Below are positions 1 through 64,000 of a stretch of 64,000 bases of DNA, piece after piece. A model generated the notes under the pieces. It saw nothing but the letters and a program-made list of their open reading frames with translations, was not told the origin of the DNA and did no database searches. A program made the position numbers and the translations under genes. This DNA comes from Enterobacter cancerogenus (GTDB lineage Bacteria > Pseudomonadota > Gammaproteobacteria > Enterobacterales > Enterobacteriaceae): contig NZ_CP077290.1 in the NCBI RefSeq assembly GCF_019047785.1, positions 1,116,001 through 1,180,000 on the forward strand. Direction: 5' to 3'. Each line of letters opens with the position of its first letter. The first letter of the stretch is position 1.

Positions 1-2087
1 ACAAACTGCGCGTCACCGTGCACCAGCCGCTGTGGCTGGAGTGGCATTACCGCAGTGACGATGGCCAATGGAACCCGCTGGTCAGTGACCGTCCGACCAG
101 CGCCTACCTGCTTAACGCGCACGGCGACGGCGTGGCGCACTACCTGAGCCGCCGCAAGGACGAGCGCTTCTACGGGCTGGGAGAAAAAGCGGGCGATCTG
201 CAGCGCAACGGTAAACGCTACGAGATGCGCAACCTCGACGCGATGGGCTATAACGCCGTCAGCACCGATCCGCTGTACAAGCATATTCCGTTCACCCTTA
301 CCCGCCGCGACGACGTAAGTTACGGCCTGTTTTACGACAACCTGAGCAGCTGCTGGCTGGATCTGGGCAACGAGATAGACAATTATCACACCGCCTACCG
401 CCGCTGGCAGGCGGAAGCAGGCGATATCGATTACTACATTTTCACCGGTAAGCGGGTGCTGGACGTCACCAAAGCCTTTGTGCGTCTGACCGGTAAAACG
501 CTGTTCGGCCCGAAATGGAGCCTGGGCTACAGCGGGTCAACCATGCACTACACCGACGCGCCGGACGCACAAAACCAGCTGATGAACTTTATCCGCCTGT
601 GTGAGGAGCACGCTATTCCATGCGATTCGTTCCAGCTTTCGTCCGGGTATACCTCGATCAACGGCAAGCGCTACGTCTTTAACTGGAACCATGACAAAGT
701 GCCGCAGCCGAAGGTGATGAGCCAGGCGTTCCATGACGCCGGGTTAAAACTGGCCGCCAACATCAAGCCGTGCCTGCTGCAGGATCATCCGCGCTATAAC
801 GAGGTGGCGGAAAGAGGCCTGTTCATTCGCGATTCAGAAACCGATGCACCAGAACGTTCCAGCTTCTGGGATGATGAAGGCTCGCACCTCGACTTTACCA
901 ACCCACAGACGGTGCAGTGGTGGCAGAACGGCGTCACCACGCAGCTGCTGGAGATGGGCATCGATTCCACCTGGAACGACAACAACGAGTATGAAGTGTG
1001 GGACGGAGAAGCGCGGTGTCATGGCTTTGGCAACGACATTGCCATCAAACACATTCGCCCGGTGATGCCGCTACTGATGATGCGCGCCTCGCTGGAAGCG
1101 CAGCAGCGCTTTGCCCCGGAAAAACGCCCGTATCTTATCTCCCGCTCCGGCTGCGCCGGGATGCAGCGCTACGTCCAGACCTGGAGCGGCGATAACCGCA
1201 CCAACTGGGACACCCTGCGCTATAACATCCGCATGGGGCTGGGCATGAGTTTATCCGGACTGTTTAACGTCGGTCACGACGTGGGCGGCTTCTCCGGCGA
1301 TAAGCCCGATGCCGAACTGTTCGTACGCTGGGTGCAGAACGGCGTGATGCATCCGCGTTTTACCATCCACTCATGGAATGACGATTGCACCGTTAACGAG
1401 CCGTGGATGTATCCGGGCGTCACGCCTGCCATTCGCGGCGCGATTGAGCTGCGCTACCGCCTGCTGCCGTATCTCTATACCCTGCTGTGGCAGGCGCATG
1501 CGGACGACGAGCCGATGCTGCGCCCGACCTTCCTCGACCACGAACACGATCCGCAGACCTTTGAAGAGTGCGATGATTTCCTGCTCGGTCGTGACCTGCT
1601 GGTGGCAAGCGTCGTCGACGCCGGTCAGCGCGAGCGCCGCGTCTGGCTGCCGGATAACGTAACCGGCTGGTATGACTATTACACCCACGAGTGGTTCTCT
1701 GGCGGCCAGTGGATCGTCCGCGACGCGCCGCTGGAAACCCTGCCGCTGCTGGTGCGCGCCGGGGCCGGTCTGCCGCTGAGCGAGCGCATTACCCACGTGA
1801 GTGCTGAAAAAGACGATACCCGCGAGCTGAAGCTGTTTCCGGTGAAAGGCGTGGGGACGACGTCGGGACTGCTGTTTGAGGACGACGGCGAGAGCTGGGG
1901 CTACCAGCAGGGCAATGCGCTGTGGGTTGAGTGGCAGATGGTGTGCGACGGGGCGAGCATTCATCTGAATATTGCGGCACGCGGCGACTATCGTCCGGCA
2001 TGGAAGGTGCTGAAGGTGTCGTTACCGGCGGGGGAAAAACGTACGCTGCGGGTAAATGGTGAAGAGAGGGGTGACTGGGAGGTGTAG
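1..2087 (+). CDS. Glycoside hydrolase family 31 alpha-glucosidase-like enzyme (5' end cut by window)
   Basis: C-terminal ~695 codons of a GH31 enzyme. The frame is open from base 3, so the gene starts upstream of the window and the GTG at 18 is internal. Family signatures are visible: the nucleophile region WNDNNEYE (about 1:972-995) and the acid/base region WSGDNRTNW (about 1:1182-1208), followed by the usual beta-sandwich C-terminal part. GH31 enzymes cleave alpha-glucosides or alpha-xylosides by a retaining mechanism. No signal peptide can be judged because the start is missing. The substrate is not readable from the sequence. It ends just before a strong terminator and faces ybiT tail to tail. 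Confidence 0.9.
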   Translation, partial: KLRVTVHQPLWLEWHYRSDDGQWNPLVSDRPTSAYLLNAHGDGVAHYLSRRKDERFYGLGEKAGDLQRNGKRYEMRNLDAMGYNAVSTDPLYKHIPFTLTRRDDVSYGLFYDNLSSCWLDLGNEIDNYHTAYRRWQAEAGDIDYYIFTGKRVLDVTKAFVRLTGKTLFGPKWSLGYSGSTMHYTDAPDAQNQLMNFIRLCEEHAIPCDSFQLSSGYTSINGKRYVFNWNHDKVPQPKVMSQAFHDAGLKLAANIKPCLLQDHPRYNEVAERGLFIRDSETDAPERSSFWDDEGSHLDFTNPQTVQWWQNGVTTQLLEMGIDSTWNDNNEYEVWDGEARCHGFGNDIAIKHIRPVMPLLMMRASLEAQQRFAPEKRPYLISRSGCAGMQRYVQTWSGDNRTNWDTLRYNIRMGLGMSLSGLFNVGHDVGGFSGDKPDAELFVRWVQNGVMHPRFTIHSWNDDCTVNEPWMYPGVTPAIRGAIELRYRLLPYLYTLLWQAHADDEPMLRPTFLDHEHDPQTFEECDDFLLGRDLLVASVVDAGQRERRVWLPDNVTGWYDYYTHEWFSGGQWIVRDAPLETLPLLVRAGAGLPLSERITHVSAEKDDTRELKLFPVKGVGTTSGLLFEDDGESWGYQQGNALWVEWQMVCDGASIHLNIAARGDYRPAWKVLKVSLPAGEKRTLRVNGEERGDWEV

Positions 2088-2100
2088 TGCGGCCTGATAC

Positions 2101-2132
2101 CCTCACCCTAACCCTCTCCCACGGGGAGAGGG
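2101..2132. repeat. Short inverted repeat CCCTCTCCC...GGGGAGAGGG
   Basis: A pyrimidine-rich arm followed by its complement (CCCTCTCCC / GGGAGAGGG) with a CCTCACCCTAA flank. A second copy in opposite orientation lies at 34054-34090. This is the kind of short intergenic palindromic repeat common in enterobacterial genomes. Confidence 0.6.
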
Positions 2133-2144
2133 AACAGAATGTAG

Positions 2145-2179
2145 GCCGGGTAAGGCGAAGCCGCCACCCGGCTTTTTTT
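2145..2179 (+). terminator. REP-type hairpin acting as terminator of the GH31 gene
   Basis: Stem GCCGGGT (2145-2151) pairs with ACCCGGC (2166-2172) and is followed by seven T residues. The hairpin has the REP/PU sequence style (GTAGGCCGGGTAAGGCG). The T-run overlaps the stop codon of the convergent ybiT gene. Confidence 0.75.
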
Positions 2180-3773
2180 AGCCGTCGATACCTTTGCTAC
2201 GCAGGTAATCTTCGTAGTTACCGGTGAAGTCCACCACGCGCTCTGGCGTAATCTCAATCACGCGGGTCGCCAGGGAGCTCACGAACTCACGGTCGTGAGA
2301 GACGAAGATCAGCGTACCCTGATACATCTCCAGCGCCATGTTCAGCGATTCGATAGATTCCATGTCCAGGTGGTTGGTAGGTTCATCCATCACCAGGATA
2401 TTCGGTTTTTCCATCATCAGTTTGCCGAACAGCATGCGGCCCTTTTCACCACCGGAGAGCACTTTGGCAGGCTTTTTGATGTCGTCCTGGCTGAACAGCA
2501 GACGCCCCAGAATGCTGCGCACCGCCTGCTCGTCATCGCCTTCCTGCTTCCACTGGCTCATCCAGTCGAAGACCGTCAGGTCGTTTTCGAACTCGTACTC
2601 GTGGTCCTGCGCGTAGTAACCGATCTGCGCGTTTTCGGACCACTTCACGGTACCGTTGTCCGGCTGCAGTTCGCCCACCAGCGTTTTCAGCATTGTGGAT
2701 TTACCCACGCCGTTGGCACCGAGGATGGCAATCTTCTCGCCCACTTCCAGCAGCAGGTTGAAGTTTTTAAACAGCGGACCGCTTTCAAAACCTTTTGCCA
2801 GGGCTTCCACTTCCAGCGCATTACGGAACAGTTTCTTGTCCTGCTCGAAGCGGATGAACGGGTTCTGACGGCTTGACGCTTTGACTTCGTCGAGCTTGAT
2901 CTTGTCAATCTGACGGGCACGCGAGGTTGCCTGACGCGATTTTGAGGCGTTGGCGCTAAAGCGGCTGACGAAGGACTGCAGGTCAGCGATCTGCGCTTTC
3001 TTCTTGGCGTTATCAGCCAGCAGACGTTCACGCGCCTGGGTTGCCGCGGTCATGTATTCGTCGTAGTTGCCCGGGTAAACGCGCAGCTCGCCGTAATCCA
3101 GATCCGCCATGTGGGTGCAAACCATGTTCAGGAAGTGACGGTCGTGCGAAATGATGATCATGGTGCTGTCGCGGTCGTTCAGCGTCTGCTCCAGCCAGCG
3201 GATGGTATCGATGTCCAGGTTGTTCGTCGGTTCATCGAGCAGCAGGATGTCAGGATTTGAGAACAGCGCCTGCGCCAGCAGCACACGCAGCTTCCAGCCC
3301 GGCGCGACTTCGCTCATCGGGCCGTAGTGCTGTTCAACAGGGATACCGACGCCCAGCAGCAGCTCGCCCGCGCGCGCTTCGGCTGAGTAGCCGTCCATTT
3401 CACCGTACAGCACTTCGAGATCGGCCACTTTATAGCCGTCTTCTTCGCTCATTTCTGCCAGGGCGTAGATGCGATCGCGCTCCTGCTTCACTTCCCACAG
3501 CTCTCCGTGTCCCATGATCACCGTGTCGAGCACGGTGAACTCTTCGAAGGCGAACTGGTCCTGACGCAGCTTACCGATACGCTCGTTAGGATCGAGCGAC
3601 ACGTTGCCGAGCGTCGGCTCCAAATCACCGCCGAGGATCTTCATAAAGGTGGATTTTCCGCTACCGTTGGCACCAATCAGGCCGTAACGGTTGCCGCCGC
3701 CAAATTTGACGGAAATATTTTCGAACAGCGGCTTACTGCCAAACTGCATAGTGACGTTGCTGGTAACTAACAC
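2178..3773 (-). CDS. ybiT: ABC-F family ATPase YbiT
   Basis: 531 aa, GTG start, nearly collinear with E. coli YbiT as I recall it. Two ABC domains lie in one chain without membrane segments: Walker [10 protein letters not shown] near residue 35 and GANGVGKST near 355, signatures SEVAPGWK (degenerate, first half) and LSGGEKGR (second half), and Walker [10 protein letters not shown] and [10 protein letters not shown] charged linker around 240-300 matches the ABC-F P-site tRNA interaction motif region. ABC-F proteins are soluble ribosome-binding ATPases rather than transporters; the cellular role of YbiT is only partly known. Monocistronic, divergent from ldtB. Confidence 0.95.
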
Positions 3774-3901
3774 GGAGAGATTCCTGCGAAAAGTGTGATA
3801 AACGCGGCATTATGCCACAATTCCGAATTGAGATCCCGTGTTGCAGCAATGCACTAAACTTTAACAAATTCGAAAAAAATGTGATTTCGTACACATCTGA
3901 A

Positions 3902-3930
3902 TTCCCAGTGAGCAGGAATGCACATATAAT
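3902..3930 (+). promoter_or_regulatory. Putative sigma-70 promoter of ldtB
   Basis: A perfect -10 TATAAT at 3925-3930 lies 17 bp after a weak -35 TTCCCA at 3902-3907. It would give a leader of about 60 nt before ldtB. Only the -10 is strong. Confidence 0.5.
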
Positions 3931-3995
3931 GCGCTCCCATCACAGATTCAGACTTATCAACTCATCGCCGGAATGGCTTAGATACCTCGCAAAAC

Positions 3996-4916
3996 ATGAA
4001 CATGAAATTAACAACGCTTTTTGCGGCAGCGTTAGCCGTCGTAGGTTTTTGCAAAACCGCCTCTGCGGTGACTTATCCCCTGCCGACAGACGGAAGCCGT
4101 CTGGTAGGTCAAAACCAGGTTGTCACCGTTGAAGAGGGCAACACCCAGCCGCTGGAATACTACGCTGCGCAATACCAGCTTGGTCTGTCTAACATGCTGG
4201 AAGCCAACCCGGGCGTCGACCCGTACCTGCCAAAAGCGGGCACCGTACTGAACATTCCTCAGCAGCTGATCCTGCCTGACACCGTTCATGAAGGCATCGT
4301 GATCAACAGCGCGGAGATGCGTCTGTACTACTACCCGAAAGGCACCAACACCGTGATCGTGCTGCCAATCGGTATCGGCCAGCTCGGTAAAGACACCCCG
4401 CTGAACTGGACCACCAAAGTTGAGCGTAAGAAAGCCGGCCCAACCTGGACGCCAACCGCCAAAATGCACGCGGAATACATCGCTGCCGGTGAGCCGCTGC
4501 CAGCCGTCGTCCCTGCCGGCCCGGATAACCCAATGGGTCTGTATGCGCTGTACATTGGCCGTCTGTACGCTATCCACGGTACCAACGCTAACTTCGGTAT
4601 CGGCCTGCGCGTCAGCCACGGCTGCGTGCGTCTGCGTAACGACGACATCAAATTCCTGTTCGACAACGTGCCAGTGGGTACGCGCGTGCAGTTCATCAAT
4701 GAACCGGTGAAAGCGACGACGGAGCCAGACGGCAGCCGTTACATTGAGGTGCACAACCCGCTCTCCACCAGCGAAGACCAGATCAACAACAACGAAATCG
4801 TGCCAATCACCCTGACCAGCGCGGTACAGGCCGTGACCTCTCAGGCCGATGTGGATACGACCGTTGTCGATCAGGCGATCCAGAACCGTTCCGGTATGCC
4901 GGTGCGTCTGAACTGA
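3996..4916 (+). CDS. ldtB: L,D-transpeptidase LdtB (anchors Braun lipoprotein to peptidoglycan)
   Basis: 306 aa, same length as E. coli LdtB/YbiS. The N-terminal signal peptide ends near TASA (residue 24). A LysM-like stretch spans ~41-90, and the YkuD catalytic domain ~97-240 contains HGTN (His194) and the SHGCVRLRN motif with catalytic Cys210. The periplasmic enzyme links Lpp to diaminopimelate of peptidoglycan. The start gives MNMKL, as in E. coli; its ribosome binding site is weak. It lies beside ybiT as in E. coli, but ybiR, its other E. coli neighbour, is 25 kb away here. Confidence 0.96.
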
Positions 4917-4935
4917 TAGCAACACGCATAAAAAC

Positions 4936-4961
4936 GCGGGCCTCGAGGCCCGCTTTTTTTT
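4936..4961. terminator. Bidirectional terminator between ldtB and the GntR gene
   Basis: Perfect stem GCGGGCC (4936-4942) / GGCCCGC (4947-4953) with a TCGA loop and eight T residues after it. An A-run precedes it, so it can also serve the convergent GntR-family gene, whose stop codon lies in the T-run. Confidence 0.9.
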
Positions 4962-5676
4962 ATCCGTTATTGACGATAACAATCCCGCCGTGGTCGTACC
5001 GATAGTGGCAGTGGGCGTACTCCAGCGGCGTACCGTCTTCAAGATAGATTACCTGCTCTACCTCCAGCACAGGGTCGGTTTGCTCGCAGACCAGGTGCTG
5101 CATATCCAGTTCGTTGGGCTTTAACGCCCGCACCACCCGATACGACCCCATGATCTTCAGCCCGAGCGTCTCCTGCACATACTGGAACACCGAACTTTCA
5201 AGATGGCTCTTGTTTAACCCCGGCACCAGATTCAGCGGCATGACTGTGGAATCCAGCGACATCGGCTCGCCGTTCAGCAGACGCAGGCGGATAAAATCAT
5301 AGACCGGCGCATCGCCGTTAATCATCAGCGAGGCCTGCTCTTTCTCGTTGGGGAAGCGCAGTTCAAAATGCACCACCTGGCTGCTCACCGTGCCAAGGTG
5401 TGCCCAGGTTTTGGTTGCGCCAAAGTAGTCGCTGCCAGAGAGATCCCACTGCGAAAGCTGGAGGAAGTTTTTGCGGATAAACGTCCCCTGCCCCTGACGG
5501 GTGTAGACCAGCCCTTCGACAATCAGCTGGCGCATCGCCTGCTGAATGGTCATCCGGCTGGTGCTGAACTCCGCCGCCAGCGCGAACTGGTCCGGCAGCG
5601 GTTCATTGGCGGCGTACTGCTGGCTGATAATGCGTTTCTTGATTTCCCGCGCTATGGTGATGTACTTCGCCGCCAT
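4960..5676 (-). CDS. GntR/HutC-family (UTRA domain) transcriptional regulator of the beta-glucoside operon
   Basis: 238 aa. The N-terminal winged helix (residues ~5-70) includes the typical recognition segment FSTSRMTIQQAMRQL and wing GQGTFI. A C-terminal UTRA effector-binding domain (~90-235) follows. UTRA regulators of this type usually repress sugar-phosphate operons and are released by a phosphorylated sugar. It is the last gene of the leftward operon, 16 bp after the EIIC gene. The twin palindromes upstream of the glucosidase gene at 8457-8489 are its likely operators. The specific inducer is not known. Confidence 0.88.
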   Translation of the reverse strand: MAAKYITIAREIKKRIISQQYAANEPLPDQFALAAEFSTSRMTIQQAMRQLIVEGLVYTRQGQGTFIRKNFLQLSQWDLSGSDYFGATKTWAHLGTVSSQVVHFELRFPNEKEQASLMINGDAPVYDFIRLRLLNGEPMSLDSTVMPLNLVPGLNKSHLESSVFQYVQETLGLKIMGSYRVVRALKPNELDMQHLVCEQTDPVLEVEQVIYLEDGTPLEYAHCHYRYDHGGIVIVNNG

Positions 5677-5692
5677 CGTCCTGTCCTTCTGT

Positions 5693-7015
5693 TTAGTTTT
5701 CTATCCCGCTGTTTTTCAACGCCACTCTCTCGGCTATTTTGAGGAAAGGCAGGTAGAAGAATACACCAAATGTCATGATTGCCAACTGCACGACCACGGC
5801 ACGCCAGTCCCCCGCTGTTGCCAGCCAGGCGCTGAGGATCGGCGGCGTGGTCCAGGGGATCATCACCACGCAGCGCGACATCAACCCCAGGGTGGTGCAG
5901 AGCCAGGCGAAATAGATGCCGATGGCGGGCAGCAGAACAAACGGGATCATCAGCGGCAGGTTAAAGACAATCGGCAGGCCGAAGATAACCGGCTCGTTGA
6001 TATTGAACAGGCCGGGCGCCAGAGACAGACGGGCCACCTGCTTCGCCGATTTTTGCCGCGAGAAGATGAAAATGGCGATCAGCAGCGAAATGGTGCTGCC
6101 CGTACCGCCGATCATGCCAAAGGTCGGGACAAAGATGTTGTTGATGATATGCGGGATCGGCTGACCGTTAGCAAAGGCCAGCATGTTCTCGTTAGTGTTA
6201 ATCAGCAGGAACGGTTCCAGAATCACGCTGTTGACCACCGACTGGTGAATACCCAGCGTGAAGAGGAAGTTGCCGAAGCTGTAGATAAAAATCGTCCCCG
6301 GCAGGCTGGTGTTAATCAGGCGCAGCGGCTGCTGGATAAAGGTGGTAATGAGGTGGATCAGGTCCGTGTGCAGGACATTCGCCAGCACGGCGGCCAGCAC
6401 GGCAAACAGAGAGAGCGTGATGATCGTCGGGATCAGCGCGGTAAAGGATTTGCTCACCGCAGGTGGGACATTTTCCCCCAGAGAAATGTGCAGCGCCTTA
6501 AGGCGCGAAATGGCGATAAAGATTTCCGTCGACAGCAGGCCAATCAGCACCCCGGCGAAAATCCCGGTGCTGCCAATATTGCCAAACGACAGTACCTGGG
6601 TAACGTTGACCGCCGTCTGGCTGCCTGCAGGCGTGAGCGAGAGCTGCATCGGCATCATGATGATAAAGCTACTGACGGCGATAACCACTGCCGAGACCGG
6701 ATTGTCGAAATCTTTGTTACGCGCCAGCGCCCAGGCAATCATCGGGGCCAGCAGCAGCGCCGCGATATTCAGCGTACCGTTGATTATCGCCTCGCCCCAC
6801 ACCTTGAACTGCGCCAACGTGTCGCCTTCAAAGATCCACGGAAACACCACGTTATTCACCAGCACCGCCAGCCCGGCGAGGATGAAAATCGGCATCACCG
6901 TGGCGAAGGCATCGCGCAACGAGCGCAGGTGCACCTGGTTTGCCAGGCGCGCCGAGAACTCTACAAATTTGTCGACAAAAGACTGCATATGCGGTGTTAT
7001 TTTTGCTTCAGACAT
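5693..7015 (-). CDS. PTS EIIC, lactose/cellobiose family permease
   Basis: 440 aa polytopic membrane protein with the EIIC signature of the cellobiose (ChbC/CelB) family. An N-terminal amphipathic segment is followed by about ten hydrophobic helices, with the conserved segments GENVPPAV and NINEPVIFG. It would carry beta-glucosides such as cellobiose or aryl-glucosides through the inner membrane with phosphorylation. No EIIA or EIIB domain is fused or encoded nearby, so it must borrow phosphate from soluble components encoded elsewhere. It sits between the glucosidase gene and the regulator in one transcription unit. Confidence 0.9.
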   Translation of the reverse strand: MSEAKITPHMQSFVDKFVEFSARLANQVHLRSLRDAFATVMPIFILAGLAVLVNNVVFPWIFEGDTLAQFKVWGEAIINGTLNIAALLLAPMIAWALARNKDFDNPVSAVVIAVSSFIIMMPMQLSLTPAGSQTAVNVTQVLSFGNIGSTGIFAGVLIGLLSTEIFIAISRLKALHISLGENVPPAVSKSFTALIPTIITLSLFAVLAAVLANVLHTDLIHLITTFIQQPLRLINTSLPGTIFIYSFGNFLFTLGIHQSVVNSVILEPFLLINTNENMLAFANGQPIPHIINNIFVPTFGMIGGTGSTISLLIAIFIFSRQKSAKQVARLSLAPGLFNINEPVIFGLPIVFNLPLMIPFVLLPAIGIYFAWLCTTLGLMSRCVVMIPWTTPPILSAWLATAGDWRAVVVQLAIMTFGVFFYLPFLKIAERVALKNSGIEN

Positions 7016-7066
7016 AGCGGATATTTCCCATCAATCAGTCACAAAAACGGCCTGGCAGCGTACGGC

Positions 7067-8443
7067 TTACATCTCGCGTCCGTTGGTATGGATGACCTGT
7101 TTCAGCCACGCGTAGCTTTTCTTCGGCACGCGCTTGAGGTCTTTCAGGTCGTGGTTTTCACGGTTGACATACACCACGCCGTAGCGTTTGCGCATATCGC
7201 CCTGCGAGCTGAGGATGTCAATTAACCCCCAGCCGAGATAGCCCATCACCTCGGCGCCATCCTCAAACATCGCCGCCTTCATCGCCTCGATGTGCGCCCG
7301 GTGATAGTCGATGCGATACGTGTCCTCAATCGGGTTCACGCCGTCCCAGGACTCAATGACGCCAATGCCGTTTTCAATCGGGAACACCGGCATGCGCCAG
7401 TCGTTGGCGTAGCGGGTGATGATGGTGCGAAAGCCCATAGGGTCGATCTGCCAGTTCCATTCCGTTGCCTTGAGATACGGGTTGTTCTTTTCACCGTGCT
7501 GCAGGTAATAGTTAACCGGCGTACCTTCCGGGATCGCGTCGCTGTCCAGCGTTTTACTGGCGTAATAGCTGAAGGCCATGAAATCGTTTTTGGTGCGGGC
7601 GAACAGCGCCAGATCCTCGGCGCGGTAGATATCGCCAAAGCCCTGCTGCTCCACTACCGCCATCACCGCCGGGCTGTAGCCCTGGCCGGCAAAGACGCGC
7701 AGCAGGTTCTGGTTGAGGAATTCGTCGTACTGCTGGGCGCAGAAGATATCGCGCGGCTTGCAGGTTGCGGGGTAGATCAGCTGGTGCGCCAGCATGCCGC
7801 CCATCAGCTGGCCTGGCCGGGACTGGTGCAGGTACTCGGTCAGCGCCATGTGCGCCACCATGGTGTGATGCTGCACTTCGTACAGTTCGCGCAGGGTTTC
7901 CTCCCCTTTCATATAGCCGGAGATGCGGAAGGCTATCGGCATGTGGAAAATATTCTGCTCGTTAAAGGTCAGCCAGTACTTCACCCGGTCGCCGTAGCAG
8001 TCGATCATCTTTTTGCCGTAGCGGATAAACGCCTCCACGACGCGACGATCGTTAAATCCGTTGTACTCCTGCGCCAGCGCCAGCGGCATATCGAAGTGGT
8101 AGAGGCAGACCATCGGCTCAATGCCACGGGCGATCAAATCATCGATAAAGCGGTCGTAAAAGGCGATACCCTCGTCGTTAAAGTCGCCGTCACCCTGCGG
8201 GCAGACGCGGCTCCAGGAGATCTGAAAGCGGTAGCAGTTCATGCCCAGATCCTGCATCAAATCAAAGTCTTCCCGGTAGCGGTGGTAAGAGTCGGTCGCC
8301 ACTTTCCAGTCAGAGATATTTTCACCGGCTTCGCGAATGTCGTACACCGACATCCCCTTTCCGCCCTCGTTCCATGCCCCTTCCGTCTGCATGCTCGACA
8401 CCGAGTTGCCCCATAAGAAGTTTGCTGGCAGTGATTGATTCAT
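7067..8443 (-). CDS. 6-phospho-beta-glucosidase, glycoside hydrolase family 1
   Basis: 458 aa, normal GH1 length. The N-terminal signature (FLWGNSVSSMQTEGAW) is followed by the acid/base motif TFNEQN with Glu162 and the nucleophile motif PIENG with Glu357. The PTS context implies phosphorylated substrates such as cellobiose-6-phosphate or arbutin/salicin-6-phosphate, cleaved in the cytoplasm to glucose-6-phosphate and an aglycone or glucose. The ribosome binding site AGGAGG sits six bases before ATG. First gene of the operon; the left operator palindrome is only ~13 bp before the start codon. Confidence 0.92.
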   Translation of the reverse strand: MNQSLPANFLWGNSVSSMQTEGAWNEGGKGMSVYDIREAGENISDWKVATDSYHRYREDFDLMQDLGMNCYRFQISWSRVCPQGDGDFNDEGIAFYDRFIDDLIARGIEPMVCLYHFDMPLALAQEYNGFNDRRVVEAFIRYGKKMIDCYGDRVKYWLTFNEQNIFHMPIAFRISGYMKGEETLRELYEVQHHTMVAHMALTEYLHQSRPGQLMGGMLAHQLIYPATCKPRDIFCAQQYDEFLNQNLLRVFAGQGYSPAVMAVVEQQGFGDIYRAEDLALFARTKNDFMAFSYYASKTLDSDAIPEGTPVNYYLQHGEKNNPYLKATEWNWQIDPMGFRTIITRYANDWRMPVFPIENGIGVIESWDGVNPIEDTYRIDYHRAHIEAMKAAMFEDGAEVMGYLGWGLIDILSSQGDMRKRYGVVYVNRENHDLKDLKRVPKKSYAWLKQVIHTNGREM

Positions 8444-8456
8444 GGTTGCCTCCTAT

Positions 8457-8489
8457 ATGACTAGTCATTTAAATGATATGACTAGTCAT
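8457..8489. promoter_or_regulatory. Twin operator palindromes for the GntR-type regulator
   Basis: Two identical perfect palindromes ATGACTAGTCAT at 8457-8468 and 8478-8489, offset by 21 bp (two helical turns), lie just upstream of the 6-phospho-beta-glucosidase start. HutC/UTRA-type GntR proteins bind such dyads as dimers. The left copy is close to the Shine-Dalgarno sequence, so binding would block the promoter or early elongation. Assignment to the regulator at 4960-5676 is inferred from operon context. Confidence 0.8.
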
Positions 8490-8584
8490 ATAGCCGGAGA
8501 TGAAATTTCGATCAAAGGGGAGGAACGATTTTTGTGAGATGGGTTTGAATAATGACGAGGGATTTATCTTGCGAACTGCGCCGT

Positions 8585-8606
8585 GGCAGCAAGTCCTTTT
8601 GCTGCC
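8585..8606 (-). terminator. Hairpin downstream of the MacAB-associated outer membrane factor gene
   Basis: Stem GGCAGCAA (8585-8592) / TTGCTGCC (8599-8606) with a six-base loop. It lies 24 bp beyond the stop codon of the leftward OMF gene. There is no T-run on the minus strand, so its terminator role is tentative. Confidence 0.35.
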
Positions 8607-8629
8607 AGACGTAAATGAGTCTGCGCACT

Positions 8630-10000
8630 TCAGGGGAAAGATACCGAACCGCCGAACTCCATATAGATTTTTGCCAGATTAGTTAACTGGTTAAAGCGAT
8701 TTTCATACAGTGCCAGTTCGGCCTGACGGCGTTTCTCCTGAGCATCAAGCCAGAAAGAAATTCGCACCGCGCCCTGGCGGTAGCGAACTTCGTTTAGCCT
8801 CTCTGATTTTTTCGCCAGTTCCAGGCCTTCACGTAGAAGCGTCTCCTGTTCCAGGAGTTGATGACGCAAAGCAAGCGCATCTTCTACGCTACTCATCGCC
8901 TTGTAAAGTTCCTGTTTAAACTCCAGAACCCGTTGCTCGTAGTCGTTGCGGGCAATCTTCACGTCCATGCCCCTTTCTCTCCATTCCAGGAACGGCAGGG
9001 TCAGGTTTGCTCCAACAGAGCCTACAGGATTTTCCAGGAAGGCCATAAGGCTGCTGCTGCTGCTGCCAAGCGAGCCGGTCAGACTAAACGCTGGATAAAA
9101 TGCAGTACGCTGGACATCAACGGTGGCCAATGCTTCCCGTACCCGCCACTCTTTAGCGCTGATATCGGGTCGATGCCGCAGCACGTTGACCGGGATCTTT
9201 CCACTGACCTGCGGCAGTGGTCCCATTGGTAACGCTTTCGGTTCGACTATCGCGCTGCCCGGCGCGGTTCCAAGCAAAACGGCTTGCTGATTGAGCGCCT
9301 GTAAACGTTCATTCTTCAACGCCGCCAGCCTGTTTTCCTGCGAAAGCACGCCCTGCTGCGCATCCACAACATCCAGAGAGGAGGCACCGCCCGCGGCATA
9401 ACGCGCGTTAGCCAGGCGCAGCGTCTCTTTTGCATAGTCGATGCTTTGTTGCAGGACAGACAGCTTCTGGTTAATAAAGCCTAAGCGCCAGTAATTATTA
9501 CTGGCATTTGAAAGCAGCGTCAGGCGGGCAGAACGCAGATCCTCTTCCGAGGCAAAACGTGCCCACGCCTTCGCATCGCGCTGCCGCGCTATTTTGCCCC
9601 ACAGATCCAGCTCATAGCTGGTATTAATACTGGCAACGCTGCCCCTGCTCCAGTTGGCTGAGCTGTTCAGCTGTTTTTTACCGTCAAGCGCGAGCGAACC
9701 TTTGAGTCCCGGATCGTTTGCGATGCCGATCCGCTCTTCGTCCAGGCGGGCGCGATACACACGCAATACCGCTCTAGCGACATCGTTATTGCGCACCATC
9801 ACCTGCCGCAGCCAGCCGTCGAGGTCTGGATCGTTAAAGGCCTGCCAGTCGAACGGCATCCTCTCCTCCGCAGCATCCGCTTGATACCAGTTGGCAGGGT
9901 ATTTCACCTCAGGAGGCTGATAGTCGCTTTTCAGAGAGTCGGCGCAGCCAGCACTAAGCAGGACAGCAAGGCATACCGTTAAAGGGGATAATATTTTCAT
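8630..10000 (-). CDS. Outer membrane efflux lipoprotein (OMF, NodT/TolC-like) of the MacAB-type system
   Basis: 456 aa. A signal peptide with lipobox LSAGC places the acylated cysteine at residue 19. Two repeats of the OEP domain follow (coiled-coil helices ~130-220 and ~330-440), with the typical NodT motif HRPDISAKEWRVREA. It forms the outer-membrane channel of a tripartite pump. It starts four bases after the macB-like stop codon, so the last three genes of the leftward unit form macA-macB-OMF. A dedicated OMF differs from E. coli MacAB, which uses TolC; this layout resembles the Pseudomonas PvdRT-OpmQ pump. Confidence 0.88.
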   Translation of the reverse strand: MKILSPLTVCLAVLLSAGCADSLKSDYQPPEVKYPANWYQADAAEERMPFDWQAFNDPDLDGWLRQVMVRNNDVARAVLRVYRARLDEERIGIANDPGLKGSLALDGKKQLNSSANWSRGSVASINTSYELDLWGKIARQRDAKAWARFASEEDLRSARLTLLSNASNNYWRLGFINQKLSVLQQSIDYAKETLRLANARYAAGGASSLDVVDAQQGVLSQENRLAALKNERLQALNQQAVLLGTAPGSAIVEPKALPMGPLPQVSGKIPVNVLRHRPDISAKEWRVREALATVDVQRTAFYPAFSLTGSLGSSSSSLMAFLENPVGSVGANLTLPFLEWRERGMDVKIARNDYEQRVLEFKQELYKAMSSVEDALALRHQLLEQETLLREGLELAKKSERLNEVRYRQGAVRISFWLDAQEKRRQAELALYENRFNQLTNLAKIYMEFGGSVSFP

Positions 10001-10003
10001 GGG

Positions 10004-11944
10004 TTACTCGCTGGCCAGTGAAACGACCGGATCCATCCTTGCTGCCTTGCGGGCAGGGAGATAACCAAAGATCATGCCGATTAACGTTGAACAGAAGAAT
10101 GCGGCAGCAGCGGCCTGCCACGAATAAATGGCGGTGAAAAGTCCCCCTGCCAGCGCGGTGAACAGCGCTCCGGCAGCATACGACAGTGCAATACCTAACA
10201 CTCCGCCTATCAGACATACCAGCACAGCCTCAATCATAAACTGCTGCATGATATCGCCCTGACGCGCACCGACCGCCATTCGCACGCCAATCTCATGGGT
10301 CCGTTCCGTGACCGACACCAGCATGATATTCATCACCCCAATGCTGCCGATCATCAGCGAGATGCAGGCCACCATCAGAATCAGGATGCTAAAGGTCATT
10401 GACGTCCGTTCGATTGATTGTCGAATCTGCTCGAAATTATAAAGCTGGAAGTCTTTCACGCCGTGGCGTTGGGTAAGAAGCTGAGAAATAGCGCTGACCG
10501 CTGCCTCGTTGGCAACATCATCCTTAAGCCTTACGCTGATGCTGGTCAACACCGGTTTTCCTGTCATTCGGTACATCACCGTGCTGTAAGGCATCCAGAC
10601 GTTAATGCGATTAGGCGCATAGCTTCGGCTGTTCCCTTTGGCGATGCCGACAACCCGTGCAGGCACGGAACCCAGAAAAACGATTTGCCCAAGTGCCTTG
10701 AGTCCTGCATCGTCAAATAACGCCTTGCGGGCGTTTTCATCAATGATGACTTCCTGCGAGGCATTTCGATCGTCCTGGAAAGTTGATCCCTGCAACAGTT
10801 CAATACCGTTTACGCGAAAATGATCGCGCCCAACGCCGTTGATCGTGGCGGTAGCGGATTTACCCAGAAAGCGAATGTTGTCGGAAGCGTTAACTTCGGG
10901 GCTGACGCTGTCAACAAACCCCTGCTTTGCTAATGCTTCGGCGTCTGCCGGGACCAGTGTACGAATGGCTTCGGTGCTGTCGTCAAAGAAATCCCTTCCC
11001 GGGTAGATGCTCACCACGTTGGTTCCAAGCTCCTTGATATTATCAAGGGTTCGCTGTTTCGCGCCTTCACCCAGCGCCACCACCGTAACAACCGCGGCGA
11101 TACCAAAAATAATGCCCGTCATGGTTAACGTCGTGCGCAGGCGATGCGCATTCATCGCTTTTAACGCCATGTGCAGGGATTCACGGGTACGGTCAACAAT
11201 ACTTTGCCACCAGCTTTGCTGAACGCTGTCAGGTCGTTTAAGGGCAACCCCGGAGGTAACACGACTGCCGGTATCAGAAATAATTTCACCGTCACGCAGC
11301 TCAATAATACGGTTAGCATGCTGCGCTACCTTCATATCATGTGTCACCATAACCACGGTATGGCCACGCTGATTCAGTTCACTGAGTATTGACAGTACCT
11401 CCTGACCGGACTGCGTATCCAGCGCGCCGGTGGGTTCATCCGCCAGAATGATTTCACCGCCGTTAATCAGCGAGCGGGCAATACTTACACGCTGCTGCTG
11501 GCCGCCTGAAAGCTCTCCCGGCTTATGATGTTCACGACCTTCCAGCCCGAGTCTTCCAAGCAATGTCGCCGCGCGCAGACGGCGCTTTTCGCGCTCGCTA
11601 TTGGCATAAATCGCTGGAATTTCAACGTTACTTAACGCGCTCAGGTCGGGCATTAAATGATAACGCTGGAAGATAAAACCGATGTGCTCACGGCGGATCC
11701 TTGCCAGATCGTCAGGTGAAAGCTGGGCGGCATTTTGACCGCTGATATAGTAGTCGCCACAATCAGGGACATCGAGACAGCCCATAATATTCATTAGGGT
11801 CGACTTACCGGAACCGGAGGCGCCGATGATCGCGACCATCTCCCCTGCAGCGATAGTCAAATCAATCCCTTTAAGCACGGTGAGATCCTGTCCACCGTTC
11901 CGGTAGGTGCGGCTGATGCCCTTGAGTTCTATGATATTACTCAA
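10004..11944 (-). CDS. macB: MacB-like ABC transporter, fused ATPase and FtsX-type permease
   Basis: 646 aa, close to the MacB family length (~648). The N-terminal nucleotide-binding domain has Walker [10 protein letters not shown] (41-49), signature LSGGQQQR, Walker B ILADEP and H-loop THDMK. A transmembrane helix near 275, a large periplasmic domain (~300-515) and three C-terminal helices follow. MacB is a mechanotransmission ATPase that drives substrate from the periplasm through MacA and an outer-membrane channel. It starts with TTG, sharing TTGA with the macA stop. The substrate here is unknown; the locus next to iro genes makes siderophore or peptide export possible. Confidence 0.9.
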
Positions 11945-13128
11945 GATACAAACCCTTCCCCGGGCGCTTTTTCACCCGGCTGCGATAACACAACATGTTC
12001 CCCGACTTTTACACCGTCCAGGATCTGGATATCCACACTGTTAGTAATGCCGGTTTTGACCTCACGGGTTTCCAGCCGGTTATCACTGGTCAATATCTGC
12101 ACCTGCTGCTTGTTGCCACTCACTTTGTGCACAGCCTGAATAGGCACCAGTAACGTATTTTTAGCTTCTCCAGCCAGCAAGGTCACCTGTGCTGTCATGG
12201 CAATTCGCAGCCGATTTTCTGGATTGGGGACATCCAGCAGCGCGTTGTAGTACACCGAAGCATTTGACGTGCCTGACCCTGAGGCTGAGCTACTGCTGGC
12301 CAGGCTATCATCTTTCATAACCGACTCAGGTGCCAGTTCAACGGTACGTAACGTGGCGTCATAATGCTTATCCGGCTCAGAGAAAATGGTGAATCTGGCT
12401 TTCTGTCCCGGTGAAATTCGCGTGATATCCGCCTCAGAGATCTGGGCTTTAATTGTCATCACGTCCAGACGTGCGAGTTTGATAATGGTCGGCGCACTTT
12501 GGCTGGAGTTAACCGTTTGGCCCTGTTGGGTGACAACGGCAATAACAATGCCGTCCATGGGAGCAACAACTTTTGTATAACCCAAATCGACCTTTTTCTT
12601 GTCGACATCAATTTGCGCCTGGACGAGTTTGGCGTTCAGTGCCGATAGCTCAGCGCGAGTACTGGCCAGCGTGGTTTCAGCCGTTTCGAAATCTTCTCTT
12701 GAGCTGGCATCCTCATTTAGCATCTGGCGCTGGCGCTTAAAACGCAATGAGGCTTGCTTCAACTGCGCCTGCTTAGCCTGAAGGTCCGCTTTTACCACGT
12801 TGAGAGCAGCTTCTGCGTTGCGTAAATCATTACGCTGCGGCACGTCATCAATTTCAGCGATGAGCTGTCCTTTAGTGACACGATCGCCTAACTTCACTTT
12901 CAGCGACTTAACCTGGCCAGAAACCTGTGCCCCAACGTTGACCCGCTCAATCGCATCAATTCGACCGGTAGCAAGTACGGCGTTTTCAATATCGCCGATG
13001 CGTACTGGAGCGGTAACATACTCAGGGACCTCGGGGCTTCTCAGGAAGAAAAACAAGGCGATGCTAAAAATAATTAGCAGAGCCGCAGCACAGGTCAATA
13101 CGCGTCGGGGAGGGAATTTTGTTAGCAT
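11941..13128 (-). CDS. macA: MacA-like periplasmic adaptor (membrane fusion) protein
   Basis: 395 aa. One N-terminal membrane anchor (residues ~12-30) is followed by a lipoyl half-motif, a long alpha-hairpin (~95-185), the second lipoyl half (VAPMDGIV) and beta-barrel and membrane-proximal domains, as in the HlyD/MacA family. It connects the MacB-like ATPase to the outer-membrane lipoprotein encoded by the same operon. A low-complexity Ser/Ala/Gly stretch (SLASSSSASGSGTS) in the beta-barrel region is longer than I expect for MacA. The ribosome binding site is weak. Confidence 0.88.
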   Translation of the reverse strand: MLTKFPPRRVLTCAAALLIIFSIALFFFLRSPEVPEYVTAPVRIGDIENAVLATGRIDAIERVNVGAQVSGQVKSLKVKLGDRVTKGQLIAEIDDVPQRNDLRNAEAALNVVKADLQAKQAQLKQASLRFKRQRQMLNEDASSREDFETAETTLASTRAELSALNAKLVQAQIDVDKKKVDLGYTKVVAPMDGIVIAVVTQQGQTVNSSQSAPTIIKLARLDVMTIKAQISEADITRISPGQKARFTIFSEPDKHYDATLRTVELAPESVMKDDSLASSSSASGSGTSNASVYYNALLDVPNPENRLRIAMTAQVTLLAGEAKNTLLVPIQAVHKVSGNKQQVQILTSDNRLETREVKTGITNSVDIQILDGVKVGEHVVLSQPGEKAPGEGFVS

Positions 13129-13163
13129 TACGCAGGTTTTCCATAACGATAAACAGCAGTGAA

Positions 13164-13415
13164 TCAGGCATCATAGTAACATCGCCAGTATTTACGGGAA
13201 GTAAACACCGCGCTATTTGGTGAAATAACGTCATCGGATTTTTCCACCCCGCAATCCATTACGCAGAATCTCCAGGTCCGCCTGTAAACCGCCGCCAGAG
13301 TGGGATTCTGCGCCGGAACCGATAAAATTTCCGACAACAACTTGCATAAAGACATCACTGAGCGATCAGATCCCACAAGAGCGTCAGGTCGTATGATGGC
13401 TTTCACATTTTTCAT
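13164..13415 (-). CDS. Possible small ORF leading the macA-macB-OMF operon (uncertain, maybe frameshifted)
   Basis: An 83-codon frame with a good Shine-Dalgarno (CAGGAAC) before ATG, ending 36 bp before macA. The first ~19 codons look plausible. The rest has many rare codons (AGG, CGG, AGA, CGA) and odd cysteine and tryptophan content. A different frame on the same strand (open 13365-13231; ATG at 13347) reads as a Gly/Ser-rich peptide with usual codons. A one-base shift would join the two into a peptide of about 60 residues. No family is recognised. It may be a small exported-peptide gene, a decayed gene or no gene at all. Confidence 0.25.
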   Translation of the reverse strand: MKNVKAIIRPDALVGSDRSVMSLCKLLSEILSVPAQNPTLAAVYRRTWRFCVMDCGVEKSDDVISPNSAVFTSRKYWRCYYDA

Positions 13416-13442
13416 TATTCAGTTCCTGATTTTTCAACCGGG

Positions 13443-13471
13443 AATAAACCAATAGCGATTTTTTATTTCAA
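13443..13471 (-). promoter_or_regulatory. Candidate promoter of the macAB operon
   Basis: On the minus strand TTGAAA (13471-13466) is followed after 17 bp by TTTATT (13448-13443). It would transcribe the small ORF and macA-macB-OMF. The match is moderate and no Fur box was seen here. Confidence 0.35.
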
Positions 13472-13485
13472 TTACAATCATCTTT

Positions 13486-13518
13486 CTTAAAGGTAAAAGT
13501 CTCACCTGCACCTTTAAG
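13486..13518 (+). promoter_or_regulatory. Hairpin overlapping the ribosome binding site of the DUF1460 gene
   Basis: Perfect 9-bp arms CTTAAAGGT (13486-13494) and ACCTTTAAG (13510-13518). The right arm overlaps the start of the AAGGAAG Shine-Dalgarno (13516-13522). The structure could limit translation or act as a protein-binding dyad. Confidence 0.4.
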
Positions 13519-13528
13519 GAAGATGACT

Positions 13529-14329
13529 GTGAAAATAAAAGCATGGACAGTTTTACTGATGTCGGTATATCTGACTTCCTGTGCCACACCCCATACAGAA
13601 AAATATCAGACCCTCATGGACAGCGTGACGGCGGAAAAAGTCAGCCGGATAATCCGGTCGGATGTCATCCCTTTTTCAGGTCAAAAACACGGGGAGATTA
13701 TCAGCCGCGTGTCGTCTGCTTTTCTCGGTACGCCTTACCAGGCTGACACGCTCATCGGAGGGCCCGACATTCCCGAAGCGCTTGTCGCGAATTTCAACGG
13801 CGTGGACTGTTTTACTTTGGTGGATTACGTCGAGGCCCTGACGCGCAGCCATGACAAGACAACATTTCTGCATAATCTGGCGGAGGTTCGTTACACCCAC
13901 GGGAATGTTGACTATCTCAGCCGTCGGCACTTCTTCTCTGACTGGTTCGCCACACAACCACGCAATGCCCGGGACGTTACGCCGGATATTAGCCCTGATT
14001 ATGTTGTCGTCGACAAGCAGCTTAACCGCAAACCGGATGGGAGTGAGTACATCCCCGGCCTGGGCATCCATCACCGTAAAATTAATTATATTTCTGGAAA
14101 CGCCATCACTCAGCAGGTACTGGACCGTCTGAAAACCGGAGATTATGTCGGCGTCTATTCTCCGCTTGAGGGGCTGGACGTTTCGCATGTGGGTATAGTG
14201 GTCCGCCACGACGGTCAGGTATGGTTCAGAAATGCCTCCTCACTGGATGCAAACAGAAAAGTGGTGGATTCGGCGTTTCTGGAATACATGCGCGCAAAAC
14301 CGGGCATCGTCGTTCTGCGCGCTGAGTGA
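13529..14329 (+). CDS. DUF1460 lipoprotein, NlpC/P60-like amidase fold
   Basis: 266 aa from GTG 13529, chosen because AAGGA lies eight bases upstream; ATG 13523 abuts the same site and is the alternative. The signal peptide has a lipobox (LTSC). The DUF1460 family (PF07313) has a papain/NlpC-like fold; the likely catalytic Cys is in GVDCFTLVDYVEALTR and the His in SHVGIVV. It would be a membrane-anchored periplasmic hydrolase acting on peptidoglycan or another amide. It is divergent from the macA-macB-OMF unit and upstream of iroB. Its substrate and link to either system are unknown. Confidence 0.8.
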   Translation: MKIKAWTVLLMSVYLTSCATPHTEKYQTLMDSVTAEKVSRIIRSDVIPFSGQKHGEIISRVSSAFLGTPYQADTLIGGPDIPEALVANFNGVDCFTLVDYVEALTRSHDKTTFLHNLAEVRYTHGNVDYLSRRHFFSDWFATQPRNARDVTPDISPDYVVVDKQLNRKPDGSEYIPGLGIHHRKINYISGNAITQQVLDRLKTGDYVGVYSPLEGLDVSHVGIVVRHDGQVWFRNASSLDANRKVVDSAFLEYMRAKPGIVVLRAE

Positions 14330-14356
14330 CCAGCCCATCATACTGTGTGCTTACCC

Positions 14357-14411
14357 TCACGTTCCGCTCAAGACATGACATTTTCCATCCGAAATGTCTG
14401 CACGAACGTGA
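14357..14411 (+). other. Two-part stem-loop downstream of the DUF1460 gene
   Basis: Outer arms TCACGTTC (14357-14364) and GAACGTGA (14404-14411), inner arms GACATTT (14377-14383) and AAATGTC (14392-14398). There is no T-run. It may be a weak terminator, an RNA element or a remnant of a mobile repeat. Confidence 0.4.
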
Positions 14412-14513
14412 ATGCATAATCCACAGAGTCCCCTTTTGCTGAGCCCAACCTGCGATTTTTCCCATAAACGAATCATTGTGCATTATGTGTTTAATTAGAG
14501 TTGCAATTCAAAT

Positions 14514-14538
14514 ATGATAATAGTAATTACTATCATTA
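14514..14538. promoter_or_regulatory. Fur box of the iroBCDE operon
   Basis: ATGATAATAGTAATTACTATCAT is a palindrome around TAGTAATTACTA that matches the GATAATGATAATCATTATC Fur consensus well. Iron-bound Fur would repress iroBCDE from here. The box lies about 370 bp before iroB. Confidence 0.85.
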
Positions 14539-14905
14539 GCATTTGCATTGATGGTTTATCTGGCAAGGTATACAGAGGTATCAGGAAACAAGCCTCTCCA
14601 GGTTTGTTGAACGGTCTCACACTCAACAAATGCATCAGAACACCGCGGCGTGGCAGCACGACGCCGTTTGGGCTGTTCAACAGGACAACGGCGCGAAAGC
14701 GTTAATGGAAGCCGGGACAAGGAATTCCCGATTCACCCGCCTACGTCACGGAATAGTCACCGACAGGACCGTCCGTAAGGCTGGTGAAACTCAAAAAGGA
14801 CGCGGCGTCTGTCAAAGCAGGCTTAACGAAAATTAACGTCCTGCTGCTGGCAGATGACTGCGTCGACTTCCTGATTTAGTTCGTCAAGCGGAGAGGGATT
14901 TTCTC
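14539..14905 (+). other. Long untranslated leader or remnant region before iroB
   Basis: About 367 bp between the Fur box and iroB. It contains a stem-loop TTTGTTGA (14603-14610) / TCAACAAA (14623-14630). Short open frames overlap here in different phases (for example 14630-14836 and a frame ending with TAG near 14878), none with a good start or recognised product. They may be debris of a former gene. Confidence 0.5.
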
Positions 14906-16021
14906 ATGCGTATTTTGTTTGTAGGCCCGCCTCTCTATGGGCTGCTGTATCCTGTGCTGTCTCTGGCACAGGCGTTTCGCGTTAACGGCCATGAAGTGCT
15001 GATCGCCAGCGGAGGAAAATTCGCCCAAAAAGCGGCAGAAGCGGGGCTGGTGGTATTTGACGCCGCACCCGGTTTTGATTCTGAAGCTGACTATCGCCGT
15101 CGCGAGGCACAGCGAAAAGAAAGTAACATCGGCACAAAAATGGGCAACTTCTCATTCTTCAGCGAAGAGATGGCCGACCACCTGGTGGAGTTTGCCGGAC
15201 ACTGGCGGCCCGATCTCATCATCTACCCGCCGCTCGGCGTCATCGGGCCTCTGATTGCCGCCAAATACGATATACCGGTCGTAATGCAAACCGTCGGCTT
15301 CGGCCATACGCCCTGGCATATCAAAGGCGTAACGCGTTCGCTCGCGGACGCCTATCATCGCCACGGCGTTGCGGCCGCACCGCGCGATATGGCCTGGATC
15401 GACGTAACACCACCGAGCATGAGCATTCTTGAAAACGACGGCGAACCCATTATTCCCATGCAGTACGTCCCGTACAACGGCGGCGCGGTGTGGGAACCGT
15501 GGTGGGAGAGGACGCCCGACCGTAAACGTCTGCTGGTGAGCCTCGGTACCGTCAAACCGATGGTCGACGGTCTTGACCTGATCGCCTGGGTGATGGATTC
15601 CGCCAGCGAAGTCGATGCCGAGATTATCCTGCATCTTTCGGCCAATGCGCGGTCGGATCTGCGCTCTCTGCCGTCAAATGTTCGCCTGGTCGACTGGATA
15701 CCCATGGGAGCCTTCCTGAACGGCGCAGATGGCTTCATTCATCATGGTGGCGCGGGCAATACACTGACGGCGCTGCACGCCGGTATTCCACAGATCGTCT
15801 TCGGCCAGGGTGCCGATCGCCCGGTCAATGCCCGCGCTGTTGTCGAACGCGGCTGCGGGATCATCCCCGGCGACGACGGCCTGTCGAGCAGCATGATCAA
15901 TGATTTCCTTGACAATCGTGCGCTTCGCGACGCCTCTGAAGAGGTAGCGGCGGAAATGGCAGCGCAACCCTGTCCGAGCGAGGTGGCGAAAAGCCTGATC
16001 GCGAGGATACAGAAAGGGTAG
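14906..16021 (+). CDS. iroB: Enterobactin C-glucosyltransferase IroB
   Basis: 371 aa, GT-B fold glycosyltransferase (UGT/MurG-like). The N-terminal segment MRILFVGPPLYGLLYP is typical of IroB, and the C-terminal donor-binding motif HHGGAGNTLTALHAGIPQIV sits near residues 278-297. IroB transfers glucose from UDP-glucose to C5 of the dihydroxybenzoyl rings of enterobactin, giving salmochelins that escape lipocalin-2. Start supported by GGAGAGGG upstream. First gene of the Fur-controlled iroBCDE operon. Enterobactin synthesis genes are not in this window. Confidence 0.96.
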   Translation: MRILFVGPPLYGLLYPVLSLAQAFRVNGHEVLIASGGKFAQKAAEAGLVVFDAAPGFDSEADYRRREAQRKESNIGTKMGNFSFFSEEMADHLVEFAGHWRPDLIIYPPLGVIGPLIAAKYDIPVVMQTVGFGHTPWHIKGVTRSLADAYHRHGVAAAPRDMAWIDVTPPSMSILENDGEPIIPMQYVPYNGGAVWEPWWERTPDRKRLLVSLGTVKPMVDGLDLIAWVMDSASEVDAEIILHLSANARSDLRSLPSNVRLVDWIPMGAFLNGADGFIHHGGAGNTLTALHAGIPQIVFGQGADRPVNARAVVERGCGIIPGDDGLSSSMINDFLDNRALRDASEEVAAEMAAQPCPSEVAKSLIARIQKG

Positions 16022-16046
16022 CCACTGCGCCGTCATGACGATCATA

Positions 16047-16113
16047 CGCCAGCACGCATCCAGGAATCATACGCCCGTAACAATGCGGGACCGGATCGGG
16101 CTGGCGCTTTTTT
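16047..16113 (+). terminator. Terminator-like hairpin between iroB and iroC
   Basis: Arms CGCCAGC (16047-16053) and GCTGGCG (16100-16106) enclose a smaller stem CCCG/CGGG (16074-16077/16086-16089) and are followed by six T residues. It sits 50 bp before iroC and could attenuate transcription within the operon. Confidence 0.45.
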
Positions 16114-16162
16114 GCACAGCGATCCGACGCGGATCCTATTGTTTACAGACGGAGGAGGCTTA

Positions 16163-19100
16163 ATGCCTGCGACTCACTCTCCCACTCCTGCGCGGTCCTG
16201 GATAGTTCGCCTGGCACGCGTGTGCTGGGAACGTAAGAAACTTAGCATCATCGTGGTGGTAGCGTCGGTCTCGACCATTCTGCTGGCCGCGCTGACGCCG
16301 TTGCTGACAAGGCAAGCGGTGAACGACGCGCTGGCGGGCAATCCGACTCGTCTGCCGTGGCTGGCCTGCGGGCTATTGCTGATCGCCTTTTTTGATTTCA
16401 TCGGTAACTACGTGCGCCGCGGTTATGCCGGGGAGCTCTCGCTCTGGGTGCAGCACACCCTGCGAGGACGGGCATTCGACAGTATTCAAAAACTTGACGG
16501 TGCAGGCCAGGACGCACTGCGCACCGGGCAGGTGATTTCACGGACCAACAGCGATCTGCAGCAGGTGCATACCCTGCTGCAGATGTGTCCGGTGCCGCTG
16601 GCGGTGTTCACTTATTACATTGCCGGCATTGCCGTGATGCTGTGGATGTCACCCGCCATGACGCTCATCGTCGTGTGCGTACTGGCATGCCTGGCTATCA
16701 CTGCGCTGCGCGCGCGTCGCCGGGTCTTCGCGCAAACCGGGCTGGCCTCGGACCGACTGGCCAATCTCACCGAACATATGCGCGAGGTGCTGGCGCAGAT
16801 CTCAGTGGTAAAATCCTGCGTGGCGGAGCTGCGTGAAACGCGCTGGCTGGATCGCCAGTCGCGGCAGATGGTGCGGGTACGCATCGGCGCGGCCATCTCG
16901 CAGGCGATGCCAGGTGCCACCATGCTGGCGCTGCCGGTGCTCGGGCAAATCGTCCTGCTGTGCTACGGCGGCTGGTCAGTCATGCACGGGCACATCGATC
17001 TCGGCACCTTCGTGGCGTTTGCCAGCTTCCTCGCGATGCTGACCGGGCCAACCCGTGTACTGGCATCGTTTCTGGTTATCGCCCAGCGCACCCAGGCGTC
17101 CGTGGAGCGCGTGTTTGCTCTGATCGACACCCGTTCGCAGATGGAAGACGGGACGGAGGCGGTTAACGGCCAGGTTATCGGGCTGCAACTGGAGAATATG
17201 AGCTTCGACTACCGTGGCGGCAGACGCATCCTCAGCGATGTCTCCTTTTCCCTGCACGCCGGTGAAACCGTGGCGGTAGTGGGTGCATCGGGTTCCGGGA
17301 AATCCACGCTGCTGATGCTGCTGGCGCGTTTTTACGATCCCAGCGCCGGAGAGATATGGCTCAACACCAGCGCAGGCCGACAGAACCTCCGCGATCTCAG
17401 GCTGGAGGCGCTTCGTCGTCGGGTAGGCGTTGTGTTTGAGGATGCTTTTCTGTTTGCCGGTACGGTGGCGGAAAATATCGCCTACGGGCACCCTCAGGCA
17501 ACGGCGGACGACATTCGCCTCGCAGCTAGGGCAGCAGGAGCCAGCGATTTTATCAACGCCCTGCCGAAAGGCTTCGATACCCAATTAACCGAACGCGGTA
17601 CAAATCTTTCCGGCGGACAGAGGCAGCGAATCGCGCTGGCGCGGGCGCTCATTACCGCGCCGGAAGTGTTGATCCTCGATGACACCACCTCGGCGGTCGA
17701 TGCCGGTACTGAAGCGGAGATCAACACCGCGCTGAGTCGCTATGCTGACGAAAAGCATATGCTGCTGGTGATTGCCCGACGCCGCTCGACGCTTCAGTTA
17801 GCCAGCCGGATTGTGGTGCTGGATAAAGGCCGGGTGGTGGACACCGGAACCCAGGCAGAACTTGAAGCGCGCTGTCCGGCGTTCCGCGCGCTGATGACCG
17901 GCGACAGCGATTTCCTCGCGCCTTCCCACAGTGGGCCTAACGGATTGTGGCCGACCGTACCAGCGGCGCAAGACGATGCGGCGCAGACGGGGGATAAAGG
18001 CTTTGTCGCCCGTATGACGCGCGTGCCGGAACATGCAGTACAGCAGGTGCTGGCCGGTAAAGGCCGCAAAGTCACGTCGCTGCTGAAGCCCGTGGCGTGG
18101 ATGTTCGTCATCGCCGCCCTGCTGATCGCCCTCGATTCGGCGGCAGGCGTCGGGGTACTGATACTGCTGCAGCGCGGCATTGACTCCGGCGTTGCCACAG
18201 GCGATATGTCGACTATCGGCCTCTGTGCCCTATTCGCCCTGTGCCTGGTGGCCGTGAGCTGGTGCTGTTATTCACTACAGACTGTCTTCGCCGCCAGAGC
18301 GGCAGAGTCAGTCCAGCATACGGTGCGCTTGCGCAGCTTCGGCCATATGCTGCGTCTTGGTCTCCCCTGGCATGAAAAGCATGTCGATTCGCGTCTGACC
18401 CGCATGACCGTAGATGTGGACTCGCTCGCCCGCTTTCTGCAAAACGGCCTTGCCAGTGCAGCCACCAGCCTGGTGACGATGTTCGCCATCGCCGCCGCCA
18501 TGTTCTGGCTCGACCCGCTCCTGGCGCTGACGGCATTAAGCGCAGTGCCAGTGGTCGCACTGGCAACCTGGATTTATCGCCGCCTCAGCTCCCCTGCTTA
18601 TGCGCAGGCGCGGCTGGAAATAGGCAAAGTCAACAGCACCCTGCAGGAGAAAGTCTCCGGCTTGCGCGTTGTGCAATCGCATGGCCAGCAGGAACAGGAA
18701 GCCGCCCGGTTGCGCGCCTTATCAGATCGGTTCCGTGCGACCCGCGTACGTGCGCAAAAATACCTTGCCGTCTATTTCCCGTTCCTGACCTTCTGCACCG
18801 AGGCCTCCTATGCCGCCGTTCTTCTGGTGGGGGCATCGCGGGTCGCCGAAGGCGAAATGACCGCCGGGGTGCTGGCGGCTTTCTTCCTGCTGCTGGGGCA
18901 ATTCTATGGGCCAGTGCAGCAGTTATCAGGAATTGTCGACGCCTGGCAGCAGGCGACGGCCAGCGGTAAACATATCAATGAACTGCTGGCGACCGAAGGC
19001 ACAGAGAACATCGAGCCCTCTTCCGCACCGCCCGCCACCGGCGCACTGCATCTTGATGAGGTCACATTCAGTTATCCCGACAGTCCTGAACCCGCGCTGA

Positions 19101-19822
19101 ACAAACTTACCCTGACAATCCCTGAGGGAAGGGTCGTCGCGGTCGTTGGTCGCAGCGGTGCGGGTAAGTCAACGCTGATTAAGCTGATCGCAGGATTGTA
19201 TTCCCCCACCCACGGCAGGATCAGCATTGGCGATCGGATGATTGATGATGCCTCGCTTGCCGATTACCGTCGTCAGATTGGGCTGGTCGATCAGGATGTG
19301 GCGTTGTTTAGTGGTGATATTGCGGAAAACATTCGTTACTCACGGCCATCCAGCACCAATGACGACGTTGAGATTGCCTCTCAGCGGGCAGGGCTGTATG
19401 AGACGGTGCGCAATCTGCCGCAGGGATTCCGGACACCGGTGAATAACGGCGGTGCCGATCTGTCCGCAGGTCAGCGCCAGCTGATTGCGCTGGCCCGCGC
19501 ACAACTGGCGAATGCTCACATCCTGTTGCTCGATGAAGCCACGTCACGCCTGGATCGCACATCCGAAGAGCGATTGATGTCATCCTTAACAGACGTCGCG
19601 CACGCCGGGAAGCACCTGGCGCTGATTGTGGCGCACCGTCTGACCACCGCGCAGCGCTGCGATCTGATTGCCGTTATCGATAAGGGGCAGCTTGCGGAAT
19701 ACGGCACCCACGAACAGCTGTTAGCGGCCGGCGGTCTCTATACCCGCTTGTGGCATGACAGCGTCGGCAGCGCTGTTCCCCATCGCCAGCACGCCATCAC
19801 GGGGGAAATCGTGGAAGAGTGA
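16163..19822 (+). CDS. iroC: Salmochelin/enterobactin exporter IroC, duplicated ABC half-transporter
   Basis: 1219 aa from ATG 16163, preceded by GGAGGAGG; an in-frame ATG at 16112 lacks such a site. The layout is TMD-NBD-TMD-NBD. NBD1 (~350-590) has Walker [10 protein letters not shown] and signature LSGGQRQR, but Asp replaces the catalytic Glu after Walker B (LILDDTT) and the H-loop residue is Arg539 (CGA at 17777) instead of His. NBD2 (~960-1200) has GRSGAGKST, LSAGQRQL, LLLDEAT and a normal H-loop His (VAHRLTT). NBD2 is thus the likely hydrolysing site. IroC exports glucosylated enterobactin across the inner membrane. Confidence 0.95.
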   Translation: MPATHSPTPARSWIVRLARVCWERKKLSIIVVVASVSTILLAALTPLLTRQAVNDALAGNPTRLPWLACGLLLIAFFDFIGNYVRRGYAGELSLWVQHTLRGRAFDSIQKLDGAGQDALRTGQVISRTNSDLQQVHTLLQMCPVPLAVFTYYIAGIAVMLWMSPAMTLIVVCVLACLAITALRARRRVFAQTGLASDRLANLTEHMREVLAQISVVKSCVAELRETRWLDRQSRQMVRVRIGAAISQAMPGATMLALPVLGQIVLLCYGGWSVMHGHIDLGTFVAFASFLAMLTGPTRVLASFLVIAQRTQASVERVFALIDTRSQMEDGTEAVNGQVIGLQLENMSFDYRGGRRILSDVSFSLHAGETVAVVGASGSGKSTLLMLLARFYDPSAGEIWLNTSAGRQNLRDLRLEALRRRVGVVFEDAFLFAGTVAENIAYGHPQATADDIRLAARAAGASDFINALPKGFDTQLTERGTNLSGGQRQRIALARALITAPEVLILDDTTSAVDAGTEAEINTALSRYADEKHMLLVIARRRSTLQLASRIVVLDKGRVVDTGTQAELEARCPAFRALMTGDSDFLAPSHSGPNGLWPTVPAAQDDAAQTGDKGFVARMTRVPEHAVQQVLAGKGRKVTSLLKPVAWMFVIAALLIALDSAAGVGVLILLQRGIDSGVATGDMSTIGLCALFALCLVAVSWCCYSLQTVFAARAAESVQHTVRLRSFGHMLRLGLPWHEKHVDSRLTRMTVDVDSLARFLQNGLASAATSLVTMFAIAAAMFWLDPLLALTALSAVPVVALATWIYRRLSSPAYAQARLEIGKVNSTLQEKVSGLRVVQSHGQQEQEAARLRALSDRFRATRVRAQKYLAVYFPFLTFCTEASYAAVLLVGASRVAEGEMTAGVLAAFFLLLGQFYGPVQQLSGIVDAWQQATASGKHINELLATEGTENIEPSSAPPATGALHLDEVTFSYPDSPEPALNKLTLTIPEGRVVAVVGRSGAGKSTLIKLIAGLYSPTHGRISIGDRMIDDASLADYRRQIGLVDQDVALFSGDIAENIRYSRPSSTNDDVEIASQRAGLYETVRNLPQGFRTPVNNGGADLSAGQRQLIALARAQLANAHILLLDEATSRLDRTSEERLMSSLTDVAHAGKHLALIVAHRLTTAQRCDLIAVIDKGQLAEYGTHEQLLAAGGLYTRLWHDSVGSAVPHRQHAITGEIVEE

Positions 19823-19923
19823 TTGCACGCGCAAGACATTAAAAAACACGCGCTGAAGCGGCTGTTCCCGGAATAGCCGCTTTAGCTATTTATACTGACA
19901 CCCTTCATATTCAAAGAGAGTGA

Positions 19924-21153
19924 ATGCTGAACATGCAACAACATCCCTCTACTATCGTCAGGCTGCGCAGCCAGCTGGCAGCAGGCCACATTGCTAACCT
20001 TTCTGACTTCTGGCGAGACGCTGAGTCGCTGAATGTACCGCTGGTGACGCCAGTCGACGGAGCGAAAGACGAGCGTGATGTGACATTTCTGTGGCGCGCC
20101 AGGCACCCTCTGCAGGGCGTTTATCTGCGTCTGAATCGGGTGACGGATAAAGAGCACGTGGCGAAAGGGATGATGACCGCCCTTCCCGCAACGGATATCT
20201 GGACTTTGACGCTGCGTTTACCCGCAAGCTACTGCGGCTCCTATTCGCTGGTGGAAATCCCCCCCGGCACCCCGGCCGAGACGATTGCACAGTCCGGAGG
20301 CCGCTTTGCTACCCTCGTCGGGCACGCCGATCCGCTAAACAAAACGCCGGGGATCAACGTTCGGGGAAGCACACAGGAGTCGGTGCTGGCACTTGATAAA
20401 GCTCCCGCCCAGTCCGAATGGCGCGGCGGGTCACCCAGCGGGCAATTGCTTACCTCGGCGCGCACTATCGCCGGGGAATCGCGCCGGGTTCGGCTCTACC
20501 TGCCGGACGTTGATGTTTCGCAGCCCCTCGGCCTGGTGGTGCTGCCCGATGGTGAAACCTGGTTCGATCACCTTGGCGTATGCGCGGCAATTGACGCCGC
20601 CATAAACAATGGACGCATCGTGCCCGTGGCTGTACTTGGCATCGACAATATCGATGAACACGAGCGAACTGCGATACTCGGCGGGCGCAGCGAGCTGATA
20701 AAGGATATCGCCGGCCAGTTGTTGCCGACGATCCGCGCTGAACACCCACAGCGGCAGTGGGCAGACCGTTCGCGCACCGTGCTGGCCGGACAAAGCCTCG
20801 GTGGGGTCAGCGCGCTCATGGCCGCTCGTCACGCACCGGAAACGTTCGGTCTGGCGCTCAGCCACTCCCCTTCGATGTGGTGGACGCCACAGGGTGCCAG
20901 CCGGCCAAACGTGTTCAGCGAAACCGATACGTCATGGGTGAGCGAACATCTGCTTTCTGCCCCGCCGCAGGGCGTGCGCATCCGCCTGTGCGTGGGATCG
21001 CTGGAAGGTTCTACGGTACCGCACGTTCAGCAGCTCCATCAGCAGTTGCTTACCGCGGGCGTCGACAGCCATTGCGTAATATATACCGGGGGTCACGATT
21101 ACGCATGGTGGCGCGGCGCACTGATTGACGGGCTTGGTTTACTGCAGGGTTGA
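19924..21153 (+). CDS. iroD: Cytoplasmic salmochelin/enterobactin esterase IroD
   Basis: 409 aa alpha/beta hydrolase of the Fes family, with an N-terminal Fes-type domain (~1-170) and a C-terminal esterase domain. The nucleophile elbow GQSLGG has Ser291, and the end carries GGHDYAWW with His392. IroD hydrolyses ferric salmochelin trilactones in the cytoplasm to release iron. An alternative start three codons downstream (ATG 19933) is possible; AGAGAG precedes the first. Third gene of iroBCDE, about 100 bp after iroC. Confidence 0.95.
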   Translation: MLNMQQHPSTIVRLRSQLAAGHIANLSDFWRDAESLNVPLVTPVDGAKDERDVTFLWRARHPLQGVYLRLNRVTDKEHVAKGMMTALPATDIWTLTLRLPASYCGSYSLVEIPPGTPAETIAQSGGRFATLVGHADPLNKTPGINVRGSTQESVLALDKAPAQSEWRGGSPSGQLLTSARTIAGESRRVRLYLPDVDVSQPLGLVVLPDGETWFDHLGVCAAIDAAINNGRIVPVAVLGIDNIDEHERTAILGGRSELIKDIAGQLLPTIRAEHPQRQWADRSRTVLAGQSLGGVSALMAARHAPETFGLALSHSPSMWWTPQGASRPNVFSETDTSWVSEHLLSAPPQGVRIRLCVGSLEGSTVPHVQQLHQQLLTAGVDSHCVIYTGGHDYAWWRGALIDGLGLLQG

Positions 21154-21236
21154 CTTGACCCGCGAACACATTCAGGCAACTGTACAGGCTTCCTGAATAA
21201 AGAAAATGTCACCTGCGGAAAAGGAATAATCATCAG

Positions 21237-22193
21237 ATGTATGCCCGCGAGTATCGCCCAACACGCCCACGCAAGGCGCTTGTCACTCTTTTTTCTGGTC
21301 TCACCCTTATCTGGAGTGCGCACGCTTTTGCAAAGCCGGATATGCAGCCACTGGGGCCAAATATCGCCGATAAAGGCTCCGCGTTTTACCATTTCAGCGT
21401 CAACTCGTTCGACTCCGCCGATGGCAGCCGCCATTATCGGGTATGGACGGCCGTGCCAAATAAAGCCGCACCGGCGTCAGGCTACCCGATTTTATATATG
21501 CTTGACGGCAACGCAGTTATGGACCGCCTGAACGACGACCTGCTCAAACAGCTGGCAGAAAAATCACCGCCGGTGATTGTGGCTGTCGGGTATCAGACCA
21601 ACCTCCCCTTCGATCTCAACGGCAGGGCCTACGACTATACGCCAGCAGCAGAAAGCGGCAAAACGGATACCCGCAACGGGCGTTTTAGCCGTAAGAGTGG
21701 GGGTAGCAACGACTTCCGCCAGTTACTGGAAACGCGTATAGCGCCAAAGGTGGAACAGGGATTGAATATCGATCGGCAGCGCCGCGGCCTGTGGGGGCAC
21801 TCCTACGGCGGCCTGTTCGTGCTGGATGCCTGGCTGTCCTCCTCTTATTTCCGGACGTACTACAGCGCCAGCCCGTCGTTGGGCAGAGGCCATGATGCGC
21901 TGTTGAGCCGCATCACGGCGGTTGAGCCGTCGCAATACTGCGCCAGGCGCCTGATGATAATGGAAGGTTCGGCGACGCCGGGCGATAACCGGGAAACGCA
22001 TGCTGCCGGGGTGCTGACGAAAATTCATGCCACTCTCGCCACGCTGGATGATAAAGGCGTCACTGCCGCCTTTTGGGATTTCCCGAACCTGGGGCACGGG
22101 CCGATGTTCAACGCCTCCTTTCGCGGAGCGCTGTTAGATATCAGTGGTGAAAACGCAGGTAACACAGCAGGCTGTCATGCATTAAGCCGCTAA
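21237..22193 (+). CDS. iroE: Periplasmic salmochelin esterase IroE
   Basis: 318 aa. A hydrophobic N-terminal segment (residues ~14-32) serves as signal or anchor. The alpha/beta hydrolase domain has Ser189 in GHSYGG and His287 in LGHGPMF, the same positions as the Ser-His dyad of E. coli IroE. It linearises trilactone salmochelin or enterobactin in the periplasm. ATG 21237 is preceded by AAGGAATAA. Last gene of iroBCDE, with its stop 44 bp from that of convergent iroN. Confidence 0.95.
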   Translation: MYAREYRPTRPRKALVTLFSGLTLIWSAHAFAKPDMQPLGPNIADKGSAFYHFSVNSFDSADGSRHYRVWTAVPNKAAPASGYPILYMLDGNAVMDRLNDDLLKQLAEKSPPVIVAVGYQTNLPFDLNGRAYDYTPAAESGKTDTRNGRFSRKSGGSNDFRQLLETRIAPKVEQGLNIDRQRRGLWGHSYGGLFVLDAWLSSSYFRTYYSASPSLGRGHDALLSRITAVEPSQYCARRLMIMEGSATPGDNRETHAAGVLTKIHATLATLDDKGVTAAFWDFPNLGHGPMFNASFRGALLDISGENAGNTAGCHALSR

Positions 22194-22196
22194 ACA

Positions 22197-22218
22197 CTGC
22201 CCGCCTTGACGCGGGCAG
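22197..22218. terminator. Shared hairpin between iroE and iroN
   Basis: Perfect stem CTGCCCGC (22197-22204) / GCGGGCAG (22211-22218) with a CTTGAC loop, centred in the 44-bp gap between the convergent stops. No T-run on either side, so termination may be weak. Confidence 0.6.
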
Positions 22219-22237
22219 TACGCCTCTGGCACTACGA

Positions 22238-24412
22238 TCAGAATGACGCGGTAACACCGGCATAATAAGCCCGACCAGGCTCGTTATAGGTATTCGCCCC
22301 TTCGGAAGATCGGTAGATCTGTTTATCGAAGATATTGCTGACACCAACGTTAAGACGCAGATTTTTATTAATATCGTAATTAAAGTTCGTCCCCACCAGC
22401 GAATAAGCGCCCAGCTCTTTACCTGACAGACCGCCAGTATCTTCACTGCGAGTTTCCGCATGGGTACGCGGTTTTTGTCTGCCGTATAACGTCCAGTTGA
22501 CGCTGGCAGAGAACGCCTGGGTGATGGTCCAGTCAAGCGAGTTATTAATGGTGTATTTCGGGATGATCGACAGCGGGTTACCGGTGTCTTTTTGCTCCGA
22601 GGTGATCATCCAGGTGGCATTGGTATTCCAGTTCAGACGATCTTTCACCAGCGGGAACGCCATGCTGGCTTCGATACCGTCCACCAGCGCTTTCCCGCCG
22701 TTCTGCCACTGGAGAATATATGCGCCGGAAGCGGTTTGCCCGATAACATTATCTCCGGCCACAATCTTATTCTGGTAGTCATTGCGGAAGTAGGTCACGC
22801 TGGCGTGGTAATCTTCCCAGGCGAACTCCAGCCCAATTTCTTTATTAATGCTGATTTCCGGATCGAGATCTTTATTACCGATCAGGTAGCAGCCGCCCGA
22901 TGTAATATCTTTTGGACAACCGTTGCCTTTCGAGTAGAGCAGATAACCTTCACTGGATTGATACAGGTTGGGTGCTTTAAAGGTTCTGGCAATCCCCGCT
23001 TTGACTTTGAAGTAATCCCCCAGTTCCTGCGAGAGGTTCAGGCTGGGGCTGAAGTTACCGCCGGACTCGTTGAGATAATCAAAGCGCAGGCCGGGAATGA
23101 TATTCGTGCCGGGAACCGGCTCAATATTATCTTCAAGATACAGCGCACTGATTTGGGAATGATTTTTACTGCTGCGATCCGCAGCCGAACCAGAAATGCC
23201 GCCGATATTACTGTCAGCCCCCGTCAGGCTGGTAGAGGAAGGATCGTCGAGCTCATCGCGGCTCCACTCCGCGCCAACGGTCAGCGTTTGATCGACCAGC
23301 GCATTCAACGGAATATTAACCTCGCCGCTGGTTCGCCAGGAGCTCAGGCGATTGGTCGTGAACTTTTCATCCGCTGAAATACGCCCTTCACCACCGCCGG
23401 ATAATCCTTCGTTCATACGGGTGTTATTGGTTTTCTCATAATAGACACCAAAACGGCTTTGACCCCAGTCCCAGATACCATTGTGCGTAACGCCATAATT
23501 CTGCCGGTACAGGCGGTTCGTCTCTTCACCGGATTTCGCCAGGCTTTCAGTGACGGCACTGGAAGAACTGTTTTGCGTATCGCCAGCATAGATATTCCCC
23601 TGGCGGCTATATCCGGCTTCGAAATCGATAATTTGCTGCGGATTTAATTTCCACGAGACAACGCCGTTGATATCTTTGTTGCGCACCCCTTCATGCCCGG
23701 CCGCGTTTTTCGTACCGGCCAGGGAGTTGATATCCCAGCTGTCGGCATCGGTTTTATTCAGGTTGCCGTACAGACGCATGGTCAGCGCATCGCCAACCAG
23801 CGGCCCACTCAGGCTGAAGTTGGCGCGACGCGTAGCGCCTTCGTCGCTGCTTTCCGGCTGGTTGGTGTATAACGACAGCGAACCGTGCCAGTCGTTGGTG
23901 GGGCGTTTGGTAATAATGTTCACCACCCCGCCCGCTGCGCCCGAACCGTAGCGTGCCGCCGCAGGGCCGCGGATCACTTCAATACGCTCAACCTGTTCCG
24001 GTGGCACCCAGTTGGTGTCGCCGCGGGTATCACGCTCTCCGCGCCAGCTATAACGCACGGCGTTGCGCGACGTCACCGGTACACCATCAATTAAAATTAA
24101 GGTGTTCTCCGGCCCCATGCCGCGAATGTCGATCTGGCGGTTATTACCGCGTGTACCCGAGGCGCTGTTGCCGGTCAGATTAACACCGGGCATTTTGCGA
24201 ATAATATCGGAGAGATCGTTGACCGGAGGGTTCTTTTTAATATCTTCGCTGGTAATAATCGACACGCCCGGCTGCTGTTTGAGTACCTGCTCAGCGGTGG
24301 CTTCCACCACCAGGGTCTCGTCGTTATCATCGGAGGATTTTGCCAGTGATACCTGACTGTTCAACCCTGCCAGAAGCGCAGTGAGCGGCCAGAAGATCTT
24401 GATAATTCTCAT
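22238..24412 (-). CDS. iroN: TonB-dependent salmochelin/enterobactin receptor IroN
   Basis: 724 aa from ATG 24412, chosen because AGGGA lies six bases before it; ATG 24418 is the alternative. The signal peptide ends near residue 24 and is followed by a TonB box-like DETLVVEA. A plug domain (~45-170) with the segment GPAAARYGSGAAGGVVNI precedes a 22-strand barrel ending in Phe. It matches E. coli/Salmonella IroN along its whole length from memory. It takes up ferric salmochelin, enterobactin and their linear forms through the outer membrane. Convergent to iroBCDE, with its own Fur box. Confidence 0.96.
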   Translation of the reverse strand: MRIIKIFWPLTALLAGLNSQVSLAKSSDDNDETLVVEATAEQVLKQQPGVSIITSEDIKKNPPVNDLSDIIRKMPGVNLTGNSASGTRGNNRQIDIRGMGPENTLILIDGVPVTSRNAVRYSWRGERDTRGDTNWVPPEQVERIEVIRGPAAARYGSGAAGGVVNIITKRPTNDWHGSLSLYTNQPESSDEGATRRANFSLSGPLVGDALTMRLYGNLNKTDADSWDINSLAGTKNAAGHEGVRNKDINGVVSWKLNPQQIIDFEAGYSRQGNIYAGDTQNSSSSAVTESLAKSGEETNRLYRQNYGVTHNGIWDWGQSRFGVYYEKTNNTRMNEGLSGGGEGRISADEKFTTNRLSSWRTSGEVNIPLNALVDQTLTVGAEWSRDELDDPSSTSLTGADSNIGGISGSAADRSSKNHSQISALYLEDNIEPVPGTNIIPGLRFDYLNESGGNFSPSLNLSQELGDYFKVKAGIARTFKAPNLYQSSEGYLLYSKGNGCPKDITSGGCYLIGNKDLDPEISINKEIGLEFAWEDYHASVTYFRNDYQNKIVAGDNVIGQTASGAYILQWQNGGKALVDGIEASMAFPLVKDRLNWNTNATWMITSEQKDTGNPLSIIPKYTINNSLDWTITQAFSASVNWTLYGRQKPRTHAETRSEDTGGLSGKELGAYSLVGTNFNYDINKNLRLNVGVSNIFDKQIYRSSEGANTYNEPGRAYYAGVTASF

Positions 24413-24507
24413 ACCCATTCCCTAATACATGCTTAACGTAAAAGTGATCGATCGTTAAGCTCACATCCTTGCCAGATATTTTTAACTGCCATTATTTTTA
24501 TAATAAG

Positions 24508-24526
24508 AATGATAATTAATATCATT
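24508..24526. promoter_or_regulatory. Fur box of iroN
   Basis: AATGATAATTAATATCATT has perfect 7-bp arms (AATGATA/TATCATT) and fits the Fur 19-mer. It is about 95 bp upstream of the iroN start on the minus strand. Confidence 0.85.
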
Positions 24527-24532
24527 TGGGAA

Positions 24533-24554
24533 GGATTAAGGCAATCCTTAATCC
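24533..24554. other. Perfect 9-bp hairpin upstream of the iroN Fur box
   Basis: GGATTAAGG (24533-24541) and CCTTAATCC (24546-24554) around a CAAT loop, directly next to the iroN Fur box. No T-run. It could bind a second regulator or be a terminator remnant. The rest of the iroN-AKR gap (24555-24718) shows nothing else clear. Confidence 0.4.
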
Positions 24555-24718
24555 ACGGATGCGCGCATTAACGAAACGCACGCATTGACCGGAGTGATTC
24601 TTCCCGGGTACCGCCCTGTGCGTTCGTAAAGCTGGCATACTGAAACAGCGGAAGAAGAGAACGGCCCACGGGAATGTCGTGTTGTGACATAACGTTAATA
24701 TGACATTACAGAGGAACG

Positions 24719-24748
24719 TAGCCCCGGTAAGCGCAAGCGCCACCGGGG
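24719..24748. repeat. REP-like hairpin downstream of the aldo/keto reductase gene
   Basis: CCCCGGT...ACCGGGG arms around GCGCAAGCGC, in REP style, ten bases past the stop of the leftward gene. It probably protects the 3' end or aids termination. Confidence 0.6.
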
Positions 24749-24757
24749 AAAGAAAGG

Positions 24758-25798
24758 TTATTGTTGCGCTAACTGATTGCGACGGTACTCGCCCTGGCGC
24801 TCCAGCATCCAGCCAGGATACTCGCGCGGCAGCGCGCTGACCGCATCCAGCTGTTTCAGCTCATCGTCGCTCAGCTGAACGCTGGTTGCGGCAATGTTGT
24901 CATCCAACTGATCGACCCGTTTCGCCCCGATAATGACGCTGGTCACCGCCTTCTGGTGCAGCAGCCATGCCAGCGCAATTTGCGCCACCGACACGCCCTT
25001 TTCTTCCGCCAGGGTGCGCATCACATCCACGCAGTCGAAAGCGCGATCCTTGTTCACGGGCGGGAAATCAAACTCCAGTCGACGTCCGCCTGATGCGCTC
25101 TGTCCGTTGCGGTCATACTTGCCGCTCAGCAGGCCACCCGCCAGCGGGCTCCAGACCATCAGCCCGACGCCTTCGCTCTGCATCATCGGCACCAGCTCAC
25201 GCTCCAGATCGCGCCCGGCAAGGGTGTAATACGCCTGCAGCGAAGCAAATCGCGACAGCCCCAGACGCTCGGAAATGCCCAGCGCTTTGGCGATCTGCCA
25301 TGCCGCCCAGTTAGAGACGCCGATATAGCGTACGTGACCGTGCTGAACGAGGTTATCCAGCGCATAAAGCGTCTCTTCGATCGGCGTGGCCGGGTCAAAA
25401 CCGTGGAGCTGATAAAGATCGATATGATCGAGCTGCAGGCGGCGCAGGCTCTCTTTGGCGCTATTGATGATGTGGTACCGCGAGCTGCCGCGCGAGTTCA
25501 CCCCCGCCGTTCCCGTTTCACCGAAGACTTTTGTGGCGACCACTACGTTCTCGCGGGGGATCTTCAGGTTCTTCAGCGCCTGGCCGGTGATCTCCTCCGA
25601 CCGCCCTTCCGAGTAGACATCTGCCGTGTCGATAAAATTGATCCCGGCGTCCAGCGCGCGGCCCACCAGCTGCTCGGCGTCGCTTTGCTGAAGCTGACCA
25701 ATCTTGCCCCACATGCCGCCTTCCCCGCCAAAGGTCATGGTCCCGAGGCACAGTTCAGAAACAAACAGACCGGTATTGCCTAGTTTTTGATAACGCAT
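24758..25798 (-). CDS. Aldo/keto reductase family oxidoreductase
   Basis: 346 aa, full-length AKR barrel. The catalytic tetrad is readable: Asp57 (INFIDTAD), Tyr62 (DVYSEG), Lys90 (ATKVFG) and His132 (YQLHG). The C-terminal NADPH-binding motif is IIGAKRVDQLDDN. AKRs reduce aldehydes and ketones with NADPH in the cytoplasm. The specific substrate is unknown. It stands alone, about 100 bp downstream of the leftward EmrAB-OMF operon; a link with efflux of toxic carbonyls is speculative. Confidence 0.88.
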   Translation of the reverse strand: MRYQKLGNTGLFVSELCLGTMTFGGEGGMWGKIGQLQQSDAEQLVGRALDAGINFIDTADVYSEGRSEEITGQALKNLKIPRENVVVATKVFGETGTAGVNSRGSSRYHIINSAKESLRRLQLDHIDLYQLHGFDPATPIEETLYALDNLVQHGHVRYIGVSNWAAWQIAKALGISERLGLSRFASLQAYYTLAGRDLERELVPMMQSEGVGLMVWSPLAGGLLSGKYDRNGQSASGGRRLEFDFPPVNKDRAFDCVDVMRTLAEEKGVSVAQIALAWLLHQKAVTSVIIGAKRVDQLDDNIAATSVQLSDDELKQLDAVSALPREYPGWMLERQGEYRRNQLAQQ

Positions 25799-25901
25799 AA
25801 TTCATTCCTCGCTTTTCGTTTGGGTGCTTAACAGTTATACCCGCCGCTCAGCCAGCGCGAATGTGGCGTTCCTGTCCGTTTCTTGCCCAATCCTCTGAAT
25901 C

Positions 25902-27425
25902 TTATCCCCGCGGCGCGTCGCCAAAGACCTTGTAATCTGGCAGCTGCACCTGCTGATACGGCTCCCAGCCGCCGCCCAGCGCCTTGTACAGCGCCACCAG
26001 GTCGAGCGCGCTTTGCACCTGCGCCTGGGCCCGCTGCTGCTGCGCCTGAGCAAGCTGACGCTGCGCGTCCAGCACGTCGATAAAGCTGGCGATCCCCTGT
26101 CGATAGCTGTCGCTCGCCAGGTCGAAGGCGTTTTGCAGCGCATCAATGGTTTTCGCGAGGCCCGCTTCGCGCTGCTGGTCGGTGCGGTAGCTCACCAGCG
26201 CGTTTTCAACATCACCCAGCGCGGTCAGCACCGTCTGGCGATAGTCCAGCACCGCTGCGCCCTGCTGCGCGCGCGCCACCTTCACGCTGGAGACCAGCCG
26301 ACCGCCCTGGAAGATGGGAATGGAAACCTGCGGGCCAAAGCTGTAAAAGTGGCTGCTCCAGTCGGTGAGCCAGTTGGTTTCGCTGTTGCGCAGACCAAAC
26401 TGCCCGGAAAGGGTAAAGCTCGGGAACAGCTCCGCCACCGAGACGCCGATCTCCGCCGTCGCCGCATGGAGTTGGGCTTCTGCCTGACGCACGTCCGGAC
26501 GGCGGCGCGCCAGCGTTGACGGAATGCCCGTCTGGACAATATCCGGCAGCGCGGGCATCGGCTGTGCCGACTGCAGCTCTGCGTCCAGCGCGCCCGGCGG
26601 TTTGCCGAGCAGAATGGCCAGGCCGTTCATCGCCTGGCGTTCCTGTGCCTGATACTGCGGCAGCTGCGCCTCCAGATTGCCCAGCTGCGCACGGGCATTC
26701 TCCACATCCATCTGCGGTGAAAGCCCGCCGCGCTGACGGCTGTCGGTAAGCTCCAGCGTCTGCTGTGCGCTCTCAATCTGGGTATTCAGCGTGGCGATAA
26801 TGCTCTGCGCGCCGCGCAGCTGTAGCCACGCCCGCGCCACTTCCGCCTCCAGCGACACCAGCGCATCGTTACGCTGCTCAATGGCCACCTTCTGCTGCGC
26901 TTCGGCGGCCTCAACCTGACGGCGCACCTTGCCCCACAGGTCGATTTCCCACTGGGCGTCAAAGCTGCCCTGGTAAAGATTGATCGGCTGGGTCAGCGGG
27001 CCTAACGCGCCTCGCAGCTGCGGGTCGACATTATCAAGCTGGTCGTACACCCCGTGAGATTTCAGCTCCCCCTCCAGCCCAAGCTGCTGGCGCGTTGCCT
27101 GCAGGTTGCCGTTAACCGCCGGATAAAACGCGCCGCCCGCCTGATTAATTTGCTCACGCGCGCCGGCGATGCGCAGCACCGTTTGCTGCAGCGATAAATT
27201 TCCGGCGATGGCGCGTTCAACCAGGCTGTCGAGCTGCGGCGAGCCAAAGGTTTTCCACCAGCGCGGGTTGGTCGCGGCTGAAACCGTTTTCGACTTCACC
27301 TCGCCGTCGCCCTTGTCATTCCAGTGGCTGGAGGGTGGCGGTGCGGGCTGCTGGTAGTCCGGCCCGACGGCGCAGCCAACCAGCAACATCATTATCATCA
27401 GGGGGTGTAAACGTCTGTGTATCAT
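25902..27425 (-). CDS. Outer membrane efflux lipoprotein (NodT family) of the EmrAB-type pump
   Basis: 507 aa. A signal peptide with lipobox LVGC puts Cys at residue 18. It has the OEP repeat architecture with long coiled-coil helices (~205-290 and ~410-475) and the NodT hallmark RRPDVRQAEAQLHAATA. It forms the outer-membrane duct for the EmrA/EmrB-like proteins encoded just upstream. Its ATG shares one base with the EmrB-like stop codon (TGATG), showing translational coupling. E. coli EmrAB uses TolC, so a dedicated channel is a difference. Confidence 0.9.
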   Translation of the reverse strand: MIHRRLHPLMIMMLLVGCAVGPDYQQPAPPPSSHWNDKGDGEVKSKTVSAATNPRWWKTFGSPQLDSLVERAIAGNLSLQQTVLRIAGAREQINQAGGAFYPAVNGNLQATRQQLGLEGELKSHGVYDQLDNVDPQLRGALGPLTQPINLYQGSFDAQWEIDLWGKVRRQVEAAEAQQKVAIEQRNDALVSLEAEVARAWLQLRGAQSIIATLNTQIESAQQTLELTDSRQRGGLSPQMDVENARAQLGNLEAQLPQYQAQERQAMNGLAILLGKPPGALDAELQSAQPMPALPDIVQTGIPSTLARRRPDVRQAEAQLHAATAEIGVSVAELFPSFTLSGQFGLRNSETNWLTDWSSHFYSFGPQVSIPIFQGGRLVSSVKVARAQQGAAVLDYRQTVLTALGDVENALVSYRTDQQREAGLAKTIDALQNAFDLASDSYRQGIASFIDVLDAQRQLAQAQQQRAQAQVQSALDLVALYKALGGGWEPYQQVQLPDYKVFGDAPRG

Positions 27426-28996
27426 CAGTGTGCTCCTGCACTCCCCTCGCTCTTAACCGGCGAGAGCAACAAACAAAACGGAATCAGTAAAAAGGCCACC
27501 GCGCTCAGAATGGTAAAGACGTCGATATAGGCCAGGAAGCGCGACTGTTCGATCATGGTCTGGTACATCCGCCCGGTGGCGATACCCGTCGGGTCGCCCA
27601 CCTGCGTCGTGAAGTTCTGGATAGCCTGGGCACTTTCGCGGATCGCCAGCTGGAACTGCTCGTTAAACGGCGAGGCGTGATACGCCAGATGCGCGCTGTG
27701 GGCCTGAGAGCGCTCGGTAATCGCTGCCGTCGAGAGCGAAATGCCAATCGAGCCTGCGACGTTGCGGAACATGGTAAACAGCGCCGCCGCGTCGGCGTTG
27801 AGCTGCCGTGGAATCGAAATAAACGCAATGGTGGTCAGGGGCACAAACAGGAACCCCAGCCCGATCGACTGCGCGCTGCGGAACAGCACCAGCGTTTCGA
27901 AATCAATATCCGGCGTCAGCGTGCGCGACCAGAAGAACGACACCGCCAGACAGGTAAAACCGAAGGCGATGATCCAGCGCGTCTGCACCACCGGCATCAG
28001 CTTCAGCACCAGCGGTATGGTCAACACAATCAAAATTGCGCCCGGCGAAAGCACCATGCCCGACCAGGTGGCGGTATAGCCCAGATCCTGCTGCGCCAGC
28101 TGCGGGATCACCACCGAACTGCCGTAGAGGATCATCGCCATGCCCGCCATCAGCAGGCTCGAGACCGCAAAGTTCTTATCCTTCATGCAGTGCAGGTCAA
28201 CCACCGGCTTTTTGGCGTACATCAGCCAGTAAATCGCGCCGATAATGCCGATAAGCGTCAGCACCGCAAAGGTGCGGATAAAGTTTGAGTAGAACCAGTC
28301 GTCATCCTCACCCCGGTCGAGCATCACCTGCAGGCAGCCCAGCCCGAGGGCGATCAGGCCGATCCCGGTCCAGTCAACGGAAAGCTTCTCTTTGGATTTA
28401 CTTTCCCACGGCGGATCTTCCAGAAGCTGGTAGATCGCCAGCACCGTAATGATCCCCACGGGAATGTTGATGAAAAATACCCAGCGCCAGGAGTAGTTGT
28501 CGGTGATCCAGCCGCCCAGCGTCGGGCCGAGCACCGGCGCGACGATAATGGCGATGGACGAGAGGCCAAAGGCTTTACCCCGATCCTCCGGCTTGAAGTA
28601 ATCGAGCAACACCGACTGCTGGGTAGGCTGTAGCCCGCCGCCGAAAAAGCCCTGCATGATGCGGAACAGAATGATCTGCCACAGCTCGGTGGCAATGCCG
28701 CACAGGAACGAACAGACGGTAAACATCACAATGCAGATCAGAAAGAACTGCTTGCGGCCAAACACCCGGCTCAGGAAGGCGGAAATAGGCAGCACGATGC
28801 CGTTGGCGACCAGGTAACTGGTGAGCACCCAGGTGGATTCGTCATAGCTTGACGAGAGCGACCCGGCGACGTGCGGCAGCGCCACGTTGACGATGGTGGT
28901 GTCGAGGATCTCCATAAACACCGCCAGCGTGACTACAATCGCCACCGCCCACGGGTTGCTGGCAGGCTTCCAGTTGTCGTGGCTGTGGTCCGTCAT
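27425..28996 (-). CDS. EmrB-like multidrug transporter, MFS DHA2 family (14 TM)
   Basis: 523 aa with about 14 hydrophobic segments. DHA2 motifs are present: an LDTTIVNVALP motif near residue 31-41, RxxQGxxGG as RIMQGFFGGG, and motif C-like GPTLGGWITDNYSWRW. It is a proton-driven exporter in the inner membrane that works with an EmrA-type adaptor and an outer-membrane channel. It overlaps the EmrA-like gene by ATGA. The substrate cannot be told from sequence; EmrAB relatives export hydrophobic acids, uncouplers and some antibiotics. Confidence 0.92.
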   Translation of the reverse strand: MTDHSHDNWKPASNPWAVAIVVTLAVFMEILDTTIVNVALPHVAGSLSSSYDESTWVLTSYLVANGIVLPISAFLSRVFGRKQFFLICIVMFTVCSFLCGIATELWQIILFRIMQGFFGGGLQPTQQSVLLDYFKPEDRGKAFGLSSIAIIVAPVLGPTLGGWITDNYSWRWVFFINIPVGIITVLAIYQLLEDPPWESKSKEKLSVDWTGIGLIALGLGCLQVMLDRGEDDDWFYSNFIRTFAVLTLIGIIGAIYWLMYAKKPVVDLHCMKDKNFAVSSLLMAGMAMILYGSSVVIPQLAQQDLGYTATWSGMVLSPGAILIVLTIPLVLKLMPVVQTRWIIAFGFTCLAVSFFWSRTLTPDIDFETLVLFRSAQSIGLGFLFVPLTTIAFISIPRQLNADAAALFTMFRNVAGSIGISLSTAAITERSQAHSAHLAYHASPFNEQFQLAIRESAQAIQNFTTQVGDPTGIATGRMYQTMIEQSRFLAYIDVFTILSAVAFLLIPFCLLLSPVKSEGSAGAH

Positions 28997-30087
28997 TCCA
29001 CCGTCACCTTCGGTTCAACCGACAGCCCCAGCGGCAGCGGTTTGTTCGGATCCAGACCTTTATCAATGACGATTTTCACCGGCACGCGCTGGACGATTTT
29101 CACAAAGTTACCGGTGGCATTTTCCGACGGGAAGGCCGAGAAGCGCGATCCGCTGCCCTGCTGGATGCTGTCGATATGGCCTTCAAGCGCCATATCTGGC
29201 CAGGCATCCACAGAGACGCTGACCTTGTCGCCTGGTTTCATGCGCTCAAGCTGCGACTCTTTGAAGTTCGCAACCACCCACACGTTCGGGGAGACCAGCG
29301 AGAACAGCGCCGTTCCCGCCTGCACCAGCGTGCCGGGCTGAACGTTACGTTTGGTGACAAAGCCGTCGAACGGGGCGCGCACCTCGGTGTACGAAAGATT
29401 GAGATTGGCGGTTTCGAGCTGCGCTTTCGCCTGGTCAACCTGACGTTCACGCGCTTCGACGTTGGTCTCCTGCTGGCGAATCTGCAGCTGAACCTGCTCC
29501 GCCACCTCAAGCTGCGCCTGCGCGCTGGCCAGGCCAGCCTGAGCGCTACGCAGCTGGGCATTAGCGGAATCGATACTTTGCTGGGTGGTCGCTCGGGGGT
29601 CAACGCCGCGCTGGCGGCGATACTCGGCCTGGGCGTTCGCCATATCTGCCTGCGCCTTGAGCACCTGCGCTTTGGCTTCGTCGCGCTGGGCAGGATACTG
29701 CACCTTCGAGAGCGCCAGCTGGGCCTGCGCCTGATGCAGCTGTGCCACGGCCAGCCCAAGCTGGGCCTGCGCCTGGTCGCGCTGCGCGGCGGTATCGCGC
29801 GGATCGATAACCACCAGCACATCACCTTTCTTTACGCGCTGGTTATCGCGCACCCGCAGCTCGGTGACATAGCCCGCCGTTTTGGGGGCGATGGTCACCA
29901 CGTCGCCGTCGGTGAAGGCGTCGTCCGTGGTCTCTTCGTTACGGGTTAAAAACCACCAGACCAGCGCCACCACAACCATCACCACGACAACGATGCCGAG
30001 GATAATTAACGGTTTTTTGCCGGGGCGCTTGCGTTCTTTATTGTTTTTTTCCTGCTCGTCAGCAGGGGGATTTTGTTCTTCTGCCAT
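28993..30087 (-). CDS. EmrA-like HlyD-family membrane fusion protein
   Basis: 364 aa from ATG 30087; a TTG three codons upstream (30096) is less likely. A charged cytoplasmic N-terminus (residues 1-25) is followed by one membrane helix (~27-48), a lipoyl half, a long coiled coil rich in Ala/Gln (~85-200), the second lipoyl half (VRAPFDGFVTKRNVQPG) and a beta-barrel. It bridges the EmrB-like exporter and the NodT-type channel. First gene of the leftward operon; the promoter should lie in 30088-30187. Confidence 0.92.
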   Translation of the reverse strand: MAEEQNPPADEQEKNNKERKRPGKKPLIILGIVVVVMVVVALVWWFLTRNEETTDDAFTDGDVVTIAPKTAGYVTELRVRDNQRVKKGDVLVVIDPRDTAAQRDQAQAQLGLAVAQLHQAQAQLALSKVQYPAQRDEAKAQVLKAQADMANAQAEYRRQRGVDPRATTQQSIDSANAQLRSAQAGLASAQAQLEVAEQVQLQIRQQETNVEARERQVDQAKAQLETANLNLSYTEVRAPFDGFVTKRNVQPGTLVQAGTALFSLVSPNVWVVANFKESQLERMKPGDKVSVSVDAWPDMALEGHIDSIQQGSGSRFSAFPSENATGNFVKIVQRVPVKIVIDKGLDPNKPLPLGLSVEPKVTVE

Positions 30088-30187
30088 GGTCAGCAACGGT
30101 CCTGTCAGTGAGCGGCATCACACTATGCCGTTCACTAAAGCTAGGACGTTGCTATACATTTGCCAGGATAAACTGACAAATAACGCA

Positions 30188-31297
30188 CTATATGAGAAGG
30201 AATAGTCCGAATCCGATCCCCGCTGCCCAGGCCAGCATGGGGATCGACCACAGGTGGAAGCGCCACCAGATGCGGCGATCGTTCGCCATCCGCAGGGCAA
30301 TGAGGTTCGCGAGCGAGCCGGGAAGCAGCCCAAAGCCGCCGATGTTGACCGCCCAGGCCAGCAGCGCCGTTGGGGGAACGTAGTTAAGCAGCAGAATGGT
30401 GGACGGGACATTGCTGATAAACTGCGACAGCCCAATTGCCGTCAGCCACAGCGCCGGCTGAGACAGGCCGCTGACGCCGTGCAGAACGTGCTGTAGCACC
30501 GGCAGCTGGATCAGCAGATGCACATCGATAAACATCGCCATAAAGACCAACAGCAGCGTCCAGTCGACGCTCACCAGCACGCGTCTTGCCAGCAGCAGGA
30601 ACCCACCGGCCACCAGCAGCACGCCCGCCAGTTCGAACTTCATTTCCAGCGCCGTCAGGAAAACGATATACAGCCCCAGGCAACTCCAGACCAGACGCGG
30701 CTGCCACTGCGGGCCGGGGGTGCCGCTGTGGTACTGAAGTTTTTTGGCTGGAAAGGCGAACCAGGCGACGAGCAGCAGCGAGGCCATCATCACCAGCGCC
30801 AGCGGGGCCATCTGCCAGGTAAAGGCAGCAAATGACAGGCCGGAGCGCCCCCACAGCAGAATATTTTGCGGGTTGCCGATGGGGGTGAGCAGTGAACCGG
30901 CATTGACGGCCAGCGCCTCGAAAATGATCAGCCGGGTGACCGGGATTTCGCACAGCTTACGCAGCGTAAGGGTCAGCGGCACAACGATAAACAGCGCCAC
31001 GTCGTTGGTGAGAAAGGTCGACAGCACTGCCGCAGACAGCACCATAAACAGCGCCAGCCTGCGTTCGGTGGCAAAGCGGCGCACCATTTTGCGCCCCAGC
31101 ACGTCAAAATAGCCGCTCAGCTCAACCCCTTTGGTGAGCATCATCAAACCGCTCAGGGTAATGATGGTGCGCCAGTCAATCGCCGCCGGCCAGGCCTGCG
31201 GCGCGAACGGCACAAAAAGACTCAGCCCGATTCCAGTAATAATTAACAGATGAAAGAAACGATCGCGTGCAAGAGCCTGCAGTCCGGGGATCTTCAT
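30188..31297 (-). CDS. ybiR: Inner-membrane anion transporter family protein YbiR
   Basis: 369 aa, mostly hydrophobic (about 10-11 helices), of the ArsB/NhaD-like ion transporter superfamily (CitMHS type). Collinear with E. coli YbiR. Conserved family segments include the [13 protein letters not shown] region and the [10 protein letters not shown] loop. Its substrate is not established. Its ATG overlaps the mntR stop (ATGA), so it is cotranscribed with mntR as in E. coli, which hints at a metal-related role but does not prove it. Confidence 0.92.
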
Positions 31298-31767
31298 TCA
31301 GCGGAGGGACCATATTTAAGGGTAAATTCGCGGAACTTCACCAGCGTCTCTTCACTAACGTGATGCTCCATCCCTTCCGCGTCCCGACGGGCAATCTCCG
31401 GGCTTACGCCCAGCACCAGTAAAAAGTTCTCGACGATCTGATGCCGCTCGCGGCTCTCCTGCGCCAGCTTTTCCCCTTCCGGCGTCAGAAAGACCCCGCG
31501 CCACGGGATCATCTCGATCAGCCCCACCGTCGCCAGGCGTTTTAACATCTTGGCAACCGTAGGCTGGGACACGCCCAGTCGTGCGGCCATGTCAACCTGG
31601 CGCGCTTCCCCTACCTCACGGATAAGGTCGGAGATCAACTCCACATAGTCATCAATCAGTTCGCGACGGTGCGCCTCACGCACCTGGCGGAACCCTTCTA
31701 CGTGCTCCTCAACGTTCACCAGTTGCGTCATTTTTTTTGTTGTTGGCTTACCTGCGCGACGGTTCAT
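31294..31767 (-). CDS. mntR: Manganese-responsive regulator MntR
   Basis: 157 aa DtxR/MntR-family repressor. The winged helix (~40-100) contains [17 protein letters not shown], and the dimerisation and metal-binding helices that follow carry [13 protein letters not shown] and MEHHVSEE. Close to E. coli MntR (155 aa), with small differences at both ends. With Mn2+ bound it represses mntS and manganese uptake genes. It lies divergent from mntS and upstream of ybiR in one operon. Confidence 0.96.
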
Positions 31768-31874
31768 TGTGCTTCCTCAATGGGTTGACGCTTCCAGCGC
31801 CCTGTAACGGAGCGCACATTGTAAACCATAGCTCTACAACCACAAAAAATTAACGATTTAGCCATAGCTATACA

Positions 31875-31892
31875 ATATAGCCTGTGCTATAT
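31875..31892. promoter_or_regulatory. MntR operator upstream of mntS
   Basis: ATATAGC-CTGT-GCTATAT is a perfect dyad with 7-bp arms and resembles the E. coli MntR box. A related half (CATAGCTATAC) sits just before it at 31863-31873. It lies about 58 bp upstream of mntS, in the mntR-mntS gap, and could also affect mntR. Confidence 0.75.
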
Positions 31893-31949
31893 CTGTATGT
31901 AATGCAGTCACCCTTCACGGATCGAAGGGATCAGAAATCAGGAGGTCAC

Positions 31950-32078
31950 ATGAACGAATTCAAGAGGTGTATGAACGTGTTTACCCACTCTCCTTTCAAA
32001 GTGCGCTTAATGCTGTTGAACATGCTGTGCGATATGTTTAGCAACAAACCGCACCAGGACGACAAACCTTCCCACTAA
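31950..32078 (+). CDS. mntS: Small manganese-related protein MntS
   Basis: 42 aa, same length and nearly the same sequence as E. coli MntS (starts MNEFKRCM, contains SPFKVRLMLL). A strong Shine-Dalgarno GGAGG (31941-31945) precedes ATG. MntS is made when manganese is low and raises the intracellular Mn2+ pool, in part by inhibiting the exporter MntP. It is repressed by MntR through the dyad upstream. In E. coli the RybA small RNA is encoded opposite this gene; its presence here was not tested. Confidence 0.93.
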   Translation: MNEFKRCMNVFTHSPFKVRLMLLNMLCDMFSNKPHQDDKPSH

Positions 32079-32107
32079 GCGGCGTCGCGGTACGCCGCTT
32101 CATTTTT
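32077..32107 (+). terminator. Terminator of mntS
   Basis: Stem AAGCGGCG (32077-32084) / CGCCGCTT (32093-32100), followed by CATTTTT. It overlaps the mntS stop codon. Confidence 0.8.
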
Positions 32108-32357
32108 CCGTCATCTTTCCGCTGTACACTGGCCTTCAGCCCTCTATTTCCCGATCTTTTTCGCGGTTTTGTAACCCTCTTCGCAAAACATCGCTGTAGC
32201 AACTGTTGACCTTATTTCGCGCGCGCACTATCTTCTTGCAGCCCTGCACCATTTGCGGCTCGCTGAAGCGGACCCTCATTCCCTCTCCACGCACTGTCAG
32301 GCAGGCTTTGACCCTTGGCGCCAGGGTGAGCACATGGCGTTTTCATGATAGTGACCT

Positions 32358-33941
32358 ATGAACGTAACCCTGAAAGAAACGCTTGTTACCCGCAGTCGGG
32401 CCTTAAGCCCGTGGACGGGATTTTACTTTCTGCAATCTCTGCTGATTAACTTTGCGCTTGGCTATCCGTTTAGCCTGCTTTATGCCGTCGCGTTCACCTG
32501 CATACTCCATCTGCTGTGGCGCACCGCGCCGCGGGCGCAGAAAATCCTCGTCGGGATCTGCTCCCTGATTGCAGCACTCTATTTTCCGTTTGGTCAGGCC
32601 TATGGCGCGCCAAACTTCAATACCCTGCTGGCGCTGCACTCCACCAATATGGAAGAGTCTACCGAGATCCTGACGATCTTCCCGTGGTACAGCTACGTCG
32701 TCGGGCTCTTCATCTTTGCGCTTGGCGCGATCGCCGTGCGTCGTAAACCCGACGGCAAGAAGCCGTGGGGGAAAATTGAGCATCTGTGTCTGGCGGTGAG
32801 CGTGGCTGCCTTTTTTGTCGCGCCGGTGCAAAACCTGGCCTGGGGTGGCGTCTTTAAGCTTAAAGATACGGGTTATCCGGTCTTCCGCTTTGTAAAAGAT
32901 GTGGTGGTGAATAACCAGGAAGTGCTCGACGAACAGACGCGCATGGCCGAGCTGTCCAATATGAAAGATACCTGGAACGTGCTGGCCGTGAAGCCGAAGT
33001 ACCACACCTACGTGATGGTGATCGGCGAAAGCGCCCGACGCGACGCGCTGGGGGCGTTTGGTGGCCACTGGGACAATACGCCGTTTGCCAGCTCGGTAAA
33101 TGGCACGCTGTTTACTGACTACATTGCCGCCAGCGGCTCGACCCAAAAGTCACTCGGCCTGACGTTAAACCGCGTGGTCGATGGCAAACCTCAGTATCAG
33201 GATAACGTGATTACCCTGGCAAACCGCGCCGGTTTCCAGACCTGGTGGTTCTCGAATCAGGGCCAGATTGGGGAATACGATACGGCCATCGCCAGCATCG
33301 CGAAACGGGCTGATGAGGTTCAGTTCCTGAAAAGTGGCGACTTTGAAGCGGATAAAAACACCAAAGATGAAGCGCTGCTGAAGATGACGGCGCAGGTCTT
33401 TGCCACACAGCGCACTCAGCCGCAGCTGATTGTCCTGCATCTCATGGGTTCTCACCCGCAGGCCTGCGATCGTACCCAGGGAAAATACGCGGAGTTTGTG
33501 CAGTCCAAAGAGACGTCCTGCTATTTGTACACCATGACGCAAACCGACGATCTGTTAAGCAAGCTGTACGCGCAGCTTCGTAACTCGGGCGACAGTTTCT
33601 CGCTGGTCTATTTCTCGGATCACGGGCTGGCGTTCAAAGAGCGCGGGAAAGAGGTGCAGTATCTGGCGCATGACGATAAGTTCCAGCAAAACTTCCAGGT
33701 GCCGTTTATGGTGCTGTCCAGCGACGACAAATCGCATCGCATCATTAACGCGCGCCGTTCGGCGAATGATTTCCTGACCTTCTTCTCGCAGTGGACGGGG
33801 ATTTCAGCGAAAGAGATAAAAAATGCGTATACGTTTATCTCGAACAAGAAAGCTCCCCCAGTGTACGTTACCAACTTTAAGTTACAGAAAGTTGACTACA
33901 ACCATCTGGGGACGGATATCTTTGATATTAAGAGTAAGTAA
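32358..33941 (+). CDS. opgE: Phosphoethanolamine transferase OpgE (YbiP)
   Basis: 527 aa, equal to E. coli OpgE. About four to five N-terminal membrane helices (~20-165) precede a periplasmic sulfatase/alkaline-phosphatase-like domain (~210-510). Conserved elements include VIGESARRDALG, the nucleophile region SGSTQKSLGL, YFSDHG and DHGLAF. In E. coli it adds phosphoethanolamine to osmoregulated periplasmic glucans. It belongs to the EptA/EptB superfamily that includes colistin-resistance enzymes, but its sequence follows OpgE. Monocistronic. Confidence 0.95.
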   Translation: MNVTLKETLVTRSRALSPWTGFYFLQSLLINFALGYPFSLLYAVAFTCILHLLWRTAPRAQKILVGICSLIAALYFPFGQAYGAPNFNTLLALHSTNMEESTEILTIFPWYSYVVGLFIFALGAIAVRRKPDGKKPWGKIEHLCLAVSVAAFFVAPVQNLAWGGVFKLKDTGYPVFRFVKDVVVNNQEVLDEQTRMAELSNMKDTWNVLAVKPKYHTYVMVIGESARRDALGAFGGHWDNTPFASSVNGTLFTDYIAASGSTQKSLGLTLNRVVDGKPQYQDNVITLANRAGFQTWWFSNQGQIGEYDTAIASIAKRADEVQFLKSGDFEADKNTKDEALLKMTAQVFATQRTQPQLIVLHLMGSHPQACDRTQGKYAEFVQSKETSCYLYTMTQTDDLLSKLYAQLRNSGDSFSLVYFSDHGLAFKERGKEVQYLAHDDKFQQNFQVPFMVLSSDDKSHRIINARRSANDFLTFFSQWTGISAKEIKNAYTFISNKKAPPVYVTNFKLQKVDYNHLGTDIFDIKSK

Positions 33942-34110
33942 GAGCGCGCCCTCAACGCCTGAGGAGTCTCTACAAATTAATGCGCAGTAATTAATCTCTT
34001 CGCCCCATTGGGGCTGAGGAATCCCCAGAAATTACAGCCTGGCGCAGAATACTCCCTCTCCATTCAGGGAGAGGGCTGGGGTGAGGGGGAACATACGGCT
34101 GTGGTGGTTA
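33942..34110. other. Intergenic stretch after opgE with a short palindromic repeat
   Basis: Non-coding. It contains the CCCTCTCC...GGAGAGGG palindrome at 34054-34090, a copy in opposite orientation of the repeat at 2101-2132. No promoter or small gene was recognised. Confidence 0.5.
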
Positions 34111-34495
34111 TTCCGTTCACTTTACGAGCCTTGCTACTCTGTAACCATAGAACTTGTGAACGTGTTAAGGAGGCTCACCGCCGCCTCCTTAACAATCCGG
34201 GCTCCCTCAACCGCCTCTGCGGCGTGAATGTGGCACCGCCGTTGAGTCCCCGCTGAAATCGGCGAACCGTAGACCGGAGGACAAGGGCTGGACGCCATGG
34301 ATGGCGGCCAGAGGCGAAACGAGACAGGACGTCGAGTCGAGCCGACCGCAGGCAAACGGTCGGGAGGTGAGCGCAGTGCGGAGCACCGATTTCTCTGCGG
34401 GGCCGCGGGGATCGATAAGAGGGCCGCGGTGGCCCCCTTATTACGTTCACAGGTTCTGAACACAGTATATTCTGCACATATTGAGGTGAACGGAA
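34111..34495. repeat. Dispersed structured repeat, copy 1 (385 bp, deletion derivative)
   Basis: Bounded by terminal inverted repeats TTCCGTTCAC (34111-34120) and GTGAACGGAA (34486-34495). Inside are hairpin A, GTTAAGGAGGC (34164-34174) / GCCTCCTTAAC (34183-34193), and hairpin B near 34421-34451 (GGGCC-GCGGT-GGCCC core). The right ~270 bp are very similar to copy 2 at 53527-54072. Relative to copy 2 about 165 bp are missing between two GCTCCC direct repeats. Short open frames here are by-products of the repeat and look non-coding. Confidence 0.85.
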
Positions 34496-34550
34496 CCTGC
34501 CACTTTACTTAACCGATCAGCGTAGTAACGATAGCTGCTTTTTAATGCAA

Positions 34551-34580
34551 AAAAAATCCGCCACATTGGGCGGATTTTTT
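34551..34580 (-). terminator. Terminator of ompX
   Basis: Perfect stem AAAAAATCCGCC (34551-34562) / GGCGGATTTTTT (34569-34580) with an ACATTG loop. Read on the minus strand it ends with a T-run. It lies 19 bp beyond the ompX stop. Confidence 0.9.
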
Positions 34581-34598
34581 ACTGGCTCACCGAAGTGA

Positions 34599-35117
34599 TT
34601 AGAAGCGGTAACCTACGCCTGCAATCCAGGTGCCAACGTCAACGTTGCGGATACGGCTCTGCTCATAAGAGAAGTCCAGAGCAACGTTTTCGATTGGGTT
34701 GAACTGCATACCAGCGCCATAGGAGAAGCCGTAGTCGCTGTTGCTTGCAGTGCGGTTCAGACCTTCGTTTTCGGTCTGCTGGAATTTACCGTAGCCAACA
34801 CCTACAACACCGTAGATGCTTGCCCAGTCGTTCAGGCGGTAAGCAGGACCAGCGGTGATTCCGTAGTACTGACCTTTGTTATAAGCGCCGTTTTCAGTAC
34901 GATCTTTCTCAGTGTAGGTGAAAGAACCGATCACGCCCAGCGGGTTGTTGTCTTGCTCGTAACGATACTTCAGGTTAAAACCGTTAGTTTTGTTCATTAC
35001 GCCCTGCATATCGCTCTGAGCGTAACCACCGGTAACGGTAGAAGTAGCAGCTACAGCAGTACCTGCGGAAACAGCCAGTACAGCGGCCAGTGCTGAAAGA
35101 CATGCAATTTTTTTCAT
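34599..35117 (-). CDS. ompX: Outer membrane protein OmpX
   Basis: 172 aa from ATG 35117; the two upstream codons (GTG GTT) form part of the Shine-Dalgarno GAGGTGG. Signal peptide of 23 residues ending AVA, then an eight-stranded barrel with C-terminal Phe (GVGYRF). The sequence agrees with E. cloacae OmpX as I recall it and differs from E. coli OmpX in the loops (QQTENEGLNRTASNS). OmpX/Ail-family barrels are involved in surface interactions. The leader TTGAGGTGGTT matches the E. coli region targeted by the CyaR small RNA, so the same post-transcriptional control is likely. Confidence 0.96.
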   Translation of the reverse strand: MKKIACLSALAAVLAVSAGTAVAATSTVTGGYAQSDMQGVMNKTNGFNLKYRYEQDNNPLGVIGSFTYTEKDRTENGAYNKGQYYGITAGPAYRLNDWASIYGVVGVGYGKFQQTENEGLNRTASNSDYGFSYGAGMQFNPIENVALDFSYEQSRIRNVDVGTWIAGVGYRF

Positions 35118-35471
35118 AACCACCTCAAATGTGCTTCAAGTAAGTCCGTAAGTTTTAAATATATCAAAAAATCTTCTGAAACTCTTTGTGATTCGTGATG
35201 TCTAACTAAGATTTTCCTGTAACAGAACATTTCCAACAGCAGCTATCTTATTAAAATAACATAAAATTTTCGCTACAAAACGCTAATATTGCGCGTCAGT
35301 TCCGCTACATTCATCCAGATTATTCCTAATCTGAGTGTCTATAAATCCATCAACTCATCAGCATTTTACGTGTTTTGCGCGGATTTTTTTCAACAGAACC
35401 TCAACCGATGCAGCATATTTCTATTACACTGCCGCTTTTACCTCACTTGACATAAATTGACAGGAGAAAGG
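35118..35471. other. ompX-rhtA divergent intergenic region
   Basis: A 354-bp AT-rich region that must hold both promoters. The ompX-proximal 110 bp resemble the long E. coli ompX leader (ATCACGAATCACAAAGAG on the minus strand). No clear dyad operator or small gene was seen in the rest. Confidence 0.5.
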
Positions 35472-36359
35472 ATGCCTGCTTTATCCCGTACGTCGTCGGT
35501 CTGGATGCCGGTTGCCGTCATACTCATCGCCATGATGTCCATCCAGAGTGGTGCATCGCTGGCGAAATCTCTTTTCCCCATCGTGGGGGCACCCGGCGTC
35601 ACGGCGCTTCGAATCGCGTTAGGCACCCTGATCCTCGTGGTCATCTTCAAACCCTGGCGACTGCGGTTTAAAAAAGAGCAGCGTTTGCCTCTGCTTTATT
35701 ATGGACTGTCTTTGGGCGCGATGAACTATATGTTCTACCTCTCAATACAAACCATCCCGCTTGGCATTGCCGTTGCACTGGAATTTACCGGCCCGCTGGC
35801 CGTTGCCCTCTTCTCTTCCCGCCGTCCGGTTGACTTTATCTGGGTGGTGCTGGCGGTGCTGGGATTATGGTTCCTGCTGCCGCTGGGTCAGAGTGTTTCG
35901 CAGATCGACCTGACCGGTGCCGCGCTGGCGCTGGGCGCGGGAGCCTGCTGGGCGATCTATATTCTTTCTGGTCAGCGCGCCGGGGAGGAACACGGTCCGG
36001 CCACCGTGGCGCTGGGTTCGCTGATTGCGGCAATCATTTTTGTGCCGCTCGGCATGGCGCAAGCCACGGAATCAATATGGCAGTGGTCGGTCATGCCGAT
36101 CGGTCTGGCCGTCGCCATTCTCTCGACCGCACTCCCCTACTCGCTGGAGATGATTGCCCTGACGCGCTTGCCTACGCGTATCTTCGGCACGCTGATGAGC
36201 ATGGAGCCTGCCCTGGCGGCGATCTCCGGGATGATTTTCCTCGGGGAAACCCTGACCTTCACGCAGACGCTGGCGTTGTGCTCAATCATCGCGGCCTCAA
36301 TGGGGTCCACGCTGACGATGCGCCGGGAGCCGAAGGTTGAAAAGCTCGATATAAACTGA
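35472..36359 (+). CDS. rhtA: Threonine/homoserine exporter RhtA (EamA family)
   Basis: 295 aa from ATG 35472 with AGGAG six bases upstream; same length as E. coli RhtA. Ten hydrophobic segments form two EamA repeats; GAPGVTALRIALGTL and STALPYSLEMIALTRLPTR are typical. It exports threonine, homoserine and some other amino acids and analogues across the inner membrane. Divergent from ompX, as in E. coli. A 13-bp-stem hairpin follows the stop codon. Confidence 0.95.
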   Translation: MPALSRTSSVWMPVAVILIAMMSIQSGASLAKSLFPIVGAPGVTALRIALGTLILVVIFKPWRLRFKKEQRLPLLYYGLSLGAMNYMFYLSIQTIPLGIAVALEFTGPLAVALFSSRRPVDFIWVVLAVLGLWFLLPLGQSVSQIDLTGAALALGAGACWAIYILSGQRAGEEHGPATVALGSLIAAIIFVPLGMAQATESIWQWSVMPIGLAVAILSTALPYSLEMIALTRLPTRIFGTLMSMEPALAAISGMIFLGETLTFTQTLALCSIIAASMGSTLTMRREPKVEKLDIN

Positions 36360-36366
36360 TTGCTTT

Positions 36367-36396
36367 ATTCTGCATGGCTGCATAGCCATGCAGAAT
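36367..36396 (+). terminator. Hairpin after rhtA
   Basis: Perfect 13-bp stem ATTCTGCATGGCT / AGCCATGCAGAAT with a GCAT loop, directly after the rhtA stop. No long T-run follows. Confidence 0.6.
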
Positions 36397-37163
<767 letters not shown>

Positions 37164-37183
37164 TCCATACGAAGTTCCAATCA

Positions 37184-37207
37184 AACCCTCGCCCCGGCGG
37201 GGGTTTT
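37184..37207 (+). terminator. Terminator of dps
   Basis: CCCTCGCC (37186-37193) pairs with GGCGGGGG (37196-37203, one T-G pair) and TTTT follows. Confidence 0.75.
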
Positions 37208-37352
37208 GCACGTTTATGGTGCGTCACTTTTTCTAAACCACCTGCAAAAGTGAATAAAATGTAATAATCACCTCACACAACGGTTAATGGAAGATTGTTT
37301 TTTGGTCTGAAATTGCGCTAAATATCATCCCGTCAGTTAACCAAAACGAAGC

Positions 37353-37381
37353 GCACCAAAACGGTGCTCCATCTTGGTGCA
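37353..37381. promoter_or_regulatory. Two overlapping NtrC (GlnG) enhancer sites
   Basis: GCACCAAAACGGTGC (37353-37367) is a perfect-armed dyad matching the TGCACCA...TGGTGCA NtrC consensus. A second site TGCTCCATCTTGGTGCA (37365-37381) overlaps it by three bases. They lie about 75-100 bp upstream of the sigma-54 promoter of glnH, the normal enhancer position. Confidence 0.8.
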
Positions 37382-37451
37382 AAACAAGCGCGTTGCCACG
37401 AATAGCGTGCAGCGCGTGTCTTCATCCCCTATGCAAAACAACAACTTGTAA

Positions 37452-38267
<816 letters not shown>

Positions 38268-38290
38268 TTTCACCTGAAATCAGGTTTGTA

Positions 38291-38319
38291 CGCCCGGTGG
38301 CGCTAACGCCTACCGGGCC
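38291..38319. repeat. REP hairpin between glnH and glnP
   Basis: GCCCGGTGGCGCTAACGCCTACCGGGC-type hairpin in the 99-bp glnH-glnP gap (core arms GCCCGGT/ACCGGGC). In E. coli transport operons such elements raise the amount of binding-protein mRNA over that of the membrane genes. Confidence 0.75.
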
Positions 38320-38366
38320 TACGTTTTTCGTTTTTTGTTTTTCACCACGGTATACAGGAATACATC

Positions 38367-39026
38367 ATGCAGTTTGACTGGAGCGCCATCTGGCCTGCCA
38401 TTCCTCTCTTGCTTGAAGGCGCCAAAATGACCCTGTGGATTTCGGTCCTCGGTCTGGTTGGCGGGTTGATTATCGGCCTTGTTGCCGGTTTCGCCCGCAC
38501 CTACGGCGGCTGGATTGCTAACCACATCGCGCTGGTTTTCATCGAAGTGATCCGCGGCACGCCAATTGTCGTGCAGGTTATGTTCATTTACTTCGCCCTG
38601 CCCATGGCTTTCAACGACCTGCGCATTGACCCGTTCAGCGCCGCCGTTGTCACCATTATGATCAACTCCGGTGCCTACATTGCGGAAATTACCCGCGGCG
38701 CGGTGCTGTCGATCCATAAGGGCTTCAGCGAAGCAGGTCTGGCGCTGGGGCTTTCCCGTCGCGAAACCATTCGTCACGTTATCCTGCCACTGGCGCTGCG
38801 CCGCATGCTGCCGCCGCTGGGTAACCAGTGGATCATCAGCATTAAAGATACGTCGCTGTTTATTGTTATCGGGGTAGCCGAACTGACCCGTCAGGGCCAG
38901 GAGATTATCGCGGGCAACTTCCGTGCGCTGGAAATCTGGAGTGCGGTAGCCGTCGTCTACCTGATCATCACCCTGGTTCTGAGCTTTGTTCTGCGTCGTC
39001 TTGAAAGAAGGATGAAAATCCTGTGA
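38367..39026 (+). CDS. glnP: Glutamine ABC transporter permease GlnP
   Basis: 219 aa HisMQ-family permease with five predicted membrane helices. The EAA-like loop ([23 protein letters not shown]) is at about residues 118-140. It forms the homodimeric channel of the glutamine importer. It overlaps glnQ by GTGA. Confidence 0.97.
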
Positions 39027-39745
39027 TTGAATTTAAAAACGTTTCCAAGCACTTTGGCCCGACGAAGGTGCTGCACAATATTGACCTCAACATTCAACAG
39101 GGTGAAGTGGTGGTCATTATCGGGCCGTCCGGTTCCGGTAAATCAACCCTGCTGCGCTGCATCAACAAGCTGGAAGAGATCACCAGCGGCGATCTGGTTG
39201 TCGATGGCCTGAAGGTCAACGATCCGAAGGTTGACGAGCGACTGATCCGCCAGGAAGCCGGGATGGTGTTCCAGCAGTTCTACCTGTTCCCGCACCTCAC
39301 GGCGCTGGAAAACGTGATGTTTGGCCCCCTGCGCGTGCGCGGTGCCAATAAAGCGGCAGCCGAAGCGCTGGCAAAAGATCTGCTCGCCAAAGTGGGACTC
39401 GCCGAGCGGGCGCATCACTACCCGTCCGAGCTGTCCGGTGGTCAACAGCAGCGCGTGGCGATTGCCCGCGCGCTGGCGGTTAAACCCAAGATGATGCTGT
39501 TCGATGAGCCGACATCTGCGCTTGACCCCGAGCTGCGTCACGAAGTGCTGAAAGTCATGCAGGACCTGGCCGAAGAAGGGATGACGATGGTGATCGTGAC
39601 CCACGAAATCGGCTTCGCGGAGAAAGTGGCGTCTCGCCTGATCTTCATCGATAAAGGCCGCATTGCCGAAGACGGCAACCCGCAGGAGCTGATTGCCAAC
39701 CCGCCAAGCCAGCGCCTGCAGGAATTCCTGCAGCACGTCTCCTGA
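39023..39745 (+). CDS. glnQ: Glutamine ABC transporter ATPase GlnQ
   Basis: 240 aa, GTG start overlapping the glnP stop. Walker [10 protein letters not shown] (~32-40), Q-loop, signature LSGGQQQR, Walker [12 protein letters not shown] and H-loop VTHE are all intact. It powers glutamine import with GlnHP. Ends the operon before a strong terminator. Confidence 0.97.
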
Positions 39746-39768
39746 AGACGGCTGGCCGTTAAACATCA

Positions 39769-39792
39769 AGCCGGGCATGCCCGGCTTTTTTA
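39769..39792 (+). terminator. Terminator of glnHPQ
   Basis: AGCCGGGC / GCCCGGCT hairpin followed by TTTTTT. Confidence 0.9.
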
Positions 39793-39875
39793 CGCCAGAT
39801 TGTTCCCAAAAATCCCCCCCGGTTCCCCGCACTCTATACTTATCATTTTGCTGGACATTTTCGCCGGAGGACGCC

Positions 39876-42092
39876 GTGCCGTGGATCCTGTTGCTGTTGA
39901 TTAGCCTTTTTAGTGCTCCCTCGCTTGCCGTTGCGATACCAGGTGTAACAACCGGAACCGCCGCTACACAGCAAAATACGCCCCCACCGGAACCGGACGC
40001 CGAACAGAAGAAAGCCGCCTACAGCGCGCTGGCCGACGTGCTTGAAAATGATGCGTCCCGGCAGGAATTAATAGGTCAACTGCGTAAAGTCGCGGCAACG
40101 CCACCGCAGGAAGATGTCCCGGCGATCGCCCCGCCCGATGAGAAAGAACAAAAAACGGTGCTGGAGAATGTCACCGACGTCAGCCGCCACTACGGCGATG
40201 CCCTGGCTTCACGTTTTGCCCAGCTCTACCGCAACCTGATTGGTTCTCCCCATAAGCCGTTCAATCCCCAAACCTTCTCTGCCGCCGCCACGCAATTTCT
40301 CATCCTGGCAGGCACGGTATTCATTTTTTACTCGCTGGTGCGCCTGTGCGCCTGGCCGCTGTATCGCAAGATGGGCCAATGGGGACGTAAAAAGAACCGC
40401 GAGAAAAGCAGCTGGCTACATTTGCCGGCGATGATCGCCCTGGCGTTTATCATCGACTTACTGCTGCTGGCGCTGACCCTGTCTATCGGCCAGGTGCTTG
40501 CCGATCGTCTCAATACGGGCAATAAAACCATCGCCTTTCAGCAGGCGCTTTTCCTTAACGCCTTCGCTCTGATCGAATTTTTCAAAGCGCTGCTGCGTTT
40601 ACTCTTCTGCCCACACGTCCCGGAGCTGCGCCCCTTTTCGATTCAGGAACGCACCGCAAAATACTGGGCCTTACGTCTGAGCGTGCTCAGCGGCCTGATT
40701 GGCTACGGTCTGCTGGTCGCCGTGCCGATTATCTCCAACCAGGTGAACGTGCAGTTCGGCGCGCTGGCGAACGTGCTGATCATGATCTGCATCACCGTCT
40801 GGGCCTTGTACCTTATCTTTCACAATAAAAAAGCCATTACCGAGAGTCTGCTGCATCTGGCCGACCGCTCCCTCTCCTTCTTCAGCCTGTTTATTCGCGC
40901 CTTCGCGCTGGTCTGGCACTGGCTGGCAAGCGCGTACTTTATTGTGCTGTGCTTCTTCTCGCTGTTTGATCCGGGTAATAGCCTGAAATTTATGATGGGG
41001 GCGACGTTCAAAAGCCTGGCAATTATCGGCATCGCGGCGTTTGTCTCGGGCCTGCTGTCGCGCTGGATCTCGAAAACCATCACCCTCTCCCCGCACGTTC
41101 AGCGCAACTATCCGGAGCTGCAAAAACGGGTTAACGGCTGGATGTCGGTATCCCTGAAGGTGGCGCGCATTCTGACGGTGTGCGTCGCCATTATGTTGCT
41201 CCTGAACGCCTGGGGGTTGTTCGATTTCTGGAACTGGCTGCACAACGGCGCGGGGGAAAAGACCGTCGATATTCTGATCCGCATTGCGCTGATTCTGTTC
41301 TTCTCTGCCGTAGGCTGGACGCTGCTGGCGAGCCTGATCGAAAACCGTCTGGTTTCGGATATTCACGGCAGGCCCTTGCCAAGCGCCCGCGCCCGCACGC
41401 TGCTGACCCTGTTTCGCAACGCGCTGGCGGTGATTATCAGTACCATCACCATCATGATCGTGCTCTCTGAAATCGGCGTGAATATCGCACCGCTGCTGGC
41501 AGGTGCCGGTGCCCTGGGGCTGGCTATTTCTTTCGGCTCCCAGACGCTGGTGAAGGACATCATCACCGGTATCTTCATCCAGTTTGAGAACGGGATGAAC
41601 ACCGGCGACCTGGTGACCATCGGGCCGCTCACCGGCACGGTGGAGCGGATGTCGATTCGCTCCGTGGGCGTGCGTCAGGATACCGGCGCATACCACATCA
41701 TTCCCTGGTCCTCGATCACCACCTTCGCCAACTTCGTGCGCGGGATTGGTTCGGTCGTGGCGAATTACGATGTGGATCGCCATGAAGATGCCGATAAAGC
41801 GAAGCAGGCGCTGCAGGATGCGGTAGCGGAGTTGATGGAGATGGAGAACATTCGCGGGCTGGTGATTGGCGAGCCGTCGTTTGCGGGCATTGTCGGGCTG
41901 ACGAACACCGCCTTTACGCTACGCGTGTCGTTCACCACCCAGCCGCTGAAGCAGTGGACGGTGCGCTTCGCGCTCGACAGCATGGTGAAGAAACATTTCG
42001 ATCTGGCGGATGTGCGGATGCCGGTGCAGACGTATCAGGTCGTCTCTCCGCCTTCGGCCACACCGCTGCCGCCGCAGGAGCCGACGCTGTAG
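39876..42092 (+). CDS. ybiO: MscS-family mechanosensitive channel YbiO
   Basis: 738 aa from GTG 39876, with GGAGG five bases upstream; longer in-frame extensions run into the glnQ terminator. Signal peptide (SLAVA), a periplasmic N-terminal region (~22-150), about ten helices and the pore-lining TM3 (LAGAGALGLAISFGSQTLVKDIITGIFI) at about residues 545-570, then a cytoplasmic beta domain. Close to E. coli YbiO (741 aa). It opens under membrane tension after hypoosmotic shock. Monocistronic, ended by a REP-like hairpin. Confidence 0.95.
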   Translation: MPWILLLLISLFSAPSLAVAIPGVTTGTAATQQNTPPPEPDAEQKKAAYSALADVLENDASRQELIGQLRKVAATPPQEDVPAIAPPDEKEQKTVLENVTDVSRHYGDALASRFAQLYRNLIGSPHKPFNPQTFSAAATQFLILAGTVFIFYSLVRLCAWPLYRKMGQWGRKKNREKSSWLHLPAMIALAFIIDLLLLALTLSIGQVLADRLNTGNKTIAFQQALFLNAFALIEFFKALLRLLFCPHVPELRPFSIQERTAKYWALRLSVLSGLIGYGLLVAVPIISNQVNVQFGALANVLIMICITVWALYLIFHNKKAITESLLHLADRSLSFFSLFIRAFALVWHWLASAYFIVLCFFSLFDPGNSLKFMMGATFKSLAIIGIAAFVSGLLSRWISKTITLSPHVQRNYPELQKRVNGWMSVSLKVARILTVCVAIMLLLNAWGLFDFWNWLHNGAGEKTVDILIRIALILFFSAVGWTLLASLIENRLVSDIHGRPLPSARARTLLTLFRNALAVIISTITIMIVLSEIGVNIAPLLAGAGALGLAISFGSQTLVKDIITGIFIQFENGMNTGDLVTIGPLTGTVERMSIRSVGVRQDTGAYHIIPWSSITTFANFVRGIGSVVANYDVDRHEDADKAKQALQDAVAELMEMENIRGLVIGEPSFAGIVGLTNTAFTLRVSFTTQPLKQWTVRFALDSMVKKHFDLADVRMPVQTYQVVSPPSATPLPPQEPTL

Positions 42093-42098
42093 CCTGGT

Positions 42099-42129
42099 TG
42101 CCGGGTGGCGGCTTCGCCTTACCCGGCCT
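42099..42129. repeat. REP hairpin between ybiO and rlmF
   Basis: CCGGGT...ACCCGG arms around GGCGGCTTCGCC, in the short gap between convergent genes. Same style as the repeat at 2141-2172. Confidence 0.7.
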
Positions 42130-42139
42130 GCGGGACACA

Positions 42140-43051
42140 TTATTTGCGGCGTTTGTTATCGTCCATAAACGACCAGGCGATGAATCGGCTCTGCTTCTGC
42201 CCCTGCGCCATCTCTTTTTTGACCACTTTTACCGCGCCCGCATCGGTCAGGGCACGGTACAGCGGCGGCAGGTTGTCGCCGCGTGAGACTAACGTCGTGA
42301 ACCACTTCACCTGGCGGCCATAGGCTTTGCTCTCATCAATCATGCGCAGGATAAACGCCACTTCACCGCCTTCACACCACAGCTCCTGCTGCTGGCCGCC
42401 AAAGTTCAGCGCCGCATCTTGCGCCTGGCCCAGATTGCGACGCTTGCGCTCGCTGCCCGCACGGGCGGTTGCCGCGGAGTCATGGAACGGCGGGTTGCAC
42501 ATCGTGGCATCGTACTGTTCGTTTTTATGAATGATGCTGTTGAAAATCGACGACGCATCTTTCTGGCGACGCAGGCGAACCGCGCGGCTTAACCCCGGGT
42601 TGGCGTTGATGATGGCCTGCGCGCTTGAGAACGCCTCTGCGCCCGTTTCACTGCCGGTAAAACGCCAGCCGTATTCATGCGCGCCAATAAGCGGGTAGAT
42701 CAGATTCGCCCCGGTACCGATATCCAGAACGCTTGCCTGCGCGGGAACCACGCCGTCGCAATCGTCGGCCAGCAGATCGGCAAGGTGGTGAACGTAATCG
42801 GCACGGCCGGGTACGGGCGGGCAGAGAAAGCCTTCAGGAATGTCCCAGTGCGTCACGCCGTAGAAATGGGCCAGCAGCGCTTTGTTCAGCGCTTTTACCG
42901 CCTGCGGATCGGCAAAGTTAACCGAGGGCTCACCGGCCGGGGTCTGGACGATAAAAGTCTTTAGCTCCGGGCAGCTCTGGCACAGGGCATTCATGTCATA
43001 ACGGCTGCGGTGGCGATTACGGGGGTGCAATCCGGGCTTTTGGGAAGTCAT
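42140..43051 (-). CDS. rlmF: 23S rRNA (adenine-N6)-methyltransferase RlmF (YbiN)
   Basis: 303 aa Rossmann-fold methyltransferase. The SAM-binding motif is [12 protein letters not shown] and the N6-adenine catalytic motif is NPPF ([10 protein letters not shown]). In E. coli RlmF methylates A1618 of 23S rRNA. The C-terminus is about five residues shorter than in E. coli. Monocistronic; the promoter region is shared with divergent mcbA. Confidence 0.95.
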
Positions 43052-43294
43052 GGCGTTCTCCTTTAAACAGCGGCGTAAGATACCCTTTGCTGACCCAACG
43101 GTAAATATTTCTGTGAGGCGAACAAAAAATAGACAAAAATCAACGGCGTGTATGTCTATGATCTGTCAGCGTTTTGTCAATTAACATCGTTCAAAAAATA
43201 AGCAGATCATCATCAAATTTTTGCGCTAAATCACACTCTCAGGGCATCTAAACTTAACTGGAATCACCCGTTGTTTCTCCCGGAGGATGTGATT

Positions 43295-43561
43295 ATGAAA
43301 AAATACTTGTCCCTCGCTGTCATCGCCGGAGCACTCGCGACCGCCTCATTTTCTGCCTGGTCTGTAGAGCCTCTCACCCCCAGCAACGACACCAGCCAGC
43401 TGCGCCCTGCCGGTACTGTCTCCGTCAGCCGCGCAAGCAACCTTGACGATCTTCAGAGCAAGCTGGCTGAAAAAGCCCGTGAAGAAGGTGCGAAAGGTTT
43501 TGTGGTGAACGCCGCCGGTGGCGATAACCATATGTACGGCACAGCCACTATCTATAAATAA
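43295..43561 (+). CDS. mcbA: McbA (YbiM), small periplasmic YhcN/BhsA-family protein
   Basis: 88 aa from ATG 43295, GGAGG upstream. Signal peptide of ~24 residues, then one DUF1471 domain (SNLDDLQSKLAEKAREEGAKGF, ending GTATIYK). In E. coli McbA is induced by the YncC/McbR system and prevents mucoid biofilm overproduction. It follows rlmF as in E. coli, where fiu and ybiX would come next; here ybiI follows directly. Confidence 0.92.
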   Translation: MKKYLSLAVIAGALATASFSAWSVEPLTPSNDTSQLRPAGTVSVSRASNLDDLQSKLAEKAREEGAKGFVVNAAGGDNHMYGTATIYK

Positions 43562-43572
43562 CGTTCCCCCCG

Positions 43573-43599
43573 ACTGCATCTGGGCAACAGATGCAGTTT
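43573..43599 (+). terminator. Terminator of mcbA
   Basis: Perfect 10-bp stem ACTGCATCTG (43573-43582) / CAGATGCAGT (43588-43597) with a GGCAA loop and a short T tail. Confidence 0.75.
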
Positions 43600-43695
43600 C
43601 ACCCTACCGCGCCTTGTACGTTCACCTTTTAACCCCATATCGATCCTATACTTTATATAAACACCACTTATATAAACACGACACTGGAGGATGCC

Positions 43696-43962
43696 ATGGC
43701 TTCCGGCTGGGCAAATGACGACGCAGTAAACGAACAGATCAACAGTACCATTGAAGATGCTGTTGCCCGCGCTCGCGGTGAAATTCCGCGCGGTGAGAGT
43801 TTGTATGAATGTGAAGAGTGCGGCGATCCCATTCCCGAGGCGCGGCGAAAAGCCATCCCCGGCGTGCGGTTATGCATCACCTGCCAGCAGGATAAAGATT
43901 CGCATAATACCTCACACGCAGGATATAATCGCAGAGGATCGAAAGACAGCCAGTTACGTTGA
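43696..43962 (+). CDS. ybiI: DksA/TraR-family zinc-finger protein YbiI
   Basis: 88 aa, same length as E. coli YbiI. The four-cysteine zinc finger CEECGDPIP...CITC spans about residues 39-63. The N-terminal helix is too short for the long DksA coiled coil, as in TraR-like proteins. Its function is unknown; relatives bind the RNA polymerase secondary channel. It lies between two DUF1471 genes, mcbA and ybiJ. Confidence 0.93.
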   Translation: MASGWANDDAVNEQINSTIEDAVARARGEIPRGESLYECEECGDPIPEARRKAIPGVRLCITCQQDKDSHNTSHAGYNRRGSKDSQLR

Positions 43963-44247
43963 CCTGGCTTTACGCAAATTCACGACGAAAGCGGTTTCCT
44001 TTACGCTCACGCTTTTCAGCGAACCGCGTAGCAAATCGTGCCCTTCACGCGACTTCTGTAAAGCGCAGCGGCAAGAAACGTAAATCGCTTCGCTGAATTT
44101 ATTACTATTCAATATGTTATTTGTCATTCAATTTTTTTGAGCAACCACGTCAATTCTCTTCGATTTTATCCTCCGCAAAAAACCGTGATACTTATCACAT
44201 CGACGGAACATCGTCCCCTTAACAGAATCATCTGCGAGAGAATAATC

Positions 44248-44508
44248 ATGAAAACCATCAAATATGCTGTTGCCGCTGTTGCCCTTTCCGCTCTGTCCTT
44301 TGGCGCTTTCGCCGCAGAGCCTGTCTCCGCCACTCAGGCGCAGAACATGAACAAAATCGGTGTGGTCAGTGCTGAAGGCGCTACCACGCTGGACGGCCTG
44401 GAAGCAAAACTGGCTGAGAAAGCAGCGGCTGCCGGCGCAAGTGGATACACCATCACCTCCGCGAACAACAATAACAAGTTAAGCGGTACCGCGGTTATCT
44501 ACAAATAA
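44248..44508 (+). CDS. ybiJ: YbiJ, small periplasmic DUF1471 (YhcN-family) protein
   Basis: 86 aa from ATG 44248 (GCGAGAG upstream). Signal peptide ends AFAA (~residue 23), followed by one DUF1471 domain (ATTLDGLEAKLAEKAAAAGASGYTI, ending GTAVIYK). Paralogue of McbA encoded 750 bp upstream. Relatives respond to stress and affect the cell surface and biofilm. The 285 bp before it hold no recognised gene. Confidence 0.92.
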   Translation: MKTIKYAVAAVALSALSFGAFAAEPVSATQAQNMNKIGVVSAEGATTLDGLEAKLAEKAAAAGASGYTITSANNNNKLSGTAVIYK

Positions 44509-44593
44509 GCGAACGCATTATGCTCCACCCTCACCTTACCCTCTGGTGAGATGCTCCAACCCTCATTGACCCTGTTGTTGTTACCCTTTGTTT

Positions 44594-44623
44594 GCCCGTC
44601 CGCCACTGGACGGGCTTTTTTTT
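44594..44623. terminator. Terminator between ybiJ and ybiB
   Basis: GCCCGTCC (44594-44601) / GGACGGGC (44608-44615) followed by eight T residues. It lies between convergent genes. Confidence 0.9.
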
Positions 44624-44625
44624 GC

Positions 44626-45588
44626 CTAAAACGCCTGCGCCACGCGCTCAAGCCCTGCGTCCAGCGTCGCCACCTCACCCGTCGCCAGCAGACAACACGC
44701 CATCTGCAGCATTATCGCGCGCGGTACGGGGACATTGCCTGCCAGACACTGTTCAATCCAGCGCGCGGTAGTATGCGGATCTTTCGCCGCAGGCAGGATA
44801 ACGTCTGTGTTCTCCTCGCCGCGCTCAAGCAGCGCGCGCGTGCCCTGTGCGTCGATCAGCACCAGCTGTGGGCAGCGCTGCGGGTTGGCATACACCTCCC
44901 CTTCCGTACCGTGCATCAGTAACGCCCTGCCGCCGATCGCGTCAAAGAAGGTGCCTACGCGGGTGACATACTCCGGATGCGACACGCTGGAGAGACGCAG
45001 CGCGGCATCTTCCGCAAACGGCGTCGCCAGCTTTGCCAGGGTGTGGGCGCTGTTACGCACCCCCATTCGCCAGCGCATATCCAGCTGCTTCTCCAGCGGC
45101 GGGCAGAGCGCTTTCACCGGAATAAACACGGGCTGATGGCTGTCGAGCTTTGCCTGCGCCTGGCCGGCGTGCAGGGTCGGCTCAATCCCCAGCTGTTCAA
45201 AAATGGTCTGGGTCAGAACGCGCGTAGGATCTTCACTCACCCCGTGCACCACCACCGGAAAACCGAGCTTGTGCAGCAGGATCGCCAGCAGCGGCGTCAG
45301 GTTCGCCTGCTTGCGCGCGCCGTTATAGCTGGGAATAACAATCGGCATTGGTTTTGCCACCGGTGGCGTCAGGCGGATTGTCTGCGCCTGCATGGCGTCG
45401 TAAAAACCGCGCATTTCGGCTTCCCCTTCCCCCTTGATCCGCAGGGCAATCAGTATGCCGCCCATTTCCAGATCGGGTACTTCGCCGATCAGCATATGGC
45501 TGTAGAGCGCGCGGGCAGTTTCACGATCCAGGTCGCGAGCGTGGTTTTTCCCGCGCCCTACTTCTTTGATAATTTTGCGATAATCCAC
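44626..45588 (-). CDS. ybiB: YbiB, TrpD2-family nucleic-acid-binding protein
   Basis: 320 aa with the anthranilate phosphoribosyltransferase-like fold: an N-terminal helical domain (~1-70) and a C-terminal Rossmann-like domain. TrpD2 proteins lack the TrpD active site; E. coli YbiB binds nucleic acids through a basic groove and is in the LexA regulon as dinG-ybiB. Here a 5.4-kb fimbrial operon separates the two, so ybiB must use another promoter. No LexA box was seen at 45589-45836. Confidence 0.92.
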   Translation of the reverse strand: MDYRKIIKEVGRGKNHARDLDRETARALYSHMLIGEVPDLEMGGILIALRIKGEGEAEMRGFYDAMQAQTIRLTPPVAKPMPIVIPSYNGARKQANLTPLLAILLHKLGFPVVVHGVSEDPTRVLTQTIFEQLGIEPTLHAGQAQAKLDSHQPVFIPVKALCPPLEKQLDMRWRMGVRNSAHTLAKLATPFAEDAALRLSSVSHPEYVTRVGTFFDAIGGRALLMHGTEGEVYANPQRCPQLVLIDAQGTRALLERGEENTDVILPAAKDPHTTARWIEQCLAGNVPVPRAIMLQMACCLLATGEVATLDAGLERVAQAF

Positions 45589-45836
45589 GACATTTCTCCT
45601 TCCTGCATAGTGCTCTCACTATAGCCCTGATGAAGTCCCGCCAGATAGCCTTTTATCCCCGAAAACAGCGCCCGCGTTTTTGAACATAAAAAATAATGCA
45701 AGAAAAAGTTCAATTATTTGTGAGCTGAATACAAGAATCTTCTCCGCCCGGATTTTGTTTAAATATCGACCGAAGTTAGTGAGGAACAACGGCGGAAACT
45801 TCCAGGCAAGGTCTCCGCCCTACATCAGGATTAATT

Positions 45837-46373
45837 ATGAATAAGATTGCGTTAGGTCTCTTCGTCGCATCCGTTGTGGGCTGCTCGGCCTCCGCTTTTG
45901 CGGCAACGGACGGAGAAGGACAAATCAACTTTACGGGCGAAATCATTGATTCCGCGTGTCAGGTTGTAAATGGTTTAAGTAATCCGTTGAACGTGACCTT
46001 AGGCAAGGTCTCGAAAACGGTCTTTACCGGTGCAGGCTCCACCAGCACCGCCACGAAATTTGATATTGAGCTGAAAAACTGCCCGGAAACCGTTACCTCG
46101 GCGTCCATCAATTTTGGCGGTACGCCAGATGCGAATAACAACACGACGCTGGCGCTGACCCCGGATGCGGATGCGGCAAGCGGCGTGGCGATCCAGCTGC
46201 TCGACTCTTCTGAACAACCCGTGAGCTTATACACGCCGTCCAAAGAGTACCCTCTGGCTTCCGGAACCGCCGTTAACGATCTTGAATTTGGTGCACGTTA
46301 TATTCAAACCCAGGCAGCGGTCACCGCAGGCCCGGCAAACTCCGTCTCCACATTCACCGTTATTTATAACTGA
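45837..46373 (+). CDS. Major fimbrial subunit (FimA-like pilin)
   Basis: 178 aa. Signal peptide of ~23 residues (ASAFAA), then an Ig-like pilin fold with donor strand GQINFTGEIIDSAC. A Cys pair (near residues 41 and 80) is placed as in type 1 pilins, and the chain ends with the penultimate-Tyr beta-zipper motif (FTVIYN). First gene of a five-gene chaperone-usher operon and thus the likely main shaft subunit. The preceding 248 bp should hold the promoter; no invertible element or recombinase gene was found. Confidence 0.9.
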   Translation: MNKIALGLFVASVVGCSASAFAATDGEGQINFTGEIIDSACQVVNGLSNPLNVTLGKVSKTVFTGAGSTSTATKFDIELKNCPETVTSASINFGGTPDANNNTTLALTPDADAASGVAIQLLDSSEQPVSLYTPSKEYPLASGTAVNDLEFGARYIQTQAAVTAGPANSVSTFTVIYN

Positions 46374-46436
46374 TATCATCCTTCAAGGACTATTTTTCGT
46401 GTGATCAATAGTCCTTCCTTATTTTGAGAAACAGCT

Positions 46437-47111
46437 ATGCGTCACGGTTATTTACTGAGCACACTTTTACTGGTTGCAGCGACCGCACATGCGGGGGTGA
46501 TTATTAACGGCACGCGCCTTATTTACCAGGGAGGGAAAAAGGAATCCTCAATCGGTATTTCAAACCCGGATGCAACAGATTATCTGGTGCAGTCCTGGGC
46601 GGATTCTGGCGGTAAAAATCTGGCGAAAGCGCCGTTTCTGATTACGCCTCCCCTTTTTCGCCTGGATGCCAAAGAAGATAACGTATTGCGCGTTGTCCGC
46701 ACCGGCGGAAATTTACCTGAAGATCGCGAGTCGCTTTTTTGGCTGAATATTAAAGCCATTCCCTCATCAAAACGCGTTGAGGGCGTGAATACGCTGCAAA
46801 TCGCCATCAACACGCGCATTAAATTACTTTATCGCCCGTCATCGGTTAAAGGCAAACCGGAAGACGTGGCCGATAAGCTGGAATGGCACCGCGAGGGCAA
46901 CGACCTGGTGGTTAATAACCCAACGCCATTTTATATGAATTTCCAGAGCGTCACGCTGAACGGCCACAAAATTGATAAAGCCGGCTGGGCCGTGCCAGAA
47001 ACGCAAACGCGCATCGCACTGCCTGCTCATACCGGCGGCTCTAACGTCACCTGGTCAATTATTACTGACTACGGCAGCATCAGCAAAAGCTGGTCTACAT
47101 CCGTTCATTAA
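46437..47111 (+). CDS. Periplasmic fimbrial chaperone (PapD/FimC family)
   Basis: 224 aa. Signal peptide ends AHA (~residue 19). Two Ig-like domains. The conserved N-terminal segment VIINGTRLIYQGGKKESSIGI contains the usual Arg, and the middle block INTRIKLLYRP carries the Lys that anchors pilin C-termini. The F1-G1 loop is short, i.e. an FGS-type chaperone. It holds pilin subunits for the usher encoded next. Confidence 0.92.
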   Translation: MRHGYLLSTLLLVAATAHAGVIINGTRLIYQGGKKESSIGISNPDATDYLVQSWADSGGKNLAKAPFLITPPLFRLDAKEDNVLRVVRTGGNLPEDRESLFWLNIKAIPSSKRVEGVNTLQIAINTRIKLLYRPSSVKGKPEDVADKLEWHREGNDLVVNNPTPFYMNFQSVTLNGHKIDKAGWAVPETQTRIALPAHTGGSNVTWSIITDYGSISKSWSTSVH

Positions 47112-47134
47112 TCGACAGCCAAACAGTGGATTGA

Positions 47135-49702
47135 ATGGTTATTTATACCTCTACCCCAGGAAGGCCGTTCAGGCTGCCTTCCGTTTACCGATTACTGACT
47201 CTGCTGACCCTGATATGCGGTCTGGCAGTGATTGGTTTTTCGCAAAAAACGCGGGCAGATGATTATTTTAACCCGGCGCTGCTTGACGTCGATAATCCAC
47301 AGCAGGAAAAAACTGACCTGTCTATTTATGAAAAAGGACCAGGTCAGGCGCCTGGAAAATATCAGGTCGCCATTTATATCAATAACAATAAAATTGATAC
47401 CCGCGACGTCACTTTTACGCTGCAAAAAGCGGCGTCGGGCGAGACTTCGCTTCAGCCCTGTTTTAGTCTGGACGAGTTAAAGAGCCTCGGCATTAAAACC
47501 AAATCGTTTCCTGCGCTGGCGGGCGCGGGGAAATGTGCCAACCTGCACGCCATTCCGGCGGCCTCGGCCACGTTTCGCGTCAGCAATCAGCAGCTGCTGT
47601 TGAGCATTCCGCAATCCGCGCTGGGCCAGATGCCGCGCGGCTATATCGACCCGAAAGAATTTGATGAGGGGATCACCGCCGGAATACTCAACTACAGCGC
47701 CACCGCCAGCCAGACGCAGGCCCGCCAGCCCGGCATGCAGGACAGCAGCAGCCAGTACGTGAATCTTCGCCCCGGCCTGAACATTGGCGCGTGGCGCATC
47801 CGTAACTATTCCACCTGGAACCGCAGCACCACCGGCCACGAAGAGCAGCAGAAATTCTCGTCGGTTTACACCTATGCCCAACGCGATATCGTGGCGATGA
47901 AAAGCGATGTGACGCTGGGCCAGAGCAGCTCCCCGGCCGACGTCTTTGACAGCGTGCCCTACACCGGCGTGCAGCTTAACTCCGACAGCGACATGCTGCC
48001 GGACAGCGAAAGAGGCTACGCCCCTATCATTCGCGGGACCGCGCACAGCAACGCGCAGGTGGTGGTCCGCCAGAACGGCTACGTCATTTATCAGAACACC
48101 GTGGCGCCGGGCGCGTTCGAAATTAACGATTTGTACCCCACCGGCAGCAGCGGTGATTTACAGGTCACCGTAAAAGAGACGGACGGCAGCGAGCGCCACT
48201 TTGTGGTGCCTTACGCCTCTGTCCCCGTTTTGCAGCGTGAAAAGCACCTGAAGTACAGCGCAACCGCGGGCCGCTATCGTTCCTACGATAAAGACGTCGA
48301 GAAAACGCCCTTTGCCCAGGGCAGCGCCATCTATGGTTTACCGTACGGCTTCACCGCCTACGGCGGCCTGCAGCAAAGCAGCCATTACCACTCCGCGGCG
48401 CTCGGCACCGGGAAAAACTTTGGCGATCTCGGGGCGTTCTCCATTGACGTCACTCGCGCCAAAGCGCTGCTCAAGAAACAGAAAGCCAGCAAAGGCCAAT
48501 CCTGGCGCCTGCGTTACAGCAAAGACTTTGCCGGCACGGGTACCAACTTCTCGCTGGCAGGCTATCGCTACAACAGTAAAGGGTTCTACACCCTGGAAGA
48601 CACCATGGAGTCGTACACCCATGCCAGCGACTGGTCGGCACCGCAGCAGCGTCGCGCCCGTACCGAGGCCACCATCGATCAGACGCTGGGCGAAGGCTGG
48701 GGGTCGGTCACGCTGAGCCTGGTGAAAGAGACCTACTGGACCCAGAGCCAGGACATGACCTCCATGAGCGTCAGCTACAACAACAGCTGGAAGGGCATCA
48801 CCTACAGCCTGAGCTACAGCCTGAACAAAAATACCAACGACAGCGATGAAAACGGCGAGTCGGTCAGCAACGATAATCTGTTCGCGCTGAGCGTTTCGGT
48901 TCCGCTCGACCGCTGGATGCACAACACCTGGGCTACCTACAACATGAACAACAGCAAGGACGGCACCGTACAGAACCTCGGGGTAAACGGCACGGCGCTG
49001 GAGGAGAACAACCTTAACTGGAACGTTCAGGAAGGTCTGGACTCCTCAGGTAACGGCAACTCAACCAGCATGAACGCCGACTATAAGGCCACCTACGGCG
49101 AACTGAGCGGCGGCCTGAGCCAGGATAAAAACCAGCGCACCGCCAACGTGGGCCTGCAGGGCGGGGTTATCGCCCATGCCAACGGCATCACCCTGAGCCA
49201 GCCGCTGGGCGAAACCATCGCCCTGGTGAAAGCGCCGGGCACGCACGGGACGCACATCGCCAACCAGACCGGCGTTGAGACCGACTTCCGCGGCTATACC
49301 GTGGTGCCGTTTGTGACCGCATACCGACACAACACCATCGAGCTGGATACCGAAACGCTGCCGGACGATGCCGACGTGACGCACGCGGCGCAAATCGTCA
49401 CCCCCACCCGCGGCGCGGTGGTGCGCGCCACCTTCAACACCCGCGTGGGCAACCGGGTGCTGATGACGCTGACGCACGGCGGTAAGCCGCTGCCGTTCGG
49501 CGCAACGGTTACCACGGAAGATAAAGACAGCGAGTTTATCGTGGGCGTTGACGGCCAGACCTATCTCTCCGGGCTGCCGAGGCGCGGCAAGCTCGACGTG
49601 TCATGGGGGCAGGACGCCAGCGAGCACTGTGTCGCAAATTACGTACTTACGGACGAGAAAAATAAAACCAACATTATTAACGCTGCTGCGCAGTGTCACT
49701 AA
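47135..49702 (+). CDS. Outer membrane fimbrial usher (FimD/PapC family)
   Basis: 855 aa, standard usher length. A signal region of about 41 residues precedes the N-terminal chaperone-binding domain (FNPALLDV..., ~45-165). A 24-strand barrel with an internal plug (~250-340; the RGTAHSNAQVVVRQNGY region) follows, then two C-terminal domains with a Cys pair. It secretes and orders pilin subunits. Shine-Dalgarno before ATG 47135 is weak. The gene is slightly more GC-rich than the pilin genes around it. Confidence 0.93.
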   Translation: MVIYTSTPGRPFRLPSVYRLLTLLTLICGLAVIGFSQKTRADDYFNPALLDVDNPQQEKTDLSIYEKGPGQAPGKYQVAIYINNNKIDTRDVTFTLQKAASGETSLQPCFSLDELKSLGIKTKSFPALAGAGKCANLHAIPAASATFRVSNQQLLLSIPQSALGQMPRGYIDPKEFDEGITAGILNYSATASQTQARQPGMQDSSSQYVNLRPGLNIGAWRIRNYSTWNRSTTGHEEQQKFSSVYTYAQRDIVAMKSDVTLGQSSSPADVFDSVPYTGVQLNSDSDMLPDSERGYAPIIRGTAHSNAQVVVRQNGYVIYQNTVAPGAFEINDLYPTGSSGDLQVTVKETDGSERHFVVPYASVPVLQREKHLKYSATAGRYRSYDKDVEKTPFAQGSAIYGLPYGFTAYGGLQQSSHYHSAALGTGKNFGDLGAFSIDVTRAKALLKKQKASKGQSWRLRYSKDFAGTGTNFSLAGYRYNSKGFYTLEDTMESYTHASDWSAPQQRRARTEATIDQTLGEGWGSVTLSLVKETYWTQSQDMTSMSVSYNNSWKGITYSLSYSLNKNTNDSDENGESVSNDNLFALSVSVPLDRWMHNTWATYNMNNSKDGTVQNLGVNGTALEENNLNWNVQEGLDSSGNGNSTSMNADYKATYGELSGGLSQDKNQRTANVGLQGGVIAHANGITLSQPLGETIALVKAPGTHGTHIANQTGVETDFRGYTVVPFVTAYRHNTIELDTETLPDDADVTHAAQIVTPTRGAVVRATFNTRVGNRVLMTLTHGGKPLPFGATVTTEDKDSEFIVGVDGQTYLSGLPRRGKLDVSWGQDASEHCVANYVLTDEKNKTNIINAAAQCH

Positions 49703-49723
49703 TCCATCGTGAAGGCTTAGCAT

Positions 49724-50713
49724 ATGCAACTCGTTAAATCGTTCTTCTTTCTTCTCGTTCTGGGCACGGCATCGTTCTTTATGCCTCATGCAAAGGCCAC
49801 CTGTACGACGCCGGACATGCCGAAGATGATCAACGTTGCCTCGGTTTCCGTGCCGACAACCCTGCCGGTGGGGGAAACCATTCCAGGCACCGAGCAGACC
49901 GTTCACGTCGCGGGCAATTGCGATGAAAGCGTCGACAGCGGCCTTGAGATTGTCTCCTGCTACTACGGCACCGGTTCAGAAATTCCCGGCATGAGGGGGG
50001 TGTATGATTCGGGTGTTGAGGGCATTGGCGTCGCCCTGATGAACGAACAAGGTCAGCGCATCAGAGGCGCGGGCGGCGTACAGTGTGACTCCCGGGAAAC
50101 GCCGATTGGCTATATCTCGACCGACGGCAAACAGTCGTTCAGCTTCAACGTCACCCTGGAGCTGGTAAAGACCAGCGATAACGTCATCTCCGGGACGCTT
50201 GTGCAGTCGCAAACCAGATTTGGCATCGGCGTCTTTGCCCATGAAGGCATCGGCAACCCTAACAATATCGCCTACTCCGGCAACGTGATCCTCCACCAGG
50301 TGACCTGCTCGGTGTCACCAAAAGATCTGACCGTGAATCTGGGCGATTTCCCGTTAAGTGATTTTGTGGGTACCGGCACGCTCTCCGATCCGGCGCAAAC
50401 GGTCTACGTCAACGTTAACTGCGACACGACAGTCCAGCCGCAAATGAAGGTTACCAGCGGCAACGGCTACGAGAGCGCGTTCCCCGGGGTGATTAAGCTT
50501 ACCCAGGAGAGCGGCGTCGCCACGGGCATCGGCGTCAGAATGCTGGTGGACGGCATGATCCCGACGTTTGGTGAATATGAGTCGCTGGGGACCGAAGCCT
50601 ATGCCAACCAGACGCTGCGCATTCCGCTGGAGTTGCGCTACGAACAAACTGCTGCCCTTGTGACCCCTGGCCCTGCCAACACCGTCGCCACCGTCACGCT
50701 TGCCTATAAGTGA
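49724..50713 (+). CDS. Two-domain fimbrial tip adhesin (FimH-like)
   Basis: 329 aa. Signal peptide ends AKA (~residue 25). The N-terminal ~160 residues have their own Cys pairs and look like a receptor-binding domain; the C-terminal ~150 residues are a pilin domain (TCSVSPKDLTVNLGDF... ending ATVTLAYK). This two-domain layout, position after the usher and lack of a donor strand at the N-terminus fit a tip adhesin. No ligand can be predicted; the binding domain is not recognisably FimH. Confidence 0.82.
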   Translation: MQLVKSFFFLLVLGTASFFMPHAKATCTTPDMPKMINVASVSVPTTLPVGETIPGTEQTVHVAGNCDESVDSGLEIVSCYYGTGSEIPGMRGVYDSGVEGIGVALMNEQGQRIRGAGGVQCDSRETPIGYISTDGKQSFSFNVTLELVKTSDNVISGTLVQSQTRFGIGVFAHEGIGNPNNIAYSGNVILHQVTCSVSPKDLTVNLGDFPLSDFVGTGTLSDPAQTVYVNVNCDTTVQPQMKVTSGNGYESAFPGVIKLTQESGVATGIGVRMLVDGMIPTFGEYESLGTEAYANQTLRIPLELRYEQTAALVTPGPANTVATVTLAYK

Positions 50714-50719
50714 TCTCAG

Positions 50720-51223
50720 ATGAAAAAAATCATGTTGTTAACGCTGCTGGGGCTGATGACGAGCGCCCATGCAGATGACATTAATCTCCAGATAACGGGA
50801 CATATCTATGCCAACACCTGCGTCGTGGACAGCGCCAGCCGAAATTTGACCGTCGATTTGGGCCAGGCAACCGCAACGAGCTTTAAAAGCGTGGGCGATA
50901 CGGGAGAGTGGAAAGAATTTTCCCTGAAGGTGTCGCATTGTCCGTCAAGCCTGACGCTGTCGAACGCCTTTTTTTACGGCCAGCCCGACAGCGTTCACCC
51001 GACGAAATTTGCCAATACCGGCAGCGCAAAAGGCCTTGCGCTTGAACTGGCCGACCGGCAGGACAACATCCTGATTTCGCCGCAGGCCAGTTTTAACGTG
51101 GTGATTAACAAAAGCGACCATACGGCAGAGTTCCCCCTGGCCGCCCGCTACTATGCAACCTCCACGCCCGTCAGCGCCGGTACGTTTAACAGCGTTGTGC
51201 AGGTGACATTCACTTACCAGTAG
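50720..51223 (+). CDS. Minor fimbrial subunit
   Basis: 167 aa. Signal peptide ends AHA (~18), followed by a single pilin domain (LQITGHIYANTCVVDSASR... ending VVQVTFTYQ) with a Cys pair. Probably an adaptor between tip adhesin and shaft, or a terminator subunit. It starts six bases after the adhesin gene. Its last 14 bp overlap the 3' end of dinG on the other strand. Confidence 0.87.
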   Translation: MKKIMLLTLLGLMTSAHADDINLQITGHIYANTCVVDSASRNLTVDLGQATATSFKSVGDTGEWKEFSLKVSHCPSSLTLSNAFFYGQPDSVHPTKFANTGSAKGLALELADRQDNILISPQASFNVVINKSDHTAEFPLAARYYATSTPVSAGTFNSVVQVTFTYQ

Positions 51224-53387
51224 GACCGCGCCCCTTAGCACGGATGCTTTTTTTACGCCCGGCAATCACTTTCGCCGGGCGTTTTTTTACCTCGGGCACG
51301 TCGGGCTGTTCAATCGGGAACACGGGCAAGGCGTTCAGCAACCGCGGGCCGTAATTTTTGGTCAGCAGCCGTTTATCGTAAATCACCACCTCGCCCCAGC
51401 AGCCGTGGCTACGAATCAAGCGCCCCACCTGCTGAATCAGGTTAAACGACGCCGCCGGCAGGCTTTGCACCTCAAACGGATAGCGATTCAGGCTTTTCAG
51501 CCATTCGCCCTCGGTGATCACCACCGGGCTGTCGATAGGCGGGAAGGCGATTTTATGGATATGCACCTGGGTTAAATAATCCCCCTTCAAATCCAGCCCT
51601 TCCGCGAACGACTGCAGGCCGATCAGCACGCTGCGCTCGCCGCCGTCAATACGCTGGCGGTGCAGCTCGACCAGCCGGTAGCGGGGCTTATCGCCCTGCA
51701 CCAGCAGCAGTAACCGCAGGTCGGTGACGTGTTCAAGGAAGCGCTGCATCGCGCGCCCGCTGGCAAACAGCACCAGCATGCCAGGGAATTTTTTGCTCTC
51801 AAGCTGCTCACGGAAGTAGGCCGCCATCTCGGCGATATGCTGTTCTTCGTTGTCGATAAGCGGCTCGTACTGCATACGCGGGATCACCAGCTTGCCCTGC
51901 TCGCAGTGGTTAAACGGCGAATCCAGCGCCACGAAGCGGTCGCCCGCTTTCTCCCGGAGGCCGCTCATCTCCTGCAGCCTGGAGAAGCTGTTCAGGGAAC
52001 GCAGCGTGGCTGACGTGACGACGACATGCGGCACGCTGCGCCAGATGAGCTTTTCCAGCTGATCGGCAACGCGGATACCCACGCAGTGGAAAAAGAGGTG
52101 CACCTGCCCGTCCCGCGTTTCCCGGGTCGCCCATTTGGTGACCGGCGCGCCGGACGCCTGCGCCAGAGAGGCCAGCCGCCAGAGCTTGCTTTGCGCCTCG
52201 AACATGCCGAGCGCGCGGTTCATCTGCAACAAAATACGGTGCAGGCGCACCACGTCGTGGGTGCCGGTTTTCTCGCTCAGGTCGTTTAAGAACATCTCCG
52301 CCAGCCCGCGCAGCTTCTCAAGGTGCTTCGCCAGCTGCTGGCAAATCTCCATCACCTCGTCCGGCAATTCGCCCATGGCAAAGCGGTGTTCCGCCTCCTG
52401 GGTCTGCGGCAAATACAGGTTGAGGATGTTATTCAGCGACGAGATTAGCCCGTACACCTCGTCGCAATGCTCGTTGAGGCGTTCAGGCACCGCCAGCGGT
52501 GGCGTGGTTTTCGGGCGGAACTGCTCCATGCAGGTTGCCACCAGCTTGCAGAACAGATCGAGCTGCAGGCGGAACCACGGGGCGGTAATTTCGGCGCTCA
52601 TCTCCAGAGCATCGCGCGCGACGTCCGGCAGATGGTGTCCTTCATCCAGCACCAGCAGCAGGTTTTTCGGCTCCGGCAGCACAGCTTCGCTCTCAAGCGC
52701 CGCCATCACCAGCGCATGGTTTGCGACCACCACTTCCGCTTCCTGAATCTCGCGGCGGGCGACAAAGAACGGGCATTCGCGGTAATAGTGGCAGTTGCGG
52801 TTCAGGCAGCTCGCTTTATCGGTGCTCAGCCTGCGCCAGAGATCGTCGCTGATGGCCTCGCTGGTGTGGTCGCGCAGTCCGTCCCACTTATAGCCGTCGA
52901 GATCGGTTTTCAGTTTGGCGCACCGCTCCTGCTCGGCCTTGTTGTTCGGCGTCAGTTCATCATCAAGAAACGCCAGCAGATCCTGTTGCGCAGGCTCGCT
53001 GCTGGCGAGCGCCGCCAGGTTACGCGGGCAGACGTAGCGACCACGGCCAAAGGCGGCAGTAAAACGGAGATCGGGGATAATTTTGCGCAGCAGCGGCAGG
53101 TCTTTGCTGAAGATTTGATCCTGCAACGCCACGTTGGCGGTACTCACCACCAGCGTTTTTTGCTCTTCCCGCGCAATCGCAATGCCGGGGATAAGATACG
53201 ACAGGGTCTTCCCGACGCCCGTCGGGGCTTCAATCGCCAGATGCCGCCCGTCGTCCCCGGCGAGCGTTTTTGCCACATCAGCAATCATCTGCCGCTGAGG
53301 CGCTCGGGGAATAAAGTCGGGGATCTGCTGTTGTAGCGCCTTATACCAGGCGCCAATTTGCGCTTTGAGCGCCGCGGTTAAAGCCAT
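51210..53387 (-). CDS. dinG: ATP-dependent DNA helicase DinG
   Basis: 725 aa XPD-like superfamily 2 helicase. Walker A EAPTGVGKT (53-61), DEGH box (248-251) and the 4Fe-4S cysteines Cys120, Cys194, Cys199 and Cys205 are all present at E. coli positions. Later motifs include ATLRS, GLQSFAEGLDL and QQVGRLIRS. It unwinds DNA-RNA hybrids and D-loops at replication-transcription conflicts. The tail after ~705 (ending GRGPTGK) differs from E. coli and its last codons lie antisense to the pilin gene end. SOS control by a LexA box. Confidence 0.96.
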   Translation of the reverse strand: MALTAALKAQIGAWYKALQQQIPDFIPRAPQRQMIADVAKTLAGDDGRHLAIEAPTGVGKTLSYLIPGIAIAREEQKTLVVSTANVALQDQIFSKDLPLLRKIIPDLRFTAAFGRGRYVCPRNLAALASSEPAQQDLLAFLDDELTPNNKAEQERCAKLKTDLDGYKWDGLRDHTSEAISDDLWRRLSTDKASCLNRNCHYYRECPFFVARREIQEAEVVVANHALVMAALESEAVLPEPKNLLLVLDEGHHLPDVARDALEMSAEITAPWFRLQLDLFCKLVATCMEQFRPKTTPPLAVPERLNEHCDEVYGLISSLNNILNLYLPQTQEAEHRFAMGELPDEVMEICQQLAKHLEKLRGLAEMFLNDLSEKTGTHDVVRLHRILLQMNRALGMFEAQSKLWRLASLAQASGAPVTKWATRETRDGQVHLFFHCVGIRVADQLEKLIWRSVPHVVVTSATLRSLNSFSRLQEMSGLREKAGDRFVALDSPFNHCEQGKLVIPRMQYEPLIDNEEQHIAEMAAYFREQLESKKFPGMLVLFASGRAMQRFLEHVTDLRLLLLVQGDKPRYRLVELHRQRIDGGERSVLIGLQSFAEGLDLKGDYLTQVHIHKIAFPPIDSPVVITEGEWLKSLNRYPFEVQSLPAASFNLIQQVGRLIRSHGCWGEVVIYDKRLLTKNYGPRLLNALPVFPIEQPDVPEVKKRPAKVIAGRKKSIRAKGRGPTGK

Positions 53388-53400
53388 CGTAAACCTGAAA

Positions 53401-53420
53401 TACTGTATAAACAGCCACTA
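53401..53420. promoter_or_regulatory. LexA box of dinG
   Basis: TACTGTATAAACAGCCACTA is almost the same as the E. coli dinG LexA site (reverse of TATTGGCTGTTTATACAGTA). It sits about 14 bp upstream of the dinG start codon. Confidence 0.85.
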
Positions 53421-53526
53421 TTGTGGCACTTTCCGGCGGATGCCGCAAAAAGAAAAAGTCCAGATGTAAGGACAAGAGCCTCGCAGCGAATCTACACAAA
53501 GGCTCTTTGTTATTTCAGTGGCATCG

Positions 53527-54072
53527 TTCCGTTCACTTTAACTATCCTGCTACCTGGTCATTTCTCTGCGGTGAACGTGCTAAGGGGGCTACCGCCGCCC
53601 CCTTAGCAATCCCGGCTCCCGGCAGAGAAAATCGCCGCTTCGCGGTGCCCTCAGCTTATTCCTTCCGGCTTTCGGGTCGGGCACCAGCCTGCATCCCTGC
53701 AGGCTATGCCCTCGCCGCGCATCCCTGCGCGTCGCCCCGGCCTTCAGGAAACGCTTCGGCGATTTTCAGCCGGACTCTCGCTCCCTCAACCTTTTATGCC
53801 GCCTGAATGTGGCACCGCCGTTGAGTCCCGCAGAAATCGGCGAACCGGAGACCGGATGACAAGGGCTGGACGCCATGGATGGCGGCCAGAGGCGAAACGA
53901 GACAGGACGTCGAGTCGAGCCGACCGCAGGGAGACGGTCGGGAGGTGAGCGCAGTGCGAAGCACCGATTTCATGGCGGGCCGCGGGGATTGACAAGGGGG
54001 CCGCGGTGGCCCCCTTGTCACGTTCACGGGTAATGAACGTATTATATTCTGTGGATATTAAGGTGAACGTAA
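53527..54072. repeat. Dispersed structured repeat, copy 2 (546 bp, long form)
   Basis: Terminal inverted repeats TTCCGTTCAC (53527-53536) and GTGAACGTAA (54063-54072). Hairpin A: GCTAAGGGGGC (53579-53589) / GCCCCCTTAGC (53597-53607). Hairpin B: GACAAGGGGGCC / GGCCCCCTTGTC (about 53991-54019) with a GCGGT loop. The body from about 53785 to 54030 is very similar to copy 1 at 34111-34495. It fills the dinG-rhlE gap. Open frames inside appear in several phases without usual start sites and are taken as non-coding. Confidence 0.88.
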
Positions 54073-54109
54073 CCTTCAATTATAACCAACAGACAATCAT
54101 CCCAGAAAA

Positions 54110-55483
54110 CTACACGCTGGCAGGTTTACGCGGGCGGCGTCGACGCTGCCCTTCCCCTGCTGGCCGGGCTTCACCGCTGCGCCACGGGTTCTCGCCGCCG
54201 GATTTCGCTTCGCCGTTTCGGCGCGGCGGTTTACCGGATGCTTTCGGCGCGCCGCCTTCCGAACGGCGCGGCTGCTGCTGTCCACGACCACCGCCGCCGC
54301 CACGCTGCTGACGGCCATTCTGAATCGGCTCCGCCTGAATAGACGGATCGACATCGTAGCCTTCGGTGGTGATGCGCGGGATCTCTTTCTTCAGCAGACG
54401 CTCAATATCGCGCAGCAGTTTGTGTTCATCGACGCAAACCAGAGAGAGGGCTTCGCCGGTCGCCGCCGCGCGACCGGTACGGCCGATACGGTGAACATAA
54501 TCTTCCGGCACGTTTGGCAGCTCGTAGTTCACCACGTGCGGCAGCTCTTCAATGTCAAGACCGCGGGCGGCGATGTCCGTTGCCACCAGCACGCGAATGT
54601 CGCCAGACTTAAAGTCCGCCAGCGCACGGGTACGCGCGCCCTGGCTCTTGTTGCCGTGGATTGCCGCGCTGCGGATGCCGTCTTTATTCAGCTGTTCCGC
54701 CAGGTGGTTGGCGCCGTGTTTGGTGCGGGTAAAGACCAGCACCTGCTGCCAGTTGCCCTGCCCGATCATCTGGGAGAGCAGCTCGCGCTTGCGTTTCTTA
54801 TCCACGAAGTGAACATGCTGCGTCACCTGCTCGGAGGCGGTGTTGCGGCGCGCCACTTCCACTTCCAGCGGGTTATGCAGCAGCTTTTCAGCCAGCGCCT
54901 TGATCTCGTCTGAGAAGGTCGCGGAGAAGAGCAGGTTCTGACGACGTGCAGGCAGTTTAGCCAGCACGCGGCGAATGTCGTGGATAAAGCCCATATCCAG
55001 CATGCGGTCAGCTTCATCCAGCACCAGAATTTCAATCTGATCGAGCTTCACCGCGTTCTGGTGTTCGAGATCCAGCAGACGGCCCGGCGTTGCCACCAGC
55101 ACGTCCACGCCGCCGCGCAGTTTCATCATCTGCGGGTTGATGCTCACCCCGCCGAAAACCACCAGCGAGCGAATGTTGAGATAGCGGCTGTAATCACGCA
55201 CGTTCTCGCCAATTTGCGCGGCCAGCTCGCGGGTTGGGGTCAGGATCAGCGCACGGACCGGGCGACGGCCTTTAGCGTGCGGCTGGTTTTTTACCAGCAG
55301 CTCTAACAGCGGCAGGGTAAAGCCCGCGGTTTTTCCGGTACCGGTCTGGGCGCTGGCCATCAGGTCACGGCCCTGCAGCACGGCAGGAATCGCCTTCTGC
55401 TGAATAGGGGTTGGCTCGACGTAGCCCTGCTCTGCGATTGCGCGCAGAATTTCCGGGTTCAGGCCAAGGGAATCAAAAGACAT
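54110..55483 (-). CDS. rhlE: ATP-dependent RNA helicase RhlE
   Basis: 457 aa DEAD-box protein. Q motif ([14 protein letters not shown]), motif I AQTGTGKT, Ia PTRELA, II DEAD, III SAT, and C-terminal [11 protein letters not shown] and HRIGRTGR are all present. The tail (~390-457) is Gly/Arg/Pro-rich and basic, as in E. coli RhlE, which acts in ribosome assembly. Monocistronic; divergent from cecR as in E. coli. Confidence 0.96.
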
Positions 55484-55685
55484 AAAAACTCCGAACCGCC
55501 CCGACCGTCACTGGTGTAGTTTTCAGGGAGATATTACGAATAGGGAGGACAAAAACCACAATGTCGTGAAGTTGCGCAGTGTAGCAGCTTTTGTGACGTG
55601 GCGCATAAAATATCCCTTAGCCGCGCCTCGACAGCCCTTTTCTTTGGGGAAGTTAGCTGGACAAACCCCGTAACCGGGCATAATC

Positions 55686-55705
55686 TTAATCAATCGATTG
55701 ATTAA
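55686..55705. promoter_or_regulatory. CecR operator
   Basis: TTAATCAATCGATTGATTAA is a perfect 20-bp palindrome 15 bp before the cecR start. TetR-type CecR of E. coli represses its own operon and rhlE; this dyad is placed to do both. Confidence 0.85.
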
Positions 55706-55719
55706 TTTTTAAAACCGCC

Positions 55720-56397
55720 ATGAATACGATTCCGACCACCACCAAAGGTGAACAGGCCAGAAGCCAGCTCATAGCCGCCGCGCTGGCGCAGTTTGGCGAG
55801 TATGGACTCCACGCCACCACGCGGGATATCGCCGCGCAGGCCGGACAAAACATCGCGGCCATTACCTACTATTTTGGCTCAAAAGAGGATCTTTATCTCG
55901 CCTGTGCGCAGTGGATCGCCGATTTCATCGGCGAGAATTTCCGCCCACACGTTGAGGAGGCAAGTGCGCTGCTCAGCCAGCCCTCACCCGACCGGGCCGC
56001 TATCCGCCAGCTGATCCTCAACGCCTGCCACAATATGATCCGCCTGCTGACGCACGACGACACTCTAAGCCTGAGCAAATTTATCTCCCGCGAGCAGCTC
56101 TCCCCCACTGCCGCCTACCAGCTGGTGCACAGCCAGGTGATTGACCCGATGCACGGCCATTTAACCCGCCTGATCGCCGCCTATACCGGTCAGGATGCGC
56201 ACGACACCAACACCATTTTGCATACCCACGCCCTGCTGGGCGAAGTGCTCGCGTTTCGTCTGGGGCGAGAAACCATTTTGCTACGTACCGGCTGGACACA
56301 ATTCGATGAGGATAAAGCCGCACAGATAAGCCAGGTCATTACCTGTCATGTTGACCTGATCCTGCAGGGTTTAACGCAAAGGAGCCTGAAGTCATGA
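55720..56397 (+). CDS. cecR: TetR-family regulator CecR (YbiH)
   Basis: 225 aa. The TetR helix-turn-helix lies at about residues 12-58 ([31 protein letters not shown]), followed by a helical ligand-binding and dimer domain. E. coli CecR controls ybhGFSR and rhlE and affects sensitivity to cefoperazone and chloramphenicol. It overlaps ybhG by ATGA. A perfect palindrome just upstream is its probable autoregulatory site. Confidence 0.94.
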
Positions 56398-57389
56398 AAA
56401 AACCTGTCGCCATCATTCTGGTGGTCGTTGTTCTGCTTGCTGCGGGCATCGGCGGCTGGCTGTGGTATCAAAGCCAGCAGGATCGCGGCCTGACGCTCTA
56501 CGGCAACGTAGATATTCGCACCGTGAATATGAGCTTCCGCGTCGGGGGGCGACTTGCCTCACTCAACGTGGATGAAGGTGACGCCATCAAAACCGGCCAG
56601 ACGCTGGGGATGCTGGATAAAGCGCCCTTCGAGAACGCCCTGATGCAGGCAAAGGCGGGCGTCTCCGTCGCGCAGGCGCAGTATGATTTGATGCAGGCTG
56701 GCTATCGTGATGAAGAGATCGCCCAGGCCACCGCCGCCGTCAGACAGGCGCAGGCGGCGTATGACTACGCGAAGAACTTCTATAACCGCCAGCAGGGGCT
56801 GTGGAAAAGCCGCACGATTTCTGCCAACGACCTGGAAAACGCGCGTTCGTCCCGCGATCAGGCTCAGGCGACGCTGAAATCGGCGCAGGATAAATTGAGC
56901 CAGTACCGCACCGGTAACCGCCCGCAGGATATCGCCCAGGCAAAAGCCAGCCTCGAGCAGGCGCAGGCGCAGCTGGCACAGGCGGAACTGGATCTGCGCG
57001 ACACCACCCTGGTTGCCCCGTCCGACGGCACGCTGATGACCCGCGCCGTGGAGCCTGGCAGCATGCTGAGCGCGGGCAGCACCGTCTTAACGCTCTCCCT
57101 GACCCGCCCGGTGTGGGTACGCGCCTATATTGATGAGCCGAATCTCAGCCAGATGCAGCCGGGCCGCGAACTGCTGCTGTACACCGATGGCCGCCCGGAC
57201 AAGCCGTACCACGGGAAGGTCGGCTTTGTCTCCCCCACCGCCGAGTTCACCCCGAAAACCGTTGAAACGCCGGACCTGCGCACCGATCTGGTCTACCGCC
57301 TGCGCATCATCGTGACCGATGCAGACGATGCGCTGCGCCAGGGCATGCCCGTGACCGTAAAACTCACCGACGGGGAACGACATGAATGA
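56394..57389 (+). CDS. ybhG: HlyD-family membrane fusion protein YbhG
   Basis: 331 aa. One N-terminal membrane helix (~5-25), lipoyl halves ([18 protein letters not shown] and [17 protein letters not shown]) and an alanine/glutamine-rich coiled coil (~75-200). It is the periplasmic adaptor of the YbhFSR ABC exporter. Overlaps cecR by four bases and ybhF by eight, so the operon is translationally coupled. Confidence 0.95.
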
Positions 57390-59121
57390 CGCGGTTATCC
57401 AGCTCAATAATCTGGTCAAGCGCTTCGCCGGAATGGATAAACCCGCCGTCGCGCCGCTGAACTGCACGCTGCAAAAAGGCTACGTCACCGGGCTGGTTGG
57501 CCCGGACGGCGCGGGTAAAACCACGCTGATGCGCATGCTCGCGGGCCTGCTGAAGCCGGATGAAGGCTCGGCCAGCGTGCTCGGCCTCGATCCGATTAAC
57601 GACGACGGTGCGCTCCACGCCATGCTGGGCTATATGCCGCAAAAGTTCGGTCTGTATGAAGACCTGACGGTGATGGAGAACCTTAATCTGTACGCCGACC
57701 TGCGCAGCGTGACCGGTGACACCCGGCAGAAAACCTTCGCCCGTCTGCTGGAGTTCACCTCGCTCGGGCCGTTTACCGACCGTCTGGCGGGGAAACTCTC
57801 CGGCGGGATGAAGCAGAAGCTTGGGCTGGCCTGTACCCTTGTAGGTGAGCCGAAGGTGCTGCTGCTTGATGAGCCCGGCGTCGGCGTCGACCCGATCTCG
57901 CGCCGTGAGCTCTGGCAGATGGTGCATGAGCTGGCGGGCGACGGCATGTTAATCCTGTGGAGTACCTCCTACCTCGACGAAGCCGAGCAGTGCCGCGACG
58001 TGCTGCTGATGAACGAGGGAGAGTTGCTCTATCAGGGCGAGCCCACCGCGCTGACGCAGAGCATGGCCGGGCGCAGCTTTCTGCTGCACAGCCCGCAGGA
58101 GACCAACCGCCAGCTGCTGCAGCGGGTCCTGAAACTGCCGCAGGTCAGCGACGGCATGATTCAGGGTCGTTCGGTGCGCGTGATCCTCAAAAAAGAGGCG
58201 ACTCCCGACGATATCCGCCAGGCCCAGGGCATGCCCGAGATTGAGATAAACGAAACCGCCCCACGCTTCGAGGATGCGTTTATCGACCTGCTCGGCGGTG
58301 CGGGAACGTCGGAATCCCCGCTGGCCGCTATTCTGCATACGGTCGAGGGCACGGCGGGTGAAACGGTGATCGAGGCGAAATCGCTCACCAAAAAATTCGG
58401 TGATTTTGCCGCGACGGATAACGTTAACTTCACGGTGAAGCGTGGCGAGATTTTTGGCCTGCTGGGGCCAAACGGCGCGGGAAAATCCACAACCTTTAAA
58501 ATGATGTGCGGCCTGCTGGTGCCTACCTCCGGCAAAGCGCTGGTGCTGGATATGGACCTCAAGGTCAGTTCCGGCAAGGCGCGCCAGCACCTCGGCTATA
58601 TGGCACAGAAGTTTTCGCTCTACGGCAACCTGACGGTCGAGCAAAACTTGCGCTTTTTCTCCGGCGTCTATGGCCTGCGGGGACGGGCGCAGAACGAAAA
58701 AATCAGCCGCATGCGCGACGCGTTTGGCCTGACCAGCATTGCCTCCCACGCCACCGACGAACTGCCGCTCGGCTTTAAGCAACGCCTCGCCCTGGCCTGC
58801 TCGCTGATGCACGAGCCGGATATTCTGTTTCTCGATGAACCGACGTCGGGCGTTGACCCGCTCACCCGCCGCGAGTTCTGGCTGCACATCAACAGCATGG
58901 TGGAAAAAGGCGTGACGGTGATGGTCACCACCCACTTTATGGACGAGGCGGAGTATTGCGACCGTATCGGGCTGGTCTATCGCGGCAAGCTCATCGCTCA
59001 CGGCACGCCGGACGATCTCAAAGCGCAGGCCGCCGATGATGACGTCCCGGACCCGACCATGGAGCAGGCGTTTATCACCCTCATCCACGACTGGGATAAG
59101 GAGAATGCTCATGCGCAGTAA
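57382..59121 (+). CDS. ybhF: ABC transporter ATPase YbhF (two fused nucleotide-binding domains)
   Basis: 579 aa with two complete ABC domains. NBD1 has Walker [10 protein letters not shown], signature LSGGMKQK and [14 protein letters not shown]2 has GPNGAGKST, a weaker signature LPLGFKQR and [11 protein letters not shown], with H-loops STSY (non-His) and TTHF. It powers the YbhS/YbhR permeases; E. coli YbhFSR exports cefoperazone, tetracycline and Na+/Li+. Second structural gene of the cecR operon. Confidence 0.95.
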
Positions 59122-60244
59122 CGCCATTTCGTGGCGCAGGGTGCGCGCGCTGTGCGTCAAAGAGACGCGGCAGATTGTGCGCGACCCGAGCAGCTGGCTC
59201 ATTGCAGTGGTGATCCCCCTGCTGCTGCTGTTTATCTTTGGCTACGGAATTAACCTCGACTCCAGCAAGCTGCGGGTCGGGGTGTTGCTGGAGCAGCAGA
59301 GCAAAGAGGCGCTGGATTTTACCCACGCCCTGACCGGCTCGCCCTACATTGACGCGACGATTAGCGACAACCGCCAGGAACTGATCCAGAAGATGCAGGC
59401 CGGGAAAATACGCGGGCTGATCGTCATTCCGGTGGATTTTGCCGCCAACATGGCGCGCGCCGGAACCGAGGCGCCCATCCAGGTGATTACCGACGGCAGC
59501 GAGCCTAACACCGCCAACTTCGTGCAGGGCTACGCGGAGGGGATCTGGCAGCTGTGGCAAATGCAGCGCGCCGAGGATCGCGGCGAAACGTTCGAGCCCC
59601 TGATCGACGTGCAGACACGCTACTGGTTTAACCCCGCCGCCATCAGCCAGCACTTTATTATTCCCGGTGCGGTGACCATCATCATGACGGTGATTGGCGC
59701 GATCCTCACCTCGCTGGTGATTGCCCGCGAGTGGGAGCGCGGCACCATGGAGGCGCTGCTCTCAACCGAGGTCACGCGGGTGGAGCTGCTGCTCTGCAAG
59801 CTGATCCCCTACTATTTCCTCGGCATGCTGGCGATGCTGCTCTGTATGCTGGTGTCAGTCTTTATCCTCGGCGTGCCATACCGCGGCTCGCTGGTGCTGC
59901 TGTTCCTGATCACCAGCCTGTTTTTGCTGAGCACGCTCGGCATGGGACTGCTGATCTCCACCGTCACCCGCAACCAGTTTAACGCCGCGCAGGTGGCGCT
60001 GAACGCCGCGTTCCTGCCGTCGATTATGCTGTCCGGTTTTATCTTCCAGATAGACAGCATGCCTGCGGCCATCCGGGTGGTGACCTATATCATTCCGGCG
60101 CGCTACTTCGTGAGTACCTTACAGAGCCTGTTCCTTGCCGGGAATATTCCGGCGGTGCTGATTATCAACATCCTGTTTTTGATGGGGTCGGCCGTGATGT
60201 TCATCGGCCTGACGTGGATGAAGACCAAACGGCGATTAGATTAG
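59111..60244 (+). CDS. ybhS: ABC-2 type permease YbhS
   Basis: 377 aa from ATG 59111, with AAGGAG seven bases before it; this gives the same length as E. coli YbhS and overlaps the ybhF stop by 11 bp. One N-terminal helix, a large periplasmic loop (~50-175), then five helices in the ABC-2 fold ([29 protein letters not shown]). Pairs with YbhR as the export channel. Confidence 0.95.
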
Positions 60245-60256
60245 CCAACGGATTTT

Positions 60257-60287
60257 GTAGGTCGGGTAAGCGTACGCGCCACCCGAC
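60257..60287. repeat. REP hairpin between ybhS and ybhR
   Basis: GTAGGTCGGGTAAGCGTACG...CGCCACCCGAC hairpin inside the operon, in the 57-bp gap. It may adjust the ratio of the two permease messages. Confidence 0.65.
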
Positions 60288-60301
60288 AGGAGGACGACAC
60301 A

Positions 60302-61414
60302 ATGTTTCACCGGTTATGGACATTGATCCGCAAAGAGCTGCAGTCGCTGCTGCGCGAGCCGCAGACGCGCGCGATACTGGTACTGCCGGTATTAATTCAG
60401 GTACTGCTGTTCCCGTTTGCCGCCACGCTTGAAGTGACCAACGCCACCATCGCGATTTATAACGAGGACAGCGGCAAACATTCCATTGAGCTGACCCAGC
60501 GTTTCGCCCGCGCGAAAGCCTTTACGCACGTGCTGCTGCTAAAAAGCCCGCAGGAGATCCAGCCGACCATCGATACCCAGAAAGCGCTGCTGCTGGTGCG
60601 TTTCCCGGCCGACTTCTCGCGCAATCTCGACACCTTCCAGACCGCGCCGATGCAGCTCATCCTCGACGGGCGCAACTCCAACAGCGCCCAGATTGCGGCC
60701 AATTATCTGCAGCAGGTGGTGAAGGATTATCAGCAGGAGCTGATGGCGGGCAAACCCAAACCCAAACCCAACAACAGCGAGCTGGTGGTTCGGAACTGGT
60801 ATAACCCGAACCTCGACTACAAATGGTTTGTGGTGCCGTCGCTGATCGCCATGATCACCACCATCGGCGTGATGATCGTCACTTCGCTCTCCGTGGCGCG
60901 CGAGCGCGAGCAAGGCACGCTCGATCAGCTGCTGGTCTCACCGCTGGCAACCTGGCAAATCTTCGTCGGCAAAGCGATTCCGGCGCTGATTGTTGCCACC
61001 TTCCAGGCCACCATTGTGCTGGGCGTCGGGATTTGGGCATACCAGATCCCCTTCGCCGGATCGCTGGCGCTGTTTTACTTCACCATGGTGATTTACGGGC
61101 TGTCGCTGGTCGGGTTTGGCCTGCTCATCTCGGCGCTCTGCTCCACGCAGCAGCAGGCGTTTATCGGGGTATTCGTCTTTATGATGCCGGCGATATTGCT
61201 TTCGGGGTACGTCTCACCGGTAGAGAACATGCCGGTCTGGTTACAGGATCTGACGTGGATAAACCCGATTCGACACTTTACGGATATCACCAAGCAGATC
61301 TACCTGAAGGATGCGAGTCTGGACATTGTCTGGGGAAGTTTATGGCCGCTACTGGTCATCGCGGCCACGACGGGTTCAGTGGCCTATGCGATGTTTAGAC
61401 GAAACATCGCGTAG
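60302..61414 (+). CDS. ybhR: ABC-2 type permease YbhR
   Basis: 370 aa, AGGAGG before ATG 60302. Same layout as YbhS: one N-terminal helix, periplasmic loop (~45-170) and five C-terminal helices with [18 protein letters not shown] short repeat KPKPKPN occurs near residues 155-161. Last gene of cecR-ybhGFSR. Its 3' end overlaps convergent ybhQ by 39 bp. Confidence 0.95.
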
Positions 61415-61786
61415 CTTTTTCTCTTTGGTCAGTAACGAGACCACCGCAGGCCCTGCGAGGATTGCCAGACCCGCCAGGGCCAGCAGCAGGTTGTTTTGCA
61501 GCACGCGCGACAGCAGCCACAGGACGATCATCGCCGCACCAAAATACCAGGTGGTGGTCAGCTCCTCGAGCACATCACCCACTTCGCGCCAGCGTGCTTC
61601 ATGGTGACGCTGCAAAAACAGCATCGACAGCACGGTCACGCCGTAAACCACACACAGGCCTAAGCCAACACGCACCAGCGTACCGCTCATCCAGCCCATC
61701 ACCAGTACGGCCACGACCAGTAAATGCAACATTATCTGCCAGCAACTCAGTCCCGTTGCGACACGAACGCGTTGTTGCCACTTCAT
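61376..61786 (-). CDS. ybhQ: Inner membrane protein YbhQ
   Basis: 136 aa, same length as E. coli YbhQ, with four hydrophobic helices (around residues 15-35, 38-55, 75-92 and 95-112). Function unknown. It lies convergent to ybhR, overlapping it by 39 bp at the tail, and divergent from ybhP. Confidence 0.93.
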
Positions 61787-61919
61787 GGCTTCTCTCCTGA
61801 AGGATTTTTCTCTGCTAATTCAGACTACCGCACTTTACGGAAAATTCCGTAACGCCGCATCTTTTTGTGACGACGACTACACTTTATTTTCATCAGGATA
61901 GTGACGCTGGCAGGAGTGT

Positions 61920-62681
61920 ATGACCAATAAAAAACAGCATTTCTCACTTAAGGTGTTGACGATTAATATTCATAAAGGCTTCACAGCATTTAATCGCCGC
62001 TTCATTTTACCGGAACTGCGCGACGCTGTACGCACCGTCAGCGCGGATATTGTCTGCCTGCAGGAGGTGATGGGCGCGCACGAAGTGCATCCGATGCACG
62101 TAGAAAACTGGCCCGATACGCCCCACTACGAATTTCTGGCGGATACTATGTGGAGCGATTACGCCTACGGGCGCAACGCGGTTTACCCGGAAGGGCATCA
62201 CGGCAATGCGGTGCTGTCGCGTTTTCCCATTGAGCATTACGAAAACCGCGACGTCTCCGTCGGTGAAAGTGAAAAACGTGGGCTGCTTTACTGCCGTATC
62301 GCCCCGCCGGATCTGACATTCCCCATCCACGTAGGCTGTGTGCATCTCGGCCTGCGGGAGGCGCACCGCCAGGCGCAGCTGCAGATGCTCGCCGAGTGGA
62401 CCAACGCCCTGCCGGAAGGCGAGCCGGTGGTGGTCGCGGGCGATTTCAACGACTGGCGGCAGCGGGCGAATCATCCGCTGAAGGCCGAAGCCGGGCTGGA
62501 GGAGATATTCACCCGCGCCCACGGCAGGCCAGCGCGCACGTTCCCGGTGCGCTTTCCCCTGCTGCGCCTTGACCGCATCTACGTAAAAAATGCTCACGCC
62601 AGCAGCCCAACCGCGCTGGCGCTTCTTAACTGGCGACATCTGTCTGACCATGCCCCGCTCAGCGCGGAGATACACCTATGA
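61920..62681 (+). CDS. ybhP: YbhP, endonuclease/exonuclease/phosphatase family protein
   Basis: 253 aa. EEP-fold motifs are readable: LTINIHKG near the start, LQEV (metal-binding Glu), HLGLR, GDFNDWR and SDHAPL at the end. No signal peptide. The substrate is not known; it may act on nucleic acid or on a phosphodiester lipid headgroup, the latter suggested by its coupling to clsB (ATGA overlap). First gene of ybhP-clsB-ybhN. Confidence 0.93.
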
Positions 62682-63916
62682 AATGTACATGGCAGGAAGG
62701 AAACCGTATTACGCTGCTGGAAAATGGTGATAACTATTATCCGGCCGTCTTTGAGGCTATCGATCGCGCCCGGCAGAGGGTGATCCTTGAAACTTTTATC
62801 TGGTTCGAAGACGACGTTGGCAAGCAACTGCACAGCGTATTGCTGCGCGCCGCCCAGCGCGGTATCAAAATCGAAGTGCTGCTCGACGGCTACGGTTCGC
62901 CCGACCTCAGCAAAGAGTTTGTCAGCGAACTGACCTCCGCTGGGGTGGTATTCCGTTACTACGATCCCGGCCCGCGCCTGTTTGGCATGCGCACCAACCT
63001 TTTCCGCCGTATGCACCGCAAAATTGTGGTGATCGATGAGACCGTGGCGTTTGTCGGCGGCATTAACTACTCCGCCGAGCACATGTCGGACTACGGTCCT
63101 GAGGCCAAGCAGGACTATGCCATTCGGATCGAAGGCCCGGTGGTGCAGGATATTTTGCTGTTTGAACTGGAGAACCTGCCCGGAAAAGAGGCAGTGCGCC
63201 GCTGGTGGCGACGCCGTCATCGCCCGGAAGAGAACCGCCATCCCGGCGAGGCCCAGGCGCTGTTTGTCTGGCGCGATAACGGCGAGCACCGGGACGATAT
63301 CGAACGCCACTACCTGAAGATGCTGGCGAACGCGAAGCGCGAGGTGATTATCGCCAACGCCTACTTCTTCCCCGGCTACCGCCTGCTGCACGCTATGCGC
63401 AGCGCCGCACGCCGTGGGGTACGCGTGAAGCTAATCGTTCAGGGCGAGCCGGATATGCCGATTGTGAAGGTGGGCGCGCGCCTGCTCTATAACTATCTGG
63501 TGAAAGGCGGCGTGCAGATATACGAATATCGCCGCCGACCGCTGCACGGCAAGGTGGCACTCATGGACGATCACTGGGCGACCGTCGGCTCCAGCAACCT
63601 CGACCCGCTGAGTTTGTCCCTTAACCTGGAAGCCAACCTGATCATCCACGACCGTCAGTTTAACCACACCCTGCGAGAGAACCTTCACGGACTTATCGTC
63701 AACGACTGTGTGCGGGTGGATGAAACCATGGTGCCCAAACGCACATGGTGGAACCTGGGCATCGGCGTGGTGGTGTTCCACTTCCTGCGCCACTTCCCGG
63801 CCATGGTAGGCTGGCTGCCTGCGCATACCCCAAAACTTGAACTGGTGGACCCACCGGTGCAGCCCGAAATGGAAACCCAGGACCGCGTAGAAGCGGAAAA
63901 TGGAGGGAAAACCTGA
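62678..63916 (+). CDS. clsB: Cardiolipin synthase B (ClsB, YbhO)
   Basis: 412 aa phospholipase D superfamily enzyme. HKD motif 1 is at His113/Lys115/Asp120 (HRKIVVID) and motif 2 at His290/Lys292/Asp297 (HGKVALMD). Unlike ClsA it lacks N-terminal membrane helices. It makes cardiolipin from phosphatidylglycerol at the inner membrane. Overlaps ybhP by four bases and ybhN by one (TGATG). Confidence 0.96.
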
Positions 63917-64000
63917 TGTCAAAATCCCATCCCCGCTGGCGTCTGGCGAAGAAGATCCTCACCTGGCTGTTCTTTATTGCCGTCGCCGTGCTGCTGGTCG
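63916..64000 (+). CDS. ybhN: YbhN, inner membrane protein (3' end beyond window)
   Basis: Only the first 28 codons are visible. They begin [20 protein letters not shown], matching the E. coli YbhN N-terminus including the first membrane helix. GGAGGG precedes the ATG, which overlaps the clsB stop. YbhN is a lysylphosphatidylglycerol synthetase-like (AglD/UPF0104) membrane protein. Confidence 0.9.
   Translation, partial: MSKSHPRWRLAKKILTWLFFIAVAVLLV

Follow-up and report, generated by a model that had tools for sequence, protein, structure and literature searches.

A mobile repeat family with IS4-type ends and conserved CsrA-type hairpin loops in Enterobacter and related genera

The published recognition site of CsrA/RsmE is a hexaloop, A-N-GGA-N, with C-G as its closing pair, and repeated GGA hairpin loops of this site type are carried by CsrA-sequestering RNAs such as CsrB, CsrC and RsmZ. 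Two adjacent hairpins with AYGGAY-type loops also define the TwoAYGGAY RNA (Rfam RF01731, clan CL00106), for which CsrA binding has been predicted by others, and the accessible part of its literature contains no statement that this RNA is mobile. Enterobacteria also harbour the MITE-like ERIC/RU-1, RU-2 and RU-3 repeats, which are small, mobile, intergenic and stably folded; according to the available part of one report, ERIC/RU repeats are 103-168 bp long and duplicate TA (PMC2759123), which differs from the element described here. Over 300 intrastrand triplex motifs (boxC) occur in some Enterobacter genomes, as given in the available part of another (PMC4666352). In the accessible portion of the literature on enterobacterial and Enterobacter repeats, MITEs, IS4 and terminators, and CsrA with mobile repeats or sponges, which covers few subscription journals, we recognised no description of this element.

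Structure of the window copies and mobility of the family

The window is a 64,000-nt stretch of Enterobacter cancerogenus (NZ_CP077290.1, positions 1,116,001 to 1,180,000), and it contains two copies of the repeat, to which no strand is assigned. As the first-pass annotation had placed them, TTCCGTTCAC starts at 34111 and 53527, and the copies end with GTGAACGGAA at 34495 and with GTGAACGTAA at 54072. Its description as a two-copy repeat was too low, since seven matches are present in the same genome. In copy 2 (53527-54072), arm A covers about 53527-53785 and arm B, in inverted orientation, about 53786-54072. Together the two arms, inverted relative to each other and diverged, make the interior of the element a large imperfect palindrome. 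Copy 1 (34111-34495) is chimeric between two element classes: the head of arm A is fused to a complete arm B at the junction GGCTCCC (34200-34206). The stretch before it (34011-34110, plus strand) was recognised by eye, from the layout of L004 and the syntenic L041, L048, L055 and L058, as the left portion of a class II chassis, with an apparent terminal repeat GGGCTGAGGAATCCCCAG from 34011 and a boxC/triplex motif at 34054-34090, both also read by eye. This motif flanks class II elements as well, and it is a neighbour and apparent target rather than the element itself.

The pair TTCCGTTCAC..GTGAACGGAA, first taken for terminal inverted repeats, is subterminal. In intact relatives terminal inverted repeats of IS4 type begin 30 or 53 nt outside it (84 in one). 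In the window these ends are degenerate and could be placed only by eye: an apparent remnant at the right end of copy 1 (34508-34528, minus strand), compared with sites such as TAATGCTGATCGGTTAAGC; a weak, strongly decayed left end of copy 2 at the place expected from the spacing of L068 (53474-53492, plus strand, ~10/19 matches); and a decayed right end of copy 2 (54085-54101, minus strand, ~11/17 matches). No target duplication was visible at the two window copies, and both are decayed members of the family.

Of 26 elements of 122-737 bp, 16 were flanked by a target duplication 10-14 bp long, counted when it reached 10 bp and had no more than two mismatches; the control gave 15/2000. A terminator-like hairpin was present at the insertion site of 25/26 elements, compared with 158/2000 random controls, although in the 10/26 elements lacking a good duplication the site was rebuilt through the best-scoring short match and the terminator call is weaker. 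Empty sites were also found: the spacer between genes that we take to be dinG and rhlE is empty in 28 of 30 loci, and at the presumed opgE-ompX spacer, where 13 of 30 loci were read, five hold the element (the window's own among these) and eight lack it. Mobility of the element is nearly certain.

The known target rule for IS4 is AAA-N20-TTT. Terminal repeats and target repeats of 10-13 bp are shared with IS4 of the IS4 family, IS4 subgroup (PMC2266710, available in part); the element differs in having no transposase gene and an interior unrelated to IS4. IS4-group genes were found in 4/60 genomes of the genus and none in the own genome. These repeats are non-autonomous transposable elements, and from the type of their ends it was most likely an IS4-group transposase that mobilised them. 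An origin as REP/BIME-like sequences, mobilised by a REP-associated tyrosine transposase, would also account for palindromic repeats that lie between genes in many copies and are often paired in inverted orientation. Against it, terminal repeats of IS4 type and duplications of 10-14 bp mark a DDE transposase of IS4 type, and together with lengths of 122-737 bp they make this origin very improbable.

Matches to the repeat were found in 22 of 40 genomes, all within the 24 of the same genus, the own genome included. Across the whole bacterial family arm A is present in 58/246 genomes and 40/154 genera. In E. coli 20/5426 genomes gave matches, every one partial, and the plasmid matches came down to one record, from Klebsiella variicola. 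A phage origin was dismissed, as a phage collection gave no match. ORFs of 97-127 aa overlap the repeats, and paired stem changes, indels and optional cassettes argue against a protein-coding reading. In the window a tRNA search gave nothing and an Rfam scan gave no family at its gathering score.

Stems vary jointly and loops stay fixed

The two paired changes previously described in hairpin A are present, with arms GTTAAGGAGGC (34164-34174) and GCCTCCTTAAC (34183-34193) in copy 1 (34164-34193) and GCTAAGGGGGC (53579-53589) and GCCCCCTTAGC (53597-53607) in copy 2 (53579-53607). Hairpin B (34415-34441 and 53991-54019) has one paired change, from T-A in copy 1 to C-G in copy 2, and in copy 1 also one unpaired A.C. 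Covariation beyond chance was confirmed in 83 class II copies, where a stem pair scored above every substitution-shuffled null score with 13 joint changes and 4 others, and in the class I B arms (n = 34) another stem pair exceeded the shuffled null with 9 joint changes and 0 others. In the head stem, 3 G-U and 7 A-C were counted in 1052 cells, i.e. no preference for G-U, and a strand test based on wobble pairs gave nothing in favour of RNA. Since the joint changes come with few or no intermediates and G-U is not preferred, hairpin-templated DNA copying fits at least as well as selection on RNA. Template switching can yield compensatory changes (PMC8794818, available in part). Gene conversion as the sole source of the joint stem changes was rejected, since each pair type is found in combination with two variable columns that lie between the paired ones. 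Hence, where the first-pass annotation proposed that pairing is kept either by selection or by a hairpin-dependent copying mechanism, the covariation holds and the second cause is at least as good.

The arms carry hairpins with A-N-GGA-N hexaloops closed by C-G, the loop looked for in a CsrA-sequestering RNA. In 83 copies, the eight A/GGA positions had one substitution and the four N positions had 32. Among hexaloop hairpins, ANGGAN accounted for 108/328 on one strand and 0/328 on the other, and CANGGANG occurred 2.05 times per element compared with 0.12 in shuffles. The loop statistics of class II are moderate (p 0.002-0.009). Stems differ between genera and loops stay: ANGGAN was retained at 26/27 arm-A loci and 18/25 arm-B loci of other genera with altered stems, the leading A of arm B being missing from some relatives, and the cross-genus p values were 0.016-0.017 for fixed positions and 0.15 and 0.03 for free positions. 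These fixed loops, to which the earlier annotation did not refer, are a better sign of a functional RNA than stem covariation.

A purely selfish, terminator-seeking IS4-type element, whose hairpins are kept by template switching between the arms of the palindrome and whose loops are kept for a DNA reason, for example folding as a single strand or a protein (of the host, or the transposase), would need no role of CsrA. It is favoured by the near lack of intermediates and by the equal standing of G-U and A-C in the stems, and it accounts for the stems; it does not account for A and GGA being fixed while both N vary on one strand only, and it leaves the match to TwoAYGGAY unexplained. We regard it as rather unlikely.

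Both window copies match TwoAYGGAY at 31.1 bits, below the gathering score of 43 bits, at 34286-34347 (plus strand; G000:C1:1150286-1150347) with the hexaloop ATGGAT at 34297-34302, and at 53864-53925 (plus strand) with ATGGAT at 53875-53880. This is the one ATGGAT loop of arm B, whose second hairpin has GGA and not ATGGAT; on the minus strand, arm A of copy 2 carries the loop AGGGAT (A-R-GGA-Y) twice, at 53721-53726 (hexaloop a) and 53693-53698 (hexaloop b). The cut-off is passed by related elements, among them L402, which has IS4-type ends and a target duplication of 13 bp and scores 49.2 bits. The own genome has only three TwoAYGGAY matches, which are its three arm-B copies, and in the 24 genomes of the same genus the sole match at E ≤ 0.001 is arm A of L275, on the predicted strand. 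Copy 2 and arm A of L275 resemble TwoAYGGAY in sequence and structure; the difference is that here a mobile element carries the motif as its cargo, arranged in inverted pairs that have diverged. Of 20 TwoAYGGAY loci, 8 are without homology to these arms. CsrA and CsrB are both encoded in the own genome, and the element RNA is likely to bind CsrA. The arms differ from CsrB, CsrC and RsmZ in having few sites each, not about 20, in their many dispersed copies and in that no dedicated promoter was found, nor any promoter-like site in copy 2.

Genomic context and proposed mechanism

After clustering of 100 loci to 84 sites, 45 lay between convergent genes and 1 between divergent genes, and the upstream gene was on the ANGGAN strand at 60 of the 74 sites for which a call was made. 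In tandem contexts, an initial small sample analysed with a crude gene caller had given 14:2, which was considered as a sign of selection on orientation; the larger set gave 14:13, and the idea was dropped. The absence of an orientation bias also suits the purely selfish element. Sites in terminators, mostly between convergent genes, would be expected as well if the hairpins act in cis, shaping the 3′ ends or stability of neighbouring mRNAs or rebuilding the terminator, with little effect on free CsrA; target choice alone gives that context, and the tandem sites have no strand bias, so we hold a cis-acting role to be improbable.

We favour, at a probability of about 60%, the reading that the element is non-autonomous and of IS4 type and brings CsrA-type sites to the 3′ ends of transcripts. 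Several results speak against it: the ANGGAN strand is not preferred among tandem genes, G-U is not preferred in the head stem, copy 2 gave no promoter-like site, both window copies stay under the TwoAYGGAY cut-off, the loop statistics are moderate, some arm-B relatives lack the leading A, part of the TwoAYGGAY loci are unrelated to these arms, and IS4-group genes are scarce in the genus. An IS4-group transposase would move the element into an intrinsic transcription terminator with a 10-14 bp target duplication. Insertion would open the terminator, and since the terminator is broken, transcription should run on from the genes on either side and copy into RNA, from each side, the sites of one arm. 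Such transcripts may bind and titrate CsrA, or may place the host mRNA under CsrA control. The alternatives offered at first, a non-autonomous mobile element or a structured RNA family, are both supported at once, so that reading is partly borne out.

A wider proposal is more doubtful: that a CsrA-titrating RNA is the selected cargo of a transposable element widespread in enterobacteria, which by opening terminators puts decoy sites for a global regulator on host transcripts, and that orphan TwoAYGGAY RNAs in Enterobacteriaceae are largely the footprint of such mobile sponges. The function of the TwoAYGGAY RNA family has so far been unknown and its binding of CsrA a prediction, and a terminator-targeting element offers a route of spread for it. 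In addition, the copies of the element provide a large natural collection in which covariation from template switching, in the stems, may be separated from selection, in the loops. Moreover, should CsrA be bound by these sites, part of the cell's free CsrA would be set by how many copies of a selfish element are present, and regulation would differ between related strains by way of repeats that are usually ignored.

Structure and spread of the repeat family

Sequence inspection bore out the coordinates of both copies in the first-pass annotation, 34111-34495 for copy 1 and 53527-54072 for copy 2, together with the paired changes in their hairpins. From gene order, we take the genes flanking copy 1 to be opgE and ompX and those flanking copy 2 to be dinG and rhlE. 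The description as a two-copy repeat was too narrow, as there are seven matches in the own genome (GCF_019047785.1) and many more in relatives. Upon plus-strand folding, each copy gave one large imperfect hairpin (-181 kcal/mol for copy 1 and -278 kcal/mol for copy 2), because it consists of two diverged arms, A and B, in inverted orientation.

Besides class I, with IS4-type ends, there is a second, more abundant class II, in which arm A alone adjoins the boxC/triplex motif, a separate repeat (105 segments collected, a few spurious). By eye, its apparent terminal repeats are GGGCTGAGGAATCCCCAG, and class II elements seem to have inserted in boxC hairpins. The left side of copy 1 is of class II and its right side of class I, with the junction at GGCTCCC, and in copy 2 the stretch absent from copy 1 has GCTCCC at both ends, which points to deletion or recombination between these repeats as the likely origin of the copy 1 structure. 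Among the fetched homologous loci, an optional cassette of ∼78 nt (ACAAAATTGCC ... GGGATGGGACGAGTAAT), which adds one ANGGAN hairpin, lies at a similar place in either arm (L071-L075, L127, L130, L136-L138, L240, L241, L243); several element interiors in genome G022 (L072-L076, L081) are broken by a stretch that resembles an insertion sequence and contains transposase-like ORFs. In L279, sub-threshold matches to naRNA4 (RF02564, nucleoid-associated RNA) at 1428-1508 (-) and 1775-1854 (+) flank an arm-A relative.

In a first survey, 22 of 40 genomes had matches, every one among the 24 same-genus genomes (own included), and none of the 16 other-family genomes had any. Arm A was found in 58/246 family genomes (40/154 genera) and arm B in 32/246 (21/154 genera). 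Of the 15 stretches found by a pattern scan of named genomes, Lelliottia sp. V86_10 accounted for 14 and Kosakonia quasisacchari for the remaining one; in E. coli, 20 of 5426 genomes had matches, all of them partial. The one plasmid match was on a Klebsiella variicola plasmid; L147 (K. variicola plasmid NZ_CP114358.1, 33-kb record) holds an arm-B relative with loop ACGGAG and a changed stem, flanked by two boxC-like motifs.

Element ends and terminator targets

The outer inverted repeats of intact copies are of the type TAATGC(C/T)(A/T)GTCAGTTAAGC and begin 30 or 53 nt (84 in one) further out than TTCCGTTCAC, which had earlier been proposed as the element end. The termini of IS4 in E. coli K-12 are TAATGCCGATCAGTTAAGG and TAATGCCAGTCAGTTAAGC; for the IS4 subgroup, PMC2266710 gives -AATR-type ends and 10-13 bp repeats. 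A search for end pairs at 50 loci (≤5 mismatches in all) gave 26 elements of 122-737 bp, 16 of which had a target duplication of ≥10 bp with ≤2 mismatches (random control, 15/2000), and the restored site was terminator-like in 25 (control, 158/2000). The examples CCCCGGCTATCCG, CAGCCAAAAGCTG and CTCACGCGGAGC each comprise the loop and some of the stem of a terminator, with a T run after it. By eye, six autonomous or broken IS4-group elements also lie within terminator-like hairpins.

Empty sites were seen at dinG-rhlE, where 28 of 30 fetched loci had a 98-141 nt spacer with the terminator intact and no repeat. The other two were the window itself and L265 (genome G017), with an IS4-like end in the same terminator as window copy 2; thus, this terminator has been struck at least twice. 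At opgE-ompX, 5 of the 13 loci read (30 fetched) carried an element, the window's included, and 8 did not. We consider it about 95% probable that the family consists of mobile elements. IS4-group transposase genes occurred in 4/60 genus genomes and none was found in the own genome, so judging from gene content the element appears unable to move in this host.

Conserved hexaloops and covarying stems

On one strand per arm there are short hairpins with an A-N-GGA-N loop and a closing C-G pair. In class II (83 copies), ANGGAN occupied 108/328 hexaloop hairpins on that strand and 0/328 on the opposite strand; CANGGANG occurred 2.05 times per element vs 0.12 in dinucleotide shuffles (91 copies), and loop b was frequently TTACAGGGATGT. 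On the tree of the 83 copies, a single substitution fell in the eight A/G/G/A columns and 32 fell in the four N columns (mean 2.2 per column), with permutation p values of 0.009 for fixed columns, 0.008 for free columns and 0.002 for the pattern of free positions within the loops, in a test limited by the 120 of 253 columns with zero substitutions. In the sets from other genera, where pairwise identity averaged 0.74 (arm A) and 0.72 (arm B), p was 0.016 and 0.017 for fixed columns and 0.15 and 0.03 for free columns. Perfect-stem ANGGAN hairpins were present in 26/27 arm-A and 18/25 arm-B loci of these genera, with none on the opposite strand. A motif-independent alignment of arm A loop a gave A in 26/27, GG in 27/27 and A in 27/27, with all four bases at N, on stems that differ across genera (e.g. 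CAGCCCAC/GTGGGCTG, GAACCCGC/GCGGGTTC, CGGGCCGC/GCGGCCCG). The leading A of arm B was aligned in 17/25; the 8 gaps comprise 2 not aligned, 2 shifted and 4 truly without A.

The best Rfam family for copy 2 was TwoAYGGAY (RF01731), sub-threshold at 31.1 vs 43 bits (E 0.007 and 0.002); in PMC4333381, this two-hairpin RNA family is predicted to bind CsrA. The only three TwoAYGGAY matches in the own genome at E ≤ 0.05 are its three arm-B copies, at 34286-34347 in copy 1, at 53864-53925 in copy 2 and outside the window. Among the 24 same-genus genomes, the one match at E ≤ 0.001 was to arm A of a class II element and lay on the strand predicted; of 60 family genomes, 14 had TwoAYGGAY matches (E ≤ 0.05) and 7 had them above the cut-off, frequently as numerous scattered copies. 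Twelve of 20 fetched TwoAYGGAY loci were clearly homologous to one of the two arms; in the other 8 no such homology was visible, thus TwoAYGGAY also has other carriers. In L402, a 49.2-bit match lies inside an element with IS4-type ends and a 13-bp duplication, CTGTCAGCGGGGG. All 12 close pairs among 62 matches in three genomes were inverted and divergent, at distances of 234-289 nt, the same arrangement as in the elements described here. Another dispersed repeat that bears TwoAYGGAY, in L403 and genome G123 (∼37 matches), also forms divergent inverted pairs and has at most slight homology to arms A and B.

The covariation test used 20 alignments with shuffled substitutions as the null and a tree from which the hairpin columns had been left out. 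As suggested earlier from two copies, one stem pair exceeded every null score in class II (83 copies; T-A 58, C-G 20; 13 events joint, 4 other), as did one in arm B of class I (34 copies; C-G 17, T-A 9, A-T 8; 9 events joint, 0 other). One more class I pair passed, only two columns apart and so impossible as a stem pair, hence some false positives do occur in this test. Within the covarying class II pair, two intervening variable columns were found with both pair types. Template switching in DNA, treated as a source of such changes in parts of PMC8794818, is a fair rival explanation of the compensatory changes, and is favored by the near-equal rarity of G-U and A-C (3 vs 7 of 1052 cells in arm A, 1 vs 2 of 350 in arm B); thus, the stems alone are no argument for RNA.

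Gene context and possible CsrA binding

Among 84 independent class II sites, 45 lie between convergent genes and 1 between divergent genes, a placement that target choice alone would give. A bias of the ANGGAN strand suggested by a smaller first set was overturned by this larger set, with no preference among tandem genes (14:13), and thus no support for selection on transcription of the elements. Transcription itself is plausible: insertion would split the terminator, and therefore transcripts from either side should enter the element, where they would meet the GGA hairpins of the facing arm. PMC7652899 reports RUACARGGAUGU as a SELEX site and binding of RsmE to an ANGGAN hexaloop with N variable. 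CsrA and CsrB are both present in the own genome. We predict, with reasonable though limited confidence, that the ANGGAN hairpins are CsrA-type binding sites; that the elements exert a physiological effect as a CsrA sponge is a tentative proposal, which we consider rather doubtful.
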